Assembly: GCF_003940805.1 (NCBI RefSeq)
Contig: NZ_CP034328.1
Coordinates: 744,001 to 808,000 of the forward strand
From: Tabrizicola piscis
GTDB lineage: Bacteria; Pseudomonadota; Alphaproteobacteria; Rhodobacterales; Rhodobacteraceae
DNA length: 64,000 bases
Reading direction: 5' to 3'
Shown in pieces: positions 1-64,000 of this stretch; position 1 is the stretch's first letter; each line of letters opens with the position of its first letter. The notes under the pieces were generated by a model. That model did no database searches. It saw nothing but the letters and a program-made list of their open reading frames with translations, and had not been told where the DNA came from. A program made the translations under genes and the position numbers.

Positions 1-113
1 ATGCCGATTTTCTGGCCGCCCGTGACGCCTGCACGGATGCGGCCTGCCTTTGTGCCGTGCTGATCGACCACACCAACGCCAGCCTTGGCGGAACCTCACC
101 CTATCCGCAGTGA
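1..113 (+). CDS. C-terminal fragment of a small Cys-rich protein (LprI-like?)
   Basis: The frame is open from base 3 to the TGA at 111-113, giving 36 residues whose N-terminal part lies outside the window. The fragment contains an Arg-Asp-Ala-Cys segment and a nearby Ala-Cys-Leu-Cys segment. This spacing recalls the tail of small exported proteins of the lysozyme-inhibitor LprI (DUF1311) type, but the fragment is too short to decide. A copy of the dispersed intergenic repeat follows directly. Confidence 0.4.
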   Translation, partial: ADFLAARDACTDAACLCAVLIDHTNASLGGTSPYPQ

Positions 114-136
114 CCAGCCCGCGGTAATCTTGCAGC

Positions 137-246
137 GCGGCGTTCCGCCGCAAGCCTTTTGTCTCGGCCTCGCGCTTGCGCGCTCTGCCTCGGCTGATGG
201 GGGCATCCTGCCCCCAAACCCCCGGGGAGTATTTGGCAAAGAGCAA
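137..246 (-). repeat. Dispersed intergenic repeat, copy A (inverted)
   Basis: Read on the minus strand this starts with GCTCTTTGCCAAATACTCCC, then a GGGGGCA/TGCCCCC hairpin (about 200-216), then a downstream module ending GAGACAAAAGGCTTGCGGCGG. The same order of blocks recurs at 14190, 29040 and 34356. It lies just after the stop of the partial gene and before the convergent MBL gene, where a transcription stop is expected. Confidence 0.7.
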
Positions 247-309
247 GCGATCAGGTTTTGCTTGTGACCCCACCCGGAGGGTTTGAGGGCGACACGCCTG
301 CCCGATCCC

Positions 310-370
310 GAGCCGGTTGGCGCAGTTGTTCAGAGGCGAGACAAAGGACGTGCGGCGGAACGCCGCTCTG
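310..370 (+). repeat. Dispersed intergenic repeat, partial copy (second module only)
   Basis: The block GAGCCGGTTGGCGC...CAGAGGCGAGACAAAGG plus a GCGGCGG/CCGCCGC-type inverted pair matches the second half of the repeat at 14190-14308. The AAATA/G-rich hairpin module is missing. With copy A it fills the gap between 113 and 403, in which I see no other feature. Confidence 0.55.
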
Positions 371-402
371 TTCTGGTGGAGCCCGTTTTGCCTGTGTTTG
401 AG

Positions 403-1215
403 TCAGGCGCCCCGCGTGATGGGGTGGAAGGCATAGCCGTCGCCTTGGCGTGAGATCCTGCCGATCCCGGAAAACGGCAGATGCGCCCCTGCGACCAGCC
501 AGCCAGCCTCGACCGACTGTTCCATCAGGGCGATCCGGCTGGCCCGGGCTTGCGCGGGGTCTTCGTCGAAGGTCCAGGTGATCTCGGGCCGGGGAAACTG
601 GAGGGCGGCGTGATGGACGAGGTCGCCCCAGATCAGGAGCCGGCCGTCGACCAGAAAGGCCATATGGCCCGGGGAATGGCCCGGCGCATTGATCGCGGTG
701 ACACCCCGCATCGGCCCATCCCCCTGTTCCAGCGGAATGACCCTTGGCAGCACCGGGATCATGCGGGGGGTGTTGCGGAACGCGGACAGCTCTTCGGTTG
801 CGACCAGCACCCGGCGGGCATTGGGGAAGGCCAGACCGCCGTCGTCACCCACAAGCCCGCCAAGATGATCGATATGGGTATGGGTCAAGGCGATGTCGGT
901 CACTTCGTTCGGGCCTACCCCGGCCTCAACCATCGCGGCTGGCAGTCGGCCCAGCGTCGGGTGCCAGGCCCGCCCTGCCCCGCTGTCGATCAGGAGACAG
1001 CCCGCCGGACCCCGCACCACGAAGGCGCGCACCGGCAGGCGCAGCTTGCCTGCCACCAGATCCGCGCCGGCAAGGTCATCGGCAGGCAGCGCGGCGCCGT
1101 CAGGTCCGCGCAGATGCGCAGGCGGCATCCCCGTCTCGCCATCCGACAGCATGATGACGGACAGGTCCGCCAGTTCCACCTCGATCGACAATGGCCCCTG
1201 CCGCAGGATCCGCAT
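403..1215 (-). CDS. MBL-fold metallohydrolase
   Basis: The 270-residue protein carries the metallo-beta-lactamase zinc motif HTHIDH at residues 112-117, a second ligand region GHSPGH at 179-184 and an Asp in GD at 197-198. These are the ligands of a binuclear metal centre, so it should be a soluble hydrolase; the substrate cannot be told. The start at 1215 overlaps the stop of the upstream nuclease gene by one base (TGATG) and has a GGGAG Shine-Dalgarno sequence. A longer in-frame opening to 1431 is a shadow inside the nuclease gene. It is the last gene of an MFS-DegT-nuclease-MBL operon. Confidence 0.85.
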   Translation of the reverse strand: MRILRQGPLSIEVELADLSVIMLSDGETGMPPAHLRGPDGAALPADDLAGADLVAGKLRLPVRAFVVRGPAGCLLIDSGAGRAWHPTLGRLPAAMVEAGVGPNEVTDIALTHTHIDHLGGLVGDDGGLAFPNARRVLVATEELSAFRNTPRMIPVLPRVIPLEQGDGPMRGVTAINAPGHSPGHMAFLVDGRLLIWGDLVHHAALQFPRPEITWTFDEDPAQARASRIALMEQSVEAGWLVAGAHLPFSGIGRISRQGDGYAFHPITRGA

Positions 1216-1730
1216 CAGCACCAGCTCCCACGGGGGCCACCAGTGTTGATGCGGGCATGTCCCGCCCGCACCATCAGCCGCGCCACGTCGACGCCGTCCA
1301 GTTCCAGCCGGACAAGCGCCCGGCCAAACCGGTCCGTGCCGTCGCGGGTGATCGCCAGCTGGTCGGCCTTCTGGATCATCGTGCGCAGAGCCCAGCTGGC
1401 CCGTTCCGCCGCAATGAATTCGGACAGGCATTGGGGCGCGTATTTCTCGGGCGTGTCAAAGCCCATCAGGCGCGCGCTTTCCAACCCCTCCTCCGGGCAC
1501 ATCAGCGACACGGTATCACCGTCGATCACCCGCAGGATCCGGCAGGTTTCACCCTCACCCGAGACCGGTTTCAGCGCGGCGTTTACCAGATCGGCCACAG
1601 TGGGCACCAGGATCAGGCCCAGCACCAGCGCCGTCATGGCGGTCTTGAGGTAGAAGCGCGGCGACACCAGCCGCTGCAGAAGCCGCGTCACCGGTCCGGG
1701 GGCACGCGCCGGGCGAAGCAGCCGCGCCAC
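1215..1730 (-). CDS. Thermonuclease-family (SNase-like) protein, membrane anchored
   Basis: The 171-residue protein has one hydrophobic segment at about residues 32-50, followed by a staphylococcal nuclease-like domain: VIDGDTV near residue 69, RLMGFDTPE at 87-95 and DRFGR near 133. These hold the calcium ligands and catalytic Arg/Glu of the family. It probably hydrolyses nucleic acid on the periplasmic side. The start used is GTG at 1730, four bases after the DegT stop; the first ATG (residue 32) would begin inside the membrane segment, so the GTG is preferred. Confidence 0.8.
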   Translation of the reverse strand: MARLLRPARAPGPVTRLLQRLVSPRFYLKTAMTALVLGLILVPTVADLVNAALKPVSGEGETCRILRVIDGDTVSLMCPEEGLESARLMGFDTPEKYAPQCLSEFIAAERASWALRTMIQKADQLAITRDGTDRFGRALVRLELDGVDVARLMVRAGHARINTGGPRGSWC

Positions 1731-1734
1731 AGCC

Positions 1735-2979
1735 CTAGTCCGCCGCCGGGACTGCGACCGGGGCTGCCACCTGGGCTGGCGTCCCCGCCTTGGTGGCCTT
1801 GGTCACTTCATCTGCCAGAATGCGGGCGATCAGCGCCACATCCTCGGGGGTGAAGGTCAGGGGCAGGCGCATGTCGATCAGCCCGGCAAGGATGCGGTCG
1901 GTCTGCGGCAAGGCCTCGGGGGCGGCATAGCGCCAATGGGCGTAGCGGCTGGTAAAGCCCAGCGGGTCGGCGGCGCCGAACCATTTCAGCTCGACCCCCC
2001 GCGCCGCTGCTGCCGCCACAAGTGCTGCAACCCGCGCGCCGTCCCAGCCCGGCAGCAGGAACTGGAAACTTGACCCGACATAGTCTTCCACCTGCGGCCG
2101 CGGGATCAGCCGCAGCCCCGGCACCCCGGCCAGCCCTGCCTCCATCGCCTGATAGAGGACCCGCCAGCGCGCGCGGCGGTCATCCAGCATCGCGATCTGC
2201 GGTCGCAGGATCGCCGCGCGCAGATTGTCCATCCGGCTGGAGACATTGGGGACATCCAGCTTCAGCGCCTCGAACACCTCAGGCCCCGGGGCCGCGCGAT
2301 GGCGGGCGTAAAGCATGTAGGACCCTGACAGCAAAATCGCCCGCGCGGCCAGTTCGGCATCATCGGTGACCAGAAACCCGCCCTCACCCGAATTCATATG
2401 CTTATAGGTCTGCGTCGAATAACAGCCGATAGCCCCATGCCGGCCCGATGGCACACCTTTCCACGCAGCGCCCATCGTATGCGCGCAATCCTCGACCACC
2501 CGCACGCCCAGCCGGTCGCACAGGGTAACCAAAGCCTCCATGTCGCAGACATGCCCGCGCATGTGGCTGAGGAGGAGAACCTTCGCCCCCGAGGCCATGG
2601 CCTGCGCCTCCAGATGCGCAAGGTCGATGGTCAGGTCTTCCGTCACCTCGACAAAGACCGGGCGCGCGCCAAGGCTGGCAATCGCCCCCGGCACCGGCGC
2701 CAGCGTGAAGGCGTTCGACAGCACCGGATCGCCGGGTTGCACCTGCAAGGCCCTGAGCGCGCAGGCCATCGCCGCCCCGCCAGAGGCGAGCCCGAGGCAA
2801 TACCTGGCCCCCACATAGGCGGCGAATTCCTCCTCCAGCAGCACGGTTTCCGCCACTTCGCCCGGCGCGGTGTTATAGCGGTGGAGCCGTCCATGCCGCA
2901 GCACCGCCATCGCCGCCTCAATCCCCGCCTCGGGGATCGGCTCTTGCTGGGTGAAACTGCCGCCAAACCGTTCGCTCAT
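1735..2979 (-). CDS. DegT/DnrJ/EryC1/StrS-family PLP aminotransferase
   Basis: The 414-residue protein has the sugar-aminotransferase layout: glycine/serine-rich PLP phosphate-binding region LGLASGGAAMA, the VVEDCAHTMGA segment with the pyridine-ring Asp, and the Schiff-base lysine in STQTYKHMNSGEGG. Relatives transaminate nucleotide-linked keto-sugars for polysaccharides or antibiotics. No nucleotide-sugar enzyme or glycosyltransferase is nearby, so its substrate is open. The ATG at 2979 overlaps the MFS stop (ATGA), making the two genes translationally coupled. The Ala/Pro/Val-rich C-terminal 15 residues lie beyond the usual fold. Confidence 0.85.
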   Translation of the reverse strand: MSERFGGSFTQQEPIPEAGIEAAMAVLRHGRLHRYNTAPGEVAETVLLEEEFAAYVGARYCLGLASGGAAMACALRALQVQPGDPVLSNAFTLAPVPGAIASLGARPVFVEVTEDLTIDLAHLEAQAMASGAKVLLLSHMRGHVCDMEALVTLCDRLGVRVVEDCAHTMGAAWKGVPSGRHGAIGCYSTQTYKHMNSGEGGFLVTDDAELAARAILLSGSYMLYARHRAAPGPEVFEALKLDVPNVSSRMDNLRAAILRPQIAMLDDRRARWRVLYQAMEAGLAGVPGLRLIPRPQVEDYVGSSFQFLLPGWDGARVAALVAAAAARGVELKWFGAADPLGFTSRYAHWRYAAPEALPQTDRILAGLIDMRLPLTFTPEDVALIARILADEVTKATKAGTPAQVAAPVAVPAAD

Positions 2980-4220
2980 GCCTTCTCCGCCCGCTTCAAC
3001 ACCGCAAACATCAGGGTGGTTATCGCCATACACCCCCCCGCCACAAGATAGGCCACGTCGGGCGATTGCCAGTTGCGCCCCTCGGCCATGAAATGCCCGA
3101 ACAGGAACGCAAAGAACACTGTGCCGAACAGCATCGCCACATTCATCACTGCCGAGATGCCGCCCTGCAATTCGCCCTGCGCATCCTCGGGCACGCGCTT
3201 GGTCAGCATCGCGGTCATCAGCGGGTGCACAAACCCCTCAGGCCCGTGCAGGATCATGAGCGCGACCACTGCGCCCAGACTGCCGACCATGCCATAGCCG
3301 ACCAGCACCAGCGTGGCGCAGATCATCCCGAACAGCGCCACCCGCCACTCTCCGAACCGCGCGGCTGCCGGGCCGGTCAGGAACCCCTGAAACCCGCCCG
3401 CGATCAGCCCGAAGATCGCCAGCGTCAGACCGACCACCGCCTCGGACCAGCCGAACTTGGCAATCCCCCAGAAGGCCCAGATCGCCGGGTAGACCGAGGT
3501 CGAGAAGAAAAAGAGCCCCAGCACCAGCACCATGGGCAGCACGCCGGGATAGGTTGCAAAGACCCGAAACGCGCCAAACGGGTTGGCGCGCCAAAGCTCG
3601 AACCGCCGCCGCTTGGCCGGGGGCAGCGATTCCGGCAGCACCAGCCAGCCGTAGACGAAGTTCAAAAGCGAAATTCCCGCCGCCACCCAGAACGGCACCC
3701 GGGGGCCAAGCTCACCCAGAAGCCCGCCGATTGCTGGACCGATGACGAAGCCCACCCCAAATGCTGCGCCCATCAGGCCGAAAGCCCGCGCGCGTTCTTC
3801 TGGCGTGGTGACATCGGCGATGAAGGCACTGGCGATGATCCAGCTTGCGCCGCAGATCCCCGCGAAGATCCGGCCCACGAACAGCCAGAACAGGGTCGGG
3901 GCCACGGCCGACAGGACGAAATCCATCCCCAGCCCGAAGATCGCCAGCAACAACAGGGGCCGCCGACCGAACCGGTCCGCAAGGTTCCCCATCAGGGGTG
4001 CAAAGACGAATTGCGCGAGGCTGAACCCGGCAAACATCCAGCCGCCGATTACCGCCGCCCGGTCGATCCCGACCTCGCCCACCTCCTCGATCAGCGCGGG
4101 GAGGACAGGCATGATCAGGCCAAAGCCCACCATGTCCAGAAACACCGTGATCAACACAAAGGTCACCGCATGGCGCGAAACCTGCGGCCCGGCAGCCTGG
4201 GGAACGACGGCGTCACTCAT
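2976..4220 (-). CDS. MFS transporter, TetA/TCR-like
   Basis: The 414-residue protein has about 12 predicted membrane segments. Residues of TM1 read [15 protein letters not shown], and the loop between TM2 and TM3 has the DRFGRRP signature of the major facilitator family. Both are typical of the tetracycline-efflux-like (drug:H+ antiporter, 12-TM) subgroup, so export of a small molecule is likely. ATG 4220 is preferred over an in-frame opening to 4256. It is the first gene of a coupled operon with DegT, which suggests a link between the transported compound and the aminotransferase; that link is inference. Confidence 0.85.
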
Positions 4221-4316
4221 GGCCGCGACCGTATGAGCGGCAACATGCCCTGTCAAACCCGTCGAAACGACCTGTACGACCCAAGGGATAACGGCCCGAT
4301 GTCATGCCCCTGCCCC

Positions 4317-4373
4317 TTTCTTTCTGCGACGATATCCCACGGGAGGTCTGGAGGGTCTGAAACCCCCCAGTCC
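4317..4373 (+). repeat. Dispersed intergenic repeat, copy B
   Basis: A GATATCCCACGGGAGG block is followed by an imperfect CTGGAGGGT/ACCCCCCAG hairpin. It is nearly identical to copy C at 8341. It lies between the 5' end of the MFS gene and the 3' end of gph. Confidence 0.65.
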
Positions 4374-4389
4374 ACCGCGTCAACCTACG

Positions 4390-5043
4390 CTAAGCCAGAA
4401 GCCGCGCCGCCATCGCCGGCAAGTCCTCGTATCTGTCCAGCAGGGCGGCAGGCTGAAACCGGCTGACCCCCGCGCCTTCCGGCCCGAAGGTGACCAGCGC
4501 CACCGGAACGCCCGCGGCAACCCCGGTCTTGGCATCCGTCTCGGTATCGCCGACCAGCATCGACCGGGTGACCAGCCCCCCGGCAAGCTCGACCGCCGCC
4601 CGGTAGGGTGCCGGGTCAGGCTTGCGCACCGGCAGGGTATCGGCGCCGATCATGGCATCGAACACCTCCCGCACTCCCAGAGCGCGCAGCAGGGTTTCGG
4701 CCAGCGCCTCGGGCTTGTTGGTGCAGATTGACACCGCAAAGCCCTGCCGCTTCAGCACCTCCACCGCCTCCATCGCGCCGGGGTAAAGCTGCGTGTGCAC
4801 CGCGATGGCCCCCCGGTACGCCTCCAGCAGCACGGGATAGGCCGCATCGACATCGGCCTCGGTCCAGTCCCGGCCAAGCCGCGTGTAGCCGAGCCGCAAC
4901 ATCGCCCGACCGCCATGAAACGCCGTCAGCGCGTCGCCCGGCCCCAGGACCGCGCCCCCCGGCAGACAGGCATTCGCTGCCGCCAGCAGATCGGCCGACG
5001 TGTCGGCCAGCGTCCCATCCAGATCGAAAACAACACAGCGCAT
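4390..5043 (-). CDS. gph: Phosphoglycolate phosphatase-like HAD hydrolase
   Basis: The 217-residue protein starts with the HAD motif I FDLDGTLAD (nucleophile and acid Asp), has ICTNKPEALA as motif II, a Lys in RKPDPAPY as motif III and GDTETDAKTG as motif IV. Length and cap fit the Gph/CbbZ group, which removes phosphate from 2-phosphoglycolate formed by DNA repair or Rubisco. Start ATG at 5043; the longer opening to 5238 overlaps the divergent glmU. The intergenic space to glmU is about 100 bases and should hold both promoters. Confidence 0.82.
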   Translation of the reverse strand: MRCVVFDLDGTLADTSADLLAAANACLPGGAVLGPGDALTAFHGGRAMLRLGYTRLGRDWTEADVDAAYPVLLEAYRGAIAVHTQLYPGAMEAVEVLKRQGFAVSICTNKPEALAETLLRALGVREVFDAMIGADTLPVRKPDPAPYRAAVELAGGLVTRSMLVGDTETDAKTGVAAGVPVALVTFGPEGAGVSRFQPAALLDRYEDLPAMAARLLA

Positions 5044-5147
5044 TGCGAAAATCCTGTGACGGCCCTGAAATACAGCGTGAGGGTGAGGCCCCTTGCCACC
5101 CCGCGCCACGGGGGTAAAACGGGCGCAACGATAAAGGAAGGGGCAGA

Positions 5148-6491
5148 ATGCAGGTTTCAGTGATCTTGCTGGCAGCGGGTCAGGGCACGCGGATGAACTC
5201 CGACCTGCCCAAGGTTCTGCATGCCGTGGCGGCTGCACCGCTTTTGCACCACGCGCTGGCCACAGCCCAAAGCCTTGAACCGTCGCGCATCGTCGTCGTC
5301 ACCGGCCATGGCGGCGAGGCAGTTGCCGCCGCCGCCCTCGCCTGGTCCGACGCGGTGGAAACGGTGGTGCAAGACCCCCAGCTTGGCACCGCCCATGCAG
5401 TCGAGCAGGCTGCCCCCTTGCTGGCCAATGCGCAAGGCGATGCCATCGTCCTTTACGCCGACACCCCCCTGATCCGCGAGGCGACCCTTCGCGCCATGCT
5501 GGACGCCCGGGAAAGGCATGCCGTCGTCATCCTTGGCTTTCACGCCAAGGACCCGGGCCGCTACGGCCGGCTGATCACGCAGGGCGACGACCTTCGTGCA
5601 ATACGCGAATTCAAGGACGCAACCCCCGAAGAACGCAAGATAACCTTGTGCAACTCCGGTGTGGTCTGTGCTGATATGCAGACTCTTCTGTCCTTGGTGG
5701 CCGAGGTCGGCAATGCCAATGCCGCCGGGGAATACTACCTGACCGACATCGTCGAGCTTGCCCGCGCCCGCGGCCTGTCCGCAGGCGTTGTCTTGTGTGA
5801 CGAGGCCGAGACGCTTGGCGTCAACACCCGTGCCCAGCTGGCCGAGGCCGAGGCCGCCTTCCAGTCCCGCGCCCGGGCTGATGCGTTGGAAAACGGCGTC
5901 ACCCTGACTGCCCCTGAAACCGTGTTCTTCGCGCTGGATACCTATATCGGCCGCGATGCGGTGATCGGGCCGAACGTGATTTTCGGCCCCGGCGTCACCA
6001 TCGAATCCGGTGCCGAGATCAAGGCCTTCTGCCATCTGGAGGGCTGCCACATCAGCCGCGGTGCCACCGTTGGCCCCTTCGCAAGACTGCGCCCCGGCGC
6101 CGAACTGGCCGAGGATGTGCATGTTGGCAATTTCGTTGAGGTCAAGAATGCCATTCTGGGCGAGGGCGTTAAAGTTGGCCACCTGACCTATCTGGGCGAT
6201 GCCGATATCGGTGACTTCACCAACATCGGCGCGGGCACCGTCACCTGCAACTACGACGGCGTGATGAAGCACCGCACCACCATCGGCAAGCGCGCCTTCA
6301 TCGGGTCGGACACGATGCTGGTCGCCCCCGTCACCGTGGGCGATGACGCCTTTACGGCCAGCGGGTCGGTGATCACCGAAGATGTCCCCGCCGAGGCGGT
6401 GGCGATCGGCCGGGCTCGCCAGGTGACCAAGCCCGGTCTTGCGACGCGGATGTTTGACAGGTTACGGGCCGAAAAGGCGAAGGGGCGGTAA
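5148..6491 (+). CDS. glmU: Bifunctional GlcN-1-P acetyltransferase / GlcNAc-1-P uridylyltransferase
   Basis: This cytosolic enzyme makes UDP-GlcNAc in two steps for peptidoglycan and LPS. The N-terminal nucleotidyltransferase domain begins LLAAGQGTRMNSDLPK, the sugar-nucleotide pyrophosphorylase motif. From about residue 240 the sequence becomes a left-handed beta-helix of hexapeptide repeats ending in the acetyltransferase site (TYLGDADIG, NYDG). Its 447 residues match the family. A strong AAGGAAGGGG Shine-Dalgarno sequence precedes the ATG. glmS follows after two bases, so both hexosamine genes form one operon. Confidence 0.97.
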   Translation: MQVSVILLAAGQGTRMNSDLPKVLHAVAAAPLLHHALATAQSLEPSRIVVVTGHGGEAVAAAALAWSDAVETVVQDPQLGTAHAVEQAAPLLANAQGDAIVLYADTPLIREATLRAMLDARERHAVVILGFHAKDPGRYGRLITQGDDLRAIREFKDATPEERKITLCNSGVVCADMQTLLSLVAEVGNANAAGEYYLTDIVELARARGLSAGVVLCDEAETLGVNTRAQLAEAEAAFQSRARADALENGVTLTAPETVFFALDTYIGRDAVIGPNVIFGPGVTIESGAEIKAFCHLEGCHISRGATVGPFARLRPGAELAEDVHVGNFVEVKNAILGEGVKVGHLTYLGDADIGDFTNIGAGTVTCNYDGVMKHRTTIGKRAFIGSDTMLVAPVTVGDDAFTASGSVITEDVPAEAVAIGRARQVTKPGLATRMFDRLRAEKAKGR

Positions 6492-6493
6492 AG

Positions 6494-8311
6494 ATGTGCG
6501 GTATTGTTGGGGTCTTGGGCGACCATGAAGCAGCCCCCCTGCTGGTTGAGGCGCTGAAACGGCTGGAGTATCGCGGCTACGATTCCGCCGGGATCGCCAC
6601 TGTCCACAAGGGCAAGCTGGACCGCCGCCGCGCGGTTGGCAAGCTGGTCAATCTGTCTGACCTTCTGGTCCACGAACCGCTGGCGGGCAAATCCGGGATC
6701 GGCCATACCCGCTGGGCCACCCATGGCGCGGCCACCGTGACCAACGCCCATCCCCATCGGGCCGGGGGTGTGGCTGTCGTTCACAATGGCATCATCGAAA
6801 ACTTCCGCGACCTGCGCGCCGAACTGGCGACGGACGGCTACGCCCAGGAATCCGAGACCGACACCGAAACCGTCGCCCTGCTCGCCCGGCGCGAACTCGA
6901 CCGCGGCGCCACCCCGGTCGAGGCCGCCCGCGCCACCCTGAAACGTCTGCACGGTGCTTTCGCGCTGTGCTTTCTTTTTGATGGCGAGGAAGACCTGATG
7001 ATTGCCGCCCGCAAGGGCTCGCCCCTCGCCATCGGCCACGGCACGGGCGAGATGTTCGTGGGGTCAGATGCCATCGCGCTGGCCCCGATGACCGACCGCA
7101 TTACCTATCTGGAAGAAGGCGACTGGGCCGTCATCACCCGTGCCGGGGCCCAGATCTTTGACGCGGCAGATCGCCTTGCCAACCGCGCCGAAACCCGGAT
7201 CCAGATCGACGCCACGCGGATCGAAAAGGCCGGTTACAAGCATTTCATGGCCAAGGAAATCGCCGAACAACCCGTGGTCATCGCCGAGGCGCTGAAGCAT
7301 TACACCACGCCGGACGGCCAGTTGAACCTGCCCGAAGGCATCGACTTCACCGGGGTTGACCGGATCACGCTGGTGGCCTGCGGCACGGCATCCTATGCAG
7401 CCCATATCGCGAAATACTGGTTCGAACAGATCGCCGGCCTGCCCGCCGAAATCGACATCGCGTCGGAATTCCGCTACCGCGAACCGCCGCTGTCGCCCCA
7501 TTCCTGGGCGCTGTTCGTCAGCCAGTCCGGCGAAACCGCCGATACCCTTGCTGCGCTCCGCTACGCCCGCGACAAGGTGGCCAGGGTCCTGTCGGTCGTG
7601 AACGTCCCCACCTCCTCCATCGCCCGCGAAAGTGACCTTGCCCTGCCGATCATGGCGGGGGTGGAGGTCGGCGTCGCCTCGACCAAGGCCTTCACCTGCC
7701 AGCTGGTGACCTTGGCGCTGCTCGCGCTCAAGGCGGCCGTCGACCGGGGCCGGTTGACCCCCGAAGCGCTGGCCCGGCATGTCGCCGACCTGAACGCCCT
7801 GCCGGGGCTGATGAACCACACCCTCAGCCTGTCGCCCCGGATCGCCGCGATTGCCGAAGATCTGGCCCGCGCGCAGGACGTGCTTTTCCTCGGGCGCGGC
7901 ACCATGTATCCGCTGGCCTTGGAAGGCGCGCTGAAACTGAAGGAAATCAGCTACATCCACGCCGAAGGTTATGCTTCAGGTGAACTCAAGCACGGCCCGA
8001 TCGCCCTGATTGACGCCGCCGTTCCGGTGATCGTGCTGGCCCCAAAAGACGCGCTCTTCGACAAGACCGTCTCCAACATGCAAGAGGTGATGGCCCGCCA
8101 CGGCCGCGTCCTGCTGATCTCTGACGCCAAGGGCATCGCCGAGGCTGGCCAAGGCGCCTGGCAGACCATCACCCTGCCCGAGGTGTCATCCGCCTTCGCG
8201 CCCATCCTCTATGCCGTCCCGGCCCAACTCCTCGCCTACCACACCGCCATCGCCAAGGGGACAGACGTGGACCAGCCGCGCAACCTGGCCAAATCCGTGA
8301 CCGTCGAATAG
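6494..8311 (+). CDS. glmS: Glutamine-fructose-6-phosphate aminotransferase (isomerizing)
   Basis: The enzyme converts fructose-6-phosphate and glutamine to glucosamine-6-phosphate, the entry to amino-sugar synthesis. The 605-residue protein begins MCGIVG with the catalytic Cys of a class II glutamine amidotransferase; the RWATHG segment follows. Two SIS sugar-isomerase domains fill the C-terminal half (SQSGETADT, STKAF, ALKLKEISY) and the protein ends AKSVTVE like E. coli GlmS. It is coupled to glmU. I see no glmS ribozyme upstream, as expected for proteobacteria. Confidence 0.97.
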   Translation: MCGIVGVLGDHEAAPLLVEALKRLEYRGYDSAGIATVHKGKLDRRRAVGKLVNLSDLLVHEPLAGKSGIGHTRWATHGAATVTNAHPHRAGGVAVVHNGIIENFRDLRAELATDGYAQESETDTETVALLARRELDRGATPVEAARATLKRLHGAFALCFLFDGEEDLMIAARKGSPLAIGHGTGEMFVGSDAIALAPMTDRITYLEEGDWAVITRAGAQIFDAADRLANRAETRIQIDATRIEKAGYKHFMAKEIAEQPVVIAEALKHYTTPDGQLNLPEGIDFTGVDRITLVACGTASYAAHIAKYWFEQIAGLPAEIDIASEFRYREPPLSPHSWALFVSQSGETADTLAALRYARDKVARVLSVVNVPTSSIARESDLALPIMAGVEVGVASTKAFTCQLVTLALLALKAAVDRGRLTPEALARHVADLNALPGLMNHTLSLSPRIAAIAEDLARAQDVLFLGRGTMYPLALEGALKLKEISYIHAEGYASGELKHGPIALIDAAVPVIVLAPKDALFDKTVSNMQEVMARHGRVLLISDAKGIAEAGQGAWQTITLPEVSSAFAPILYAVPAQLLAYHTAIAKGTDVDQPRNLAKSVTVE

Positions 8312-8340
8312 GCAAGCCTTTAAAATCTATCTAAAATTTC

Positions 8341-8401
8341 GTCTTTCTCTTCGCCAAATATCCCACGGGAGGTCTGGAGGGTGTGAAACCCTCCAGTCCC
8401 C
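8341..8401 (+). repeat. Dispersed intergenic repeat, copy C
   Basis: TCTTCGCCAAATATCCCACG is followed by a 9-bp hairpin CTGGAGGGT/ACCCTCCAG with a short loop. It sits 30 bases after the glmS stop and just before the next gene, so it may end glmUS transcription, although no U-run follows. Confidence 0.7.
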
Positions 8402-8421
8402 GGCCTGCAAAGGACCCGCCA

Positions 8422-8970
8422 ATGGGCAAGCGCTACGACCAGCTGCAACCCGACCAGATCGCGTTCATCGGGGACCAGCACGTCTACTTTGTCGGCACTG
8501 CCGCGCCGGGGGCGCGCGTCAACCTGTCGCCCAAGGGGATGGACTCCCTCCGCGTCCTGACGCCGACCCGCATCCTGTGGCTCAACCTTACTGGCTCGGG
8601 CAACGAAACCGCCGCCCATCTGCAGCTTGACCCCCGCATCACCCTCATGTGGTGCAGCTTCACCACCCGCCCGATCATCCTGCGCGCCTATGGCAATGCG
8701 CGCGCGGTCCACCATGGCGACCCGGATTGGTCCAGCCTCAAGCCCCATCTTCCCGACCAGCCCGGCGCGCGGCAGATCGTGGATGTAACCATCGACCTCG
8801 TCCAATCCTCCTGCGGTTTTGCCGTCCCCTTCATGGACTTCCGCGAAGACCGCCCCGTTCTGCAGAAATGGGCAACGGACAAGGGCCCCGATGGCCTGCG
8901 CGACTATTGGGACACGCGCAACCGCGAAACCATCGACGGGCTGCCCACCGGGACCGAGGCCAACCTGTGA
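8422..8970 (+). CDS. Pyridoxamine 5'-phosphate oxidase-family flavoprotein
   Basis: The 182-residue protein has the split-barrel flavin/F420-binding layout of the PPOX family: an N-terminal strand set YDQLQPDQIAFIGDQHVYFVGT, RVNLSPKGMDSLRVL and a MWCSFTTRPIILRAYG strand pair, ending with a RETIDGLPTG tail. It is not PdxH itself; members of this subgroup are oxidoreductases of unknown substrate. The start at 8422 has an AAAGGA Shine-Dalgarno sequence. It shares a GTGA overlap with the AlkD-like gene. Confidence 0.8.
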   Translation: MGKRYDQLQPDQIAFIGDQHVYFVGTAAPGARVNLSPKGMDSLRVLTPTRILWLNLTGSGNETAAHLQLDPRITLMWCSFTTRPIILRAYGNARAVHHGDPDWSSLKPHLPDQPGARQIVDVTIDLVQSSCGFAVPFMDFREDRPVLQKWATDKGPDGLRDYWDTRNRETIDGLPTGTEANL

Positions 8971-9638
8971 CCCCCCTCGCCCAACTCGAAGCGCTGGAAA
9001 ACCCTGCCAGGGCGTCGGAGATGGAGGCCTATCACAAGGTCCCCCGCCGCTACCTCGGCATCCCCGTGCCCGAGATTGAGGGCCTGACTGACCAGTGGCG
9101 CGCCGACCTCACGCTGGAGGACCGTCTCGCCCTCGCCGCCAGCCTTTGGGCGACTGACATCCACGAGGCCCGGGTCGCCGCCGCCAAACTTCTGACCCAG
9201 GCCCGCATTCGCCCCGACGATGCCGCATGGGAGTTGATCCTGTCCTGGGTGTCCGATTTCGATGGCTGGGCCCTGGCGGATCACGCCAGCATCGCCGGAC
9301 AAAAGCGCCTCGTCGCAGACCCCACACGCCTTGAGACGGTGGAAAGCTGGATCGCCTCGCCGCACATGTGGACCCGCCGTGCCGCGCTGGTAATGACGCT
9401 GCCATGGACCAAGCAGAACCACCCCAAGCCCGAGGAACTGGCCATCCGCGACCGTGTGCTTGGCTGGTGCGCCACCCTTGCCACCGATCGCGACTGGTTC
9501 ATTCAGAAAGCCATCGCCTGGTGGGTCCGCGATCTGTCAAAGCATGACGCCCCGCGTGCGACAGCATTCCTTGAAGCGCATGGCGAAACACTGAAACCCT
9601 TTGCGCGCAAGGAAGCCGCACGCCATCTCGAATCCTAA
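8967..9638 (+). CDS. AlkD-like DNA alkylation repair protein
   Basis: The 223-residue protein is alpha-helical with HEAT-like repeats and matches the DNA_alkylation family: a WATDIHEARVAAAKLL helix, AWELILSWVSDFDGWALADH and a WIASPHMWTRRAALVMTLPW segment rich in aromatic residues, then WFIQKAIAWWVRDL near the end. Relatives excise N3- or N7-alkylated bases without base flipping. The GTG at 8967 overlaps the PPOX stop; an ATG at 9021 is an alternative. It converges on the lipoprotein gene with an 18-base gap. Confidence 0.82.
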   Translation: MTPLAQLEALENPARASEMEAYHKVPRRYLGIPVPEIEGLTDQWRADLTLEDRLALAASLWATDIHEARVAAAKLLTQARIRPDDAAWELILSWVSDFDGWALADHASIAGQKRLVADPTRLETVESWIASPHMWTRRAALVMTLPWTKQNHPKPEELAIRDRVLGWCATLATDRDWFIQKAIAWWVRDLSKHDAPRATAFLEAHGETLKPFARKEAARHLES

Positions 9639-9656
9639 CTACCTCGCCGCGCGAGT

Positions 9657-10136
9657 TCAGGGCCCGAAAACCCTGACCTCCGGCAACTCGGTCAGGTTCA
9701 ACCCCAGCGCCTGAAACGCCGCCAGCGACAGCAAGGCGCCACCGGTGCCCGGCCGCAGTTCCAGCGTCAAGCTTTTGCCCGACGCGGTTTCCACCCGGCC
9801 CTGCACGACTTCGCTGACAAGCGACGTCTTCAGCCAGATGCCCTGTTCGGCCGGGGGTCCAAGCGCCACCACCACCCGCCCCAGCTCACGCTCGCCACTT
9901 GCAGCGGGGGCGGCCAGTGCTGCGGCCTTCTCCTCGGCCGTTGTGGTGTCCAGCACCTCGGCCCGCACCGCCCGCGCCCCCAGCGCGGTCGTGCCAGCGG
10001 CGGCCGCCATTTCGGTCGCGGGTTCGCGTTCGGACGGGCCGGTGATCGACGTGGGTCCATTCCCCCCGCCGGGGGACAAAATTGCGCAGCCGGGCAAGAC
10101 CAGCAGCAGCGACAGGCTAAGGGCATGATGTTTCAT
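9657..10136 (-). CDS. Hypothetical lipoprotein
   Basis: The 159-residue product begins with a charged then hydrophobic signal peptide ending in the lipobox LPGC, so it should be lipidated and anchored to a membrane. A low-complexity Ala/Glu/Pro linker follows. The C-terminal domain (about residues 85-159) has alternating strands containing [17 protein letters not shown] and LALGL-type segments, suggestive of a small periplasmic beta domain. No enzyme motif is visible. It diverges from moaA across 85 bases. Confidence 0.72.
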
Positions 10137-10221
10137 GCCCCAAGGCTACCCTGCCGCCTCCGCCCCTGCAATTGCCGCTTTCCGCCTTGTGCGGCCCCCC
10201 GCGCAAGCCTACCTTTGTGCC

Positions 10222-11226
10222 ATGGTCCCGCTCATCGACCCCTTCGCCCGTGCGATTTCCTACCTGCGCGTGTCGGTCACCGACCGCTGCGATTTCCGCT
10301 GCAGCTATTGCATGTCGGAAAACATGACCTTCCTGCCCAAGGCCGACCTCCTCTCGCTTGAGGAGTTGGACCGGCTTTGCAGCACCTTCGTTCGCATGGG
10401 CGTGGAAAAGCTGCGCATCACCGGGGGCGAACCACTTGTCCGCAAGGGCATCCTGACCTTTTTCGAAGCGATGAGCCGTCATCTGCACTCCGGCGCGCTG
10501 AAGGAACTGACCCTGACTACAAACGGCAGCCAACTGGCGAAATTCGCCGAACCGCTCGCCGCCTTGGGGATCAAGCGCATCAACGTCAGCCTTGACACGC
10601 TGGACCCGGAAAAGTTCGCCAAGATCACCCGCTGGGGTCGCCTGTCGCAGGTGCTTGACGGGATCACTGCCGCCAAGGCTGCCGGATTGCGCGTCAAGAT
10701 CAACGCCGTGGCGCTCAAGGATTTCAACGAGTCCGAGCTTTTCACCCTGACCGATTGGTGCGCCGCCAATGACCACGACCTCACCTTCATCGAGGTGATG
10801 CCGATGGGCGAAGACATGGGCGACGGCCTGCGGCTTGATCAGTACTGGCCCCTGAAGGATCTTCGCCAGCGTCTGGCAGACCGCTACACCCTCATTGATC
10901 TTGCCGAACGGACAGGGGGCCCGGCCCGCTATGTGCGGCTGGAAGAGACCGGCCAGAAAATCGGCTTCATCACGCCCCTGACCCATAATTTCTGCGAAAG
11001 CTGCAACCGCGTGCGGCTGACCTGCACGGGCGAACTTTACATGTGCCTTGGCCAGGAAGACATGGCCGACCTGCGCGCCCCCTTGCGCGCCAGCCCCGAC
11101 GATGCGCCACTGGAACAGGCCATCCGCGCGGCGATTGCCCGCAAGCCGAAAGGCCACGATTTCGACTATTCGCGGCAGAAGATCAAAGGCCAGATGACCC
11201 GCCACATGAGCCATACCGGCGGCTAA
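10222..11226 (+). CDS. moaA: GTP 3',8-cyclase, molybdenum cofactor synthesis
   Basis: The radical-SAM enzyme starts molybdopterin synthesis by converting GTP to 3',8-cyclo-7,8-dihydro-GTP, the substrate of MoaC. The 334-residue protein has the radical-SAM cluster CDFRCSYC, the SAM-binding [12 protein letters not shown], a second 4Fe-4S cluster in [21 protein letters not shown], and the essential C-terminal Gly-Gly. ATG 10222 fits the family start [16 protein letters not shown]; the opening to 10135 is non-coding. moaC and moaB are absent here, and modABC lies 28 kb away. Confidence 0.95.
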
Positions 11227-11247
11227 GCCCATTCGTGCCCGAAAGCG

Positions 11248-11300
11248 GCTTTCTCTTCTGCAAATATCCCCGCCGGAGGCATCCGCCGGCCCAGCAAGCC
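11248..11300 (+). repeat. Dispersed intergenic repeat, copy D
   Basis: GGCTTTCTCTTCTGCAAATA is followed by a GCCGGAGGC/GCCGCCGGC-type hairpin. It lies between the convergent moaA and hemP genes and may serve both as terminator. Confidence 0.6.
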
Positions 11301-11338
11301 CCACCGCTGCAAAGCAGGAAGCCTCGGGCCGACCGCCC

Positions 11339-11497
11339 CTACTTTGTCAGGATCAGCTTCCCCGCCCGGGTGATCCGCAAACTGTAGACCTGCCCGTCCA
11401 GGGTGATCCGCGCCAGACTGCCACCCTCGGTCAAGACCCGCGCCTCATGCACGGGCGTTGCATCGGTCGTCAGCCAGATATCCACCTGCGCATTCAT
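11339..11497 (-). CDS. hemP: Hemin uptake protein HemP
   Basis: A 52-codon frame from ATG 11497 to TAG 11339 encodes a protein whose last 20 residues, centred on LRITRAGKLILTK, match the conserved end of the HemP family. These small proteins accompany hemin import and iron-responsive genes in proteobacteria; in some species they promote transcription of the hemin receptor. A GGAGGTGGG Shine-Dalgarno sequence precedes the start, and the ATG overlaps the stop of a small upstream frame (ATGA). No hmu transporter or receptor lies nearby. The frame is below usual gene-finder length limits. Confidence 0.85.
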   Translation of the reverse strand: MNAQVDIWLTTDATPVHEARVLTEGGSLARITLDGQVYSLRITRAGKLILTK

Positions 11498-11628
11498 TTT
11501 CCCACCTCCAGCCGCGCGATCAGCGCTTCCAGAACCGGGCCTGGGAATATCCCCGAAGCCGCGCTCAGCAAAAGTTCCAATATCTCGGAGGCGGGTGCCG
11601 GGTCGGGCAGTGGCATTGGGTTGGGCAT
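11494..11628 (-). CDS. Small ORF coupled to hemP, unknown function
   Basis: A 44-codon frame begins at ATG 11628 after a GGTGGAG Shine-Dalgarno-like sequence and ends with TGA overlapping the hemP start. The product is Pro-rich at the start (MPNPMPLPDPAP) and then forms a likely amphipathic helix (SEILELLLSAASG...PVLEALIARLEVG). The overlap and helix-like ending argue for real translation, possibly as a leader that couples expression to hemP. I recognise no family. A TTGACA box lies at 11722-11727 on the same strand, but no good -10 follows. Confidence 0.5.
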   Translation of the reverse strand: MPNPMPLPDPAPASEILELLLSAASGIFPGPVLEALIARLEVGK

Positions 11629-11807
11629 GGTGAACTCCACCTTTTGAAGGACACCGGGCGTGCCCCTCGATCAGAGCGGCTGGCTGGGCATGATCGTTAA
11701 CCTGAGTGTTTTAGTCACCATTGTCAACCCTCGACCACACACCGCTTTCCACTGGCCCCGCCCGGCAAAGCCGCTATCGTCGCGGCATTGCAAGAAAGCC
11801 GCCCGTC

Positions 11808-12878
11808 ATGCCGTCAAGCCCGATGCCAACAGATCCTGAGCCGACAGATGCTGACGCCACAGATATAGATGTCGTGGGCCATCTCCTCAGCCTGCCCCCG
11901 CCCAAGATGGACACGGCCACCCTCGCCCGCCTCGTCACGGCCCACTGGAACCTGACGGGAACGCTCACACTCCTCACCTCGGAACGGGACCTGAACCACC
12001 GCCTCGACACTGGCTCCGCCAGCTACACGGTAAAGCTCTCGAACCCGGCAGAACCCCCGGCGCTGACCGATTTCCAGACGCAGGCCCTGCTTCACAGCGC
12101 CGCTGCCGACGCAGGCCTTCCCACCCCCCGCGTGGTCCCAACCGTTGACGGCCGCCCAATCCTGCCCCTGCCGGACGGCGCGCTGCGCCTGCTGACCTGG
12201 TGCCCCGGCACGCCCATCGCCCACCTGCCCCGCACGCCCTTGCTGGCCCGCGCCATCGGTGCCGCCCTCGCCCGCCTGACGACCGCCCTTGCCGCCTTCG
12301 ACCACCCCGCCGCCGACCACGTCCTCCTGTGGGACATCCGCCAGTTCCCCCGCCTGGCCCCGCTCCTGCCGGCCCTGCCCGCCGATCTCCAGCCCATGGG
12401 AAAGGCATTCCTGCACCGATTCACCGCCGAAACTGCCCCCGCACTGACCAGCCTGCCCAAGCAAGTCGTCCATGCCGATTTCAACCCACACAACCTTCTG
12501 GCCGACCCCGCCCAGCCAGACACCCTGACCGGCATCCTCGACTTTGGCGACATGGTCCGCAGCCACCGGATCTGCGACCTTGCCACCGCCTGCTCCTACC
12601 AGATCGACCCGGACGATCCGCTGGCCCTCCTCTCCCCTCTCCTTGCCGCCTATCATGCCAACCTGCCGCTGACCGAGGATGAGATCGCGCTTCTCCCCGA
12701 TCTGATCACCGCGCGGATGCTGACCACTCTCACGATCTCGGCCTGGCGCGCGGCGCGCTATCCGGACAATGCGGCCTACATCCTGCGCAACGCCCCCTCA
12801 GCCCGGGCAGGCCTGACCGCCGCCGCCAGCCTGACCCCCGCCCATATCCAAGCCGCCTGCGAAAGGCCAAGCCCATGA
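11808..12878 (+). CDS. APH/choline kinase-family phosphotransferase (hydroxylysine kinase-like)
   Basis: The 356-residue protein has a protein-kinase-like fold of the aminoglycoside phosphotransferase family: a nucleotide-binding Lys strand ASYTVKLSN, the catalytic loop VVHADFNPHNLL (HxDxxxxN) and the metal-binding ILDFGDM. It overlaps by ATGA with a class III PLP enzyme. Paired enzymes of exactly these two families act in mammalian hydroxylysine breakdown (kinase then phospho-lyase), and fused forms exist in bacteria. I therefore infer phosphorylation of an amino alcohol such as 5-hydroxylysine. ATG 11808 is chosen over TTG 11721 and ATG 11823. Confidence 0.78.
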   Translation: MPSSPMPTDPEPTDADATDIDVVGHLLSLPPPKMDTATLARLVTAHWNLTGTLTLLTSERDLNHRLDTGSASYTVKLSNPAEPPALTDFQTQALLHSAAADAGLPTPRVVPTVDGRPILPLPDGALRLLTWCPGTPIAHLPRTPLLARAIGAALARLTTALAAFDHPAADHVLLWDIRQFPRLAPLLPALPADLQPMGKAFLHRFTAETAPALTSLPKQVVHADFNPHNLLADPAQPDTLTGILDFGDMVRSHRICDLATACSYQIDPDDPLALLSPLLAAYHANLPLTEDEIALLPDLITARMLTTLTISAWRAARYPDNAAYILRNAPSARAGLTAAASLTPAHIQAACERPSP

Positions 12879-14185
12879 CCCGCCCCCAGATGCCCAACGC
12901 CTATACCCCCGGCGCGATCCGCCTTGATCCGCAGGACGACGCGCGGATCGCCCGCCGCGCCGCCCTCCTCGGCCCCGCCTACCGGCTGTTTTACGAAGAA
13001 CCCCTGCACCTTGTCCGGGGCGAAGGCGTCTGGCTTTACGACCGCGACGGCCGCGCCTACCTTGACACCTACAACAACGTGGCCTCGGTCGGGCATTGCC
13101 ACCCCCGCGTCGTCGCCGCGATGGCTGGTCAGGCGGCCACGCTGGCCACCCACACCCGCTATCTCCACGACGGCATCCTTGACTACGCCGAGCGTCTGCT
13201 TGCCCTGTTTCCCCCCGCCCTCGCCCATGTCATGTTCACCTGCACCGGGTCCGAAGCGAATGACCTTGCCATCCGCATCGCCCGCGCCGCCACCGGCGGC
13301 ACCGGGATCATCGTCACCGACAACGCCTACCATGGCGTGACGCTCGTCACGGCCGAGGCGTCCATGTCGCTTGGCCCCGCCGTGGCCCCCGGGCCAACCG
13401 TGTTTCCAGTTCCCGCCCCCAGCGCCACGAACTATCCAGACGGCATCGCCTCAGGCTTCGCCGCCGCCGTCACCGCCGCCTGCAACCGGATGCAGGCCCA
13501 AGGGATCAAACCCTGCGCCCTGATCGTCGACACGGTGTTTTCCTCCGATGGCGTCCTGCCCGACCCCGCCGGGTTCCTCGCCCCCGCCGCCAGCGCGATC
13601 CGCGCCGCAGGTGGCCTGTTCATCGCCGATGAGGTGCAACCCGGCTTCGGCCGCACGGGCAGCCACATGTGGGGCTTTGACCGTCACGGGCTGATCCCGG
13701 ACATGGTCTCCTTGGGCAAGCCTATGGGCAACGGCTATCCGATGGCGGGCCTTGTCCTGCAACCCCAGATCATCGAGGCCTTCGGGACAAAGGCACGCTA
13801 CTTCAACACCTTCGGCGGCAACGCCGTCGCCGCCGCCGTGGGCCTTGCCGTGCTGGATGTCGTCCGCGACGAAGGCCTGATGGAAAACGCCGCCACCGTG
13901 GGCACCGCCTTCGCCGCGGGCCTGCGCGATCTTGCCACCCGGCACGAAACCCTCGGCGAAACCCGCGCCGCTGGCCTGTTTCTCGGCACCGACATCCTGA
14001 CGGGCGGCCAGCCTGACGCTACCCGCGCCGGGCGCATCGTGAACGCGCTGCGCCAGAACGGCATCCTGATCAGCGCGACCGGCCCACAGGGCCACATCCT
14101 GAAGATCCGCCCGCCCCTGCCCTTTTCACTGGCCAATGCCGATCAGTTCCTGACCACCCTCGACCGCGTGCTCACGCGCCCCTAA
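12875..14185 (+). CDS. Class III PLP enzyme, probable amino-alcohol phosphate phospho-lyase
   Basis: The 436-residue protein belongs to the class III aminotransferase fold: YLDTYNNVASVGHCHPRV near the start, the CTGSEANDLA phosphate-binding region, the Asp of IADEVQPGFGRTG and the Schiff-base Lys in VSLGKPMGNGYP. The NNV(A)SVGHCHP segment is characteristic of the AGXT2L1/AGXT2L2 branch, whose members are phospho-lyases acting on O-phosphoethanolamine or 5-phosphohydroxylysine rather than transaminases. Coupling to the kinase upstream supports that reading. Exact substrate is inference. Confidence 0.82.
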   Translation: MTRPQMPNAYTPGAIRLDPQDDARIARRAALLGPAYRLFYEEPLHLVRGEGVWLYDRDGRAYLDTYNNVASVGHCHPRVVAAMAGQAATLATHTRYLHDGILDYAERLLALFPPALAHVMFTCTGSEANDLAIRIARAATGGTGIIVTDNAYHGVTLVTAEASMSLGPAVAPGPTVFPVPAPSATNYPDGIASGFAAAVTAACNRMQAQGIKPCALIVDTVFSSDGVLPDPAGFLAPAASAIRAAGGLFIADEVQPGFGRTGSHMWGFDRHGLIPDMVSLGKPMGNGYPMAGLVLQPQIIEAFGTKARYFNTFGGNAVAAAVGLAVLDVVRDEGLMENAATVGTAFAAGLRDLATRHETLGETRAAGLFLGTDILTGGQPDATRAGRIVNALRQNGILISATGPQGHILKIRPPLPFSLANADQFLTTLDRVLTRP

Positions 14186-14189
14186 GCCC

Positions 14190-14308
14190 TTGCTCTTTTG
14201 CAAATACTCTCCGGGGGTGCGGGGGTGGAACACCCCCGCTGACCGAGCCGGTTGGCGCGCGCCCGCGCGCCAGAGGCGAGACTAAAGGCTTGCGCGCCAG
14301 CGCTCAAT
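14190..14308 (+). repeat. Dispersed intergenic repeat, copy E (full length)
   Basis: Full copy: TTGCTCTTTTGCAAATACTC, a perfect 9-bp hairpin GCGGGGGTG/CACCCCCGC, then GACCGAGCCGGTTGGCGCG, an inverted GCGCGC pair and CCAGAGGCGAGACTAAAGGC. It separates the convergent class III enzyme and phoB. Confidence 0.75.
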
Positions 14309-14328
14309 TCACCAACCGCTGCAGAAGA

Positions 14329-15021
14329 TCAGCCCAGCGCGTAGCCTGCCCCGCGCACAGTCCGCACCGGGTCCGCGCCGCCGAACTGCATCAGCGATTT
14401 CCGCAGCCGTCCCACATGCACATCCACCGTCCGGGTATCGACATAGATGTCGCGCCCCCAGACCAGATCCAGCAGCTGCTCCCGCGAAAACACCCGCCCC
14501 GGCCGCTCCATCAGCGTGACCAGAAGCTTGAACTCGGTCGGGCCCAGCTTCAGCACCTTGTCCGCCCGATAAACCCGGTGGCTTTCGGGATCGAGGCGGA
14601 TATCCTCGTGCTCCAGCACCACGCCGGCGGTGGACGGGCGCACCCGGCGCAACTGGGCCCTGGCCCGCGCCATCAGCTCCAGCACCGAATAGGGCTTGAT
14701 CACATAGTCATCCGCGCCTGTTTCAAGCCCGCGGATGCGGTCCACCTCTTCCGCCCGGGCCGACAGCATGATGATCGGGATGCCGCGCGTATCCGGCCGC
14801 ATCTTCAGCCGCCGGCACACCTCGATCCCCGACACTTTCGGCATCATCCAGTCCAGAATGATGATGTCCGGCTCTTCCTCGTCCACCAGCACCATCGCAT
14901 CTTCGCCATTGTCGGCCTGCGTGACCGCAAAGCCCTCGGCCTCAAGGTTATAGGCCAGAACCGTCCGCTGCGCCGGCTCATCCTCGACCAGAAGAACCCG
15001 TGGCTGTCCGCTGCGTGCCAT
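14329..15021 (-). CDS. phoB: Phosphate regulon response regulator PhoB
   Basis: The 230-residue protein has a receiver domain (acidic VEDEP, phospho-acceptor Asp in IILDWMMPKVSG, Lys in YVIKPYS) and a winged-helix OmpR/PhoB domain (LKLGPTEFKLL, RTVDVHVGRLRK, VRTVRGAGYALG). These and the place at the end of a pstB-phoU operon identify PhoB, which activates Pho-box promoters under phosphate limitation. The gap to phoU is three bases. The usual partner kinase phoR is not in the window. Confidence 0.95.
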   Translation of the reverse strand: MARSGQPRVLLVEDEPAQRTVLAYNLEAEGFAVTQADNGEDAMVLVDEEEPDIIILDWMMPKVSGIEVCRRLKMRPDTRGIPIIMLSARAEEVDRIRGLETGADDYVIKPYSVLELMARARAQLRRVRPSTAGVVLEHEDIRLDPESHRVYRADKVLKLGPTEFKLLVTLMERPGRVFSREQLLDLVWGRDIYVDTRTVDVHVGRLRKSLMQFGGADPVRTVRGAGYALG

Positions 15022-15024
15022 GCC

Positions 15025-15735
15025 TTACCCCCTCGCCACGACAGCACCGGTGCTGTCCACCTTTGGCCTGTCATCTTCGGGCATCGAACCGGTCACCAGA
15101 TAGATCACCTGTTCGGCGACCGAGGTCGCATGATCACCCACCCGCTCGATGTTCTTGGCGATGAAGTGCAGGTGCATGCAGGGCCCGATGTTGCGCGGGT
15201 CCTCCATCATATGGGTCAGGAACTCGCGAAAGATCGAGTTGTACATCTGGTCAATCTCGCGGTCGCGCTGGCGGACATCCTCGGCCAGCCGTGCGTCCCG
15301 GCGGATATAGGCATCCAGCGCATCGGTCAGCATCACCACCACGGCCTTGGCCAGCCGCCGGATCGACCCGCTGGCCCCCGGCACTTGCGGCATCTGGCTC
15401 AAGATCGCCGTGCGCTTGGCCAGGTTCTTGGCATAGTCCCCGGCCCGTTCCAATGCAGCGGCAATCTTCATCACGGTCAGGACCGTGCGCAAATCCCCCG
15501 CCGTGGGCGCGCGCAAGGCGATCAGCCGCGCACATTCGCTGTTGATCTGGTCCTCCAGCGCGTCGATGGCGGCATCGCCCGCCCGCACCCGCGCGGCCAG
15601 ATCCTCATCCCGTGCATCCAGCGCCTCGGCCGCGTCCAGAAGGGCGGTTTCAACCAGCCCCCCCATCCGCAGGACCAGCGCCTGGGTGGATTCAAGATCG
15701 CGGTCAAAGGCGGTTGCAATATGCGCCATGTTCAT
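15025..15735 (-). CDS. phoU: Phosphate transport/signalling regulator PhoU
   Basis: The 236-residue all-helical protein has two PhoU repeats, each with an acidic metal-binding E/D-rich helix (ALEDQINSEC, ALERAGDYAKN in the first and RDREIDQMYN, NIERVGDHATSVAEQV in the second). PhoU keeps PhoR in the phosphatase state when phosphate is plentiful and restrains the Pst transporter. It begins 10 bases after pstB and is followed by phoB. A second in-frame ATG at 15729 is an equally possible start. Confidence 0.95.
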   Translation of the reverse strand: MNMAHIATAFDRDLESTQALVLRMGGLVETALLDAAEALDARDEDLAARVRAGDAAIDALEDQINSECARLIALRAPTAGDLRTVLTVMKIAAALERAGDYAKNLAKRTAILSQMPQVPGASGSIRRLAKAVVVMLTDALDAYIRRDARLAEDVRQRDREIDQMYNSIFREFLTHMMEDPRNIGPCMHLHFIAKNIERVGDHATSVAEQVIYLVTGSMPEDDRPKVDSTGAVVARG

Positions 15736-15745
15736 CCCTGTCTCC

Positions 15746-16543
15746 TTACCCGATGCGCCCGGTGATATAGGCTTCGGTGCGTGGGTCTTTCGGGTTGGTG
15801 AAGATTTCGGCCGTCTCGCCGTATTCCACCAGGTGGCCCAGGTGGAAAAACGCCGTCTTCTGGCTGACGCGCGCGGCCTGCTGCATCGAATGGGTCACGA
15901 TCACGACCGAAAAGCTGGACCGCAACTCGTCGATCAACTCCTCGACCTGCGCAGTGGCGATCGGATCCAAAGCCGAGCAGGGTTCGTCCATCAACAGCAC
16001 CTCGGGCCCAGTCGCAATCGCCCGCGCGATGCACAGCCGCTGCTGCTGGCCGCCGGAAAGCCCGGTGCCGGGGCTGTCCAGCCGGTCCTTCACCTCAGCC
16101 CACAGCGCCGCCTTGCGCAGCGAGGCTTCGACGATCTGGTCAAGCTCGCCCTTGTTGCGGGTCAGCCCGTGGATCTTCGGCCCGTACGCCACGTTTTCAT
16201 AGATCGATTTCGGAAATGGGTTCGGCTTTTGAAACACCATCCCCACCTTGGCGCGCAGTTGGACCGGGTCCACCTTGGGGGCATAGATATCCTCGCCGTC
16301 CAGCGTGATCTTGCCCGTCACCCGGCAGGAGGCGATGGTGTCGTTCATCCGGTTCAGGCAGCGCAGGAAGGTGGACTTGCCGCAGCCCGACGGCCCGATG
16401 AACGCCGTGACCGCATGGTCGAGGATCGACACATCCACATCCTTCAGCGCATGGGTCGTCCCGTAGTGGACCTGAACCCCACGCGCCTCGATCTTTGCCG
16501 TGGCGGCCACGATGCCCCGTCCCGCCGTCCGCACGTCGTCCAT
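15746..16543 (-). CDS. pstB: Phosphate ABC transporter ATP-binding protein PstB
   Basis: The 265-residue protein has Walker [10 protein letters not shown], the PstB-specific [17 protein letters not shown] segment, the ABC signature LSGGQQQR, Walker [13 protein letters not shown] and the switch His in IVTHSM. It energises high-affinity phosphate import together with PstC and PstA. The genes pstS, pstC and pstA that normally precede it are missing; upstream lie only a Pho box and an unrelated ribokinase gene. A functional transporter therefore needs PstSCA encoded elsewhere. Confidence 0.96.
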
Positions 16544-16640
16544 CAGCCCTGCTCCGTCTCTGGCCGCCCTTACCTGCGCTGGCCGCGTCAGCCCTCACCT
16601 TGCGCATAAGCGGCTATGATGACCCCTATGCGTCGATTTT

Positions 16641-16658
16641 GTAACAGCTGCATGACAG
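16641..16658 (-). promoter_or_regulatory. Pho box upstream of pstB
   Basis: On the minus strand the site reads CTGTCAT-GCAG-CTGTTAC: two 7-bp direct repeats with an 11-bp period, differing at two positions from the PhoB consensus CTGTCAT-N4-CTGTCAT. It lies about 98 bases upstream of the pstB ATG. A -10-like CATAGG lies about 10 bases after the second repeat, the arrangement used by PhoB-activated promoters, where the second repeat replaces the -35 box. Confidence 0.75.
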
Positions 16659-16674
16659 GACGGCCGGTCTCGGC

Positions 16675-17610
16675 CTAGGAGCGCGCGAGCAGCGCCTCGA
16701 TCTCCGCCCGCGCGGGCATGGCGGGCGCGGTTCCGGGTCGGGTGACGGAAATCCCCGCCGTCGCGCAGCCGAAGCGCACGGCGTCGACCACGTCGCGGCC
16801 TTCCGACAGCGCCACGGCAAAGCCGCCGTTGAAGGCGTCGCCAGCGCCAGTGGTTTCCACCACGGGTCCGGCGCTGATCACCGGCACATGTACCGACCGG
16901 CTCCGATCGCGATACAGCGCGCCATTCCCCCCAAGCGTGACAACCACCGCGCCCACGCCCTTGGCAAGCAGCGCATCGGCGGCGGCTTCCGCCTCGGCCA
17001 CATTGGTCACCGGAAGACCAGTCAAAGCCTCGGCTTCGGATTCGTTCGGCGTCACGAAATCGCACAACGCCAGCATGGCATCGTCCAGCGGTGCTGCCGG
17101 GGCCGGGTTCAGGATCGTCACGACACCTGCCGCCCGCGCAATCTCCAGCGCGCGCCGCGCGGCGGGGATCGGCTGTTCCAGTTGCGTCACGAAGACGGAC
17201 GCGCTTTCGATCAACGCGCGCTTTGCCTCCACATCCTCCACCGACACCCGACCTGCCGCACCGGGGGCCACGATGATCGCATTATTGCCCGTGGCCGCTT
17301 CGATGAAGATATAGGCCGCCCCAGTGTAGCTTTCGCCATCCTCGGTGACTTCGGGTACCACGCCCGCCCGGGCCCAGGTGGCGCGGGCAATATCGGCAAA
17401 GGCATCGCGGCCTAGCCGGGTGATGAAATGCACCTTGCCGCCATTCCCAGCGCTCGCCATCGCCGCAGCGACCGACTGGTTCGACCCCTTCCCCCCCGGC
17501 CCCAACACGAAGGAATTGCCCAGAATCGTCTCGCCCATCTTCGGCTGCCGCTCCGCCCGATAGGCGGTATCGGCCACGAAGATCCCAAGAATCACGATCG
17601 GTTTTGTCAT
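16675..17610 (-). CDS. Ribokinase-like PfkB sugar kinase
   Basis: The 311-residue protein has both PfkB signatures: GPGGKGSNQS near residue 38 and the ATP/anion-hole motif VVETTGAGDAFNGGFA near residue 250. NPAPAAPLDD, TPNESEAEALTG and VVTLGGNGA are typical of ribokinase. It would phosphorylate ribose or a similar furanose with ATP. It is the third gene of the unit ABC ATPase - RbsD/FucU - kinase, 15 bases after the RbsD/FucU gene, so it probably uses the sugar imported by the neighbouring ABC system. The actual sugar is not determined. Confidence 0.85.
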   Translation of the reverse strand: MTKPIVILGIFVADTAYRAERQPKMGETILGNSFVLGPGGKGSNQSVAAAMASAGNGGKVHFITRLGRDAFADIARATWARAGVVPEVTEDGESYTGAAYIFIEAATGNNAIIVAPGAAGRVSVEDVEAKRALIESASVFVTQLEQPIPAARRALEIARAAGVVTILNPAPAAPLDDAMLALCDFVTPNESEAEALTGLPVTNVAEAEAAADALLAKGVGAVVVTLGGNGALYRDRSRSVHVPVISAGPVVETTGAGDAFNGGFAVALSEGRDVVDAVRFGCATAGISVTRPGTAPAMPARAEIEALLARS

Positions 17611-17625
17611 CTCACGTCTTCCTTC

Positions 17626-18078
17626 TCAGGCGTCCGGCGGGATCACGCCCTTGCGGAACATGAAGCAGCCGTAGAACCGCCGTTCCCCGGTCTGGATCAC
17701 TGCATAGGCCTGCCGCGCCATGTCATAGAATGCAAACCGCTCGATGCTGACCATGGGCCGCGCGCGCCCCTCGGCCCGGTCGATCTCGGCCTGCACCTCG
17801 GCCTGCACCGCAGGCACCTCGGTCGGCGCGCCGACCACTTCCATCCGGCCCGCGAAATCGTCGACGAAAGTGTCAAGCGGCAGCACCGAAAGGATCGCCT
17901 GCACCGCTTCGGCACAGCTCAGGTTCTCCATCCGCAACAGCTTGCCCGTCACAGTGGCCCGCGCCACGGAATCGGATGGGAAATTGGTATCAGCCACGAT
18001 CAGCACATCGCCATGCCCCATGCCCCGCAGGCAGGCCAGCACTTCGGCATTCAGCCGGTTGTCGATTCCCTTGAGCAT
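17626..18078 (-). CDS. RbsD/FucU-family sugar mutarotase, copy 1
   Basis: The 150-residue protein matches RbsD/FucU: MLKGIDNRLNAEVLACLRGMGHGDVLIVADTNFP at the N-terminus with the catalytic His in MGHGD, and FYDMARQAYAVIQTGERRFYGCFMFRKGVI at the C-terminus, which is FucU-like rather than RbsD-like. The family interconverts sugar anomers after uptake. ATG 18078 matches its paralogue at 23349; a longer opening to 18108 is not needed. It lies between the ABC ATPase and the ribokinase, in the same unit. Confidence 0.88.
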   Translation of the reverse strand: MLKGIDNRLNAEVLACLRGMGHGDVLIVADTNFPSDSVARATVTGKLLRMENLSCAEAVQAILSVLPLDTFVDDFAGRMEVVGAPTEVPAVQAEVQAEIDRAEGRARPMVSIERFAFYDMARQAYAVIQTGERRFYGCFMFRKGVIPPDA

Positions 18079-18099
18079 CCCCGCTCCCCCTTCATTTTC

Positions 18100-18145
18100 T
18101 GTCCACAAATATCCCGGGGGTGCGGGGGCTGGCCCCCGCTCCGCG
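18100..18145 (+). repeat. Dispersed intergenic repeat, copy F (short)
   Basis: TCCACAAATATCCCGGGGG is followed by a perfect GCGGGGGC/GCCCCCGC hairpin. It lies inside an operon, between the ABC ATPase stop and the RbsD/FucU start, so it may tune expression between transporter and enzyme genes rather than stop transcription completely. Confidence 0.65.
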
Positions 18146-18150
18146 AGATG

Positions 18151-19218
18151 TCACGCAAGCCGCACGCCCGAGGATCTGTCGAACAGATGCACCTTTTCCG
18201 CATCGGGCGCAAAGGTCAGCGCGTCGCCCGGCCGGAACGCCACCCGGTCGCGGAACATCGCCACCACATCCCGACCGCCGCCGTCCTGCCCGAACCGCAG
18301 GACGACATGGGTCTCTGACCCGGTCGGCTCCACCACGGCCACGCTGCCGGCAATCCCGTCGCTGCCCACCGTCAGGTGCTCCGGCCGGATGCCATAGGTC
18401 ACCTCGCGCCCCTCGGCCAGTGCCGAACCTGCCGGCAGCGGCAGCCGTGCGCCGCCGTCAATCTCGACCACGCCGCGCCGGACGATGCCCGGCAGCATGT
18501 TCATCGCCGGACTGCCGATGAAGCCTGCGACAAAGGCATTGGCGGGCCGGTCATAAAGGTCAAGCGGCGCGCCGACCTGTTCGATCCGGCCGCCCTGCAT
18601 GACGACGATCTTGTCGGCCATGGTCATCGCTTCGATCTGGTCATGGGTGACATAGACCGTGGTGGTCTTCAGCCGGAGATGGAGTTCGCGAATCTCGGTG
18701 CGCATCTGGACGCGCAACTTGGCGTCCAGGTTTGACAGCGGTTCGTCGAACAGAAACACCTGCGGGTCGCGCACGATGGCGCGGCCCATGGCGACGCGCT
18801 GGCGTTGCCCACCCGACAGCGCACGAGGGTAACGGTCCAGATAGGGCGTCAGGCCAAGGATCCCTGCCGCGCGGGTCACCTTCTCGGCAATCACGGCCTT
18901 GTCCATTCCCCGCATCTTCAGGGCGAACCCCATGTTCGCGCCCACGGTCTTGTGCGGGTAAAGCGCATAGTTCTGGAACACCATGGCAATGTCGCGCTCG
19001 CTTGGCGGCAGGTTGTTCACCCGCCGGTCGCCAATCCGGATGTCGCCGCTGGAGATTTCCTCCAGCCCCGCGATCATCCGCAGCAGCGTGGACTTGCCAC
19101 AGCCCGACGGTCCGACAAGCACCACGAATTCACCATCCGCAATATCCAGATCAAGGCCGTGGACGACCTGTACCCCGCCATAGAACTTCTTCAGCTCGCG
19201 GATCGTGACTTCGGCCAT
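18151..19218 (-). CDS. Sugar ABC transporter ATP-binding protein (UgpC/MsmX-like)
   Basis: The 355-residue protein has Walker [13 protein letters not shown] signature LSGGQRQR, Walker [16 protein letters not shown] and switch [12 protein letters not shown], followed by the long C-terminal regulatory (TOBE/OB) domain of CUT1 sugar-transport ATPases. It should drive the permeases encoded divergently at 21288-23308. ATG 19218 follows a GGGAGGGGAAAGG Shine-Dalgarno sequence. Its promoter contains the island palindrome between -35 and -10. Confidence 0.92.
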
Positions 19219-19283
19219 TGGCCTTTCCCCTCCCTCAGACTTTGGCAAGGCTAGCGGCGACGCGCGGGCCTGTCCACCGGCTG

Positions 19284-19312
19284 ATCATACTAACATGTTA
19301 GAATCTTGACAG
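19284..19312 (-). promoter_or_regulatory. Promoter of the ABC ATPase unit with operator in the spacer
   Basis: On the minus strand CTGTCA (19312-19307) and TATGAT (19289-19284) are separated by exactly 17 bases, matching 4/6 and 5/6 of the -35 and -10 consensus. The 12-bp palindrome at 19290-19301 occupies the spacer directly next to the -10 box, so a bound regulator would block RNA polymerase. No transcript data are available here. Confidence 0.55.
19287..19304. promoter_or_regulatory. Palindromic operator 1, candidate GntR site
   Basis: The site ATACTAACATGTTAGAAT has a perfect 12-bp core CTAACATGTTAG (19290-19301). The same core occurs at 31981-31992 beside the gntR gene, and a two-mismatch variant at 27977-27988. 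It lies between the divergent ABC ATPase and binding-protein genes. Confidence 0.75.
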
Positions 19313-19517
19313 GCCCTGCGCCCCTTGCCAAGCTACGCCCCGAGGATTGCTGCCGCTGGGGGGGGGAAGGCCCGGCAGTGCTCTTTGCCGCTGGCGCGAT
19401 GTGACGGGCTTCGGTGGCGGGTGCCAGAATTCCGGAAGACGAAAATCGCAACGAAAAAGGACCACGCCCTCGCCGATCTGTGCCGGGCAGAGGGTCCACT
19501 CAAAGGGAGGACGACTC

Positions 19518-21149
19518 GTGAAAGTAGGACTTTACAACGCGCTCATGGGCGCACAGATCAGCCGCCGCCGCATGTTGCAGGGCGCGACCGCGCTTTCGGC
19601 CATGGCCATGGTGCCTGCCAGCGTGAAAACCGCCCTTGCCGAGGCGCATGGCAATGTGCGTGCCGAAATCCTGAAGATTCCCGGCGTTGGCATGGGCTCG
19701 CCCACGGATGCCGATTGGCAGAAGGTCGGCGAGATGTGCCTTGCCGCCACCAAGGCAAGCGTCACCGAAGGCGAATTCGCCGGGGTCGAACTCACCTTCA
19801 TGGGCCTCAACAACCAGAACCTGCACAACTTCCTGTTCCGCGGTTTCCTCAAGCCGTGGGAGGCCTATACCGGCGCCAAGATCAACTGGATCGACCTCGC
19901 GCAAGCCGATTACAACAGCCGCCTGCAGCAGGCCATCGCCACCGGCACGGTTGACTTTGACATCCTCGAAATGGGCGCCCCCTTCGAAGGCGATACCGCC
20001 AGCAAGGGCCTTCTAGACGAAATGCCCGACTGGGTCTCGGCCCAGATCGATGAAGAGGACCTTGTCGGCTATCTCAAGCCACCTGTCGGCACCTGGGACG
20101 GCAAGAAGTACCGCGTCACCATCGACGGCGACTGCCACACCTTCGCCTATCGCAAGGACTACTTCGGTGAAGGCGCGATTGGCGGGGCCGAGGTTCCGAC
20201 CACATGGCAGGCCGTCAACGAAGTCTCCAAGGCCCTTGTCGGCCAGACCGATCCGCTGACCGGCCTGCCCGCGCATGGCTATCTTGATCCGCTGAAAGGC
20301 TGGGGCGGGTTCGGGATGTACTTCATCGCCAACCGTGCCACCGCTTACGTCAAGCACCCTGATGATCCGGCATGGCTGTTCGACCCCGACACGATGAAGC
20401 CGCGCGTCAACAACCCGGGCTGGGTGCAGGCGATCCAGGACGTGATGGACCTGATCGCCGCTGGCGCCTACCCCGCCGACCAGATCAACGCCGATCCCGG
20501 CACCACGGCCTTCAGCCAGTTCCTGGCCGGAACGGGCTCCATGCTGATGTGGTGGGGTGACGTGGGGTCGTCCGCGCGCACCTCCGACACCTCGGTCGTG
20601 GGCGATGTCGTGGGCTTCGGGATCAACCCCGGCTCTACCCGCCGCTACAACTCCGCCGCCGGCGCATGGGAGGAAACCGCAAACGAAGCGCCGCTCATGG
20701 CCTATATCGGCTGGGGCGTCTACGTCACCTCCCGCGTTTCGGCTGATGAGAAGAAGCGCAAGGCCGCCTGGTCCGCCGCTGCCCATCTGGGCGGCAAGGA
20801 CCTGTCGCTCTGGACCGCCGCTTACCCGTCGGGCTTCCAGCCCTACCGCAACTCTCACTTCGACTATGCGGAATGGGAAACCGCCGGCTACGACCGCGCC
20901 TATATCGAGGATTACCTCGGGTCGAACGCCGACAGCTACAACCACCCCAACGCCGCGATCGAACCGCGCATCCCCGGCATCTTCCAGTACTATTCGGTTG
21001 CCGAGGATGAACTGGCCAAGGGCTTTGCCGGCCAGTACGCATCGGCGCAGGAAACGGCAGATGCCATCGCCGCCGCCTGGGAGAAGATCACCGACCAGAT
21101 CGGCCGCGACAGCCAGATCGCGCTTTACAAAGCCTCGCTGGGGATGTGA
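19518..21149 (+). CDS. Sugar ABC transporter periplasmic binding protein (Tat signal)
   Basis: The 543-residue protein begins with a twin-arginine signal (SRRRMLQGATALSAMAMV, then an Ala-x-Ala cleavage region), so it is probably exported folded. The mature part has the family 1 solute-binding fold: WEAYTGAKINWIDLAQADYNSRLQQAIATG and EVPTTWQAVNEVSKAL are typical of CUT1 sugar-binding proteins. It is longer than the usual 400-440 residues. GTG 19518 follows AAAGGGAGG. Two permease genes follow; the ATPase is divergent. Confidence 0.88.
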   Translation: MKVGLYNALMGAQISRRRMLQGATALSAMAMVPASVKTALAEAHGNVRAEILKIPGVGMGSPTDADWQKVGEMCLAATKASVTEGEFAGVELTFMGLNNQNLHNFLFRGFLKPWEAYTGAKINWIDLAQADYNSRLQQAIATGTVDFDILEMGAPFEGDTASKGLLDEMPDWVSAQIDEEDLVGYLKPPVGTWDGKKYRVTIDGDCHTFAYRKDYFGEGAIGGAEVPTTWQAVNEVSKALVGQTDPLTGLPAHGYLDPLKGWGGFGMYFIANRATAYVKHPDDPAWLFDPDTMKPRVNNPGWVQAIQDVMDLIAAGAYPADQINADPGTTAFSQFLAGTGSMLMWWGDVGSSARTSDTSVVGDVVGFGINPGSTRRYNSAAGAWEETANEAPLMAYIGWGVYVTSRVSADEKKRKAAWSAAAHLGGKDLSLWTAAYPSGFQPYRNSHFDYAEWETAGYDRAYIEDYLGSNADSYNHPNAAIEPRIPGIFQYYSVAEDELAKGFAGQYASAQETADAIAAAWEKITDQIGRDSQIALYKASLGM

Positions 21150-21287
21150 CCCTAAACTGCAAGGCGGGCAGCAATGCCCGCCTTGCACGCCCCTTCCCGC
21201 GGTGTGGACAGGCCTGTCCACCCTAAATTCCCTTGCCAGACGCCACCAGTCCGGTGGCACGGCACCTTACCTTGCAGGCACAGACAG

Positions 21288-22391
21288 TTGAGCAGCGGCG
21301 CAGCCCTTCACGTCGTCACCAGCGACACCATCACCGACAGCCGCAAACGGCTGGGCCATGCGATGATCTGGGGCTCGGCCGCCGTGCTGGGCCTTGTGGC
21401 GCTGGCGCAACTGGGCCAGACGCTGGGCTGGTGGGACGCGGGCTTCACCACCTGGCGGCCCACGCTTTACGCCTATTGCCTTTGGGCCACCGCATTGTGC
21501 TGGGCGCAGGTCATCCTGCGCGGCGAACAGGGCAAGCGCACCCTGTTTGTCCTGCCCGCCGCCCTGTTCGTCATTTCGCTGACCGTGTTCCCGCTTCTCT
21601 TCGGCCTGATCATCGCCTTTTCCAGCTGGAACCTTGCCAGCCCGGACGGCCGCCAGTTCAACGGCATAGCCAACCTTGTGCAGATGTGGAACGACCCGTT
21701 CTACTGGAACGCCATGACCAACATGGTCTGGTATACCCTTGCCATCGTTGTGGAATACGCCATCGCCTTCGGCCTCGCCCTCCTCCTCAACAGCCAGATC
21801 AGGGCGCGCAAGTTCTTCCGCGTCGCTTTCCTTTTGCCGCTGATGCTGTCCCCCGTCGCCGTCAGCTGGATGATCGGCAAATCGATGCTTGAGGCACGGT
21901 TCGGCCCCATCGCGCGGCTTGCCCGCTGGCTGGGCTGGGAAAACCCGTCCTTCTTCGGCTCGCCCGAGGTGGCCAAGATCACCATCATGCTGATGGATGC
22001 CTGGACCTTCATCCCCTTCATGATGATCATGCTGCTGGCCGGTCTGCAGGCGATCCCCAAGGAACTGACCGAGGCGTCCCGCGTCGACGGTGCAACCGGC
22101 TGGCGGTCGTTCTGGGAGGTGACATTTCCCCTGATGCTGCCCGTCAGCATCACGGCAATCCTGATCCGCATCATCTTCAAGCTGAAACTGGCCGACATCG
22201 TCATCAACGTCACCTCCGGCGGTCCGGGCGGTGCCACGGATACCGTCACCAGCTTCATCTTCCGCGAATACCGCGACCGGTCGAACGTCGGCTACGGCAC
22301 GATGCTGGCCATGGTCTACCTTGTGCTGATCGTGATCTTCATGACCGCGCTGATGAAACTCGCCGCCCGTTGGACAAGACCCAGAACATGA
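21288..22391 (+). CDS. Sugar ABC transporter permease 1 (MalF/UgpA-like)
   Basis: The protein has about eight hydrophobic segments and the EAA loop ELTEASRVDGATGWRSFWEVTFPLML that contacts the ATPase. It forms the membrane channel with permease 2, whose ATG overlaps its stop. The start is uncertain: TTG 21288 gives 367 residues; ATG 21363 gives 342 and neither has a strong Shine-Dalgarno sequence. Two extra N-terminal membrane segments precede the usual LFVLPAALFVISLTVFPLLFGL opening segment. Confidence 0.85.
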   Translation: MSSGAALHVVTSDTITDSRKRLGHAMIWGSAAVLGLVALAQLGQTLGWWDAGFTTWRPTLYAYCLWATALCWAQVILRGEQGKRTLFVLPAALFVISLTVFPLLFGLIIAFSSWNLASPDGRQFNGIANLVQMWNDPFYWNAMTNMVWYTLAIVVEYAIAFGLALLLNSQIRARKFFRVAFLLPLMLSPVAVSWMIGKSMLEARFGPIARLARWLGWENPSFFGSPEVAKITIMLMDAWTFIPFMMIMLLAGLQAIPKELTEASRVDGATGWRSFWEVTFPLMLPVSITAILIRIIFKLKLADIVINVTSGGPGGATDTVTSFIFREYRDRSNVGYGTMLAMVYLVLIVIFMTALMKLAARWTRPRT

Positions 22392-23308
22392 CCGAAACCG
22401 CGATCTTCAAGGATTCCGAGGCGGACCGCAGCTTTCGCGCCAAATGGTGGGTCAACCGCTTTGCCGTCTATGGCGTGCTGATCCTATGGGCGGTCATCTG
22501 CCTGTTCCCGATCTACTGGACGCTGACCACCAGCTTCAAGATGGCCCCGAACGTGATGCAGGGCAATCTGGTGCCATGGGTCGACTACAACCCGGCATGG
22601 TTGGGCTGGCGGTCGCTTGGCCTGTCGCCCGACACCATCGGCGCTGAATCGACCGTGCGGGAGGAGTTCATGAAACGCTTCCTGAACTCCGTCATCACCT
22701 CGCTGTCATCTTCGACCCTTGCCGTCATCCTCGGCTCACTGGCCGCCTATGGCCTGTCCCGCTTTACCTACAAGTTCGGCTTCATGAAGAATGACGATAT
22801 CTCGTTCTTCTTCCTCAGCCAGCTGATCCTGCCGCCCGTCGTGCTCGCCCTGCCGTTTCTGGTGCTGTACAAGGAACTGGCACTGCTCGACACGCGGATC
22901 GGCCTGATCCTGCTGTACACCCTTTCGGTCCTGCCCATCGTCATCTGGATCATGCGCGACCAGTTCGCCGGCATCCCGACCGAACTGGAAGAAGCGGCCA
23001 TGGTCGACGGCCTTGGCGTCTGGGGGGCGTTCTTCACCATCATCCTGCCCATCGCCCTGCCCGGCATGGTCGCGGCCTTCATCCTGTCGCTGGTGCTGAC
23101 GTGGAACGAATATTTCTTCGCCGCCCTCATCACCTCGACACATGCCAATACCCTGCCGGTGATGGTCGCCAGCCAGACGGGGTCACAGGGCATTTCCTGG
23201 TGGTCGATGGCCGCACTGTCCGCCGCCGCGATCCTGCCGCTGATCGTGATCGGCGTGGTGCTGGAACGCTTCATCATCAAGGGCATGGCCGCGGGTGCCG
23301 TCAAATGA
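22388..23308 (+). CDS. Sugar ABC transporter permease 2 (MalG/UgpE-like)
   Basis: The 306-residue protein has six predicted membrane segments, opening with VYGVLILWAVICLFPIYWTLTTSFK as in MalG-type permeases, and the EAA loop ELEEAAMVDGLGVWGAFFTIILPIALPG. It pairs with permease 1 through an ATGA overlap (ATG 22388). Together with the binding protein and the divergent ATPase this completes one importer. Confidence 0.9.
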   Translation: MTETAIFKDSEADRSFRAKWWVNRFAVYGVLILWAVICLFPIYWTLTTSFKMAPNVMQGNLVPWVDYNPAWLGWRSLGLSPDTIGAESTVREEFMKRFLNSVITSLSSSTLAVILGSLAAYGLSRFTYKFGFMKNDDISFFFLSQLILPPVVLALPFLVLYKELALLDTRIGLILLYTLSVLPIVIWIMRDQFAGIPTELEEAAMVDGLGVWGAFFTIILPIALPGMVAAFILSLVLTWNEYFFAALITSTHANTLPVMVASQTGSQGISWWSMAALSAAAILPLIVIGVVLERFIIKGMAAGAVK

Positions 23309-23311
23309 CAC

Positions 23312-23338
23312 CCAAGAATTTTCGCCGAAAATTCTTGG
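23312..23338. other. Perfect 13-bp hairpin before the second RbsD/FucU gene
   Basis: The arms CCAAGAATTTTCG and CGAAAATTCTTGG are separated by one base. The hairpin begins three bases after the permease stop and ends 10 bases before the ATG at 23349, where a ribosome binding site would be expected; no clear Shine-Dalgarno sequence remains. It could be a terminator, an mRNA stabiliser or a translation block. Confidence 0.7.
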
Positions 23339-23348
23339 CCCGCCCCGG

Positions 23349-23804
23349 ATGCTGAAAGGCATCGACCAACGGTTAAGCGCGGAAATCGTCCATGTCCTCA
23401 TGCTGATGGGTCATGGCGATGATCTGGTGATCTGCGATGTGAACCACCCCGCCGCCACCATCGCCGCCGAAACCACCTACGGCCGGCTGGTCGACATGCC
23501 CGGCTGCGACATCCCCACCGCCGCCCGCGCGATCCTGACGCTGATGCCGCTCGACACTTTCGTCGACGCCCCGATCACCCGCATGCAGGTGGTCGGTGAC
23601 CCCACGGCCGACCGGCCGATCTTCGCCCGAATGCAAGCTGTCGCAGACAGCGCAGAGGGCCGCCCCGTCCCCATGCAATCCCTCGACCGCTTCGCGTTCT
23701 ACGAGGCCGCGAAACGCGCCTTCGCCATCATCCGCACGGCGGACTCGGGCCCCTACGGCTGTTTCATCCTGAAAAAAGGCGTGATCGACCTGCCCGAGCT
23801 TTAA
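23349..23804 (+). CDS. RbsD/FucU-family sugar mutarotase, copy 2
   Basis: The 151-residue protein is clearly paralogous to the product of 17626-18078: MLKGIDQRLSAEIVHVLMLMGHGD at the start, LMPLDTFVD in the middle and RFAFYEAAKRAFAIIRTADSGPYGCFILKKGVI at the end, with the same catalytic His. It ends the importer operon. A perfect hairpin stands just before its start. Its 3' end overlaps the convergent creatininase-family gene by four bases. Confidence 0.87.
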   Translation: MLKGIDQRLSAEIVHVLMLMGHGDDLVICDVNHPAATIAAETTYGRLVDMPGCDIPTAARAILTLMPLDTFVDAPITRMQVVGDPTADRPIFARMQAVADSAEGRPVPMQSLDRFAFYEAAKRAFAIIRTADSGPYGCFILKKGVIDLPEL

Positions 23805-24535
23805 GGCTCAAGCCCCAGCACCCCGGTCATATGCGTCAGCGCAATCCCCACGCCCTGCTCGCCTAACTCCGCCGTGGCCGCAGGCGCGGTCTCGGTATAC
23901 CAATGCCCGCCTTCGGCGACCCGCGCCATGTCAACCGTGTCGGGCGCCAGGGCCAGCATCAGCGACGTCTCCCCCACCCCGGCATGGTCAAAGGGGAAAT
24001 CGGCCCCTTTCGGGAACAGCGGATGGATCCTGATCCAGTTGAACGGGTCCGCCCCAGCCTCGTGCTGGGCATAGTAGTCCTGCATCCCCCGGTCGCCCCA
24101 CCAGCCCGGGCCGCGCGCCGCCTCAAGATACCGGAAGATCGCGTTGCGGGCGGCAAGGCGAAAGGTCAGATCGGTGGGCATCCCTTGGGAGAAGTTTTCG
24201 GTCTGGTGATGGATCACCCCATGCAGGTTGCGAAAGCCGGTCGTCAGCAACCCGGCAAACAGCGCCTCAGCCATGGGCAGGAAGGTGGCGGGCTCCAGAT
24301 GGAGCGTCCCCGCCCCCGGCCCCGCAACCGCATGGCTCGCCGCGCCATATGCGAAGGGCGGCAGCAGGATGATCCGGTCCCCAAGCCGCTTCAGCGTCTC
24401 GGTCACGATCAAAAGGTCCACCCCGGCGGGCAGGTGCTGCCCGTGGTATTCCATCACGCCAATCGGCAACACCACCGGAGTCCCCGCCGCAATGGCCTCG
24501 GCAATCTGGTGCGGGCGCATCCGGTCGAACTGCAT
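23801..24535 (-). CDS. Creatininase-family amidohydrolase
   Basis: The 244-residue protein has the creatininase-fold metal motifs: VLPIGVMEYHGQHLPAGVD (Glu and His-Leu-Pro ligands), a HHQTENFSQGMP segment, and GHWYTETAPA preceded by the DHAGVGETS block with metal-binding His and Glu. Family members open lactams or amide bonds (creatinine, MftE peptide, pyrimidine intermediates). In this sugar operon it might instead open a lactone or amide of a sugar derivative; that is speculation. It is coupled to the FGGY kinase by TGATG and ends the BtpA-M42-FGGY unit. Confidence 0.82.
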   Translation of the reverse strand: MQFDRMRPHQIAEAIAAGTPVVLPIGVMEYHGQHLPAGVDLLIVTETLKRLGDRIILLPPFAYGAASHAVAGPGAGTLHLEPATFLPMAEALFAGLLTTGFRNLHGVIHHQTENFSQGMPTDLTFRLAARNAIFRYLEAARGPGWWGDRGMQDYYAQHEAGADPFNWIRIHPLFPKGADFPFDHAGVGETSLMLALAPDTVDMARVAEGGHWYTETAPAATAELGEQGVGIALTHMTGVLGLEP

Positions 24536-26013
24536 CACTCTGCCCCTAACGCGTGAGCAATGTCCTTGGTCTGGCGGTAAAGCGCCTTCCACAGCGGATA
24601 TTGCCGGTCATAGGCCGCAACCGCCTCGGGCGTCACAGTGCGGGACACCGGGTTCCAGCGGCTGATCTCGTCCGGCATCGCAGCCCCGATGGCCACGGCA
24701 GCCAGGAAGGCATCGCCGTAACTCGCCCCCATGGTCTTTTCGCACACAAGTTGCCGGATCTTCGCCAGGTCCGAGGTGGCCTGCATCCAGACCGCGTTCT
24801 GCGTGCCCCCACCCACGGCCAACACTCGCGAGGGGGCTGCGTCCAGCTCACGGTAGGTGTCAAAGACATGCGCCGTGCCCATGGCAACGCCCTCCAGCGC
24901 CGCACGGAAAAGGTCGGCCCGGGTGTGGGTCAGGTCCAGCCCGAAAAACGCCCCCTTGGCCAGCGGGTCATGGATCGGCGTCCGCTCACCCGAGAAATAG
25001 GGCAGGCAGATCAACCCCTTGGCCCCCTTCGGACTGGCCGCCGCCTCAGCCGCAAGGGTGGCAAAGTCACTGTCCCGCGCCAACTGGTCGCGGAACCAGT
25101 GGGTCAGCGTGCCCGACGTCGCCAGCCCCGCCATTGACGCATGCAGACCCGGAAACAACCACGGCGCATACCACAGCCGCGCATCGCGGACCGGGGCGGC
25201 GGTCACCTGAATGATGAAGATGGTTGACCCATACATCAGCATCATTTCACCCGGGGCCTGAACGCCGACGCTGACCGCCTCTGCCGCCGCATCAATCGTG
25301 CCGCAGGTGACGGGCGTGCCTTCGGCCAGCCCGGTCTCCGCCGCGGCAGCTGCCGTGATATGCCCGGCGATGTCGGTGGACCACATCAGGCGCGGCAACC
25401 GGTCCAGCGGTAGGATATCGGCAAGCTCGGCCGTCCATCCCAAGCTGTTGACATCGTAAAGCGGCGAGAAGTTCGCCGCCGTGTAGTGGTCAATCGCATA
25501 TTCCCCGGTCAGCTTCCATGTCAGGTAGCTGGTCGAGGTCAGCACCTTTGCCGTCCGTGCAAAAAGCTCCGGGTGCGTTTCCTTCAGCCACAGGATCTTT
25601 GGCCCCACCGATTGCGAAGTCAGCGCATTGCCGCAGCGCGACAGGATCACATCCTCCCCAATCGCCGCATTCAGCGCCTCGATCTGGGCCGATGCCCGGG
25701 TATCCACACCGTAAAGCACCCCATTCATCAACGGCGCGCCCGCGCTGTCCACCGGCAGCATGCAGGGCCCGATGGCGCTGGCGGCCACGGCGCGGATCGC
25801 CTTTGGATCAATCCCGGACTGCGCCAGCAGCGTCCGCGTCACATGGACGAAATCGCCCCACCAATCCTCCTCCGCCCGGTGTTCGGCCCAGCCGGGGCGG
25901 GGTACGATCATCTTGTGCGGGCGCGAGGCGGTGGCGGTGATCGTCCCGTCGCTTGCCACCAGAACGCCCTTGGTTTCAAACGTGCCGATATCGATGCCGA
26001 GGGTGTAGGTCAT
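24535..26013 (-). CDS. FGGY-family carbohydrate kinase (xylulokinase-like)
   Basis: The 492-residue protein has the FGGY kinase layout: N-terminal ATPase strand LGIDIGTFETKGVLV, a YGVDTRAS segment at the sugar site, the catalytic Asp in CGTIDAAAEAVSVG, and LAVGGGTQNAVWMQATSDL in the C-terminal nucleotide domain. It would phosphorylate a ketose or polyol. It lies between M42 (10-base gap) and the creatininase gene (one-base overlap). The sugar cannot be assigned from sequence alone. Confidence 0.88.
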   Translation of the reverse strand: MTYTLGIDIGTFETKGVLVASDGTITATASRPHKMIVPRPGWAEHRAEEDWWGDFVHVTRTLLAQSGIDPKAIRAVAASAIGPCMLPVDSAGAPLMNGVLYGVDTRASAQIEALNAAIGEDVILSRCGNALTSQSVGPKILWLKETHPELFARTAKVLTSTSYLTWKLTGEYAIDHYTAANFSPLYDVNSLGWTAELADILPLDRLPRLMWSTDIAGHITAAAAAETGLAEGTPVTCGTIDAAAEAVSVGVQAPGEMMLMYGSTIFIIQVTAAPVRDARLWYAPWLFPGLHASMAGLATSGTLTHWFRDQLARDSDFATLAAEAAASPKGAKGLICLPYFSGERTPIHDPLAKGAFFGLDLTHTRADLFRAALEGVAMGTAHVFDTYRELDAAPSRVLAVGGGTQNAVWMQATSDLAKIRQLVCEKTMGASYGDAFLAAVAIGAAMPDEISRWNPVSRTVTPEAVAAYDRQYPLWKALYRQTKDIAHALGAE

Positions 26014-26023
26014 GGTCCGGGCC

Positions 26024-27106
26024 TTATGGGCTGCGCGTCAGGGCAAGGTCGGGGGTGATGCCGTCCAGCATGCCATCAAGCAGCCGGGTCAGCCCGTCCA
26101 GATCGGCGGTATCCACCACCTCCAGCGCCGAATGCGAATAGCGCATGGGGAAGCCGACATCGAGACAGGCCACCCCCTCTTGCCCCATGAACTGGATATA
26201 GGACAGATCGGTCAGCGCCCCGGTATGGGCCGACCGCTGCAAGGGCAGCCCGCCCGCCTCCGCCGCCGCCTCGGCCAGCTTGACCAGCGCGGGATGCGGG
26301 ATCACCCCATTCAGCGTGCCGCGCCCGTGGAAGGAATACAGGCTGATGCCGGGGCCACCGCCCAGGGTCACCTCACCCCGTCCGGTCATGTCGGGCGTGT
26401 CGCAGGCCAGCAGCAAATCTATCTGCAGCGCGATGTCGGGCTGCAAAGCGGTTGCCGCAGGCAGAACCCCGCGAAGATTGTATTCCTCCTGCACCGACCA
26501 GACGAGGTGCAGCGTCGGCCCCGGCTTGCCCAACCGCGCCGCCGCCAGCGCCAGCAGCACGGCGCACCCTGCCCGGTCATCGACCGACGTCCCGGCGATC
26601 CGGTTGCCATGCAGCGGCAGAACCCGTGGCAGGTAGGTGACCGGAGTGCCGATCCTGACACCCGCCGCCAGCGCCTCATCCGCCGAGGAAAATCCCGCAT
26701 CAACGTAAAGGTCAGCATAGGGCAGGACCTTGTACTTCTCCTCCGGTCCCGTCGCATGATGCGACTTGTTGGCGATGACACCGGGAATGTCGCCCTTGTC
26801 CGTGCTCAGAACCACCGCCTGCGCGGGCAAAGCGCGTTCCGGCACGCCGCCAAGGCGTTCCAGCCGGATCAACCCCGAGGCTTCAACCTTGCGGACGATG
26901 AAGCCAAGCTGGTCCATATGGGTAAAGACCATCACCGAGGGCAGGGCCGGATCGCCCGGGATCGTGGTCATCAGATTGCCCAGCCGATCAGACCGATGCG
27001 GCAGGCCCAGCCGGTCAAGATGCGCGGCGATGGCCGTGGCCACACGCCCCTCATACCCGGACAGGCCCGGGATCAGCATCAACTCGGTCAAGAGATCGCG
27101 GATCAT
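26024..27106 (-). CDS. M42-family metallopeptidase homologue (SgcX/FrvX-like)
   Basis: The 360-residue protein has the M42 metal ligands: His-Asp in FTHMDQLGF, bridging Asp in SVDDRAG, Glu-Glu in SVQEEYN, Asp in LACDTP and His in RYSHS, so the binuclear site looks intact. M42 enzymes are tetrahedral aminopeptidases, but homologues such as SgcX and FrvX of E. coli sit in sugar operons with unknown roles. The ATG overlaps the stop of the BtpA gene (ATGA), as part of the BtpA-M42-FGGY-creatininase operon. Confidence 0.87.
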   Translation of the reverse strand: MIRDLLTELMLIPGLSGYEGRVATAIAAHLDRLGLPHRSDRLGNLMTTIPGDPALPSVMVFTHMDQLGFIVRKVEASGLIRLERLGGVPERALPAQAVVLSTDKGDIPGVIANKSHHATGPEEKYKVLPYADLYVDAGFSSADEALAAGVRIGTPVTYLPRVLPLHGNRIAGTSVDDRAGCAVLLALAAARLGKPGPTLHLVWSVQEEYNLRGVLPAATALQPDIALQIDLLLACDTPDMTGRGEVTLGGGPGISLYSFHGRGTLNGVIPHPALVKLAEAAAEAGGLPLQRSAHTGALTDLSYIQFMGQEGVACLDVGFPMRYSHSALEVVDTADLDGLTRLLDGMLDGITPDLALTRSP

Positions 27107-27915
27107 CTGCCCCCCCGCACCGCACGGACACGGTCCATGAAATCCTTGGCGCGCTCGGCATCAACGGCGGCCCAAGTGTCGCCCCCGTGCTTCAACGCGC
27201 TGCCAACGATGCAGCCATCGGCAATCCGCAGCACGTCAGCGACAGTGGCGTGCTTGACCCCGGTATTGGCCAGCACCGGCGTGGTGGGCAGGACACGCTT
27301 GACCGCCTCCAGATCCTCCATCCGGGCGGCTTCGCCGGTGATTGCACCGGACACGAGCACGGCATCCGGGATCGAAGAAAAGACAGCGCTGCGCGCCCGA
27401 TCCGGCAGGGGTCGCGGGTCAAGCGACCCCGCGAATTCCGCCGAGACGTTGTAGAGGGTGGCAACGTTCCCCGCCCCCAGCCGGCTGCCATAGCGCCGGG
27501 CCGCACCGGCATCGGGTGCCCAAAGGCCCATATCGCTGGCGTAGGTGCCGGTAAAAATCTCGCGCACGAAGGCAGCACCGGTGGCCGCAGCCAGCGCCAT
27601 GGTTGCCATCGGGTCCCACAGCACGTTGACCCCGAAGGGCACAGCAATCCGGTCGCGCAACCGGCCGATCACATAGGCCATCGTCGCGGTTGAGGCAGCG
27701 TCGACCTTCAACTCATAGGGCCGGTCATTCTCATTTCCGAACATCACCGCATCGACCCCGGCGGCCTGCAATGCCGCAAGATCAGCCTCTGCCCCGGCAA
27801 GGATCGCCTCGACCCCGCCTGCCCCGTCATGCAGCGGCGTGCCGGGCATCGCCCCCAGATGAACCATCGCGATGACGGGCTTCCCCTGCCCGAAAACCTG
27901 TTCGAAACGTGTCAT
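27103..27915 (-). CDS. BtpA/SgcQ-family TIM-barrel protein
   Basis: The 270-residue protein matches BtpA: VIAMVHLGAMPGTPLHDG near the start, AGVDAVMFGNENDRPY, PFGVNVLWDPMATMALAAATGAAFVREIFTG and PVLANTGVKHATVADVLRIADG. In cyanobacteria BtpA affects photosystem I assembly; in enterobacteria the homologue SgcQ lies beside SgcX in a sugar operon. No biochemical function is established to my knowledge. It is the first gene of a four-gene unit and sits beside operator 2. ATG 27915 is used; a longer opening to 27975 would run into the operator. Confidence 0.87.
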   Translation of the reverse strand: MTRFEQVFGQGKPVIAMVHLGAMPGTPLHDGAGGVEAILAGAEADLAALQAAGVDAVMFGNENDRPYELKVDAASTATMAYVIGRLRDRIAVPFGVNVLWDPMATMALAAATGAAFVREIFTGTYASDMGLWAPDAGAARRYGSRLGAGNVATLYNVSAEFAGSLDPRPLPDRARSAVFSSIPDAVLVSGAITGEAARMEDLEAVKRVLPTTPVLANTGVKHATVADVLRIADGCIVGSALKHGGDTWAAVDAERAKDFMDRVRAVRGGR

Positions 27916-27976
27916 GACATCCCCCCATTCCGGCAAGGCTAGCGCGAAAGCGGGTGGTCGGGAAGAGCGCAACATA

Positions 27977-27988
27977 CTAGCATGTCAG
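27977..27988. promoter_or_regulatory. Palindromic operator 2, candidate GntR site
   Basis: CTAGCATGTCAG differs from CTAACATGTTAG at two positions and shares the flanking ATA. It lies in the 91-base gap between the divergent BtpA and aldo/keto reductase genes. On the minus strand TATGTT follows directly, so its position relative to the -10 box is the same as at operator 1. Confidence 0.65.
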
Positions 27989-28006
27989 CAAACAGTGGAG
28001 GCAGGG

Positions 28007-29029
28007 ATGCAAGCAAGGCGGCAGTGGGATCGGCGCGGGGCCGGGGGACTTTCCTTCACCGAACTCGGCTTTGGCGCGGCGCCTTTGGGCAACCTGTTCA
28101 AGGCGATCAGCGAGGATGAAGCGCAGGCAGTCCTTGAGGCGGCTTGGGCCGCAGGCGTGCGCTATTTCGATACGGCACCTCTCTACGGCCTTGGCCTGTC
28201 CGAAACCCGGATCAACCACTTCCTGCGCGGAAAGCCGCGGGCGGAGTATGTGATCTCGACCAAGGTCGGGCGGCTGTTGTCGGCTGTGCCCCACGGAACC
28301 GGGGATGGCATCGGCAAGTGGATTGATGTGCCCAGCCGCCGCGAAACCTTTGACTACAGCCATGACGGCGTGCTGCGCAGCCTTGAGGCCAGTCTGGAGC
28401 GGTTGGGTCTGGACCGGGTCGATGTGCTTTACGTCCACGATCTGGACATCTTTACCCACGGGTCCGAGGCCGCCAAGGCCGCGCCGCTGGCCGAATTCAT
28501 GGCCGGTGGTTACCGGGCGCTGACCCGGTTGCGCGACGAAGGCGTGATCGCGGGCTTTGGCGCCGGTGTGAACGAATGGGAACCCTGCGACTGGCTGCTG
28601 GAGCGGGGCGAGTTCGACCTCTTCCTGCTGGCCGGGCGCTATACCCTGCTGGAACAGGGGGCGGCGGGCTTCATGGACCGCGCCCATGCCAAGGGGGTGG
28701 GGGTCGTGATCGGCGGGCCGTACAATTCCGGCATTCTGGCCACCGGTCCGAAACCCGGGGCGCATTACAACTATGCCCCGGCCCCAGAGGCCGTGCTTGA
28801 CCGCGCGGCCCGGCTTCAGACGCTGTGCGAAGCGCAGGGGGTGCGGCTGGTCGACGCGGCCTTCCAGTTTCCACTGCGGCATCCGGCGGTCGTCAGCGTC
28901 ATCCCCGGCGGGCAGGGATTGGCTGAGATGACCAGCAACATCAAGGCTTCCGCAGCCCGGATCCCCGAAGCCCTGTGGCAGGCCCTGTCAGCCGAAGGGT
29001 TGATCCCCGAAACCACCCCCGGTCGCTGA
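28007..29029 (+). CDS. Aldo/keto reductase (aldose 1-dehydrogenase-like)
   Basis: The 340-residue protein has the AKR barrel with catalytic tetrad elements FDTAPLYG (Asp, Tyr), ISTKVG (Lys) and LYVHDLD (His). The LGFGAAPLGNLF start and the long GKWIDVPSRRETFDYSHDGVLRSLEASLERLGLDRVD segment resemble the D-threo-aldose/L-fucose 1-dehydrogenase group, which oxidises free aldoses to lactones with NAD(P)+. GGAGGCAGGG precedes ATG 28007. It is transcribed alone, divergent from BtpA. Confidence 0.85.
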   Translation: MQARRQWDRRGAGGLSFTELGFGAAPLGNLFKAISEDEAQAVLEAAWAAGVRYFDTAPLYGLGLSETRINHFLRGKPRAEYVISTKVGRLLSAVPHGTGDGIGKWIDVPSRRETFDYSHDGVLRSLEASLERLGLDRVDVLYVHDLDIFTHGSEAAKAAPLAEFMAGGYRALTRLRDEGVIAGFGAGVNEWEPCDWLLERGEFDLFLLAGRYTLLEQGAAGFMDRAHAKGVGVVIGGPYNSGILATGPKPGAHYNYAPAPEAVLDRAARLQTLCEAQGVRLVDAAFQFPLRHPAVVSVIPGGQGLAEMTSNIKASAARIPEALWQALSAEGLIPETTPGR

Positions 29030-29039
29030 CCCGTTTGAT

Positions 29040-29158
29040 TGAGCGCTTGCGCGCAAGCCTTTGTCTCGCCTCTGGCGCGCGAAGTCGCGCGCCAACCGGC
29101 TCGGGGTGATGGGGGCATCCTGCCCCCAAAACCCCCGGGGAGTATTTCGAAAAGAGCA
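29040..29158 (-). repeat. Dispersed intergenic repeat, copy G (full length, inverted)
   Basis: Read on the minus strand: TTGCTCTTTTCGAAATACTC, CCCGGGGG, a GGGGGCA/TGCCCCC hairpin, GAGCCGGTTGGCGCGCGAC, an inverted GCGCGC pair and CAGAGGCGAGACAAAGGC. It is closest to copies A and E and lies between the convergent aldo/keto reductase and PfkB genes. Confidence 0.75.
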
Positions 29159-29197
29159 ACTGGGTTTACGTGTTGCGGGACAGCCCCCGCAGGGTCA

Positions 29198-30106
29198 TCA
29201 GGCCCCGGCAAGGGTGGCGCGAATCATGGCGGCGTCGATCGTCGGGCGCTGGTCCAATGGCAGGCTGACATGCAGACCTGCGGCGGCCTGACCAAAGGCG
29301 GCGGCAGCGACAAGGCTGGCACCGCCCGCCCATTCCGCCGCCAGCGCGCCGATGAAGGCATCCCCCGCGCCATGGGTGGAGACCACCTTGACCCGATTGG
29401 CAGACTGCAGGGCCAGCTGCCCCGCTTCGGCGATCACCAGCCCGTCGCCCCCCAAGGTCACGATCACCGCGCGCGGGCCCTGTTTGCCGAGGTCCTCTGC
29501 GGCCCGGGTCGCATCGAGGCCCGTCTCGGCACGGCCAAGGAGATCGGCCGCCTCGCCCCGGTTCACCACCAGAAGATCGGTCAGCGCCAGAAGGTCAGGG
29601 GCCACCGCGCGCGCGGGGGCCGCGTTCAGAATGACGCGGACGCCCGCCGCCCGCGCCTGCCGCGCGAGCGCGAGGTTCGCCGCCTCGGGGATTTCGCTTT
29701 GCAAAAGCAGCGCCGCGCAATCCTTGGGGAACAGCACGGCCTCGGGCCGAAACAGCAAGTTCGCGCCCGACACGATGACCGCCCCATAGGCCCCGTCAGG
29801 CAGCGAGATCGCCACAGACATGCCAGAGGGTCCGGGATGGGTCTGCACGGCAGACCGGCGTACCCCCGCCATGTCCAAAGCGCTGCGCAACAGCATCGCC
29901 GCGTCATCGGACCCGACCGCCCCGGCCATATGCACCTCGGCCCCGGCGCGGGCGGCGGCGGCGGCCTGATTGCCGCCCTTGCCGCCAAAGGCATAGCGGA
30001 CGGCGCTGCCCACCATCGTCTGGTCCGCCCGCGGCAAGCCGGGGGCGTCGACGATCACGTCATGATGCAGGGACCCTGCGCAAAGTAGAACGGGCTTCGG
30101 TCGCAT
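29198..30106 (-). CDS. PfkB-family carbohydrate kinase 2
   Basis: The 302-residue protein has the PfkB signatures FGGKGGNQAAAAARAG near residue 40 and STHGAGDAFIGALAAEW near residue 240, with NAAPAR and VVNRGEAADLLG between them. It is ribokinase-like but clearly distinct from the product of 16675-17610. It might phosphorylate a sugar or a 2-keto-3-deoxy acid made by the UxaA-type dehydratase; this is inference. ATG 30106 follows an in-frame GTG at 30109. It lies 161 bases downstream of the isomerase gene, so it may be in the gntR unit or have its own promoter. Confidence 0.82.
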   Translation of the reverse strand: MRPKPVLLCAGSLHHDVIVDAPGLPRADQTMVGSAVRYAFGGKGGNQAAAAARAGAEVHMAGAVGSDDAAMLLRSALDMAGVRRSAVQTHPGPSGMSVAISLPDGAYGAVIVSGANLLFRPEAVLFPKDCAALLLQSEIPEAANLALARQARAAGVRVILNAAPARAVAPDLLALTDLLVVNRGEAADLLGRAETGLDATRAAEDLGKQGPRAVIVTLGGDGLVIAEAGQLALQSANRVKVVSTHGAGDAFIGALAAEWAGGASLVAAAAFGQAAAGLHVSLPLDQRPTIDAAMIRATLAGA

Positions 30107-30267
30107 CACGGCATCGTCGGAACTGGTGAAGGGTGGGCAGGACAGAAAGGCACAGGACGAGTCATTTGTGGCGGGTCATTCAGCAGGGGCTGCGGGCGCG
30201 GTCATTGGCGGAATTGTAGACCATGGTATGCAACTGGCAAGACTCGAAAATGCAGGTCAACGCCGGT

Positions 30268-31230
30268 TCATGCACCAAACAGCGCGGCCATCACCAGACG
30301 CGTCGCCGCCGCCGCATCCTGACGCGCCTGTGCCGCCTCAAGCGCCGGATCATCCGCCAACCGTGCTGCCAGATCGACCAGCCGGTCGGTCAGGCGGATG
30401 TTGGTCCGCGCCTCCTCCACCGGATCAAGGCCGGACAGGTCGGGGAAGGTGTCAAAGTAGATCACCCCGGCATAGCCCGCGCGGGCCATGGCCACCAAAA
30501 GCTCCACCGTTTGCACGGGATGCACAGAACCGGCCATCAGGCCGTCGTCCCGCTTGCCGTAGCCATCGTTCAGGTGCAGCCCCAGAATGCGGGACCGGCG
30601 CGCGGCAAGCATCGCGGCCTTGGCCGGCATCTCGCCCGCGTAAAGCATATGGGCAAAGTCGAGCGTCACGCCGGTATTGGGGCGATCCACCTCCTCCAAT
30701 GCCAGAAGTGTGGTGGCCATGTCGGGCATCAGCGCATGGGCGCGGGGTTCGTTGGGTTTGTATTCGACGGCAATGTCGATGGCGGGGTTGTGGTCCGCAA
30801 CCTCGACCATCGCGGCGATGGTATCATCCCACATCCGGCCATAATCGGCCTGAAAGCTGTAGTCGAACCCGTCCTGCCCCATCCAGAGGGTCATCTGGCT
30901 GCCCCCCATCGCGCTGCAGGCATCGATCCCGCGCTTGGTCAGGTCGATGGCTGCCTGCCGGACGGCACGGTCGGGGTGGGTAAAGGCCCCCAGCTTGAAG
31001 CCGCTTTCCGTGTAATAGCGCATCGCCAGCCCGTTCAGCACAAGGCCCTGATCCGACAGCAACCCGGTCAGCGTCGCCGGGTCATGCGCGGCGAAATGGT
31101 CGGGATAGTTGAGGTCGGCGGCGGACAGCCCGCCCACCTGCCCCACGCCAAGGATCATCTCGGCCACCGAGCCGCCCCTGACCTTGAAGGCATTCAGCCG
31201 CGCGGCATAGCGGGGGCGATTGGGAATCAT
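30268..31230 (-). CDS. Sugar isomerase/epimerase, TIM barrel (rhamnose isomerase-like)
   Basis: The 320-residue protein belongs to the xylose isomerase-like TIM-barrel group. VEYKPNEPRAH and TLDFAHMLYAGE carry metal-binding Glu and Asp, and LGLHLNDGYGKRDDGLMAGSVHP contains His-Asn-Asp metal/substrate residues as in Pseudomonas-type L-rhamnose isomerase. It should interconvert an aldose and a ketose, or epimerise a ketose. Its ATG overlaps the gntR stop (ATGA), so regulator and enzyme are made together. Confidence 0.82.
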   Translation of the reverse strand: MIPNRPRYAARLNAFKVRGGSVAEMILGVGQVGGLSAADLNYPDHFAAHDPATLTGLLSDQGLVLNGLAMRYYTESGFKLGAFTHPDRAVRQAAIDLTKRGIDACSAMGGSQMTLWMGQDGFDYSFQADYGRMWDDTIAAMVEVADHNPAIDIAVEYKPNEPRAHALMPDMATTLLALEEVDRPNTGVTLDFAHMLYAGEMPAKAAMLAARRSRILGLHLNDGYGKRDDGLMAGSVHPVQTVELLVAMARAGYAGVIYFDTFPDLSGLDPVEEARTNIRLTDRLVDLAARLADDPALEAAQARQDAAAATRLVMAALFGA

Positions 31231-31979
31231 GCTGTCCCTCGGTCAGGATTGAACAACTCGGGCCGGTCGCGTTCCAAGGGTTCAAGATAGGTCAGGAGTT
31301 GCCGCAGATGCGCCTGTATGGCAGCGCGGGCCGCGTCGGGGTCACGCGCTTCAAGCGCCGTCAGGATCGCCTGATGTTCGGCCAGCGTGGCGGCAATCCG
31401 CCCCGGCACCGGCAGGATCAGCTGCCGCGCGCGGTTGACATGCAGCCAGGCGGTTTCGGCCACCTGTGACAGCTTGGGAAAGCCGGTGAATGACAACAGC
31501 AGCTCATGCATGGCGGCATCCATGGCGTAAAACCCCGGAATGTCCCCATCGGCAACCAAAGCCGCCTGCACAGTCAGATTGCGGCGCAGAAGCTGCAGCT
31601 GATCGTCCGTGATGCGGGCGGCCACGCGTTCGATGGCAGCGACCTCGATCGCCTCGCGCAGAAAGGCGCCCTCACGGATGTCCTCCATCGAAAAACGGGC
31701 CACGAAGGTGCCGGCCTGGGGGATCACATCGACCAGCCCCTCGGCCTGCAGGCGGGCCACTGCATCGGCGACCGGGCTGCGACTGACGCCAAGGGCCGCA
31801 CAGACCTCGGGCTTGCGCAGGATCTCTCCCGGGCGATAGGCAAGCGACAGGATCCCTTGCCGCAACGTCTGATAGACGCGCTGCCCAAGCGACCCCGAAA
31901 ACTCGGCCAAGGGCCGAAGCCGCTTTGACGGTGCGGGCGCTGAGGGCTCTTGTTTGGCGGCGGCGGCTGGTTGTAACAT
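31227..31979 (-). CDS. GntR-family (FadR/FCD) transcriptional regulator
   Basis: The 250-residue protein has a winged-helix DNA-binding domain (VYQTLRQGILSLAYRPGEILRKPEVCAALGVSRSPVADAVARLQAEGLVDVIPQAGTFVA split over residues 35-95) and a helical FCD effector domain with Arg/Asp/His-rich helices such as FYAMDAAMHELLL. Such proteins repress sugar-acid genes until an inducer binds. The palindrome CTAACATGTTAG begins two bases upstream of the ATG, so autoregulation is likely. No Shine-Dalgarno sequence precedes ATG 31979, which suggests a leaderless mRNA or a later start. Confidence 0.9.
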   Translation of the reverse strand: MLQPAAAAKQEPSAPAPSKRLRPLAEFSGSLGQRVYQTLRQGILSLAYRPGEILRKPEVCAALGVSRSPVADAVARLQAEGLVDVIPQAGTFVARFSMEDIREGAFLREAIEVAAIERVAARITDDQLQLLRRNLTVQAALVADGDIPGFYAMDAAMHELLLSFTGFPKLSQVAETAWLHVNRARQLILPVPGRIAATLAEHQAILTALEARDPDAARAAIQAHLRQLLTYLEPLERDRPELFNPDRGTA

Positions 31980-31980
31980 G

Positions 31981-31992
31981 CTAACATGTTAG
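31981..31992. promoter_or_regulatory. Palindromic operator 3 between gntR and the UxaA-type gene
   Basis: A perfect CTAACATGTTAG, identical to operator 1. An extra half site TAACATG (31974-31980) abuts it, extending into the gntR start codon. The whole divergent gap is 62 bases, so one bound regulator dimer would cover both gene starts. Confidence 0.78.
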
Positions 31993-32041
31993 GCGACTGC
32001 GCCGCCCTGTCAAGAATGGGGCCGTCAGGAAAGGGTTTGCA

Positions 32042-33553
32042 ATGGCTGATGGGGTAATCCGGCTGCACGGGTCCGACAATGTGGTGATCGCCCTTCAGGA
32101 CCTTGCGGCAGGTGCCGTGGTGGCGGCCGTAGCCGCGCCCTTGCCGGGCGCCGTCCCGCGCGGCCACAAGATCGCCGCCCGCGACATCGCCAAGGGGGAT
32201 GAGGTGATCCGCTACGGCCAGATCATCGGACAGGCCACCGCCGACATCCCGGCCGGTGCGCATATCCACAGCCACAACCTTGGCATGGGGCCCCACAGCA
32301 GCGACTATGCCATCGGCAGCGAATGCCGCCCCCTGCCGCCGCTGTCCCCCCGCAGCTTCATGGGCTACCACCGCCCTGATGGCACTGTGGGCACCCGCAA
32401 CTACCTTGGCATCCTGACGTCGGTGAACTGCTCCGGCTCCGTCGCCCGGTTCATCGCCGAGGCGGCCGAGAAAGACCCCGTGCTTGCCGCCATGCCCGGG
32501 ATCGACGGGATCGTGCCCATCGTCCACCAGACCGGCTGCGGGATGTCCGGCACGAATGAAGGCTACGCCACCCTAATGCGCACGCTGAAAGGCTATGCGC
32601 GCAACCCGAACTTCGGCGGCATCCTTCTCGTTGGCCTGGGGTGCGAGGTGATGCAGGTCCCCGACCTTGTCGGCCAGGGCCGCCTGCGCCCGGATGGCAA
32701 TTTCCGCTACATGACCATCCAGGGCGAAGGCGGCACCCGCGCTACCATCGACCGCGCGCTCGGCACCTTGCGCGAGATGGCCGAGGTCGCCGCCCGCACC
32801 CCCCGCGCGCCCGCCCCGGTGTCCAAACTGGTGGTCGGGCTGCAATGCGGCGGCTCGGACGGCTATAGCGGCATCACCGCCAACCCCGCCCTTGGCCATG
32901 CCTCGGACCTTCTGGTCCAGATGGGCGGCACCACGATCCTGTCCGAAACGCCCGAAATTTACGGGGCCGAACACCTCCTCACCCGCCGCGCCGTCAGCCG
33001 TGACGTGGGCGAGACGCTCCTTGAACGCATCCGCTGGTGGGAAGACTACACCGCCCGCAATGAGGGTGAGATGGACAACAACCCCTCCCCCGGCAACAAG
33101 CGCGGCGGGCTGACGACGATCCTTGAAAAGTCGCTCGGCGCGGTGGCCAAGGGCGGCACCGCCCCCCTCTCCGGCGTCTACAAATTCGCCGAACCGATCA
33201 CGACCCCCGGCTTCGTCTACATGGACAGCCCCGGCTATGATCCGTGCTCTGTCACCGGCCAGATCGCCAGTGGCGCCACCCTGATCGTGTTCACCACCGG
33301 GCGCGGGTCGGTCTCGGGCTACAAACCCTCCCCTTGCATCAAGCTGGCCACCAACTCGGAAATGTACGCCCGCATGAAGGAAGACATGGACATCAACTGC
33401 GGCGATATCCTCGATGGCGTCAGCATCGCGGCGAAGGGTGAGGAGATCCTCGACAAGATCATCGCCACCGCCTCCGGCCAGCAGACCCTGTCCGAGGAGT
33501 TGGGCTTTGGCGGCGCGGAGTTCGTGCCATGGCAGATCGGGGCAGTGATGTGA
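32042..33553 (+). CDS. UxaA-family altronate/galactarate dehydratase-like protein
   Basis: The 503-residue protein has an N-terminal SAF domain (about residues 1-90, with RGHKIAARDIAKGDEVIRYGQIIG) and a catalytic UxaA domain beginning FMGYHRPDGTVGTRNYLGI. HQTGCGMS, LVGLGCEV and LQCGGSDGYSGITANPALG are the Cys-rich and substrate motifs of the family, which removes water from hexonates or aldarates to give 2-keto-3-deoxy acids. Its length is that of complete UxaA. GGAAAGGG precedes ATG 32042. It is divergent from gntR with operator 3 between. Confidence 0.9.
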   Translation: MADGVIRLHGSDNVVIALQDLAAGAVVAAVAAPLPGAVPRGHKIAARDIAKGDEVIRYGQIIGQATADIPAGAHIHSHNLGMGPHSSDYAIGSECRPLPPLSPRSFMGYHRPDGTVGTRNYLGILTSVNCSGSVARFIAEAAEKDPVLAAMPGIDGIVPIVHQTGCGMSGTNEGYATLMRTLKGYARNPNFGGILLVGLGCEVMQVPDLVGQGRLRPDGNFRYMTIQGEGGTRATIDRALGTLREMAEVAARTPRAPAPVSKLVVGLQCGGSDGYSGITANPALGHASDLLVQMGGTTILSETPEIYGAEHLLTRRAVSRDVGETLLERIRWWEDYTARNEGEMDNNPSPGNKRGGLTTILEKSLGAVAKGGTAPLSGVYKFAEPITTPGFVYMDSPGYDPCSVTGQIASGATLIVFTTGRGSVSGYKPSPCIKLATNSEMYARMKEDMDINCGDILDGVSIAAKGEEILDKIIATASGQQTLSEELGFGGAEFVPWQIGAVM

Positions 33554-34347
33554 GACCTCCTTACCGCTGGCCCGACCCCGACCGCGACTACACGAACGGC
33601 GCCTTCATCCCCGGCGCTGCCGACTACCCGCCGCGCTGGCAGGCAAAGGCCGAAGCCTTCCGCGCGGCCCTCGGCCCCCGCGCCGAACTTGACCTGCCCT
33701 ATGGGCCCGCCCCCCGGCAGAAACTTGATCTCTTCCTGCCCGAAGGCCCGCCGCGCGGGGCCATGGTCTTTGTCCACGGCGGCTACTGGCACCTGTTCGA
33801 CAAATCCCATTGGTCACACCTCGCGGCAGGGGTACTGGCGCGCGGGTTTGCCGTCGCCATGCCCGGTTACACCCTCGCCCCCGAGGCGCGGATCAGCGCG
33901 ATGACGGCCGAGATTGCAAAAGCCTGCTGGTTTGTCGCCACCCGGATCGCGGGCCCGCTGGTGGTCACCGGCCATTCCGCCGGCGGCCACCTCGCCGCGC
34001 GGATGGCCTGCACCGACATCGCCCTGCCGCTGACGCGGGTTGTGCCGATCTCACCCCTGACCGAACTCGGCCCCCTGATGGCCACCACGATGAACGCCAA
34101 ACTCCGCCTAGATGAAGCAGAGGCCGCCAGCGAAAGCCCCGCCCGGCTTGGCCTGCGGCCCGAGGTGGCCGCTCATGTCTGGGTGGGTGCCGCCGAACGC
34201 CCTGCCTTCCTGTGGCAAGCCCGTACCTTGGCCGAGGAATGGGCCTGTCCGTGGACCGCCGACGCCGACCGCCACCACTTCGACGTGATCGATGCGTTGA
34301 CGGACCCCGCCTCCCTGCTTGTTGAAACGCTGCTTGGTCCGCTTTAG
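33550..34347 (+). CDS. Alpha/beta hydrolase, kynurenine formamidase-like
   Basis: The 265-residue protein has the oxyanion motif HGGYW, nucleophile elbow GHSAGGH, and late Asp/His residues (GAAERPAFLWQ, DRHHFDVID) of the alpha/beta hydrolase fold. HGGYW plus GHSAGGH is typical of kynurenine formamidase-like esterases. Its GTG start overlaps the UxaA-type gene stop (GTGA), and no tryptophan genes are near, so a sugar lactone or ester is a more likely substrate here. That assignment is inference. Confidence 0.82.
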   Translation: MRPPYRWPDPDRDYTNGAFIPGAADYPPRWQAKAEAFRAALGPRAELDLPYGPAPRQKLDLFLPEGPPRGAMVFVHGGYWHLFDKSHWSHLAAGVLARGFAVAMPGYTLAPEARISAMTAEIAKACWFVATRIAGPLVVTGHSAGGHLAARMACTDIALPLTRVVPISPLTELGPLMATTMNAKLRLDEAEAASESPARLGLRPEVAAHVWVGAAERPAFLWQARTLAEEWACPWTADADRHHFDVIDALTDPASLLVETLLGPL

Positions 34348-34355
34348 GCAGGCAG

Positions 34356-34478
34356 TTGCTCTTTTGGAAATACTCCACGGGGGTCTGGGGGTGTGAAACC
34401 CCCAGTGACCGAGGTCCTCGCGCGCTCCGCGCGCGAGGGCCGAGATAAAGGGACTTCGCGCGGAACGCGCTCCGCTTC
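34356..34478 (+). repeat. Dispersed intergenic repeat, copy H (full length)
   Basis: TTGCTCTTTTGGAAATACTC, a CTGGGGGT/ACCCCCAG hairpin, GTGACCGAGGTCCTCGCGCG, a CTCGCGCG/CGCGCGAG hairpin and GGCCGAGATAAAGGGACTTC. It lies between the convergent hydrolase and polyamine-type permease genes and marks the right edge of the sugar island. Confidence 0.72.
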
Positions 34479-34493
34479 ACAAGTGCGGCAAGA

Positions 34494-35366
34494 TCAAAGC
34501 AACATCGCCTCTTCCGCCCGGCGCGCCTCGGCCTCACGCGCGGCTTCAACCCGCGCCCGGCGGCGACGGTTGATCTCGTAGATCACGGCCAGCACCAGCG
34601 TCACCATGATCAACAGGAACGCCAGCGCGTTGATCGTCGGCGTGATCCCGGCCCGCACTTTGGAGAAGACATAGACCGTCAGCGTATCCGCCCCGCCCCG
34701 CGTGAACTGCGTCACGTTGAAGTTCTCGATCGACTGGAAGAAGGCCACCGCCGCCCCAGCCCCGATTGCCGGGTAAAGATGCGGCAACAGGATCCGCCGC
34801 ATCACCTGCGCATGGCTGGCACCAAGGTCCAGCGCCGCCTCCTCCAGCCCGGCATCAAAGGACTGCAGCCGCGCCAGCACCAGAAGCATCACCATCGCCG
34901 CGATATAGCTGACCTGCCCCAGCACGCTCAGGTGCAGGCCGGGGATGAACGGCCAGGGCTTGCCTTCCGGCCCGAACAGAACCCCGCCCATCTTGGTCCA
35001 CAGGATCATCGTCGAAATCCCGATCACCACGCCGGGGATCAGGATGGTCGAGATCATCATCCCGTAAAGTGCCGTCCGCGCCCGGCCAGAGGTCGAGTTG
35101 ATCAGGATCGCCGCCGCTGTCCCCACGATGACCGCAATCACCGCCACGGCCACCGCCACCCACAGCGTGTTGGCAAAGGCCACCATCATCCGCTGGTCCT
35201 GAATCATCTCGCTGAACCACATCGTGGTCCAACCCTTCCACGGCACGATAGAGGGCAACTTGCTGTCGTTGAATGCCGCCCCCGACATCACCACCAGCGG
35301 GGCCAGCAGGAAGATCAGGAACAGCACCGTATAGGCCCGCGCCAGAGTCTGTCGGAACTTGTGCAT
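34494..35366 (-). CDS. Polyamine-type ABC transporter permease (PotC-like)
   Basis: The 290-residue protein has six predicted membrane segments and the EAA loop LEEAALDLGASHAQVMRRILLPHLYPA. VLFLIFLLAPLVVMSGAAFNDS at the start is the PotC/PotI-type opening. With the PotB-like permease, ATPase and binding protein it forms a complete importer for spermidine/putrescine-like or related organic substrates. Its C-terminal tail is unusually Arg/Ala/Glu-rich. It is the last gene of the unit. Confidence 0.88.
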   Translation of the reverse strand: MHKFRQTLARAYTVLFLIFLLAPLVVMSGAAFNDSKLPSIVPWKGWTTMWFSEMIQDQRMMVAFANTLWVAVAVAVIAVIVGTAAAILINSTSGRARTALYGMMISTILIPGVVIGISTMILWTKMGGVLFGPEGKPWPFIPGLHLSVLGQVSYIAAMVMLLVLARLQSFDAGLEEAALDLGASHAQVMRRILLPHLYPAIGAGAAVAFFQSIENFNVTQFTRGGADTLTVYVFSKVRAGITPTINALAFLLIMVTLVLAVIYEINRRRRARVEAAREAEARRAEEAMLL

Positions 35367-35376
35367 CGCAGACCCC

Positions 35377-36303
35377 CTATTTCGCGATATCGGACAGCTT
35401 CACCTTGAACAGCCACATCGCGACGCTCACGAAGACGGTGCACAGAAGAAGCAGGATGAAGGCATAGGCCGACGCGGTGTTCCAGTCCAAGGCGTCCTTG
35501 AACCACTGGTCGATGGTCTGGGTGAACCATTGCGAGGTGGTGGACCCAAGGATCGACGGCACCAGCAAGGACCCCGCCGACAGCATGAACACCATGACAG
35601 ACCCACTGGCGATGCCGGGCTTGGAATGAGGCAGCACGATCTTCCAGTGGATCTTCCACCACGGCGCCCCAAGGTCCTCCGCCGCCTCGATCTGGTTGGT
35701 GTCCAAGGACTGGATCGCGTTGTAGATCGGGAACAGCATGAACAGGACGTAAGTGTAGATCAGCCCGATCACCACGCCGGTATAGCCCAGGTTGGTCCAG
35801 CGGATCGGATCTTCGATCACCCCCACCGCCAACAGCAGCGCGTTGAGCGGACCCTTGAAGGCCAGAATGATCCACCAGGCAAAGGCGCGCAGCACCTCGG
35901 ACACCCACAGCGGGATGAACAGCAGCAGGATCAGCGTCGGCAGGGACCGGGGGTTGACGATCTTGGCCATGAAATAGGCCAGCGGATAGGCCATCGCAAA
36001 GCAGATCACCGTCACCAGCATCGAATACAGGATCGTCAGCCCGAAGGTATAGACGTGCACCGGAATGGAAAAGCTGATCCCGAACAGGCTTTTGTCGACA
36101 TTGCCGTCAAAGACCTTGAGGTAATTGTCGAAGCTGTAGGTGTCACGCGGACCGCCGATGTCGACCACCGGCAGATAGGGGCGAAAGCTTTGCTCCAGCA
36201 GCGTGATGTTCGGCACGATCACCAGCATGATCAGCCAGAAGGCCACCAGCAGGCACATCGTCACGGTCAGCCCCAGACCATAGCGGCGCAGCATGTCCTG
36301 CAT
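35377..36303 (-). CDS. Polyamine-type ABC transporter permease (PotB-like)
   Basis: The 308-residue protein has six membrane segments, a long periplasmic loop after the first (about residues 35-85) and the EAA loop EAAEDLGAPWWKIHWKIVLPHSKPG. These are features of PotB-type subunits. It begins three bases after the ATPase stop and is followed after 10 bases by the PotC-like gene. An in-frame ATG four codons in is a possible alternative start. Confidence 0.88.
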   Translation of the reverse strand: MQDMLRRYGLGLTVTMCLLVAFWLIMLVIVPNITLLEQSFRPYLPVVDIGGPRDTYSFDNYLKVFDGNVDKSLFGISFSIPVHVYTFGLTILYSMLVTVICFAMAYPLAYFMAKIVNPRSLPTLILLLFIPLWVSEVLRAFAWWIILAFKGPLNALLLAVGVIEDPIRWTNLGYTGVVIGLIYTYVLFMLFPIYNAIQSLDTNQIEAAEDLGAPWWKIHWKIVLPHSKPGIASGSVMVFMLSAGSLLVPSILGSTTSQWFTQTIDQWFKDALDWNTASAYAFILLLLCTVFVSVAMWLFKVKLSDIAK

Positions 36304-36306
36304 GGA

Positions 36307-37389
36307 TCAGGACCTCACATTCGCGTCGGGCAGGATCGAGGCGCGGGTGGCGTCGAAGGACATGAACGCCTTCGCCCCCTTCTCCGGCACGGTCGCCGAC
36401 CCGTCATTGCGGATTTCCGAGGTCAGATGCGCCCCGCTGTCACTGATGGCATGCACCGCGATGAAGTTGCCCTCGAACGACACATCCCCCACCGTGACCG
36501 GAATCGCATTCTCGGGCGCGGCGGTGGCCGAGATCAGCGTGTGTTCCGGCCGCACATAAAGCTTGGCCTTTCTGTCACTGCCGATGTCGCCCAGCCGGGC
36601 CCGGAAGGTGCCGTGCGGCGTAGCAAAGCTGGCCATGCCAGAGGCGGCGGTTTGCACATCGCCGGTAAAGACGTTGTTTTCGCCCACGAAACTGGCGACG
36701 AAACCGTTGACCGGGTTGTTGTAAATCTCCCGCGGGTCGGCGATCTGCTGGATGCGGCCCTGGGACATGACGCCGACGCGGTCCGACATCGCCAAGGCCT
36801 CGCCCTGATCGTGGGTGATGTAGATGAAGGTCACGCCCGTCCGCTTCTGGATCGCCCGCAGCTCCGCCCGCATGTGCTGGCGCAGCTTCAGGTCCAGCGC
36901 CGACAGCGGTTCGTCCAGCAGCATCACCTGCGGTTCCACCGCCAGCGCGCGGGCAATCGCCACGCGCTGCTTCTGGCCGCCCGAAAGCTGGCTGACATAC
37001 TTGTCGGCCGCGTCCGGCAGATCGACCAGCCGCAACAGCTCTTCCGCCTTGGCGCGGCGGGTGGCCTTGTCCACGCCCCGCACCTCAAGCCCGAAGCTGA
37101 TGTTTTCCCAGATCGGCATCAGCGGAAACAGCGCCAGGTTCTGGAAGATCAGCGCCGTGGGCCGCTGGTTCGGGCGCTGGCCCTTCATGTCCTTGCCGCC
37201 AATGCGGATCATGCCTTGCGTCGGCTCGATGAACCCCGAAACCATGCGCAGGATCGTGGTCTTGCCGCAGCCTGATGGCCCGAGGAACGAAAAGAACTCG
37301 CCCGGCTTGATGGACACATTGGCGTTGTCCACGGCCCGGAAGGTGCCGAAGTCGCAGCAGACGTTTTCTAGATCAATTCCGGCGCTCAT
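36307..37389 (-). CDS. Polyamine-type ABC transporter ATP-binding protein (PotA-like)
   Basis: The 360-residue protein has Walker A GPSGCGKTT, ABC signature LSGGQKQR, Walker B MLLDEPLSALDLKLR and the switch ITHDQGEALAMSD, then a C-terminal TOBE domain from about residue 280. It energises import through the two permeases downstream. A hairpin at 37522 separates it from the binding-protein gene, which is expected to be made in excess. Confidence 0.92.
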   Translation of the reverse strand: MSAGIDLENVCCDFGTFRAVDNANVSIKPGEFFSFLGPSGCGKTTILRMVSGFIEPTQGMIRIGGKDMKGQRPNQRPTALIFQNLALFPLMPIWENISFGLEVRGVDKATRRAKAEELLRLVDLPDAADKYVSQLSGGQKQRVAIARALAVEPQVMLLDEPLSALDLKLRQHMRAELRAIQKRTGVTFIYITHDQGEALAMSDRVGVMSQGRIQQIADPREIYNNPVNGFVASFVGENNVFTGDVQTAASGMASFATPHGTFRARLGDIGSDRKAKLYVRPEHTLISATAAPENAIPVTVGDVSFEGNFIAVHAISDSGAHLTSEIRNDGSATVPEKGAKAFMSFDATRASILPDANVRS

Positions 37390-37521
37390 GCCGCGTGGCT
37401 CCCCTGGGTATGTCGTCTTTTTGTCGCTTCAGGCTAGCAGGCAACCGGCCCCGTTCAATCGGTATCGCCAGATTGGGCCTGTCACTGGGTCCAGAACGAC
37501 ATCGCAGCACATGAATAAGGC

Positions 37522-37547
37522 ACGCCGGACCCTTTCGGGCCCGGCGT
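37522..37547 (-). terminator. Hairpin between binding-protein and ATPase genes
   Basis: An ACGCCGG/CCGGCGT stem continues inward with CCC/GGG around a GAAA-type loop. It lies 20 bases after the binding-protein stop and 130 bases before the ATPase start. Without a long U-run it is more likely a partial terminator or an mRNA 3'-end stabiliser that raises binding-protein levels. Confidence 0.5.
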
Positions 37548-37566
37548 CCAGTCAAATGCAGCGCGC

Positions 37567-38694
37567 TCAGGCCGCCTTGTACTTGTCCGAATACTCGGCC
37601 CGCTTGGCGAGGAACTCGGCCGACTGGTCGGGCCACCACCACAGCTTGGACAGCGCTTCGTCGTTGAAAGTGCCGTTGTAATAGGTGGCAACATCGGGGT
37701 TCATCAGATCCGACGCGCCCTTGCCGACCGGGTTGGACGAGAAGGCCGAAGCCCAGCCCGAAGCCCCTTCCGGGGTCGACACGAACTTGACGAACTCATG
37801 CGCCTGTTCGGTGTTGGCCGCGTTCTTCATCAGCACAAAGCCCTGGTGCCAGGCAAAGGCACCTTCGACCGGGGCCAGATAGGCATAGCCGTCATTGCGC
37901 AGGTTGAAGCCGGTCGAATCCCAGCACAGGCCAACCGTGGCGCCGTTGGCGGTGAAGCCCGCGTTCGCCTCGTTTTCGCCCGACCACCACTGGACGACGT
38001 TGCCCTTCATCTCGACGGCCTTGGCCAGCGCGATGTCCCAAAGCTCGACCATGGCGCCCATGTCGCTGTAGCCGTCCATCCACGGACGCGGCAGCTGGCC
38101 CGTGGCATCCAGCCAGCGGCCCATCGCAGCCAGCGCCGAATGCGGGCGCAGCGTCGACTGGTTGTCGGGGCTGAACAGGTCGCCCAGCGACGGCGGGGTC
38201 GACAGCTTGGCGTCAGCCGTGTTCACGACCAGCGATTCCGTGCCCCAGTTCGACGGCACATATTTCAGCATCCCGCCGGGACGCGACCGTTCGCCTGCCG
38301 CGCCATCGGCGAGGCCGGGAAGGTAGTTGTCCATCGCCAGCTTGGATTCGTCAAACGCGCCCAGCAGGCCGTTCGAATCCCATGCGCCGACGCGGTCGAT
38401 CGTCGGCTCGATCAGGTCGATCCCGCCGGCTTCCAGCGCGACCTTGGCTTCACCGAACATGGTGTCCTGATCGGGCAGTTCCTTGAAGTTCACCTTGATG
38501 CCGGTCGCGGCTTCGAACGCCGGGAACACCTTTTCGACCAGCGCGGGATAGCCCGCCCAGCCGACGAAATTCACTTCGCCCGACGACGCAAGCGCCTTGG
38601 ACGAAATGATGGCCGGGGCGGCAAGGATGCCCGCACCTGCGGCAGAGCCTTGCAGGAACCGGCGACGGTTGAAGGCTGAGGTTGAGTTTTTCAC
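37567..38694 (-). CDS. Polyamine-type ABC transporter substrate-binding protein (Tat signal)
   Basis: The 375-residue protein starts with a twin-arginine signal (NRRRFLQGSAAGAGILAAPAI) ending near residue 36. The mature part opens VNFVGWAGYPALVEKVFPAFEAATGIKVNFKE and has SNWGTESLVVN, ATVGLCWDSTG and VEGAFAWHQGFVL, typical of PotD/PotF-like proteins. The ligand may be a polyamine or another small cation or organic acid; key polyamine acidic residues were not verified. First gene of the unit. Confidence 0.88.
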   Translation of the reverse strand: MKNSTSAFNRRRFLQGSAAGAGILAAPAIISSKALASSGEVNFVGWAGYPALVEKVFPAFEAATGIKVNFKELPDQDTMFGEAKVALEAGGIDLIEPTIDRVGAWDSNGLLGAFDESKLAMDNYLPGLADGAAGERSRPGGMLKYVPSNWGTESLVVNTADAKLSTPPSLGDLFSPDNQSTLRPHSALAAMGRWLDATGQLPRPWMDGYSDMGAMVELWDIALAKAVEMKGNVVQWWSGENEANAGFTANGATVGLCWDSTGFNLRNDGYAYLAPVEGAFAWHQGFVLMKNAANTEQAHEFVKFVSTPEGASGWASAFSSNPVGKGASDLMNPDVATYYNGTFNDEALSKLWWWPDQSAEFLAKRAEYSDKYKAA

Positions 38695-38997
38695 GAATAG
38701 TCTCCCTGGTTTGAGTCGTTCAGAGGCACGGGCTGTCCCCGGTTTTTCTGGTTGTGGTTACGCACGCGGTGCGCGCTTTTCCTGCGGTAACGAAACCCCG
38801 TAACAAGGCTGTGTCACCCGGCCGAAAAGGCACGGACGCGGCAAGTCTAATCTGGTTTTCAGGGCACCTGTCAATGTGGCATCGGATGGGCGCTCACCAC
38901 GGCCAAACAGCCCAGGTTTCCTGCCATTTTTTCAGGCACTTGCGCGCCGTCACTGCGCGGCGACCCTGCCCTTTGCCTCGGCCCGATTCGCCCCGCC
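38695..38997. other. Intergenic region between the PotD-like gene and modC
   Basis: About 300 bases without a supported gene. It holds the likely promoter of the PotD-like gene at 38846-38874. Short plus-strand frames here have no Shine-Dalgarno sequence or family resemblance. Confidence 0.6.
38846..38874 (-). promoter_or_regulatory. Possible sigma-70 promoter of the polyamine-type transporter
   Basis: On the minus strand a perfect TTGACA (38874-38869) is followed after 17 bases by ATTAGA (38851-38846), a weak -10. It would give a leader of about 145 bases before the binding-protein ATG. Confidence 0.35.
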
Positions 38998-40080
38998 TCA
39001 ACCCAAGGGTGAGCCGCGCTCGGCGCCCACGTCCCCCTGCGCCACCGCCACGGTCTTGACCACCGCAAAAACGGCTAGCCCCGGCGCGATCTCCAGCGCC
39101 TGCGCCGACCGCCGTGTGATCCGCGCTAACAGCGCCGCCCCCCCAAGGTCCAGCTGCACAAGAACACCCGGCCCCCGCCCCTCCTGCACCGCGCTGACCC
39201 GGCAGGGCAGGATGTTCAACGCCGAAAGCCCGTCGGGCCGCGCCCTTGCCAGGATCACGTCCTGCGCCGCGATGCGAACCCGCACTTGGCCCCCAATGGC
39301 GCCCGCAAGCCGTGGCAACCACAACGGCCCCGCCCCCGTCTCCAGCCGCGTCAGCCCGTCCGCCTCATGCGCCGCAATCTGCGCCGTCAGGATCGCCCCG
39401 GCATCCGCCAACCCCAGCAGAGGCGCGGTCACCGGGTCCGAAAGCACCTCGGCCGCCGGGCCAAAGGCCACCAGCCGCCCGGCATCAATCACCGCAATCG
39501 TGGTGGCCAGTCGCGCCACCTCGGGCAGGGAATGGCTGACATACAGGATCGGCAGCCCCATCTGATCCCGCAGCGCCTCGACATAAGGCAGGATTTCAGC
39601 CTTGCGCGCCTCATCCAGCGCCGAAAAGGGCTCGTCCATCAAAAGGATCTGCGGGCCGGACAACAGCGCCCGCCCAATCGCCACCCGGCTTTTCTCACCG
39701 CCCGACAGCGTGGCTGGCCGACGCTCCAGCAGCCCCCCGATCCCCAGCAGGTCCACGATCCGGTCAAACCCGGTCAACGGCAACCGCCGCACCTTCGCGC
39801 CATAGGCCAGATTCTGCGCCACCGTCAGATGCGGAAACAGCCGCGCGTCCTGAAACACATAGCCCACCCGCCGCTTGTGCGGCGCCAGATCCTGCAGTGC
39901 CACCCCGTCCAGCGTGATCCGCGCCTGATCGGGCCGCAGCAGCCCCGCCACCGCGTTGATGATCGTCGTCTTGCCCGACCCCGACCGCCCGAACAGGCAG
40001 GTCAATCCCGGCGGCGCGGTAAAGGCCACCTCCAGCTGAAACGCCGGAAACCGATGCGCAATCTCGACCGAAAGGCTCAT
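38998..40080 (-). CDS. modC: Molybdate ABC transporter ATP-binding protein ModC
   Basis: The 360-residue protein has Walker A GRSGSGKTT, ABC signature LSGGEKSR, Walker B LLMDEPFSALDEARK and the switch VSHSLPEVARLA. From about residue 290 a molybdate-binding (mobe) domain follows (LSALNILPCRVSAVQ, VQLDLGGAALLARITRRSA). This layout is specific to ModC. ATG 40080 overlaps the modB stop (ATGA). It supplies molybdate for cofactor synthesis, of which moaA lies at 10222. Confidence 0.94.
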   Translation of the reverse strand: MSLSVEIAHRFPAFQLEVAFTAPPGLTCLFGRSGSGKTTIINAVAGLLRPDQARITLDGVALQDLAPHKRRVGYVFQDARLFPHLTVAQNLAYGAKVRRLPLTGFDRIVDLLGIGGLLERRPATLSGGEKSRVAIGRALLSGPQILLMDEPFSALDEARKAEILPYVEALRDQMGLPILYVSHSLPEVARLATTIAVIDAGRLVAFGPAAEVLSDPVTAPLLGLADAGAILTAQIAAHEADGLTRLETGAGPLWLPRLAGAIGGQVRVRIAAQDVILARARPDGLSALNILPCRVSAVQEGRGPGVLVQLDLGGAALLARITRRSAQALEIAPGLAVFAVVKTVAVAQGDVGAERGSPLG

Positions 40081-40775
40081 CGCCCCGCCACCCGCGCCTG
40101 CACCCGCCGCGCCAGCCACTCAGACAGGATCAGCGCGCCCATCGCCAGCACGATGGAAATCACCACCAGCCGGAATGCCGACGCATCCCCCCCCGGCACC
40201 TGCAGGAAGGCATAGATGGCGGAGGGCAGCGTCTGCGTCTCACCGGGGATGTTGGAGACGAAGGTGATCGTCGCCCCGAACTCGCCCATCGCCTTGGCGA
40301 AGGCAAGGATCGCCCCCGCAATCACCCCCGGCAGGATCAGGGGCAGCGTCACCGTGACAAACACCACCGGGCGCGAGGCGCCCAAGGTCGACGCCGCCTC
40401 CTCCAGCTTCGGGTCCACCGCCTCGACCGCCAACCGGATCGCGCGGACCATCAGCGGAAAGGCCATCACCGCCGCCGCCAGCGCCGCCCCGGTCCAGCGA
40501 AAGGCCAGCGTGATGCCGAACCAGTCGTACAGGGCACCCCCCACCGGCCCCATCCGGCCAAAGGTCAGCAACAGCAGATACCCGGTAACAACCGGCGGCA
40601 GGATCAGCGGCAGATGCACCAGCCCGTTCAACACCGCCTTGCCCGGAAAACTCCACCGCGCCAGCGCCACCGCCGCCAGCACACCCAGCGGCAGGCTCAG
40701 CACCGTCGCCCAGAACGACACCCGCAAGGACAGCGCCACGGCCTGCCATTCTTCCGGGGAAAGCCAGTCGCTCAC
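40077..40775 (-). CDS. modB: Molybdate ABC transporter permease ModB
   Basis: The 232-residue protein has five predicted membrane segments, the ModB-type opening LSLRVSFWATVLSLPLGVLAAVALARW, LPLILPPVVTGYLLL and the EAA loop LEEAASTLGASRPVVFVTVTLPLILPG. FAKAMGEFGATITFVSNIPGETQTLPSAIY is a well-conserved ModB segment. ATGA overlaps join it to modA and modC. Confidence 0.95.
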   Translation of the reverse strand: MSDWLSPEEWQAVALSLRVSFWATVLSLPLGVLAAVALARWSFPGKAVLNGLVHLPLILPPVVTGYLLLLTFGRMGPVGGALYDWFGITLAFRWTGAALAAAVMAFPLMVRAIRLAVEAVDPKLEEAASTLGASRPVVFVTVTLPLILPGVIAGAILAFAKAMGEFGATITFVSNIPGETQTLPSAIYAFLQVPGGDASAFRLVVISIVLAMGALILSEWLARRVQARVAGR

Positions 40776-41521
40776 GGGGCGCCCAGCGGCAGAAAGCCCT
40801 GCGCCTCGAACACCGCCCGCGCATCCGGCCCGCTCAGATAGTCCAGAAAGGCCTCAGCTTCAGGCACCGCGGTCTGCAGCACCGCCGCCGGGTAGATGAT
40901 CGGGCTATGGCTGCCTTCAGGAAAGGTCGCCACCACCGTCACCCCCGGCTCTGCCACCGCATCGCTGGCGTAGACGATGCCCAACGGCGCCTCCCCCAGC
41001 GCGACCAGTTGCAGCGCCACCCGCACGTTTTCCGACTGCGCCACGCTGCCCGCCACGCTGTCCCACAGCCCCAGCGCTGTCAGCGCCTCACGCCCGTATT
41101 GCCCGGCGGGAACCGATGTCACCATCGCCATCGACAGCTTCCCCCCCGCCAGCATCCCCGCCAGATCAGTGCCGGCGTCCAGCGCCACCGGGGCCGCCCC
41201 GGCCCCATGCGCCACCAGCACCAGCCGGTTGCCCAGAAGATCAACCCGCGTGCCGTCGCGCACCAGCCCGGCCTCCGCCACCGCATCCATCCACTCGATC
41301 GACGCTGAGATAAAGATGTCTGCCGGCGCCGCCTCGATGATCTGCTTGGCCAGCGCCGAGCTTCCCCCATAGGACACCACCACGCTGTGCCCCGTGTCGG
41401 CCTGCCACTCTGCGGCAATCTCGTCCAAAGCGGTCTTCAGGCTGGCGGCGGCAAAGACCGTCACCTCGGCCGCCCGCGCCGGGGTGGCCATCATCAGGAC
41501 AAGCAGGATTGCGCGCAGCAT
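40772..41521 (-). CDS. modA: Molybdate-binding periplasmic protein ModA
   Basis: The 249-residue protein has a signal peptide (LRAILLVLMMATPARA) and a mature start VTVFAAASLKTALDEIA with the oxyanion-binding Ser, followed by YGGSSALAKQI and APADIFISAS. These are the molybdate-contacting segments of ModA. ATG 41521 follows GGAGGTG; an earlier in-frame ATG (41533) lies inside the operator palindrome. First gene of modABC. Confidence 0.94.
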   Translation of the reverse strand: MLRAILLVLMMATPARAAEVTVFAAASLKTALDEIAAEWQADTGHSVVVSYGGSSALAKQIIEAAPADIFISASIEWMDAVAEAGLVRDGTRVDLLGNRLVLVAHGAGAAPVALDAGTDLAGMLAGGKLSMAMVTSVPAGQYGREALTALGLWDSVAGSVAQSENVRVALQLVALGEAPLGIVYASDAVAEPGVTVVATFPEGSHSPIIYPAAVLQTAVPEAEAFLDYLSGPDARAVFEAQGFLPLGAP

Positions 41522-41531
41522 CGACACCTCC

Positions 41532-41551
41532 ATATGTTCGCCCGAACATAT
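41532..41551. promoter_or_regulatory. Perfect palindrome upstream of modA, candidate Mo box
   Basis: The arms ATATGTTCG and CGAACATAT are perfect 9-bp inverted repeats with a two-base spacer. The site abuts the modA Shine-Dalgarno sequence and lies 28 bases after the stop of the ModE-like regulator. A/T-rich palindromes at this position are ModE sites in other proteobacteria, although the arms here differ from the E. coli TATATA type. Confidence 0.65.
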
Positions 41552-41579
41552 CGGCAAAGCCCGCGCCCGGATGCAAGCG

Positions 41580-41942
41580 TTATTTCTGGCCAGACATATC
41601 CCGCAGCAGCGCCGCGATCCGCGCCACATCGGGGGCCGCTGCCGCCACGCTGGCCGCCAGCAGCGACTGGTAGGCGTCCAGCACCTCGCCGCCCGCCTCG
41701 GTCAGACTGGCCCCGCCGCCACCCGCCCCGCCCCGCGCGCTGGTGACCAGCGGCACCCGGAAGGCCGCGTTCATCTCCTCCACCAAGGACCACGCGCGCT
41801 TGTAGCTCATCCCCATCGCCCGCCCGGCTGCGGAAATGGACCCGGTGTCGCGGATCCGCGCCAGAAGTTCGGCCTTGCCCGGCCCCAGAACCAGCCGGTC
41901 CCCGAACAGCAGCCGCAGGCGCAAGGTGGCGTCAGGTGTCAT
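41580..41942 (-). CDS. Single-domain ModE-like regulator
   Basis: The 120-residue protein is a LysR-type winged helix as in the ModE N-terminus: LLARIRDTGSISAAGRAMGMSYKRAWSLVEEMNAAFRVPLV, then a GGAGGGGASLTEAG wing. The C-terminal TOBE molybdate-sensing domains of classical ModE are absent, so molybdate must be sensed another way or not at all. It is placed just upstream of modABC on the same strand. ATG 41942 gives the family length. Confidence 0.85.
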   Translation of the reverse strand: MTPDATLRLRLLFGDRLVLGPGKAELLARIRDTGSISAAGRAMGMSYKRAWSLVEEMNAAFRVPLVTSARGGAGGGGASLTEAGGEVLDAYQSLLAASVAAAAPDVARIAALLRDMSGQK

Positions 41943-42086
41943 GGCCCTAGGATCACCGCAACACCGCCGACTGGCAAGCGCCCTTGGGCGGCCACCCTTG
42001 ACCCAAAGCGGTTTGGACAATAGGAGTCACCCGATCCGCCGACCGTTCCAGCGCGCCCCCTCGGCGCCGCAGCAGGGAGATGACAG

Positions 42087-42872
42087 ATGTCCATCCGCGT
42101 CACCGTTTGGGGCGAAAATGTCCATGAACAGAAGAACAAGGTGGTGGCCGAAGTCTACCCTGCGACCATGCATGGCACGATCGCCGCAGCGCTGAACCTG
42201 CAGGACGGCATCACCGCCTCCACCGTCACGCTGCAAGACCCCGAACACGGGCTGACACCGCAGAAGCTGGCGGAAACCGATGTCCTGATCTGGTGGGGCC
42301 ACGCCGCCCATGGCGACGTCGCCGATGACGTGGTGGAACGCGTCTGCAACGCCGTCTGGGGGGGCATGGGGGTGATCTTCCTGCACTCCGCCCATTTCGC
42401 CAAACCCTTCAAACGCCTGATGGGCGCCCCCTGCAACCTCACCTGGCGTGAGGCGGGGGAACGCGAACGCCTCTGGGTCACCTCGCGCCAGCACCCCATC
42501 GCGCGCGGCATCCCCGACCATTTCGAACTTGAACACGAAGAGATGTACGGCGAACCCTTCGGCGTCCCCGAACCCCTAGAAACCGTGTTCGTCAGCTGGT
42601 TCGCCGGGGGTGAAGTGTTCCGCTCCGGCCTGACCTACAAGCGCGGCGCGGGCAACATCTTCTACTTCCGCCCGGGGCATGAAACCTACCCCACCTACCA
42701 CCAGCCGCTGGTGCAGCAGGTCATCGCCAATGCCGTCCGCTGGGCGCACAACCCCGAAGCGCGGATACTGAACCCGAACGACGCACCGAACACCCCCGTG
42801 GCAAAGGCGCTGGAGCCGATCACCGAACGCGGCCCCCGCTTGCACCATGATGGCGAGGAAGGATACCGCTGA
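42087..42872 (+). CDS. ThuA-like trehalose utilisation protein
   Basis: The 261-residue protein has the ThuA glutamine-amidotransferase-like fold: VTVWGENVHEQ at the start, LIWWGHAAHGDV, GMGVIFLHSAHFAKPFKRLMG, and FYFRPGHETYPTYHQP near the end. In Sinorhizobium ThuA and ThuB act on imported trehalose by way of keto-disaccharides. Here the downstream gene is ThuB-like, but no thuEFGK transporter is adjacent. The next gene begins one base inside its stop (TGATG). Confidence 0.85.
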   Translation: MSIRVTVWGENVHEQKNKVVAEVYPATMHGTIAAALNLQDGITASTVTLQDPEHGLTPQKLAETDVLIWWGHAAHGDVADDVVERVCNAVWGGMGVIFLHSAHFAKPFKRLMGAPCNLTWREAGERERLWVTSRQHPIARGIPDHFELEHEEMYGEPFGVPEPLETVFVSWFAGGEVFRSGLTYKRGAGNIFYFRPGHETYPTYHQPLVQQVIANAVRWAHNPEARILNPNDAPNTPVAKALEPITERGPRLHHDGEEGYR

Positions 42873-43927
42873 TGCAACCCCTCCGCCTTCTGATCCTTGG
42901 CACTGGCGGCATGGCGAAAAACCATGCCGAGGCTTTCGCCGCCATCCCCGGTGTCAGCCTTGTCGCGGGCATCGACACCCGCCCTGACGGGCTGGCCGCG
43001 TTTCAGCAGGCCCACAACATCCCGCACGGCTTTCAGTCCGTGCAGGAGGCGCTAAACTGGGGCGAATTCGACGCGGTGACCAACGTCACCCCCGATGCCG
43101 CCCACTACGCCACCACCCTGCCCTTCCTTGCGGCGGGAAAGCATGTGCTGTGCGAAAAGCCCCTTGCGACCAACGCTGCCGACGCCGAGGCCATGGCCAC
43201 GGCCGCCGCTCAGGCCGGCGTGGTGAACATGGTCAACCTCAGCTACCGCAATGTCCCCGCCCTGCAGCAGGCAGCGCAGATGGTCCGCGATGGTGCCATC
43301 GGCCCTATCCGGCATTTTGAGGCGTCTTATCTGCAAAGCTGGCTGACCCAGCCCGCATGGGGCCATTGGGACCGTGAGGCGCAATGGCTCTGGCGGCTGT
43401 CCACCGCGCATGGGTCCAAGGGGGTTCTGGGCGATGTGGGTATCCACATCCTCGACTTCGCCACCTTCATCGCGGGCATGGACGCGGTGCAGGTCTCCTG
43501 CCTGCTGGCCACCTTCGACAAGGCACCGGGCGGCAAGATCGGCGACTACACGCTTGACGCCAATGACAGCGCCACGCTGCAGCTGCGCCTTGCCAATGGC
43601 GCGCTTGGCACCGTGGCTGCCACGCGCTTTGCCACCGGCCATCTCAACGACCTGCGCCTGCGCCTTTACGGCCAGACCGGCGGGCTTGAGGTGACGTTCG
43701 AAAAGGCCCACAGCCATCTGCGCGCCTGCCTTGGTGACAATATCCAGTCCGGCACTTGGGTGGATATCGACTGCCCCCCTGTCCCGACGATCTACCAGCG
43801 CTTCATCGCCGCGATCCGGGGCGAAGGCGTGGCCGACCCCGACTTTGCCCGTGGCGCGGCGCTGCAACGCCTGCTGGACAAGGCCGAGGCTTCGGCCACC
43901 GAAGACGGCCGCCTTCTGTCCGTCTGA
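42872..43927 (+). CDS. Gfo/Idh/MocA-family oxidoreductase (ThuB-like)
   Basis: The 351-residue protein has an N-terminal NAD(P)-binding fold (LLILGTGGMAKNHAEAF), the CEKPLATNAADA segment with the conserved Lys-Pro, and a C-terminal domain with the catalytic-type His in GSKGVLGDVGIHILDFATF. It is translationally coupled to the ThuA-like gene. Sugar dehydrogenation is expected; the ThuB assignment rests on family plus neighbour. Confidence 0.87.
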   Translation: MQPLRLLILGTGGMAKNHAEAFAAIPGVSLVAGIDTRPDGLAAFQQAHNIPHGFQSVQEALNWGEFDAVTNVTPDAAHYATTLPFLAAGKHVLCEKPLATNAADAEAMATAAAQAGVVNMVNLSYRNVPALQQAAQMVRDGAIGPIRHFEASYLQSWLTQPAWGHWDREAQWLWRLSTAHGSKGVLGDVGIHILDFATFIAGMDAVQVSCLLATFDKAPGGKIGDYTLDANDSATLQLRLANGALGTVAATRFATGHLNDLRLRLYGQTGGLEVTFEKAHSHLRACLGDNIQSGTWVDIDCPPVPTIYQRFIAAIRGEGVADPDFARGAALQRLLDKAEASATEDGRLLSV

Positions 43928-44046
43928 CACAGGCTTGCGGGGCGGCTGTTGCAAGTGGCCGTCCCGGGGGCCACAGGTCTGGCGGGCAAACCTTACCGAA
44001 ATGTGAATGCCCGCCGACAACCTGTTGAATTTCCTTGTCTCACAAT

Positions 44047-44067
44047 GATGTCCCTTGCAGGGACATC
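44047..44067 (+). terminator. Hairpin after the ThuA/ThuB pair
   Basis: A perfect 9-bp stem GATGTCCCT/AGGGACATC with a three-base loop is followed by CCCCTTTT. It lies 120 bases after the ThuB-like stop and 60 bases before mtnP, fitting a terminator or an mtnP leader hairpin. Confidence 0.5.
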
Positions 44068-44128
44068 CCCCTTTTCCCCCGCGCCCGGGCCGTCTATCCT
44101 CGCCCCATCCAGTGAAAGGGAGAGGCCC

Positions 44129-45004
44129 ATGCAAACCATGCTCGGCGTCATCGGCGGATCGGGGGTCTATCAGATCGACGGGCTGGAAGGGGCAAGCTGG
44201 GTCAAGGCCCGCTCACCCTGGGGCCGCCCCTCGGACGAGGTGCTGGTCGGCCGCCTCAACGACCTTCCCATCGCCTTCCTGCCCCGTCACGGCCGCGGCC
44301 ATGTCCACGACCCCGCCACCGTCCCCTACCGCGCCAACATCGACGCGCTGAAACGGTTGGGCTGCACCGACATCGTCGCCGTCTCTGCCGTAGGGTCCCT
44401 CCGCGAAGACTTCGCGCCGGGGGATTTCGTGATCGTCGACCAGTACATCGACCGTTCCCACCACCGCCCGATGTCCTTTTTCGGCCACGGCTGCGTGGCC
44501 CATGTCAGCCTCGCCGACCCCACCTGCCCCCGCCTTGGCGCGGCATGTGCCGCCGCAGCCCGGATCGAGGGCCTGACCGTCCACACCGGCGCCACCTACC
44601 TGTCGATGGAAGGCCCGCAGTTTTCCACCCGCGCCGAAAGCCGGATGTATCGCAGCTGGGGGGCCGATGTGATCGGGATGACCGGCATGTCCGAAGCCCG
44701 CCTCGCCCGCGAGGCCGAGCTTTGCTATGCCTCGGTCGCGATGGTCACCGACTACGACTGCTGGCACGAAACCCATGGCGCCGTGGATGTCGCGCAGGTC
44801 ATCGCCGTGGTCCGCGCCAATGCCGACTCCGCCCGCGGGCTGGTGGCGCAGCTTCCCGGGCTTCTGGACCTTGACCGCAGCCCCTGCCCGCACGGCTGCG
44901 ACCGGGCGCTGGACCACGCGATCATCACCGCCCCCGACAAGCGCGACGCCGCCCTGCTGGACCGGCTGGATGCCGTGGCCGGACGGGTGCTTCAGGCCCT
45001 GTGA
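44129..45004 (+). CDS. mtnP: S-methyl-5'-thioadenosine phosphorylase
   Basis: The 291-residue enzyme splits methylthioadenosine, a by-product of polyamine and autoinducer synthesis, into adenine and methylthioribose-1-phosphate. It has the family start LGVIGGSGVYQIDGLEG, FLPRHGRGHVHDPATVPYRANI, SAVGSLREDFAPGDFVIVDQYIDRS, EGPQFSTRAESRMYRSWGADVIGMTGMSEA and the purine-site Asp in VTDYDCWHE. GAAAGGGAGAGG precedes ATG 44129. With apt downstream, the released adenine can be salvaged to AMP. Confidence 0.95.
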   Translation: MQTMLGVIGGSGVYQIDGLEGASWVKARSPWGRPSDEVLVGRLNDLPIAFLPRHGRGHVHDPATVPYRANIDALKRLGCTDIVAVSAVGSLREDFAPGDFVIVDQYIDRSHHRPMSFFGHGCVAHVSLADPTCPRLGAACAAAARIEGLTVHTGATYLSMEGPQFSTRAESRMYRSWGADVIGMTGMSEARLAREAELCYASVAMVTDYDCWHETHGAVDVAQVIAVVRANADSARGLVAQLPGLLDLDRSPCPHGCDRALDHAIITAPDKRDAALLDRLDAVAGRVLQAL

Positions 45005-45675
45005 TGATCCGCTACCTCGTCCTTGCCCTGTGCGGTCTGGTAGCCCCCGCCCAAGCCGAGCCGCCGCTGACCGATGGGGTTGCAGTCTCCGGGTTGGTGT
45101 CGGACGCCGACTTCTACCGCCTGGCGACCTGCGGCGCCCCACCCGGCGGGGCCTGTCAGACCGCCGCCCTGCGCTGGGGCAAGCCCGACCTGACCATCCG
45201 GATCGACTTTGGCAGCGCTCCGGTCCCCGAAGGTTTTGAGGCACGGCTGAAATCCGCGCTTCTGGACGCGCTGGCCGAGGTCAATGGCACCGGGTCCGGC
45301 ATCAGCATCCGCCCGACGGCAGCAACGGCAGCCGATATCACCTTGCGCCCCACAAACCTGCCCGAAGGCACCGTCCTCACCGAAACGCCGGGGTTTTCCG
45401 GCCACGGGATCATGGGCGTGGGTTACATGACCGTCTGGTCGGATCAGACCAACACGATTCAGGAGGGTGTCATCCTGATCTCGACCAAGATCACCGATGC
45501 AGACCTGCCCTCGGTCATGCTGGAAGAGGTGACCCAGTCGCTTGGCTTTCTCTATGATATCGATGGCCCGGCCTATGAGGGTCGCTCGATCCTGTCGCAG
45601 ACATCGAACAGTACCGTAACCCTTGTCGGACAGGATGCCGCCCTGCTGCGCCTGCACTATCCGCCCAACCCCTGA
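45004..45675 (+). CDS. DUF2927 secreted protein
   Basis: The 223-residue product has a signal peptide ([17 protein letters not shown]). The mature protein contains [42 protein letters not shown] and [32 protein letters not shown]. The EEVTQSLG segment resembles a degenerate zincin helix in this domain family; function is unknown. The start overlaps the mtnP stop (TGATG), and apt follows 13 bases later. Confidence 0.8.
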
Positions 45676-45688
45676 ACAGGACCAGACA

Positions 45689-46228
45689 ATGACCGCACGG
45701 AAGACCGTCAAGGACTATATCCGCACTATCGTGGACTTCCCGCATGAGGGGATCCTGTTTCGCGATGTGACCACCCTGTTCGCCGACCCGCGGGGGTTCC
45801 GGATGTGCGTTGACCAACTGCTCGCCCCCTATGCCGGGATGCGGATCGACAAGGTCGCCGGACTGGAAGCGCGCGGGTTCATCCTTGGGGGTGCGGTCGC
45901 GCATCAGCTGTCCACCGGGTTTGTCCCGATCCGCAAGAAGGGCAAGCTGCCCGGCCAGACGATCAGCCAGTCCTACAAGCTGGAATATGGCGAGGCCGTT
46001 GTCGAAGTGCATGACGACGCGATGCAGCCGGGTGAAAAGATCCTGCTCGTCGATGACCTTCTGGCCACCGGCGGCACGGCCGAGGCGGGCATTCGGCTGA
46101 TCGAACGCCTTGGGGCCGAGGTGGTGGGCTGCGCCTTCGTCGTGGACTTGCCCGACCTTGGCGGCCGCAAGAAGCTGGAGGCGATGGGCATGGACGTCCA
46201 CGCCCTGTGCGCTTTCGAAGGGCTCTAG
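45689..46228 (+). CDS. apt: Adenine phosphoribosyltransferase
   Basis: The 179-residue enzyme joins adenine to PRPP to give AMP. It has [62 protein letters not shown] and the PRPP-binding loop [20 protein letters not shown] 45689 gives the usual length. With mtnP in the same unit it forms an adenine salvage pair, separated by a DUF2927 gene. The triple-palindrome repeat follows 37 bases after its stop. Confidence 0.95.
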
Positions 46229-46265
46229 CACCCCACCAATCCCGGCCCGACGCCCGGTCGTGACA

Positions 46266-46332
46266 CCGGAGTTTTCGAAAACTCCGGTTCGGAGCCTTCA
46301 AAGGCTCCGCTGCGATTTCTTCGAAGAAATCG
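46266..46332. repeat. Triple-palindrome element, copy 1
   Basis: Three consecutive palindromes: 46266-46287 (arm CCGGAGTTTTC, perfect), 46290-46309 (CGGAGCCTTCAAAGGCTCCG) and 46313-46332 (CGATTTCTTCGAAGAAATCG, perfect), with 2-3 base spacers. Their centres are TTCGAA or TTCAAA. It lies downstream of apt and before the convergent oxidase gene. The same array recurs at 58388 and 62216. Confidence 0.85.
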
Positions 46333-46506
46333 CCTACCGCTCGGCCAAAGCGGGATCGGTTAACCGTCCTGAAAGAGAATCGCCCTACACCGGGTCTTGT
46401 CAGGCCTACCCAGCCTGACCGCGCCGCTACCCACGGCGCGATCCACACACCCCCCAAAGCACCCCGTCGCAGCTTCTGCGGCGGGGTAATTTCATTCCAA
46501 AGATCG

Positions 46507-47916
46507 TCAGCCCAACACCGCCCCGGGGTTCATGATACCCTGCGGGTCCAGTGCCGCCTTGATCGACCGCATCGCGGCCAGCTTGCCGGGGTCGGCGTAG
46601 CGCTGCAGGTCGCCCGTCTTCAACCGCCCCACCCCATGTTCCGCCGCGACCGACCCGCCAAGCGCATGCACCATGTCATGCACCGTGGCTTTCACCTTGT
46701 CGCGCAGCGCCTCATCGACCTTGCGGTTAGCCCCCCGCGCCGGAAAGACGTTCCAATGCAGGTTGCCATCGCCAAGATGGCCGAAGCAGTTGATCCGGAA
46801 CTCACCCAAGGGGCGCAGGGCATCAGGTGCTGCGGTGACAAAGCCCGGGATGGCCGACAACGGCAGCGAGATGTCGTGGCTGGAGATTGCGCCGATCCGA
46901 CGGTTCGCCTCGGGGATCATCTCGCGCAGCTGCCACAGCGCCGCCGCTTGCGCGTCAGAGGTGGCAATGACCCCATCCGTCACCAGCCCCGCATCATCGG
47001 CGGCGTCGTAAAGGTTGGCCATCGCCATCTCGGCATCCAGCCCCATCGGCAGGCCAAGTTCAACCAGCACCAGCCAGTCGGGCAAGGGGTCAAAGGGGGC
47101 GCGGACTTCGGGCATCACCTCGGCCAGAAAGTCAAAGCCCATCCGGTGGATGATCTCGAAGCTCGACACCATACCCGGCAGTCGCCCCTGCGCCAAGGCC
47201 AGCAGGTCCAGCGCCGCCATGGGTGAGGGCACCGCCAGCATGGCCACCACCGTGGCGGCTGGGCGCGGGAACAGCCGAAGGCTGGCCGCAGTGATCACGC
47301 CAAGCGTGCCTTCCGACCCGATCAGCAGATGGCGCAGGTCATAGCCCTCATTGTCCTTCCGGAGCCGCGTCAACCCGTTGAAGATGCTGCCATCGGGCAT
47401 CACCGCCTCAAGCCCAAGGCACAGGTCGCGCGCGTTGCCATAGCGCAGGACCGCCGTGCCCCCGGCGTTTGAAGCCAGATTGCCGCCAATCCGGCACGAC
47501 CCCTCCGACGCCAGCGACAGGGGGAACAGACGGCCGATCCGTGCCGCCTCGGCCTGCACATCGGCAAGGATCATCCCCGCCTCGACCACCAGCGCGTTTT
47601 CCGCCGGATAGGCCCCGCGCAAGGCCGCCATCCGCTCCAGCGACACCAGAACAGGCGCGGGCCCTTCGGGCATGACCTGCCCACCGACCAGCCCCGTGCC
47701 GCCGCCCCATGGCACGACCCCAACCCGCGCATCGGCGCAGGCGCGGATGATCGTGGCCACCTCCTCCACTGACCCGGGCCGGGCCAGAACCCCGGCCAGC
47801 CCGTGCCACCGGCCCCGCGGTTCTTCCAGATACCGCGGCTCGGGCGCGGTCAGGCGCCCCTCGGGCAAAAGGCCCTGCAGGCGGGCAATGAAGGCGTCGT
47901 CGCAGGGGTTCAGCAT
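46507..47916 (-). CDS. FAD-linked oxidase (D-lactate/glycolate dehydrogenase-like)
   Basis: The 469-residue protein has the VAO-type FAD domain: VGVVPWGGGTGLVGGQV, SEGSCRIGGNLASNAGG and a YDLRHLLIGSEGTLGVIT segment, then a C-terminal FAD-oxidase domain with FGHLGDGNLHWNVFP and AAEHGVGRLK (catalytic His). GlcD and D-lactate or D-2-hydroxyglutarate dehydrogenases have this layout. Substrate is not decided. ATG 47916 follows GGGAAGGAG. It stands alone. Confidence 0.87.
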   Translation of the reverse strand: MLNPCDDAFIARLQGLLPEGRLTAPEPRYLEEPRGRWHGLAGVLARPGSVEEVATIIRACADARVGVVPWGGGTGLVGGQVMPEGPAPVLVSLERMAALRGAYPAENALVVEAGMILADVQAEAARIGRLFPLSLASEGSCRIGGNLASNAGGTAVLRYGNARDLCLGLEAVMPDGSIFNGLTRLRKDNEGYDLRHLLIGSEGTLGVITAASLRLFPRPAATVVAMLAVPSPMAALDLLALAQGRLPGMVSSFEIIHRMGFDFLAEVMPEVRAPFDPLPDWLVLVELGLPMGLDAEMAMANLYDAADDAGLVTDGVIATSDAQAAALWQLREMIPEANRRIGAISSHDISLPLSAIPGFVTAAPDALRPLGEFRINCFGHLGDGNLHWNVFPARGANRKVDEALRDKVKATVHDMVHALGGSVAAEHGVGRLKTGDLQRYADPGKLAAMRSIKAALDPQGIMNPGAVLG

Positions 47917-47992
47917 CGGGCGCTCCTTCCCGACTGGGGTGCGGTGGCCCGACAGTGGTAGCGGGCGCAGCATCCCTGCGCCAGAGGGGGGA

Positions 47993-48817
47993 TCAATCCA
48001 GATAGGCTGGTTCAAGCACCATGATCGTCGGGGCCGAGGGCAGATCGTCCAGCGACAGCGCAAGCTGCGCGCCGCCGGTTTCAACCACGGTGAATTCGGC
48101 GGACATCTCGGTCAGGAAGGCGTCAAGCGACGCCCGGCTGAACCAGTGCATCGGGATCACGACCGATGATCGTAGCCGCCGCACGACGCCGGCCATATCG
48201 CCCAGACGCAAGGTATAGCCGCCATCCACCGGCACCATGACCACGTCCAGCCGCCCGATGGCCGCATATTGCGCGTCGGACGGGATCTGGTGCAGGTGGC
48301 CAAGATGGCCGATGCAAAGCCCCCCCGCCTCGAAGATGAAGATGGAGTTGCCGTTGGCCCGCGCGCCCTCACCAAACGGGCCGCGCGTATCGGTCGGGAC
48401 GTTGCGGACCAGCATGGTGCCAAGGTCCAGCCGGTGGTCCGCCGCGCTGCCCGTGGCCCAGCCTTGCAGCACATGCGGAATGCGAGGGTCCGGGGCGGCG
48501 GTCCAGTGGGTGGAATGCGCGTTGTTCATCGTCACCACGTCCGGAACGACATCCTGCGTGCCGATGTAACCGGTGTAGTCGGTCACGGCCACGGTGCCGT
48601 CATGCGTGACAATGGCAAAGCTGGCATGGTCGATATAGCGGATCAGCACACTGCCGTCCTCAAGCCCGTCGTTCAGGGCGGCGGGCTGAACGGTCGCTTC
48701 ACCGGCCGCCAGGGCGATACAATGCGAAGGGATGCGCTCCTGCGCCAGCACCGGGGGCGCCACCCCAAGGGCCGCGGCAGCGAAAACAACGGCTTGGATC
48801 AAGGCTGGGCGCATCAC
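47993..48817 (-). CDS. Exported MBL-fold hydrolase
   Basis: The 274-residue protein has a signal peptide (ALIQAVVFAAAALGVAPPVLAQ). The mature part keeps an MBL-like frame similar to the UlaG/RomA group (YIDHASFAIVTHDGTVAVTDYTGYI, VTMNNAHSTHWTA, CIGHLGHLHQIP, VMVPVDGGYTL, VIPMHWFSR). The canonical HxHxDH is altered to NNAHSTH, so metal binding may be unusual. Start ATG 48817 or 48814. Confidence 0.78.
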   Translation of the reverse strand: MMRPALIQAVVFAAAALGVAPPVLAQERIPSHCIALAAGEATVQPAALNDGLEDGSVLIRYIDHASFAIVTHDGTVAVTDYTGYIGTQDVVPDVVTMNNAHSTHWTAAPDPRIPHVLQGWATGSAADHRLDLGTMLVRNVPTDTRGPFGEGARANGNSIFIFEAGGLCIGHLGHLHQIPSDAQYAAIGRLDVVMVPVDGGYTLRLGDMAGVVRRLRSSVVIPMHWFSRASLDAFLTEMSAEFTVVETGGAQLALSLDDLPSAPTIMVLEPAYLD

Positions 48818-48931
48818 TCACCTCCGGATTTTGGGAAGGGTAACCCGGATTGCCGCTGCGTCACCCACTCCTTGGATCACGGATGCGCGAGGACCCCCGG
48901 ACCCCACGGCCTCGACCACTCCCGCCTTTCA

Positions 48932-49031
48932 CATTGGCCCAAATATCCCCGCCGGAGGCCCTTGGCCCGAGCGCTTTTGCGTTCTTCACGCAAAAGCGAG
49001 AGACAAGAACCTTGCGCGGCACGCGCTCAAT
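48932..49031 (+). repeat. Dispersed intergenic repeat, copy I
   Basis: TTGGCCCAAATATCCCCGCC with a GCCGGAGGC/GCCC-type partial hairpin is followed by a perfect 10-bp hairpin CGCTTTTGCG/CGCAAAAGCG (48972-48998) and AGAGACAAGAACCTTGCGCG. It lies between the exported MBL gene start and the end of the acetyltransferase gene. Confidence 0.6.
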
Positions 49032-49052
49032 CTGAAAACCGCCCGCACCCGG

Positions 49053-49637
49053 TCAGCCAACATCCGTCCGACCGCGCCGGTCGCCGCGCAGGTTGGCGTA
49101 AAGCACATGGTTGCGCCAGCGCCCGTTGATCTGCAGATAGCTTTGCGCGACCCCTTCATACTTGAAGCCGCATTTTTCCAGCACCCCGCGTGAGGCGGCG
49201 TTTTCCGGCAGGCAGGCAGCCTCGATCCGCGACAGGTCCATCCGGGTGAAGGCGTGGTGATTCAGCGCCAGGATCGCCTCGCGCATATAGCCTTGCCGGG
49301 AAAACGGCTGGCCGATCCAATAGCCCAGCGTGCCCGCCTGTGCCGGACCGCGACGGATGTTGTCCAGCGTCAGCGCGCCCAGAAGCTGATTGTCCTCGCG
49401 CCGGATCAGCAGCATCGGCAGCGCCGTCCCCTGCGCCTCGGCCCGCTGCGCCCAGTAGACGCGATTGGTAAAGGATCGCCGGCTCAGGTGGTCATTGGCC
49501 CAGACCGGCTCCCATTTCGCCAGAAACTCGGCCGAGGTTTCGCGCAATTCCGACCATTGCCGCCAGTCGCCATGGTCCGGCAAGCGCAGCGTCATCCGCT
49601 CCGTCTCGACCCGGACCCGGCGCTTCAGGCCAAGCAT
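49053..49637 (-). CDS. RimJ-like GNAT acetyltransferase
   Basis: The 194-residue protein has RVETERMTLRLPDHGDWRQWSELR at the start, a LLGALTLDNIRRGPAQAGTLGYWIGQPFSRQGYMREAI acetyl-CoA binding region and RIEAACLPENAASRGVLEKCGFKYEGVAQSYLQINGRW, as in RimJ, which acetylates the N-terminus of ribosomal protein S5. The start overlaps the M16 peptidase stop (TGATG); it ends the thrC-M16-GNAT unit. Confidence 0.87.
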   Translation of the reverse strand: MLGLKRRVRVETERMTLRLPDHGDWRQWSELRETSAEFLAKWEPVWANDHLSRRSFTNRVYWAQRAEAQGTALPMLLIRREDNQLLGALTLDNIRRGPAQAGTLGYWIGQPFSRQGYMREAILALNHHAFTRMDLSRIEAACLPENAASRGVLEKCGFKYEGVAQSYLQINGRWRNHVLYANLRGDRRGRTDVG

Positions 49638-50896
49638 CAGCCGGTCAACCCACGGCGGATGCGGTCTATCCCCGGGGCAGAGGCAACCGGGCCATAGATC
49701 GCCAATGCCGATTTCGCCGTGGTCAGGCGGCCCGCATAGGCGCGCACCGTGTCGGTGTTGACGGCGTCGATCTTGGCGACGGCTTCACTGACGGCAGGCA
49801 CACGGCCCCAGATTGACAGCAGCCGCGCGTTGCGTTCGGCACGGCTTGAGGGGCTTTCCAGCCCCATCAGCAGCCCGGCCCGCAACTGCGCCCGGGCGCG
49901 GGCCACCTCGGCTTCGGACATGTCATCAGCGGCCCGTTTCAGCTCATCAATGGTCAGCTGCGTCAGATCGCCGATCTCTTCGGCCGAGGTGCCGGCATAG
50001 ATCGTGATCTGGCCGGTATCCTCATAGGCGCTGGACTGGGCATAGATCGAATAGCACAGACCGCGATCCTCACGGATCTTCTGGAACAGGCGGCTCGACA
50101 TGCCGCCGCCCATCGCGGTCGCATAGACCTGAGCGGCATAGACCGCGTCATCCCGGTAGCCCGGCCCTTCGAAGGACAGGGCAAAGTGGACCTGCTCCAG
50201 ATCCTTCACTTCCCGCCGCTCACCGCCTTCGAACCGCGCTGGCTGCACGGTCGAGGCGCCAACCGGCTTCAGCCCGCCAAAGATGCGTTCAGCGGCAGCC
50301 ACGATGGCGGCATGGTCAACCCCACCGGCGGCGGACAGGATCATCTGGTCCGGTCCATAGTGATGGCCGACAAAGCCTTCGAAATCCGCCTTCTTGAACG
50401 AGGCCACCCGGTCTTCCGGCCCAAGGATCGTGCGGCCGAAGGGCTGGTCGGGATAGCTGACTTCATGCAGCCAGTCGAAGATGATGTCGTCGGGCGTGTC
50501 CAGCGCCTGCCCGATCTCCTGCAGGATGACGTGCCGCTCCGTCTCGATATCCGCCTTGCGGAACAAGGGGTTCAGGACGATATCGGCAATCACGTCCAGC
50601 GCCATGACCACATCGCTGGACAGGACGCGGGCGTAATAGGCCGTCATCTCGCGGCTGGTGTAGGCGTTGATGTAGCCGCCCACGTCCTCGATTTCCTCGG
50701 CGATGCGCAGGGCAGACCGACGGCGCGTGCCCTTGAACGCCATATGTTCCAGAAAATGCGCAATGCCGTTCTGGGCCGGCGTCTCATGCCGCCCCCCAGC
50801 CTCGACCCAGAGGCCGATGCTGGCCGATTGCAGGCCCGGCATCGCCTCGGTCACGATGCGAAAGCCGTTCGGCAGCGTGTGAATCTGTTCGGTCAA
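49637..50896 (-). CDS. M16-family zinc peptidase (processing peptidase-like)
   Basis: The 419-residue protein has the inverted zinc motif HFLEHMAFKGTRRRS (HxxEH) near residue 48 and a distal Glu about 76 residues later (ETERHVILQEIG), so it is the active-type subunit. Closest in style to mitochondrial processing peptidase beta subunit and bacterial PqqL/YmxG relatives. ATG 50896 overlaps the thrC stop (ATGA). Substrate unknown. Confidence 0.9.
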   Translation of the reverse strand: MTEQIHTLPNGFRIVTEAMPGLQSASIGLWVEAGGRHETPAQNGIAHFLEHMAFKGTRRRSALRIAEEIEDVGGYINAYTSREMTAYYARVLSSDVVMALDVIADIVLNPLFRKADIETERHVILQEIGQALDTPDDIIFDWLHEVSYPDQPFGRTILGPEDRVASFKKADFEGFVGHHYGPDQMILSAAGGVDHAAIVAAAERIFGGLKPVGASTVQPARFEGGERREVKDLEQVHFALSFEGPGYRDDAVYAAQVYATAMGGGMSSRLFQKIREDRGLCYSIYAQSSAYEDTGQITIYAGTSAEEIGDLTQLTIDELKRAADDMSEAEVARARAQLRAGLLMGLESPSSRAERNARLLSIWGRVPAVSEAVAKIDAVNTDTVRAYAGRLTTAKSALAIYGPVASAPGIDRIRRGLTG

Positions 50897-52281
50897 GGCG
50901 CAATCCTTTCGCGCACCAGCGCCTGAAGCGCGGCAAGGTCATTCGGCACGCGGGTCATCCGTTCGGGACGGTCAAACAGGTCCGCCATATGCGGCGGCAG
51001 GCCGGGGCGAATGCCGGTGGCGCGTTCTACCGCATCGGGAAACTTGGCCGGATGCGCCGTCGCAAGTGTGATCATCGGCACCGCGCCAAGGTGGTCTTCC
51101 GCCACCTTCACACCAACGGCGGAGTGCGGGCACAAAAGCTCACCCGTCGTGCGCAACTGGTGGGTGATGGTGGCGAGCGTCTCTTCCTCGGAACAGCGGC
51201 CCGAGGCGAAGGTGGCGCGCAGCGTTTCCAACGCACCTTGGCTGATATGAAAGCCGCCGGTTTTCAGTTCGGCCATCAGTTGGGAAACGGCATTGCCATC
51301 GCGGCCATAGGCATCAAACAGCGCGCGTTCAAAGTTCGACGACACCTGAATGTCCATCGACGGGCTGATCGACGGTTTGACCCCATCGGTCCGGTAGTCC
51401 CCGGCCCGCAGTGCCCGGTCAAGGATGTCATTCTGGTTGGTCGCGATCACCAGCTTTTCGATGGGCAGCCCCATGCGGCGGGCGATGTAGCCGGCGAAGA
51501 TGTCGCCGAAGTTGCCCGTCGGCACGGTGAAGCTGACACTGCGGTGCGGTGCGCCCAAGGCGGTGGCCGCGTAGAAGTAATAGACCACCTGCGCCAGAAC
51601 CCGCGCCCAGTTGATGCTGTTCACTCCGGCCAGCCGCACGCCATCGCGGAAGGCGAAATCGTTGAACATGTCCTTCACCCGGGCCTGACAGGCGTCAAAG
51701 TCGCCGTCCATCGCCAGCGCATGGCAGTTCGCCTCGACCGGAGTGGTCATCTGCCGCCGCTGCACGTCACTGACGCGGCCATGCGGGAACAGGATGAACA
51801 CATCCACATTGGCCAGCCCCCGGAACGCCTCCATCGCCGCCGACCCGGTATCGCCGCTGGTGGCGCCGACAATCGTGATCCGCTCGCCCGACTTGGCAAG
51901 GGCCGCCTGCATCATCTGGCCGATCAGCTGCATGGCGAAGTCCTTGAAGGCCAGCGTCGGCCCATGGAACAGCTCCAGCAGGAAATGGTTCGGGGCCAGC
52001 TGCACCAGCGGCGCGCGGGCCGTGTGGTGAAAGCCCTTGTAGGCCGCGTCAATCAGGCCGCGAAATTCGTCATCGCCGAAAAAGCCACCCAGATAGGGGC
52101 GCATCACGCGAAAGGCCACCTCCTCATACGGCAGGCCCGCCATGGCGGCGATGTCGCCATGGGAAAGCTCCGGCACCGTGTCGGGAACGTAAAGCCCGCC
52201 GTCGCGGGCCAGGCCAGTCATCATCGCCTCGCCAAAACCAAGGACGGGGGCCGAGCCGCGCGTGGATACGTAGTGCATCAT
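50893..52281 (-). CDS. thrC: Threonine synthase
   Basis: The 462-residue PLP enzyme converts O-phosphohomoserine to threonine. It begins MHYVSTRGSAPVLGFGEAMMTGLARDGGLYVP and has the PLP lysine in GPTLAFKDFAMQ and the phosphate-binding region GATSGDTGSAA. NSINWARVLAQVVYYFYA is also diagnostic. ATG 52281 or 52278 match the family start better than ATG 52296. It lies between surf1 and the M16 peptidase, as in other Rhodobacterales. Confidence 0.95.
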   Translation of the reverse strand: MMHYVSTRGSAPVLGFGEAMMTGLARDGGLYVPDTVPELSHGDIAAMAGLPYEEVAFRVMRPYLGGFFGDDEFRGLIDAAYKGFHHTARAPLVQLAPNHFLLELFHGPTLAFKDFAMQLIGQMMQAALAKSGERITIVGATSGDTGSAAMEAFRGLANVDVFILFPHGRVSDVQRRQMTTPVEANCHALAMDGDFDACQARVKDMFNDFAFRDGVRLAGVNSINWARVLAQVVYYFYAATALGAPHRSVSFTVPTGNFGDIFAGYIARRMGLPIEKLVIATNQNDILDRALRAGDYRTDGVKPSISPSMDIQVSSNFERALFDAYGRDGNAVSQLMAELKTGGFHISQGALETLRATFASGRCSEEETLATITHQLRTTGELLCPHSAVGVKVAEDHLGAVPMITLATAHPAKFPDAVERATGIRPGLPPHMADLFDRPERMTRVPNDLAALQALVRERIAP

Positions 52282-52303
52282 TCTACTTTCAGTCATCCTG
52301 CCG

Positions 52304-52978
52304 TCAAACAGTCCGAAACCTGATACGCCAGAGAAGAAAGACTGTCATCCCCAGCCACACGGCTGCCAAAGAAAACCAGGTCACGGCATATTGCCAGTGG
52401 TTGTTGCGAAACCCGGCCACGGTGACGGGCTGCGGGAGGATGCCGTCACCCGTATCGTTGCGGGCGATGACCAGCACAGGTTCGGTCCCCAGCAGCGCTG
52501 CAATCCCGGGCAGGTCGCGGCCATACCAGATGGCGCGTTGGGCGTCATAGGGCGGGGTCGATCCGGTGATGTCATCGGGCCAGGCCAGGTTGCCGGTCAC
52601 CGTGACCTCCCGCCCCGCGCGCGGTGTGGACTTCTCGGTTTCCGGCACAAACCCCCGGTCGATCAGGATGCGGCGGCCGTCGTCGGTAAGGTAAGCGGCA
52701 ATCACCAGGAATCCCGGCCCTGCCTCACGCGATGAGGTGAGGACATGTGCCTCCTCGCCCGTAAAGGCGCCGTTCACGACCACCGAGCGGTAGCGATCGG
52801 CCACCGGATCAAGGCTGGACCCAAGCGCCACCGGATCGGCGGCGATCATCGTCTCAGCCCCGGCGATGATGCCCTCCTTCCACGCCAGCCGCTGCATCTG
52901 CCAGAGGCCAAGGCCGATCAGGACCCCGACCCCCGACAGCCCCAGCGCCAAAGCGAAGATCGTGTTGCGCAGCATCAT
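52304..52978 (-). CDS. surf1: SURF1-family cytochrome oxidase assembly protein
   Basis: The 224-residue protein has two membrane segments (about residues 8-27 and 200-218) enclosing a periplasmic domain with the SURF1 motifs LGLWQMQRLAWKEGII, YRSVVVNGAF, ILIDRGFVP and FRNNHWQYAVTWFSLAAVWLGM. It helps insert haem a into subunit I of aa3-type oxidase. It follows the subunit III gene. Confidence 0.9.
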   Translation of the reverse strand: MMLRNTIFALALGLSGVGVLIGLGLWQMQRLAWKEGIIAGAETMIAADPVALGSSLDPVADRYRSVVVNGAFTGEEAHVLTSSREAGPGFLVIAAYLTDDGRRILIDRGFVPETEKSTPRAGREVTVTGNLAWPDDITGSTPPYDAQRAIWYGRDLPGIAALLGTEPVLVIARNDTGDGILPQPVTVAGFRNNHWQYAVTWFSLAAVWLGMTVFLLWRIRFRTV

Positions 52979-53044
52979 TCCCCCAGAAATGAAACGCGCA
53001 GGCCCGAAGGCCCGCGCAATTTCCTGTTCAAACCGGTGTGGGCG

Positions 53045-53893
53045 TCAGCCTTGGCCCCAGACGTAGACGGCGGCGAAAAGGAACAGCCAGACCACGTCGA
53101 CAAAGTGCCAGTACCAGGCGGCGGCCTCAAACCCGACATGCTTTTCTGGGGTGAAGTGCCCCTTCAGCGCGCGGATCAGGCAGACGGTCAGGAAGATCGT
53201 CCCGATGATGACGTGGAACCCATGGAAGCCCGTCGCCATGAAGAAACTGGCGCCATAGATGTTGCCGGCAAAGCCGAAGGCCGCGTGGCTGTATTCATAG
53301 GCCTGCATCCCGGTGAACACGACGCCAAGGCCGATGGCCAGGATCAGCCCGTTGACCAGATCCTTGCGGTTGTTTTCATGGACCAGCGCATGGTGCGCCC
53401 AGGTGGCCGCACAGCCCGACAACAGCAGGATCAGCGTGTTGATGAGCGGCAGGTGCCAGGGGTCGAACGTCTCGATCCCGGCAGGGGGCCAGACACCGTC
53501 AACCGCGGGGCTGTTTGGCCCCATTGGATACATGCGGTGCTTGAAGAAGGTCCAGAACCAGGCCGCGAAGAACATCACCTCGGACATGATGAACAGGATG
53601 AAGCCATAGCGCAGGCCCAGCCGCACGACCGGCGTATGGTCGCCGACGCTGCTTTCGTGCACGACTTCCGACCACCAGGCGAACATGACGTAAAGCACAC
53701 CGGCAAGGCCAAGCAGCGCCAGCCAGTAGCCGCTGACGAAATCGACAAAGCCATAGGGCGTATCCGGCGACGCATCGGGCGCATGCATCCCCATCACTGC
53801 GCCAAACAGCATGATGATCGCGGCAAGCGCCCCGGCCAAAGGCCAGATCGACGGTGGCAGAACGTGGTAGTCGTGGTTCTTTGCGTTGGCCAT
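53045..53893 (-). CDS. ctaE: Cytochrome c oxidase subunit III
   Basis: The 282-residue integral membrane protein has about seven membrane segments. It begins [15 protein letters not shown] and carries the subunit III hallmarks [13 protein letters not shown] (proton-related Glu), [14 protein letters not shown] and a [21 protein letters not shown] end. It stabilises the aa3 oxidase core and supports proton uptake. Subunit I (ctaD) is not in the window. Confidence 0.96.
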
Positions 53894-53920
53894 GGCCGAC
53901 GGTTCCCTCGTTTTTCTAGG

Positions 53921-54517
53921 TCAGTTCACTGCACCGGCGTTGGGTGCTGCGGCAGTTGGCAGCGCCGCCTGTTCTTCAGGCAGCGGTGTTTCGTGGAAAG
54001 TGTAGCTGAGGACGATCTCTTTCACAAACCGGCCTTCCTCATCCGTGACCATGGCGGGGTCAACGTAAAAGCTGACCGGCATCTGCACAGTCTCACCGGG
54101 TTGCAGGATCTGTTCGGTGAAGCAGAAACATTCGATCTTGGTGAAAAAGCCGCCTGCTGCATAGGGATAGACGTTGAAGCTGGCTGTGCCGGCCACCGGG
54201 CGGGTTGCCGGGTTGTGCGCCTCATAGAAGGCAAGCCCGGTTTCGCCGATCCGGATGTCCATCGAATGAACGACCGGCTTGAACGTCCAAGGCATCCCCT
54301 GCTCCAGCGATGCGTCGAAGCGCACCTTCACGGTCTGGTCAAGGATCGTGTCAGCCCCGGCCTCGGCGACCGAGGTTGCACCGCCAAAGCCAGTGACCCG
54401 GCAGAACCAGTCATAGAACGGCGGGATGATGACGATGGTCGTGAAGGTCAGCGTGACGACAAGGGCCACAAGCTGGGCCAAGGTGCGCTGGTTGCCTTGC
54501 AGACGGGGGAACATCAT
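53921..54517 (-). CDS. ctaG: Cytochrome c oxidase assembly protein CtaG/Cox11
   Basis: The 198-residue protein has one N-terminal membrane anchor ([23 protein letters not shown]) and a periplasmic domain with the copper-binding motif [10 protein letters not shown] and PVSFYVDP. It delivers copper to the CuB site of subunit I. The start overlaps the stop of the small CoxF-like gene. The last 15 residues are Ala/Pro-rich and atypical. Confidence 0.95.
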
Positions 54518-54705
54518 CCGGCGTCCTCCTGCGGCACAGCCTCGGGCTGGACGACATGGTCATAGCCCTGCAACGGATCGCCGCGCTGAACCTTGACCAC
54601 GGTCAGCGCAAAGACCAGCGCCACGAAGGCGGCCAGCGTCAGGCCAAGACCAAGGTTGCGGGAAAACCGGCGCTTGTGCAGCTCGTGGGTGGGGGGAAAG
54701 GCCAT
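54514..54705 (-). CDS. CoxF-like small membrane protein
   Basis: A 63-residue protein with a basic N-terminus ([11 protein letters not shown]) and one membrane helix ([22 protein letters not shown]). A small frame of this type lies between ctaB and ctaG in Rhodobacter cox clusters. It probably takes part in oxidase assembly or stability. ATG 54705 is coupled to the ctaB stop (TGATG). Confidence 0.82.
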
Positions 54706-55646
54706 CACCAGCCCCCAGCGCCAAAGGACCGCAGTGCCGCTTCCACAAGGTAGGCGGCGAAATGCAGGAACAGGTAGAGGAGCGAAAAGCGGAAGAACGC
54801 CTTTTCCACCGCGTATTTGTCAGCCTCGGCCACAGCCTCGTCCCGCCGCCAGATCCGGTAGGCACCCAGCACGAACCACAGGTTCAGCGCCACCGTCACC
54901 GCCAGCGTCAGCGGCCCGCCCAGCGAGGTCAGCGCCGCGCCAACCGCCACCGGCACCAGCAGAAGCGTATAGACCAGCACATGCCGCCGCGTTGACCGCC
55001 GGCCATGGGTCACGGTCAGCATCGGCACCCCTGCAGTGTGGTAATCAGCCTTCATGAACAGGGCCAGCGCCCAGAAATGCGGCGGCGTCCACATGAAGAT
55101 CAGCGCAAACATCAGCGCCGCCTCAATCGACACGCTGCCCGTCGCGGCGACCCAGCCGATCATCGGCGGAAACGCCCCGGCAGCCCCACCGATGACGATG
55201 TTCTGCGGCGTCAACCGCTTCAGCCACATCGAATAGACGACTGCATAGAAGAAGATCGTGAAGGCCAGCAGCGCCGCCGCCATCAGGTTGGTCGCCAGCC
55301 CCAGCATCACCACGCTGATGCCCGAAAGCCCAAGCCCCAGCGCGAGCGCCTCACCTGCCTGCACCCGGCCCGAAGGCACCGGACGGCGGGCGGTACGCGC
55401 CATCACCGCGTCGATATCCGCGTCCCACCACATGTTCAACGCACCCGAGGCACCGGCCCCCAGCGCAATGAACAGGATCGCGGCAAACGCCTCAACCGGG
55501 TGGAGCGAGACCGGAGCCACCAGCAGACCCACGAGCGCGGTGAAGACCACAAGCGACATCACGCGCGGCTTCAACAGCTGCACGTAATCGCCGAACCCTG
55601 CCTCATACGGCGCGGGTGTGGCCTGATATGCTCCGATATCGCTCAT
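54705..55646 (-). CDS. ctaB: Protohaem IX farnesyltransferase
   Basis: The 313-residue membrane enzyme converts haem B to haem O. About eight to nine helices are visible, with the UbiA-family Asp-rich motifs [25 protein letters not shown] and YTLLL-side motif [37 protein letters not shown] at the start is typical. ATG 55646 (MSDIGAYQ) is used instead of 55697. It is followed without gap by coxF. Confidence 0.95.
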
Positions 55647-55746
55647 CCAGGTCCTGCTTTTCGTCGTCCTGTTTTCTCGTCCTTGCCTGAAGCGCAAAGC
55701 GGGCCAACCGAAACTGGCCCCGCCCTTGCCGCGCCCAGACGGCGGG

Positions 55747-56658
55747 TCAGTCGTTCAGCGCCACATCCACCGGCGCGGCCGCCTCAAGATGCGACAGTTC
55801 CACATCGCCCGCCTTGGCCTTGACCAGCCATTCGGCATAGGCCGCTTCCGACACGACCTTCACGGTGATCGGCATATAAGCGTGCATCTGCCCGCAAAGT
55901 TCCGAACACTGGCCAAAGTAGATGCCTTCCCGCTCCGGCTGGAACCACAGCGCCGCGATCCGGCCGGGCACCCCGTCCTGCATCACGCCAAAGGCCGGGA
56001 TCTTCCACGAATGGATCACATCCGCCGCCGTCACCTGAATGACGATCTTCTTGCCGACCGGCACCACAACCGCCGTATCCGTCGCCAGCAGGAACTGCTC
56101 CCGCGTATAGCCCGCCGCGACAAGCTCCGCCTCAACCTCGGGCGTCAGCATGTTGTTGCCACCCAGCGAGGGCGAGCCGATCATGTAGCTTTCGAAAGCC
56201 ACATCTTCATCGACATATTCATAGCCCCAGTACCACTGATAGCCCGTGGCCTTGATCGTCACGTCGCCAACCGGAATTTCCTGGTCCTTGAACAGCACCG
56301 GCAGCGAAAACGCCCCGATGAACACAAGGATCACGATCGGGATCACCGTCCACGCCACTTCCAGCGGCGAGTTGTGGGTGAACCGCGCCGGGGTCGGGTT
56401 GGTCTTGGAATTGTACCGGATCATGACGTAGATCAGAAGGCCGGTGACGAAGATCACGATGGCGGTGATGATATAAAGGATCATCCCGTCCAGCCATTGC
56501 AGATCGGCGGCACCCGGGGTGCCAGCAGGCTGGAAGCCCATGGCACCATCGACCGGCTGGCCAACGATCTCAAGAGCTTGCTGGGCAAGGGCGGCCCCTG
56601 CCGCAAGGCTTGCGGCACAGGCCGCGGCAATACCGGTCATCGCAGTCGAAAGGCGCAT
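55747..56658 (-). CDS. ctaC: Cytochrome c oxidase subunit II
   Basis: The 303-residue protein has a signal peptide ([24 protein letters not shown]), two membrane helices and a periplasmic cupredoxin domain with all CuA ligands: His in [11 protein letters not shown], then [22 protein letters not shown] is the electron-entry aromatic patch. ATG 56658 is chosen; the opening to 56844 has no Shine-Dalgarno sequence. First gene of the cox unit, with the likely promoter at 56660-56950, shared divergently with tldD. Confidence 0.96.
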
Positions 56659-56951
56659 GTCTGTTTCCCGTTCGTGAGGCGGCCTGCCGCCGCCCTTTTT
56701 CAGGTCTGCCATCAAGGACAGAATCCCGTTGTATCCCGAACGCTTCAAACCATAATGACAGCGCCGCGACAAGCGAAACCGTTGCGACATAGCAGCGCCA
56801 TGGCTGGCGTGCCCGGCTGAAAACGGGGCCTTTCCGTGCCGCACCCGGGCCGACGCCGTCCCATGGTCGAAAGACCACCGCTCAGCCTGCGGCCTTGACC
56901 CCGGGCCTTGCCCGGCCCATCTGTGACATTCCCCGCGAAAAGGCTCCCCCG

Positions 56952-58373
56952 ATGACCGACGCCCCCTTCCGCCCCTTCGAAACCCACCTCGACGAAGCCG
57001 CTGCCCTTGCCACCCTGCGCGCGGCCACCGATGGGGCTGACGATGGCGAGCTTTTCCTTGAACGCCGCCGGGCAGAGGCGATCATGCTGGATGACGGCCG
57101 CATCCGGCAGGCGACCTATGATGCAAGCCAAGGCTTCGGCCTGCGCGCCGTGCGGGGTGAGGTTGCGGGCTACGCCCATTCGACCGAGATTACCGAAACC
57201 GCCCTGCGCCGGGCGTCAGAAACGGCGCGCCTTGCCGTCGGTGCCGGGGGCGGCACCATGGCCGAAGGCCCGCGCGGCACCAACACCCGGCTGTACCGCC
57301 CCGATGACCCGATGGCCGACGCGACCTTCCCCGTGAAGATCGAGTTGCTGCGCGAGATTGACGCCCATGCCCGCGCACTGGACCCGCGTGTCGTGCAGGT
57401 CTCCGCCACCCTCAGCGCCAGCATTCAAGAGGTGGAGATCCTGCGCCCTGACGGGCAGCGGCTGGCTGATATCCGCCCGATGGCCCGGCTGAACGTCAGC
57501 GTGATGATCGAAGACGGCGGCCGCCGCGAACAGGGCGGCACCGGCATGGGCGGGCGCTACGGGCTGGCCCAACTGATGCTGCCCGAAACCTGGAAGCCGC
57601 TGCTGGCCGAAGCCCTGCGCATCGCGCAAGTGAACCTTGGCGCGGTCGAGGCCCCGGCGGGCGAGATGGACGTGGTCCTTGGCCCCGGCTGGCCCGGTAT
57701 CCTGCTGCACGAGGCGATCGGCCACGGGCTGGAGGGCGACTTCAACCGCAAGGAAACCTCGGCCTTCGCGGGCCTGATGGGGAAACAGATCGCCTCAAAA
57801 GGCGTGACTGTCCTTGATGACGGCACAATCCCCGACCGGCGCGGCAGTATCTCGATAGACGACGAAGGCACCCCTTCCGGCAAGAACGTGCTGATCGAGG
57901 ATGGCGTGCTGGTCGGCTACATGCAGGACCGCCAGAACGCCCGCCTGATGGGTGTCGCCCCCACCGGCAACGGGCGGCGCGAAAGCTTTGCGCATATCCC
58001 GATGCCGCGGATGACCAATACCTACATGCTGGCAGGCAAGGATGACCCGGCCGGGATCGTCGCCAGCCTCAAGGATGGCATCTACGCCGTGGGCTTTGGC
58101 GGCGGACAGGTGGATATCACCAGCGGCAAGTTCGTCTTTTCCTGCACCGAGGCCTACCGGGTGAAGAACGGCGTGATCGGCGCTGCGGTCAAAGGCGCGA
58201 CGCTGATCGGCGACGGCGCGACCGCGCTGAAAGGCATCCGCGCCATCGGCAACGATCTGGCGCTTGATCCCGGCATCGGCAACTGCGGCAAGGCCGGGCA
58301 GTGGGTGCCGGTGGGTGTGGGCCAACCAACGCTGCTGATCGGCGGCCTCACGGTCGGGGGTGCTGCGGCCTGA
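56952..58373 (+). CDS. tldD: Metalloprotease TldD
   Basis: The 473-residue protein has the TldD zinc motif HEAIGHGLEGDF (HExxxH) with the third ligand Cys in FVFSCTEAYRV. TldD and TldE form a heterodimer that processes small peptides such as microcins or PQQ-like leaders. tldE is not nearby. ATG 56952 is used. It is transcribed divergently from ctaC and followed by the triple-palindrome element. Confidence 0.95.
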   Translation: MTDAPFRPFETHLDEAAALATLRAATDGADDGELFLERRRAEAIMLDDGRIRQATYDASQGFGLRAVRGEVAGYAHSTEITETALRRASETARLAVGAGGGTMAEGPRGTNTRLYRPDDPMADATFPVKIELLREIDAHARALDPRVVQVSATLSASIQEVEILRPDGQRLADIRPMARLNVSVMIEDGGRREQGGTGMGGRYGLAQLMLPETWKPLLAEALRIAQVNLGAVEAPAGEMDVVLGPGWPGILLHEAIGHGLEGDFNRKETSAFAGLMGKQIASKGVTVLDDGTIPDRRGSISIDDEGTPSGKNVLIEDGVLVGYMQDRQNARLMGVAPTGNGRRESFAHIPMPRMTNTYMLAGKDDPAGIVASLKDGIYAVGFGGGQVDITSGKFVFSCTEAYRVKNGVIGAAVKGATLIGDGATALKGIRAIGNDLALDPGIGNCGKAGQWVPVGVGQPTLLIGGLTVGGAAA

Positions 58374-58387
58374 GCGGAGCGCAGCAC

Positions 58388-58452
58388 CGATTTCTTCGAA
58401 GAAATCGGACCGGAGCCTTCAAAGGCTCCGAACTGGAATTTTCGAAAATTCC
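58388..58452. repeat. Triple-palindrome element, copy 2 (inverted)
   Basis: The three palindromes are in reverse order compared with copies 1 and 3: 58388-58407 (CGATTTCTTCGAAGAAATCG), 58411-58430 (CGGAGCCTTCAAAGGCTCCG) and 58435-58452 (GGAATTTTCGAAAATTCC). It lies between the convergent tldD and tex genes. Confidence 0.85.
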
Positions 58453-58461
58453 GGACTCGAC

Positions 58462-60767
58462 CTACCGCCCGAACTTGCCCTTCAAGGCATCCGCAAAGGC
58501 ATTTCCACCCGCTTGAGCGCCCCCAACTTGCGGCCCCGCGTTCATCGGCCCGCGCACCGGTTTTGCCGGGGCAGGCGCACGTTCCCGCACCGCCTCACGC
58601 GCGTCGGCACTGCCGGATTTCATCGTCAACCCGATGCGTTTCCGTGCCACATCCACCTCTACCACCCGGACCTTGACCACATCCCCGGCCTTCACCACGG
58701 CATGAGGGTCTTTCACAAAGCTGTCGGACAGTTGGCTCACATGCACCAGCCCGTCCTGATGCACCCCCACGTCGACAAAGGCCCCAAAGGCCGCGACATT
58801 GGTGACCGTGCCTTCCAGCAGCATCCCCGGTTTCAGGTCCTTGATGTCGTTCACCCCATCCGCAAATGTCGCCGTGCGGAAGCTTGGCCGGGGGTCGCGC
58901 CCCGGCTTTTCCAGTTCCGTGAGGATATCTTTCACCGTGGGCAGACCGAAGCGATCATCCACGAAATCCCGCGGCTCTACCGTCTTCAGCACCGAAGGCT
59001 CCGCCATTACCGCCCGCAAGTCACGCCCACAGGCCGCCACGATGCGCCGCGCGAGGTCATAGGCCTCGGGGTGCACGGATGAGGCATCAAGCGGCTCTTT
59101 CCCGCCCGAAATCCGCAAGAACCCCGCCGCCTGCTCAAACGCCTTCGGCCCCAGCCGCGCGACCTTCAGCAAGTCCTTCCGCGTGGCGAACGGCCCGTTC
59201 TGATCGCGGTGCGCCACGATCGCCTCGGCCAGCCCCGGCCCCACGCCCGACACCCGCGCCAGCAGGGGGCCGAGGCGGTGTTCAAATCCACCCCAACCGC
59301 GTTCACCGCATCTTCCACCACCGCCTCAAGGCTGCGGCCCAGACGGTGCTGATCCACGTCATGCTGGTATTGCCCGACGCCAATCGCCTTGGGCTCGATC
59401 TTCACCAGTTCCGCCAGGGGATCCTGCAACCGCCGCGCAATGCTGACCGCGCCGCGAAGCGATACATCCAGCCCCGGAAACTCCTTCGCCGCCAGTTCGC
59501 TGGCCGAGTAAACCGACGCCCCCGCCTCGCTGACAATCACCTTGACCGGCTTTTCCCCCGGCAGGACCGCCAGAATATCGGCCACCATCTTCTCGGTCTC
59601 GCGGCTGGCCGTGCCATTGCCGATGGAGATGAGCTTTACCCCATGTTTCCCGATCAGCTTCGCCAAGGCGACCTGCGCGCCGCGCAGATCGTTCTTCGGC
59701 TGGAACGGATAGACGGTGTCCGTCTCAAGCACCTTCCCCGTCGCATCAACCACCGCGACCTTCACACCCGTCCGGATGCCGGGGTCCAGCCCCATCGTCG
59801 CCTTCCCCCCCGCCGGAGCCGCCAGCAGCAAGTCCTTGAGGTTGCGCGCAAAGACCCGGATCGCCTCCGCCTCGGCCGCCTCACGCAGTTCCGCCATCAG
59901 GTCAAGCGTCAGCGAGGTCCGCAGCTTCACCCGCCAGGCCCAGGCCGCCGCCTCGCGCAGCCAGCGGTCCCCCGCGCCCTGCCCGGTAGCCGCCAAAGCC
60001 GCACCACAGGCCCGCTCTGCCGGGCTGTCCCCCCGCGCGGCATCCGGGTCCACCGCCAGATCCAGCGTCAGGAACCCCTCATTCCGCCCACGGAACATCG
60101 CCAGCGCGCGGTGGCTTGGAACCCCCGCCCACGGCTCGGAATGGGCGAAATAGTCCGAAAACTTCGCCCCCTCGGTCTGCTTGCCCTCCACCACGGCCGA
60201 GGTCAGCCGCGCCACCTGCTTCATGTGGCTGCGCAACCGCCCGAGCAGCCCCGCGTCCTCAGCCAGCCCCTCCGCCACGATGTCCCGCGCGCCTTCCAGC
60301 GCTGCCTTCACGTCCGGCACCGCCTCGGTCACATACCCCGCCGCCAGCGCCACCGGATCCGCCGCCCGGTCCGCCAGAATGGCGTCGACCAGCCCCTGCA
60401 ACCCGTTCTCCCGCGCGATCATCGCCTTGGTCCGGCGCTTGGGCTTATAGGGCAGGTAGATGTCCTCCAGTTCCGCCTTCGTCACCGCCTTGGCAATCGC
60501 CGCGCCCAGGGCATCCGTCATCTTGCCCTGCTCGGTGATCGACCCCGCAATCGCCACCCGCCGCGCCTCCAACTCGCGCAGATAGCCCAGCCGTTCGGCC
60601 AGATTGCGCAGCTGGGTGTCATCCAGCCCCCCGGTCACCTCCTTGCGATAGCGGGCGATGAAAGGGACCGTGGCACCTTCGTCCAGCAGCGTGATGGCCG
60701 CCGTCACCTGAGCCGGCGTGGCAGCAATCTCGGTGGCGATGGTGCGGGGGATCAGGGCAAGGCTCAT
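58462..60767 (-). pseudogene. tex: Transcription accessory protein Tex, frameshifted
   Basis: Two minus-strand frames together give a complete Tex of about 768 residues: N-terminal Tex_N ([20 protein letters not shown]), YqgF-like domain ([16 protein letters not shown]), HhH (GVDLNTAS... / [16 protein letters not shown]) and a C-terminal S1 RNA-binding domain ([29 protein letters not shown]). The frames join at a run of five Cs (59265-59269); six would restore one frame. The first frame alone stops at 59166, losing part of HhH and S1. A homopolymer error in the assembly is as likely as a real mutation. Confidence 0.85.
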
Positions 60768-60929
60768 GCGATTCCTCAAAGGCAGGGGCGGTCACCTTAG
60801 CCGCTTGGGCAAGGGGGGTGAAGACCGCCACCCCACCTTCCGCACCGCCTCACCCGCAATCCTGCCGAACAGGGGTCCGTGGCCGCACAAGCCCATGAAG
60901 GGATGGAATAATCCCGCAACGCGGCCACC

Positions 60930-60949
60930 GCCCAAGACGACCCTTGGGC
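60930..60949 (-). terminator. Hairpin downstream of tRNA-His
   Basis: On the minus strand GCCCAAG/CTTGGGC forms a 7-bp stem with a six-base loop 24 bases after the tRNA CCA. No U-run follows, so it may act in 3' processing or as a weak terminator. Confidence 0.4.
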
Positions 60950-60972
60950 AAGACAGCAATGGATGAGGAGAA

Positions 60973-61049
60973 TGGTACAGCTTCCCCGGCTCGAACGGGG
61001 GACCTCTAGATCCACAATCTAGCGCTCTAACCAACTGAGCTAAAGCTGC
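60973..61049 (-). tRNA. tRNA-His (GTG anticodon)
   Basis: The 77-base minus-strand gene folds as a cloverleaf: acceptor GCAGCTT/AAGCTGT, D arm GCTC...GAGC-like, anticodon stem CTAGA/TCTAG around TTGTGGA with anticodon GTG, and T arm CCCCG/CGGGG. CCA is encoded. The first pair is G1:U72, the discriminator is A73 and position -1 is T, so the universal G-1 of tRNA-His is not encoded. This is the form known from alphaproteobacteria with the divergent HisRS. Confidence 0.95.
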
Positions 61050-61215
61050 ACTCGGTGCGGCACATAGCGCCAAGGCGGCGGCGATGCAAGCCTTCGAGCG
61101 TGATTTCCCAGCCCTGTTTCGCTTCCGTTGGGATGGGCCTTGCACCGCGATGCAAACCCCACGGTCTGGCATCACCCCTCTGGACAGCGCCTGCGCCCTG
61201 CGCTAGCCAATCGGA

Positions 61216-61422
61216 ATGGGCATCAACTCTCCCAGTGATATCGCCGCCAACATCCAGATCGGGCCGACCGACTCTGGCATGGTCCGCATCTTTGTCGAAG
61301 CCGATGGCGGGATCGAACTTCCCATGGATTTCGACCCTGAAGAAGCCGACGAAATCGCCGAAGAATTGCGCGCAGCGGCTGAAGCGGCCCGCGCCATCGG
61401 ATCAAAGCCGAAGAAGCGCTGA
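61216..61422 (+). CDS. DUF6324 small protein
   Basis: A 68-residue acidic protein: SPSDIAANIQIGPTDSGMVRIFVEADGGIELPMDF followed by a Glu/Ala-rich helix DPEEADEIAEELRAAAEAARAI and a basic tail SKPKKR. This compact form is common in Rhodobacterales and annotated as DUF6324; its function is unknown. A weak CGGA Shine-Dalgarno sequence precedes ATG 61216. Confidence 0.75.
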   Translation: MGINSPSDIAANIQIGPTDSGMVRIFVEADGGIELPMDFDPEEADEIAEELRAAAEAARAIGSKPKKR

Positions 61423-61471
61423 CGCCCAGGGGCGCAAGCCCCTTGAACCGGGCCGCTGCCCGCTGTCCATC

Positions 61472-61951
61472 TCAGAAAAACCGGACGTCGCCCACAAAGC
61501 CCGGATCGCGCAGGCCCTGCAACCGCGCCGCCGCCGTCCGCGCAAAGGTCCGCAGCACCACCTTGCGCCGCGCCGGTGACAGGGTCACTTCCGGTGCCAT
61601 GCGCACCACCTCGGCGTCGTAGGGATCGGCAAGGATCAGCCCGGTGCCTTCCGGCAGCAAATCCACCGGAAAGGCCGCGTCCACCGCCCAGAAGAACCGG
61701 TCGCACCAGTCAAGATAACCCGCCCACTTGCGATCAGCCCGGTAGTCCGCCCGGCCGGACTTGCATTCCACCACCCAGACTTCGCCTTTCGGACCCAAGG
61801 CCATGACGTCCACGCGCAAGCCGGGGGCAGGCACCAATTCCTCGACGCAAACGAAATCCAGCGCCCGCAACCCGCGACAGACGCCACGGCCAAGCCGCTG
61901 CCCCGGCAGGGGCGGCAGGATCTCGGGCAAACTGTCAACCGGTTGGTCCAT
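61472..61951 (-). CDS. MmcB-family DNA repair protein
   Basis: The protein (159 residues from ATG 61951; 165 from ATG 61969) has a PD-(D/E)xK-like nuclease core: VDVMALGPKGEVWVVECKSGRADYRADRKWAGYLDWCDRFFWAV contains the conserved Asp, Glu-x-Lys and an aromatic helix. MmcB in Caulobacter is a damage-inducible protein of alphaproteobacteria. Neither start has a clear Shine-Dalgarno sequence. Confidence 0.82.
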   Translation of the reverse strand: MDQPVDSLPEILPPLPGQRLGRGVCRGLRALDFVCVEELVPAPGLRVDVMALGPKGEVWVVECKSGRADYRADRKWAGYLDWCDRFFWAVDAAFPVDLLPEGTGLILADPYDAEVVRMAPEVTLSPARRKVVLRTFARTAAARLQGLRDPGFVGDVRFF

Positions 61952-61989
61952 TGGGAAATCATGAACCAAAGGTGAACATCTGTCCAGCC

Positions 61990-62018
61990 TTGCAGCGCGT
62001 GCTTGTAAGGCCTATCTA
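61990..62018 (+). promoter_or_regulatory. Promoter of the candidate 6S RNA
   Basis: TTGCAG (61990-61995) and TATCTA (62013-62018) are separated by exactly 17 bases. A start 7-8 bases later falls at 62025-62026, the first base of the predicted closing stem of the RNA. Confidence 0.45.
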
Positions 62019-62025
62019 TCAGGAC

Positions 62026-62187
62026 GGCGGGTGCTGCTCCTCTCGTGCGAGGCCTTTTTTCCAGTGGCCGATAAGCAAACGCACGGGGGCTGGCTCTGAC
62101 AGGATCCTGGTCCTGTTATCTGGCTCCCACCTGAGACCTCTGGCTCTCGGGAAAATCCCGGCACTCCACGGTTGCTGCGGGCCCGCC
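62026..62187 (+). ncRNA. ssrS: Candidate 6S RNA
   Basis: The 162-base segment begins GGCGGG and ends CCCGCC, which can pair as a closing stem. It contains GGCCGATAAGC, resembling the conserved GCCGATA of 6S RNA on the 5' side of the central bubble, an apical stem ACAGGA/TCCTGT supported by GGGGGC/GCTCCC, and on the 3' side a small hairpin CGGGA/TCCCG. A well-spaced promoter directly precedes it. No believable protein is encoded on either strand. 6S RNA binds sigma-70 holoenzyme in stationary phase. Identification is by eye only. Confidence 0.45.
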
Positions 62188-62215
62188 ACCCTTTCCACCG
62201 ATCTGACGCCGCACG

Positions 62216-62282
62216 CCGGAGTTTTCAAAAACTCCGGACCGGAGCCTTCAAAGGCTCCGACCCGATTTCTTCAAAGAAATCG
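62216..62282. repeat. Triple-palindrome element, copy 3
   Basis: Same order as copy 1: 62216-62237 (arm CCGGAGTTTTC, one centre mismatch), 62240-62259 (CGGAGCCTTCAAAGGCTCCG) and 62263-62282 (CGATTTCTTCAAAGAAATCG, one centre mismatch). It lies 28 bases after the candidate 6S RNA and 23 bases before the convergent membrane-protein stop, so it may terminate both. Confidence 0.85.
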
Positions 62283-62305
62283 GGGCCAGACGCTCAGGAC
62301 AGTGC

Positions 62306-62632
62306 TTAGGACCGACGTGCCTTCGCGGCTTCCTTCGCCGGAACGGTCACCGGGATCAGAACCGGTTCCGCCGCGCGTTCAAAGACGCCCCGGCCCCCGA
62401 TCTTGCCGTCATCTTCAGCCATACCCATGATCTGATAGGCGAACTGCACGGCGCCAAAAATGATGCCGTTGAAGAACACCATCATCAGGGCAGCGACCCA
62501 GCCGATGTCAGACCCAAGGATCAGATGGCCGATCCCGGCCACATCAAGCCACACAAGACCTGCGGTAAAGACCACCGCGACGCCGAAGCCGATCGCCACG
62601 CTGCGGATGTAAAGACGGACGAGTTCGGGCAT
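62306..62632 (-). CDS. Small membrane protein, unknown function
   Basis: The 108-residue protein has two predicted membrane segments (about residues 11-33 and 43-65), the second ending FFNGIIFGAVQFAYQIMG, and a basic Ala-rich tail. GGAGG five bases upstream selects ATG 62632. The N-terminal PELVRLYIRSVAIGFG segment looks conserved but I recognise no family. It follows the Anbu gene on the same strand. Confidence 0.72.
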   Translation of the reverse strand: MPELVRLYIRSVAIGFGVAVVFTAGLVWLDVAGIGHLILGSDIGWVAALMMVFFNGIIFGAVQFAYQIMGMAEDDGKIGGRGVFERAAEPVLIPVTVPAKEAAKARRS

Positions 62633-62687
62633 CGGAACCTCCATGCTGCAAGGGGAACGTAGGACTGCAGCGCCGGATTGCCAAGCC

Positions 62688-63410
62688 TCAGATGACAATT
62701 CTTGCGAATCCGTCGCGCAGCGCGGTGGACCATGCCTCGCTCATCGCGCGAAACGCCGGGTCGCCCGCCTCGATCCGCCTGCGCAGCGTGACCTGACAGG
62801 CGTCCTTCTCGATGACGGCAAGGTCCAGTGGCATCCCCACGGACAGGTTGGACCGCAGCGTCGAATCCATCGACAGCAGCACGGCCTTCTGGGCGTCGGA
62901 AAGACTGGTCGAAGGCTTCACCACCCGGTCCAGGATCGGCTTGCCATATTTGTGTTCACCGATCTGCAGAAACGGGGCGTCCTCGGTCGCCTCTATGAAG
63001 TTGCCTTCGGGATAGATCAGGAACAGCCGCATCGCGCCGCCCTTGCGCTGCCCCGCGACGATCATGCTGGCACTGGCTCCTTGCGCGGCTGACAGCTTGT
63101 GGTCGATCTCTTCCCGCACCTTCGCCAGCCGGTCGCCCACGATCTCGGCCACTTTCAGCAAGGTCGGCGCCAGCATGATGCTGGTCTCGGCCGTCGCCTC
63201 TGGATCCTCGATCGCCTCGCGCAGCTGCGCCAGCGTGGTCTGGCTGACTGACAGGCTGCCCGCTGTCATGATGACGATCACCCGCTCACCCGGCTCTTCA
63301 AAGGTGAACATCTTGCGGTAGGTCGAGATATTGTCGAGCCCGGCATTGGTGCGTGTATCCGACAAGAGCACCATGCCCTCATTCAGCAAAAGCCCGACGC
63401 AGTAGGTCAT
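62688..63410 (-). CDS. Anbu, ancestral proteasome-like beta subunit
   Basis: The 240-residue protein begins MTYCVGLLLNEGMVLLSDTRTNAGLDNISTYRKMF. Thr2, exposed after Met removal, the Asp of SDTR and a Lys form the Ntn-hydrolase site of Anbu. VIVIMTAGSLSVSQ and a long C-terminal helix region follow. Anbu forms helical or ring assemblies of unclear proteolytic role. In many bacteria the operon also encodes a transglutaminase, an alpha-E protein and an ATP-grasp-like protein; the transglutaminase is present here, 27 bases upstream. Confidence 0.9.
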   Translation of the reverse strand: MTYCVGLLLNEGMVLLSDTRTNAGLDNISTYRKMFTFEEPGERVIVIMTAGSLSVSQTTLAQLREAIEDPEATAETSIMLAPTLLKVAEIVGDRLAKVREEIDHKLSAAQGASASMIVAGQRKGGAMRLFLIYPEGNFIEATEDAPFLQIGEHKYGKPILDRVVKPSTSLSDAQKAVLLSMDSTLRSNLSVGMPLDLAVIEKDACQVTLRRRIEAGDPAFRAMSEAWSTALRDGFARIVI

Positions 63411-63437
63411 TCCCGTCTCCCTATTCCGGCGGTCAGC

Positions 63438-64000
63438 CTATTGGCTTGCCTGCAGGATCGCAACGGTCACATCCATCTCTTCCTTGCCGCCGCCCCGCGC
63501 AATGCCGCGGATGGGCGCTGCATCCTGTGCATCAAAGCCTGACCCCAACCGGATATAGCGGTCATCCGGGCAGCAGCGGTTGGCCGGGTCAAACCCGACC
63601 CAGCCCAGACCGGGCAGATGCAGCTCGGCCCAGGCATGCGCCGCCTCATGGCTTTGCCCGTCCGCATCGGCAAAGAGGTAGCCCGACACATAGCGCCCGG
63701 CCAGCCCCCGCACCCGCGCCACCGCGATCAGCGCATGCGCATGGTCCTGACACACGCCTTCACCCAAGGCGAGGGCCTCGGCCGCCGTGGTGTGGGCATG
63801 GGTCACCCCCGGCTTGTAGGCGATGGCATCCGCCACCACAGCGCTCAGCGCATGGGCCAGCGCAAGGGGATCCGCCCCCTCGGCCTGCATGGCCAGCCCG
63901 GCCAGCGCGGTATCGGCCCGCGTCGGAACTGTCGCGCGCAGATAGCAGTCCGGCGTCACGGTTTCCTTGTGGCCGCGCAAGACGCCCGTCAAGTCCACCG
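63438..64000 (-). CDS. Transglutaminase-like protease, C-terminal part (runs off window)
   Basis: The frame is open to the window edge; about 187 residues are visible. The catalytic triad is clear: Cys in GEGVCQDHAH, His in AAHAWAEL and Asp in GFDPANR. This is the bacterial transglutaminase-like (COG1305) family, where the fold acts as a cysteine protease or amidase. It belongs to the Anbu operon. The N-terminal beta domain lies outside the window; the GTG at 63998 is internal. Confidence 0.88.
   Translation of the reverse strand, partial: VDLTGVLRGHKETVTPDCYLRATVPTRADTALAGLAMQAEGADPLALAHALSAVVADAIAYKPGVTHAHTTAAEALALGEGVCQDHAHALIAVARVRGLAGRYVSGYLFADADGQSHEAAHAWAELHLPGLGWVGFDPANRCCPDDRYIRLGSGFDAQDAAPIRGIARGGGKEEMDVTVAILQASQ

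Follow-up and report, generated by a model that had tools for sequence, protein, structure and literature searches.

An island in Tabrizicola piscis that joins an oxidative sugar module to an undescribed BtpA–M42–FGGY core module

Results

Gene content of the island

The window analyzed here is a 64,000-nucleotide stretch of Tabrizicola piscis contig NZ_CP034328.1, and the island occupies positions 16675–34347 of it. Every gene named in the original prediction was present as an open frame (Table 1). The island is a conserved join of two modules, an oxidative one and a core consisting of BtpA, M42 and FGGY, whose genes lie together on one strand as one operon in the window. As originally predicted, three kinases are encoded (PfkB1, PfkB2 and FGGY), and the Pfam matches of the island include no aldolase family. 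PfkB1 narrowly missed the ribokinase equivalog cut-off of TIGR02152 (299.65 bits), FGGY remained below that for XylB (TIGR01312, 291.9 of 380.25 bits) with 3ifr as its nearest solved structure (249.7 bits), and the binding protein matched solved structures no more than weakly (4qrz, E 3.1e-5). Outside the island, the left flank carries an ABC ATPase and two further genes, which we take to resemble PstB, PhoU and PhoB, respectively, and the right flank (34494–38694) encodes a second ABC importer that is not an island member.

Table 1. Genes of the island, with positions in the window and supporting profile matches
Feature	Position	Strand	Evidence and remarks
PfkB1, ribokinase-like sugar kinase	16675-17610	-	Pfam PF00294 207 bits; TIGR02152 289.1 bits
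FucU1, FucU/RbsD family (mutarotase family)	17626-18078	-	PF05025 120.5 bits; NF011949 (L-fucose mutarotase) 81.6 of 141 bits
UgpC/MalK-type ABC ATPase	18151-19218	-	NF008653 502.5 bits, cut-off 432
Sugar ABC substrate-binding protein	19518-21149	+	PF01547 43 bits; gene caller shifted start inward
Sugar ABC permease A	21288-22391	+	PF00528; start by gene caller
Sugar ABC permease B	22370-23308	+	PF00528
FucU2, second FucU/RbsD-family protein	23349-23804	+	PF05025 117.6 bits; start by gene caller
Creatininase-family hydrolase, encoded by an optional gene at the end of the BtpA-M42-FGGY operon	23801-24535	-	PF02633 109.8 bits
FGGY sugar kinase (xylulokinase-like), core module	24535-26013	-	PF00370/PF02782
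SgcX-like M42 metallohydrolase, core module	26024-27106	-	PF05343 227 bits
BtpA/SgcQ-family phosphate-binding barrel, core module	27103-27915	-	PF03437; TIGR00259
Aldo-keto reductase (AKR), aldose 1-dehydrogenase-like, oxidative module	28007-29029	+	PF00248 150.7 bits
PfkB2, ribokinase-like sugar kinase	29198-30109	-	PF00294 164.9 bits
Xylose/rhamnose-isomerase-like TIM barrel	30268-31230	-	PF01261 81 bits; nearest solved 3ktc, 172.8 bits
GntR/FCD regulator	31227-31979	-	PF07729, PF00392
UxaA/GarD-superfamily sugar-acid dehydratase, oxidative module	32042-33553	+	PF20629 335 bits
Alpha/beta hydrolase, possible lactonase substitute	33529-34347	+	NF058665 379.4 bits, cut-off 320

Conservation and separability of the core module

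Three samples were employed. Co-inheritance was assessed in 292 genomes of the order. Gene order was compared in 80 named loci, the best-ranking ones among 565 confirmed loci, a selection that guarantees BtpA in all of them and over-represents close relatives; these loci span about 20 kb only, which limits statements on co-occurrence. Many presence counts (AKR, GntR, lactonase and others) refer to the 53 named loci that reach 20 kb, and all presence counts, including those in the second set, use identity thresholds chosen by ourselves. A second set, overlapping the named loci (L037 and L113 lie on contigs of equal length), comprised 60 of the 62 matches with at least 68% identity, G987 and a contig-end fragment in G706 being excluded and 22 matches at 42–55% identity being left out. 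As the gene caller missed genes in some of these loci, presence was recounted by tblastn.

Among the 292 genomes, BtpA of this type (71–100% identity) was found in 29, M42 (at least 61% identity) in 31 and FGGY (E ≤ 1e-130) in 35. All 29 BtpA genomes contained both M42 and FGGY, and FGGY occurred without M42 or BtpA of this type in four genomes (Fisher p 5.5e-38, a value that ignores shared ancestry). The order BtpA, M42, FGGY among the genes searched was retained in 76 of the 80 named loci, eight of which have a permease gene between BtpA and M42. In line with the conserved island bearing oxidative and kinase branches that had been proposed, the neighborhood check placed FGGY, M42 and BtpA together in 28/28 close loci, a preservation of gene order among relatives that goes far beyond chance. 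The creatininase-family gene was present in 20 of the 53 longer named loci, and the hexuloisomerase-like gene, FucU and both PfkB kinases were each absent from many loci.

The core is not tied to one genetic context. It was found without AKR in 13 of the 53 longer named loci and, in what we call architecture III, it lies behind a RhaS/LsrB-like importer in all 18 such loci of the 60-locus set. AKR was present in none of these 18 according to the tblastn recount, and their gene calls contained no UxaA, enolase-type dehydratase or lactonase. DhaK and DhaL were encoded in 17 of them, the remaining locus being on a cut contig; DhaKL was not found in any of the 29 architecture-I loci or in the hybrid locus L235 of the same set, and it was also absent from the named architecture-III locus L170, though its contig continues. 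The solved structure closest to the binding protein of L170 (14484-15482) is 5bra, whose record names ribose as the bound ligand. Two or more unrelated ABC importers accompany the core module, and the oxidative and kinase branches, which the original prediction had combined into one pathway, are separable modules.

Several loci depart from this arrangement. L235 harbors an M42–FGGY set and an SDR–FGGYb–HAD set with different FGGY kinases and a single BtpA gene, and its genome yielded one BtpA match at E ≤ 1e-60. In G151 and G087, the cluster lacks BtpA, and a diverged BtpA is encoded elsewhere in the genome (52% or 46% identity). In the BtpA tree, four architecture-II proteins were nested among those of architecture III. 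With regard to more distant loci, the listed genes of L292 on a Sinorhizobium plasmid (BtpA 48% identity) do not include an FGGY, FGGY was not seen in L065 (BtpA 46% identity), and both M42 and FGGY of this type are missing from L274.

The oxidative module

The five best solved relatives of AKR are all L-galactose dehydrogenases, and its homology points to the aldose 1-dehydrogenase of the non-phosphorylative L-fucose/D-arabinose pathway. In the dehydratase, Cys130, 166, 201 and 269 are the putative four iron-site cysteines, spaced 36-35-68 vs. 39-35-68 for the four conserved cysteines described in the available text of PMC6336799. Each of the 25 dehydratase loci among the longer named loci carried AKR and GntR, and FGGY was present wherever AKR was (40 loci).

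An amidohydrolase lactonase was present in 31 of the 53 longer named loci; the window genome encodes no close relative of it (best own-genome match 28%). The alpha/beta hydrolase occurred in six named loci, four of which encode the dehydratase but lack the amidohydrolase lactonase, and it may take the place of the lactonase. The 34 named dehydratase loci comprised 23 with the amidohydrolase, four with the alpha/beta hydrolase and seven with neither, some of the latter being cut. UxaA and the enolase-type dehydratase (32 and two loci) co-occurred in none of the 80 named loci, at about 20 kb each. The latter is presumably FucD, in view of its Pfam MR_MLE match; its best NCBIfam score, 123 of 500 bits, was for another dehydratase.

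Islands of relatives additionally carry lactonase, SDR and FAH genes. Elsewhere in the window genome, SDR homologues 66% and 60% identical and an FAH homologue 68% identical to the relatives' proteins are encoded, which would provide the 4-dehydrogenase and the hydrolase from outside the island. Judged by the homology of its steps, the oxidative module is ordinary and of a known kind.

Comparison with known systems

The E. coli sgc genes are ordered sgcXBCQAER (PMC5797941). In the annotated sgc record, the M42 gene does not bear the name sgcX; it does occupy the sgcX place in the order, and a ribulose-phosphate epimerase-like gene lies near sgcQ. As predicted, the M42–BtpA pair of the island is SgcX/SgcQ-like: M42 shares 37% identity with its counterpart in an annotated E. 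coli sgc cluster and BtpA 47% with SgcQ, and in both organisms the pair lies beside sugar uptake genes. Unlike sgc, which has PTS subunits and the epimerase-like gene, the island encodes ABC import, the FGGY kinase, an isomerase-like protein and two PfkB kinases, and no PTS or ribulose-phosphate epimerase family was matched among the island genes scanned. According to the available part of a 2026 study, sgc mutants had no growth defect, including on 190 Biolog carbon sources, and the substrate and function of sgc were left open (PMC13343008).

The expectation that the gene combination would match no pathway stood for the kinase/M42/BtpA part, for which our literature searches found no published pathway, but not for the oxidative branch. 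The pairing of an AKR (COG0667) with a neighboring UxaA/GarD-superfamily dehydratase is described for D-arabinose Route II of Paraburkholderia mimosarum, and SDR and FAH steps for L-fucose/L-rhamnose Route III, in the sections available of PMC6336799. The AKR–dehydratase pair is shared with the P. mimosarum and Herbaspirillum huttiense non-phosphorylative pathways, whose FAH and SDR are also carried by relatives of the island; in contrast to those pathways as described there, the window SDR, FAH and lactonase lie outside the island, and those sections mention no BtpA, M42 or FGGY (PMC6336799).

SDR–FGGY–BtpA–ABC clusters, mostly with a HAD phosphatase, occur on plasmids of Labrenzia, Shinella, Salipiger and Sulfitobacter. 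They share with the island BtpA (35–73% identical), an FGGY-family kinase and a sugar ABC importer, but their FGGY is different (33% identity in Labrenzia) and SDR and HAD replace AKR and M42. The island resembles the phosphorylative L-fucose pathway (FucI-FucK-FucA) in its isomerase-like, FGGY and FucU-family genes, but FGGY scored far below the L-fuculokinase (FucK) cut-off (96.3 of 470.9 bits) and no class II aldolase family was matched in the island.

BtpA and M42 proteins

BtpA exceeded the cut-offs of its family (TIGR00259, 243.6 vs. 153.4 bits; PF03437, 240.9 vs. 30 bits). Its AlphaFold2 model (pLDDT 94.8) is a phosphate-binding barrel that matched solved phosphate-binding barrels tied within one Z unit, so that lyase, epimerase and transferase fit the fold equally. 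A role as the missing aldolase is possible on the basis of this model, tied with non-aldolase functions. The invariant polar residues are H19, N61, N97, R118, R141, R168 and K242, and neither the model nor conservation revealed a conserved lysine on strand 6. Several Schiff-base aldolases carry their lysine on that strand, which makes this aldolase type unlikely for BtpA. A single-sequence search returned no clear solved relative (best E 0.019), and a profile search against solved structures matched alpha-type chains of tryptophan synthase at their phosphate-binding end alone (E 1.8e-5).

We take M42 to be a two-metal hydrolase, as expected from its family. A GRGTLNG motif was found in 125/125 cluster M42 proteins longer than 320 residues; this position reads GRGTLAG in the E. 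coli sgc M42 protein and retains only GRG in the aligned MJ0555.

Discussion

We favor, with a probability of about 0.55, a two-module supercluster in which an oxidative route of known kind accompanies a core whose FGGY kinase feeds BtpA, most likely a lyase. In the oxidative route, FucU would equilibrate the sugar, AKR would oxidize an L-galacto-configured aldose (L-fucose, D-arabinose or L-galactose) to the lactone, a lactonase would open it and the UxaA-type dehydratase would yield a 2-keto-3-deoxy acid, which the SDR and FAH hydrolase encoded elsewhere in the genome could finish. In the core, FGGY would phosphorylate the imported (isomerized) sugar in place of the E. coli PTS, and BtpA would act on that product, cleaving it to give a phosphorylated fragment and one resembling dihydroxyacetone, the latter being re-phosphorylated by DhaKL where DhaKL genes are present. 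M42 would remove an amide- or ester-type group.

BtpA might instead be a sugar-phosphate epimerase or isomerase that converts the pentulose or hexulose phosphate made by FGGY into an isomer entering the pentose phosphate pathway. The two best Foldseek matches of the model, ribulose-phosphate 3-epimerase and phosphoribosyl anthranilate isomerase, argue for this, as does the epimerase-like gene near sgcQ; yet that gene means that E. coli sgc already has an epimerase-like gene of its own, and the DhaK and DhaL of 17/18 architecture-III loci would be needless for an epimerase. We consider this unlikely and infer that BtpA is more likely a lyase than an epimerase.

The constant company of AKR and GntR in dehydratase loci, and of FGGY in AKR loci (where BtpA is present by construction), would also be expected if the whole island were only an L-fucose/D-arabinose pathway of known kind with M42, BtpA and FGGY as accessories, but the named loci with a core and no AKR and the architecture-III loci devoid of AKR, with gene calls free of both dehydratases and the lactonase, render this quite improbable. 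Least credible is that BtpA is a non-enzyme helper, either a PTS chaperone or a membrane-complex biogenesis factor, and M42 an ordinary aminopeptidase. Some source names of BtpA relatives, an NCBIfam model naming a BtpA photosystem I biogenesis protein (159 of 400 bits here) and the 'PTS chaperone-like features' mentioned for SgcQ in the accessible text of PMC13343008 are consistent with it. Against it, the window genes scanned matched no PTS family and the annotated plasmid clusters of Alphaproteobacteria list none, the module is found behind either of two unrelated ABC importers, the invariant BtpA residues fit an active site, and the full M42 motif of the clusters is reduced to GRG in MJ0555.

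Beyond the favored two-module reading with a probable lyase, BtpA/SgcQ could tentatively represent an unrecognized class of phosphosugar C–C lyases, a proposal that we regard as somewhat doubtful. BtpA–M42–FGGY would then be an undescribed pathway for an unusual sugar, perhaps nitrogen-linked or ribose-like, mobile between importers and dehydrogenase sets, and E. coli sgc its PTS-coupled form.

The alphaproteobacterial core, itself undescribed, offers a way into SgcX and SgcQ, two E. coli proteins that have resisted assignment. Since a soluble kinase stands here where E. coli has a PTS, the substrate can be searched for by kinase and binding-protein assays, and the activity of BtpA by means of the kinase product. 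As BtpA has no clear solved sequence relative, a first activity would help to annotate a large family, in which E ≤ 0.001 was reached by 6966 of the 7998 candidates scored in one search.

Organization of the island and its flanks

Every gene named in the original prediction was found in the island, and its view of a sugar island as a whole holds. Gene coordinates and strands divide the island into several divergent units (see table below). M42 and FGGY are separated by a gap of 10 bases, while the creatininase gene starts on the final base of FGGY. The left edge is adjoined by an ABC ATPase gene (Pfam ABC_tran), which resembles PstB by sequence, and by two neighbors resembling PhoU and PhoB. 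At the right edge lies a second ABC importer (two permeases, an ATPase and a binding protein), which also adjoins the island in close relatives, e.g., at loci L033 and L099.

Transcription-direction units of the island and coordinates of individual features
Feature	Position	Strand
UgpC-FucU1-PfkB1		minus
binding protein-permease-permease-FucU2		plus
BtpA-M42-FGGY-creatininase		minus
AKR alone		plus
GntR-isomerase-PfkB2		minus
UxaA-hydrolase		plus
BtpA/M42 overlap	window 27103-27106	
Left-flank ABC ATPase	window 15746-16543	
Left-flank ABC ATPase plus two further genes	window 14329-16543	
Second ABC importer	window 34494-38694	
SIS protein	L044:6558-7103	
Tryptophan-halogenase-family gene, Sulfitobacter plasmid	L290:2375-3871	

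Conservation and co-inheritance of BtpA, M42 and FGGY

The close named relatives of the window BtpA belong mainly to Rhodobacteraceae, e.g., Tabrizicola. The gene-neighborhood analysis proposed in the original prediction found the island conserved: in all 28 close loci from genomes of the order, FGGY occurred together with M42 and BtpA, and 26 of these loci had AKR. Among the best 80 of 565 BtpA loci, FGGY was present in 77 and M42 in 79; the 53 of these 80 that span at least 20 kb contained FGGY (53), M42 (52), AKR (40), the isomerase (31), GntR (30), UxaA (23) and an enolase-type dehydratase (2), the two dehydratases never together.

Co-inheritance was also assessed free of locus selection, by running all three core proteins against one common sample of 292 genomes from the order. 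BtpA of the window type (71–100% identity) was detected in 29, M42 (61–100% identity) in 31 and FGGY (E ≤ 1e-130) in 35, and all 29 BtpA genomes carried both M42 and FGGY of the window type. The remaining M42 matches in this sample showed 30–35% identity. Genomes G151 and G087 carry M42 and FGGY of the window type without a close BtpA: AKR, lactonase, M42 and FGGY are in place, no BtpA lies between AKR and M42, and diverged BtpA proteins are encoded elsewhere (52% in G151; 46% and 32% in G087). FGGY alone, without M42 or BtpA of the window type, occurred in four of the 292 genomes. FGGY-M42-BtpA is a conserved unit.

This core half is separable from the oxidative half: of the best 80 of 565 loci, 53 span at least 20 kb, and 13 of these carry M42 and FGGY without AKR.

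The oxidative genes

L-galactose dehydrogenases are the nearest solved structures to the window AKR. In the portion of PMC6336799 considered here, an AKR active on D-arabinose, L-fucose and L-galactose, whose gene adjoins that of a D-arabinonate dehydratase, belongs to Route II of D-arabinose; a UxaA/GarD-type D-arabinonate dehydratase is reported to have 5.6% relative activity on L-fuconate, and Route III of L-fucose and L-rhamnose includes SDR and hydrolase steps. The window dehydratase has four cysteines with a spacing close to that described there. AKR and a UxaA/GarD-type dehydratase are common to those pathways and the island; SDR and FAH proteins are found in relatives of the island. 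The relatives' FAH protein resembles 2,4-didehydro-3-deoxy-L-rhamnonate hydrolase (433.6 of 500 bits), the top NCBIfam model for their amidohydrolase is L-fucono-1,5-lactonase (152 of 400 bits), and in some of them an enolase-type dehydratase replaces UxaA. Outside the island, the window genome encodes an FAH homologue (68%) and two SDR homologues (66% and 60%); a search of this genome for a close lactonase homologue yielded none (best match 28%).

Judging by gene content, the lactonase step may instead fall to the alpha/beta hydrolase. It was present in six of the best 80 of 565 loci, four of them with the dehydratase and without the amidohydrolase; L149 has both hydrolases, and L176 has neither dehydratase nor amidohydrolase. 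Seven of the 34 dehydratase loci in this set carried neither of the two hydrolases.

By sequence likeness, the oxidative half belongs to a pathway type already in the literature. The claim that the gene combination matches no nameable pathway therefore falls for this branch, within the portion of PMC6336799 considered, but stands for FGGY-M42-BtpA, which is undescribed as far as the literature search reached.

The core with other importers and kinases

In another family, BtpA (E ≤ 1e-60) was detected in 84 of 394 genomes, and 60 loci from this search were compared for gene content. M42 was present in 56 (the exceptions being L255, L258, L274 and L286, the last at a contig end) and FGGY in 54. 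The window's importer type occurred in 29 loci, and a different importer with a RhaS/LsrB-like binding protein (closest to 5bra, titled ribose-bound; 323.6 bits) in 18 (architecture III). DhaK and DhaL accompanied 17 of these 18, the remaining locus ending at a contig edge, and none of the 29. Among the best 80 of 565 loci, DhaKL were present in seven of eight with the RhaS/LsrB-like importer; the eighth, L170, lacked them, though its contig extends further.

At L234, BtpA-M42-FGGY lies behind another ribose-type importer, close to a 633-residue protein that resembles a bifunctional aldolase/dehydrogenase. In 16 of the best 80 of 565 loci, FGGY lies next to the gene of a 181-residue SIS protein (L044 and 15 relatives) similar to 6-phospho-3-hexuloisomerase (140.9 of 160 bits); an HPS/PHI enzyme is among the folds nearest the BtpA model.

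On plasmids of Labrenzia, Shinella, Salipiger, Sulfitobacter, Rhizobium and Thermus, BtpA occurs without M42, together with an SDR, a different FGGY (Labrenzia versus window, 33% identity), a regulator and a sugar ABC importer. Gene listings for the first four clusters include a HAD phosphatase; those for the Rhizobium (L291) and Thermus stretches do not. No FGGY is among the genes listed for Sinorhizobium L292 (BtpA 48%), a listing that is incomplete per PLSDB, and none was found beside BtpA at L065 and L274. The BtpA tree places the Labrenzia/Shinella type (L066, L067, L255, L258, plus L235) among M42-bearing architecture-III proteins (supports 0.60–0.94); under the root that we chose, the Salipiger, Rhizobium, Thermus and Sulfitobacter proteins fall outside that group. 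Near the Sulfitobacter cluster, the tryptophan-halogenase-family gene is flanked by two alpha-glucosidase/alpha-galactosidase genes.

A BtpA of about 30% identity occurs in a different Rhodobacterales cluster (L071–L080). In most of the ten loci its neighbors are phosphotriesterase-family, GATase1_like and TenA-family proteins, along with a PfkB kinase and an ABC importer for sugar. Here, too, a sugar kinase lies close to BtpA, as does a metallohydrolase-type protein.

Relation to E. coli sgc and proposed function

The M42-BtpA pair is indeed SgcX/SgcQ-like: in an annotated E. coli record, BtpA shares 47% identity with SgcQ, and M42 37% with the M42 protein adjoining it. The record also contains PTS genes, together with genes for an epimerase-like protein and a regulator. 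The motif GRGTLNG is present in all 125 cluster M42 proteins longer than 320 residues, whereas the aligned site reads GRGTLAG in the E. coli sgc M42 and only GRG in aminopeptidase MJ0555. In its alignment with MJ0555, the window M42 retains the HxD, DDR, EE, D and H positions, which we take to be metal ligands, so it is probably an active metallohydrolase.

The consulted part of PMC13343008 assigns neither a substrate nor a function to sgc and describes mutants without a growth defect, as well as induction on nitrogen-containing substrates and a coincidence with hypoxanthine accumulation. These data offer a lead, no more, to nitrogen-linked or ribose-like substrates.

For the core module we infer that BtpA would be a lyase working after sugar phosphorylation. 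This is our first choice because of the DhaKL genes and BtpA's fold company, with an epimerase as the main rival. At L235, an SDR-FGGYb-HAD set and an M42-FGGY set share a single BtpA, the only match in that genome at E ≤ 1e-60; DhaKL were not found at this locus. It appears, then, that the two kinase sets can make do with one BtpA, and this points to their sharing a substrate after phosphorylation.
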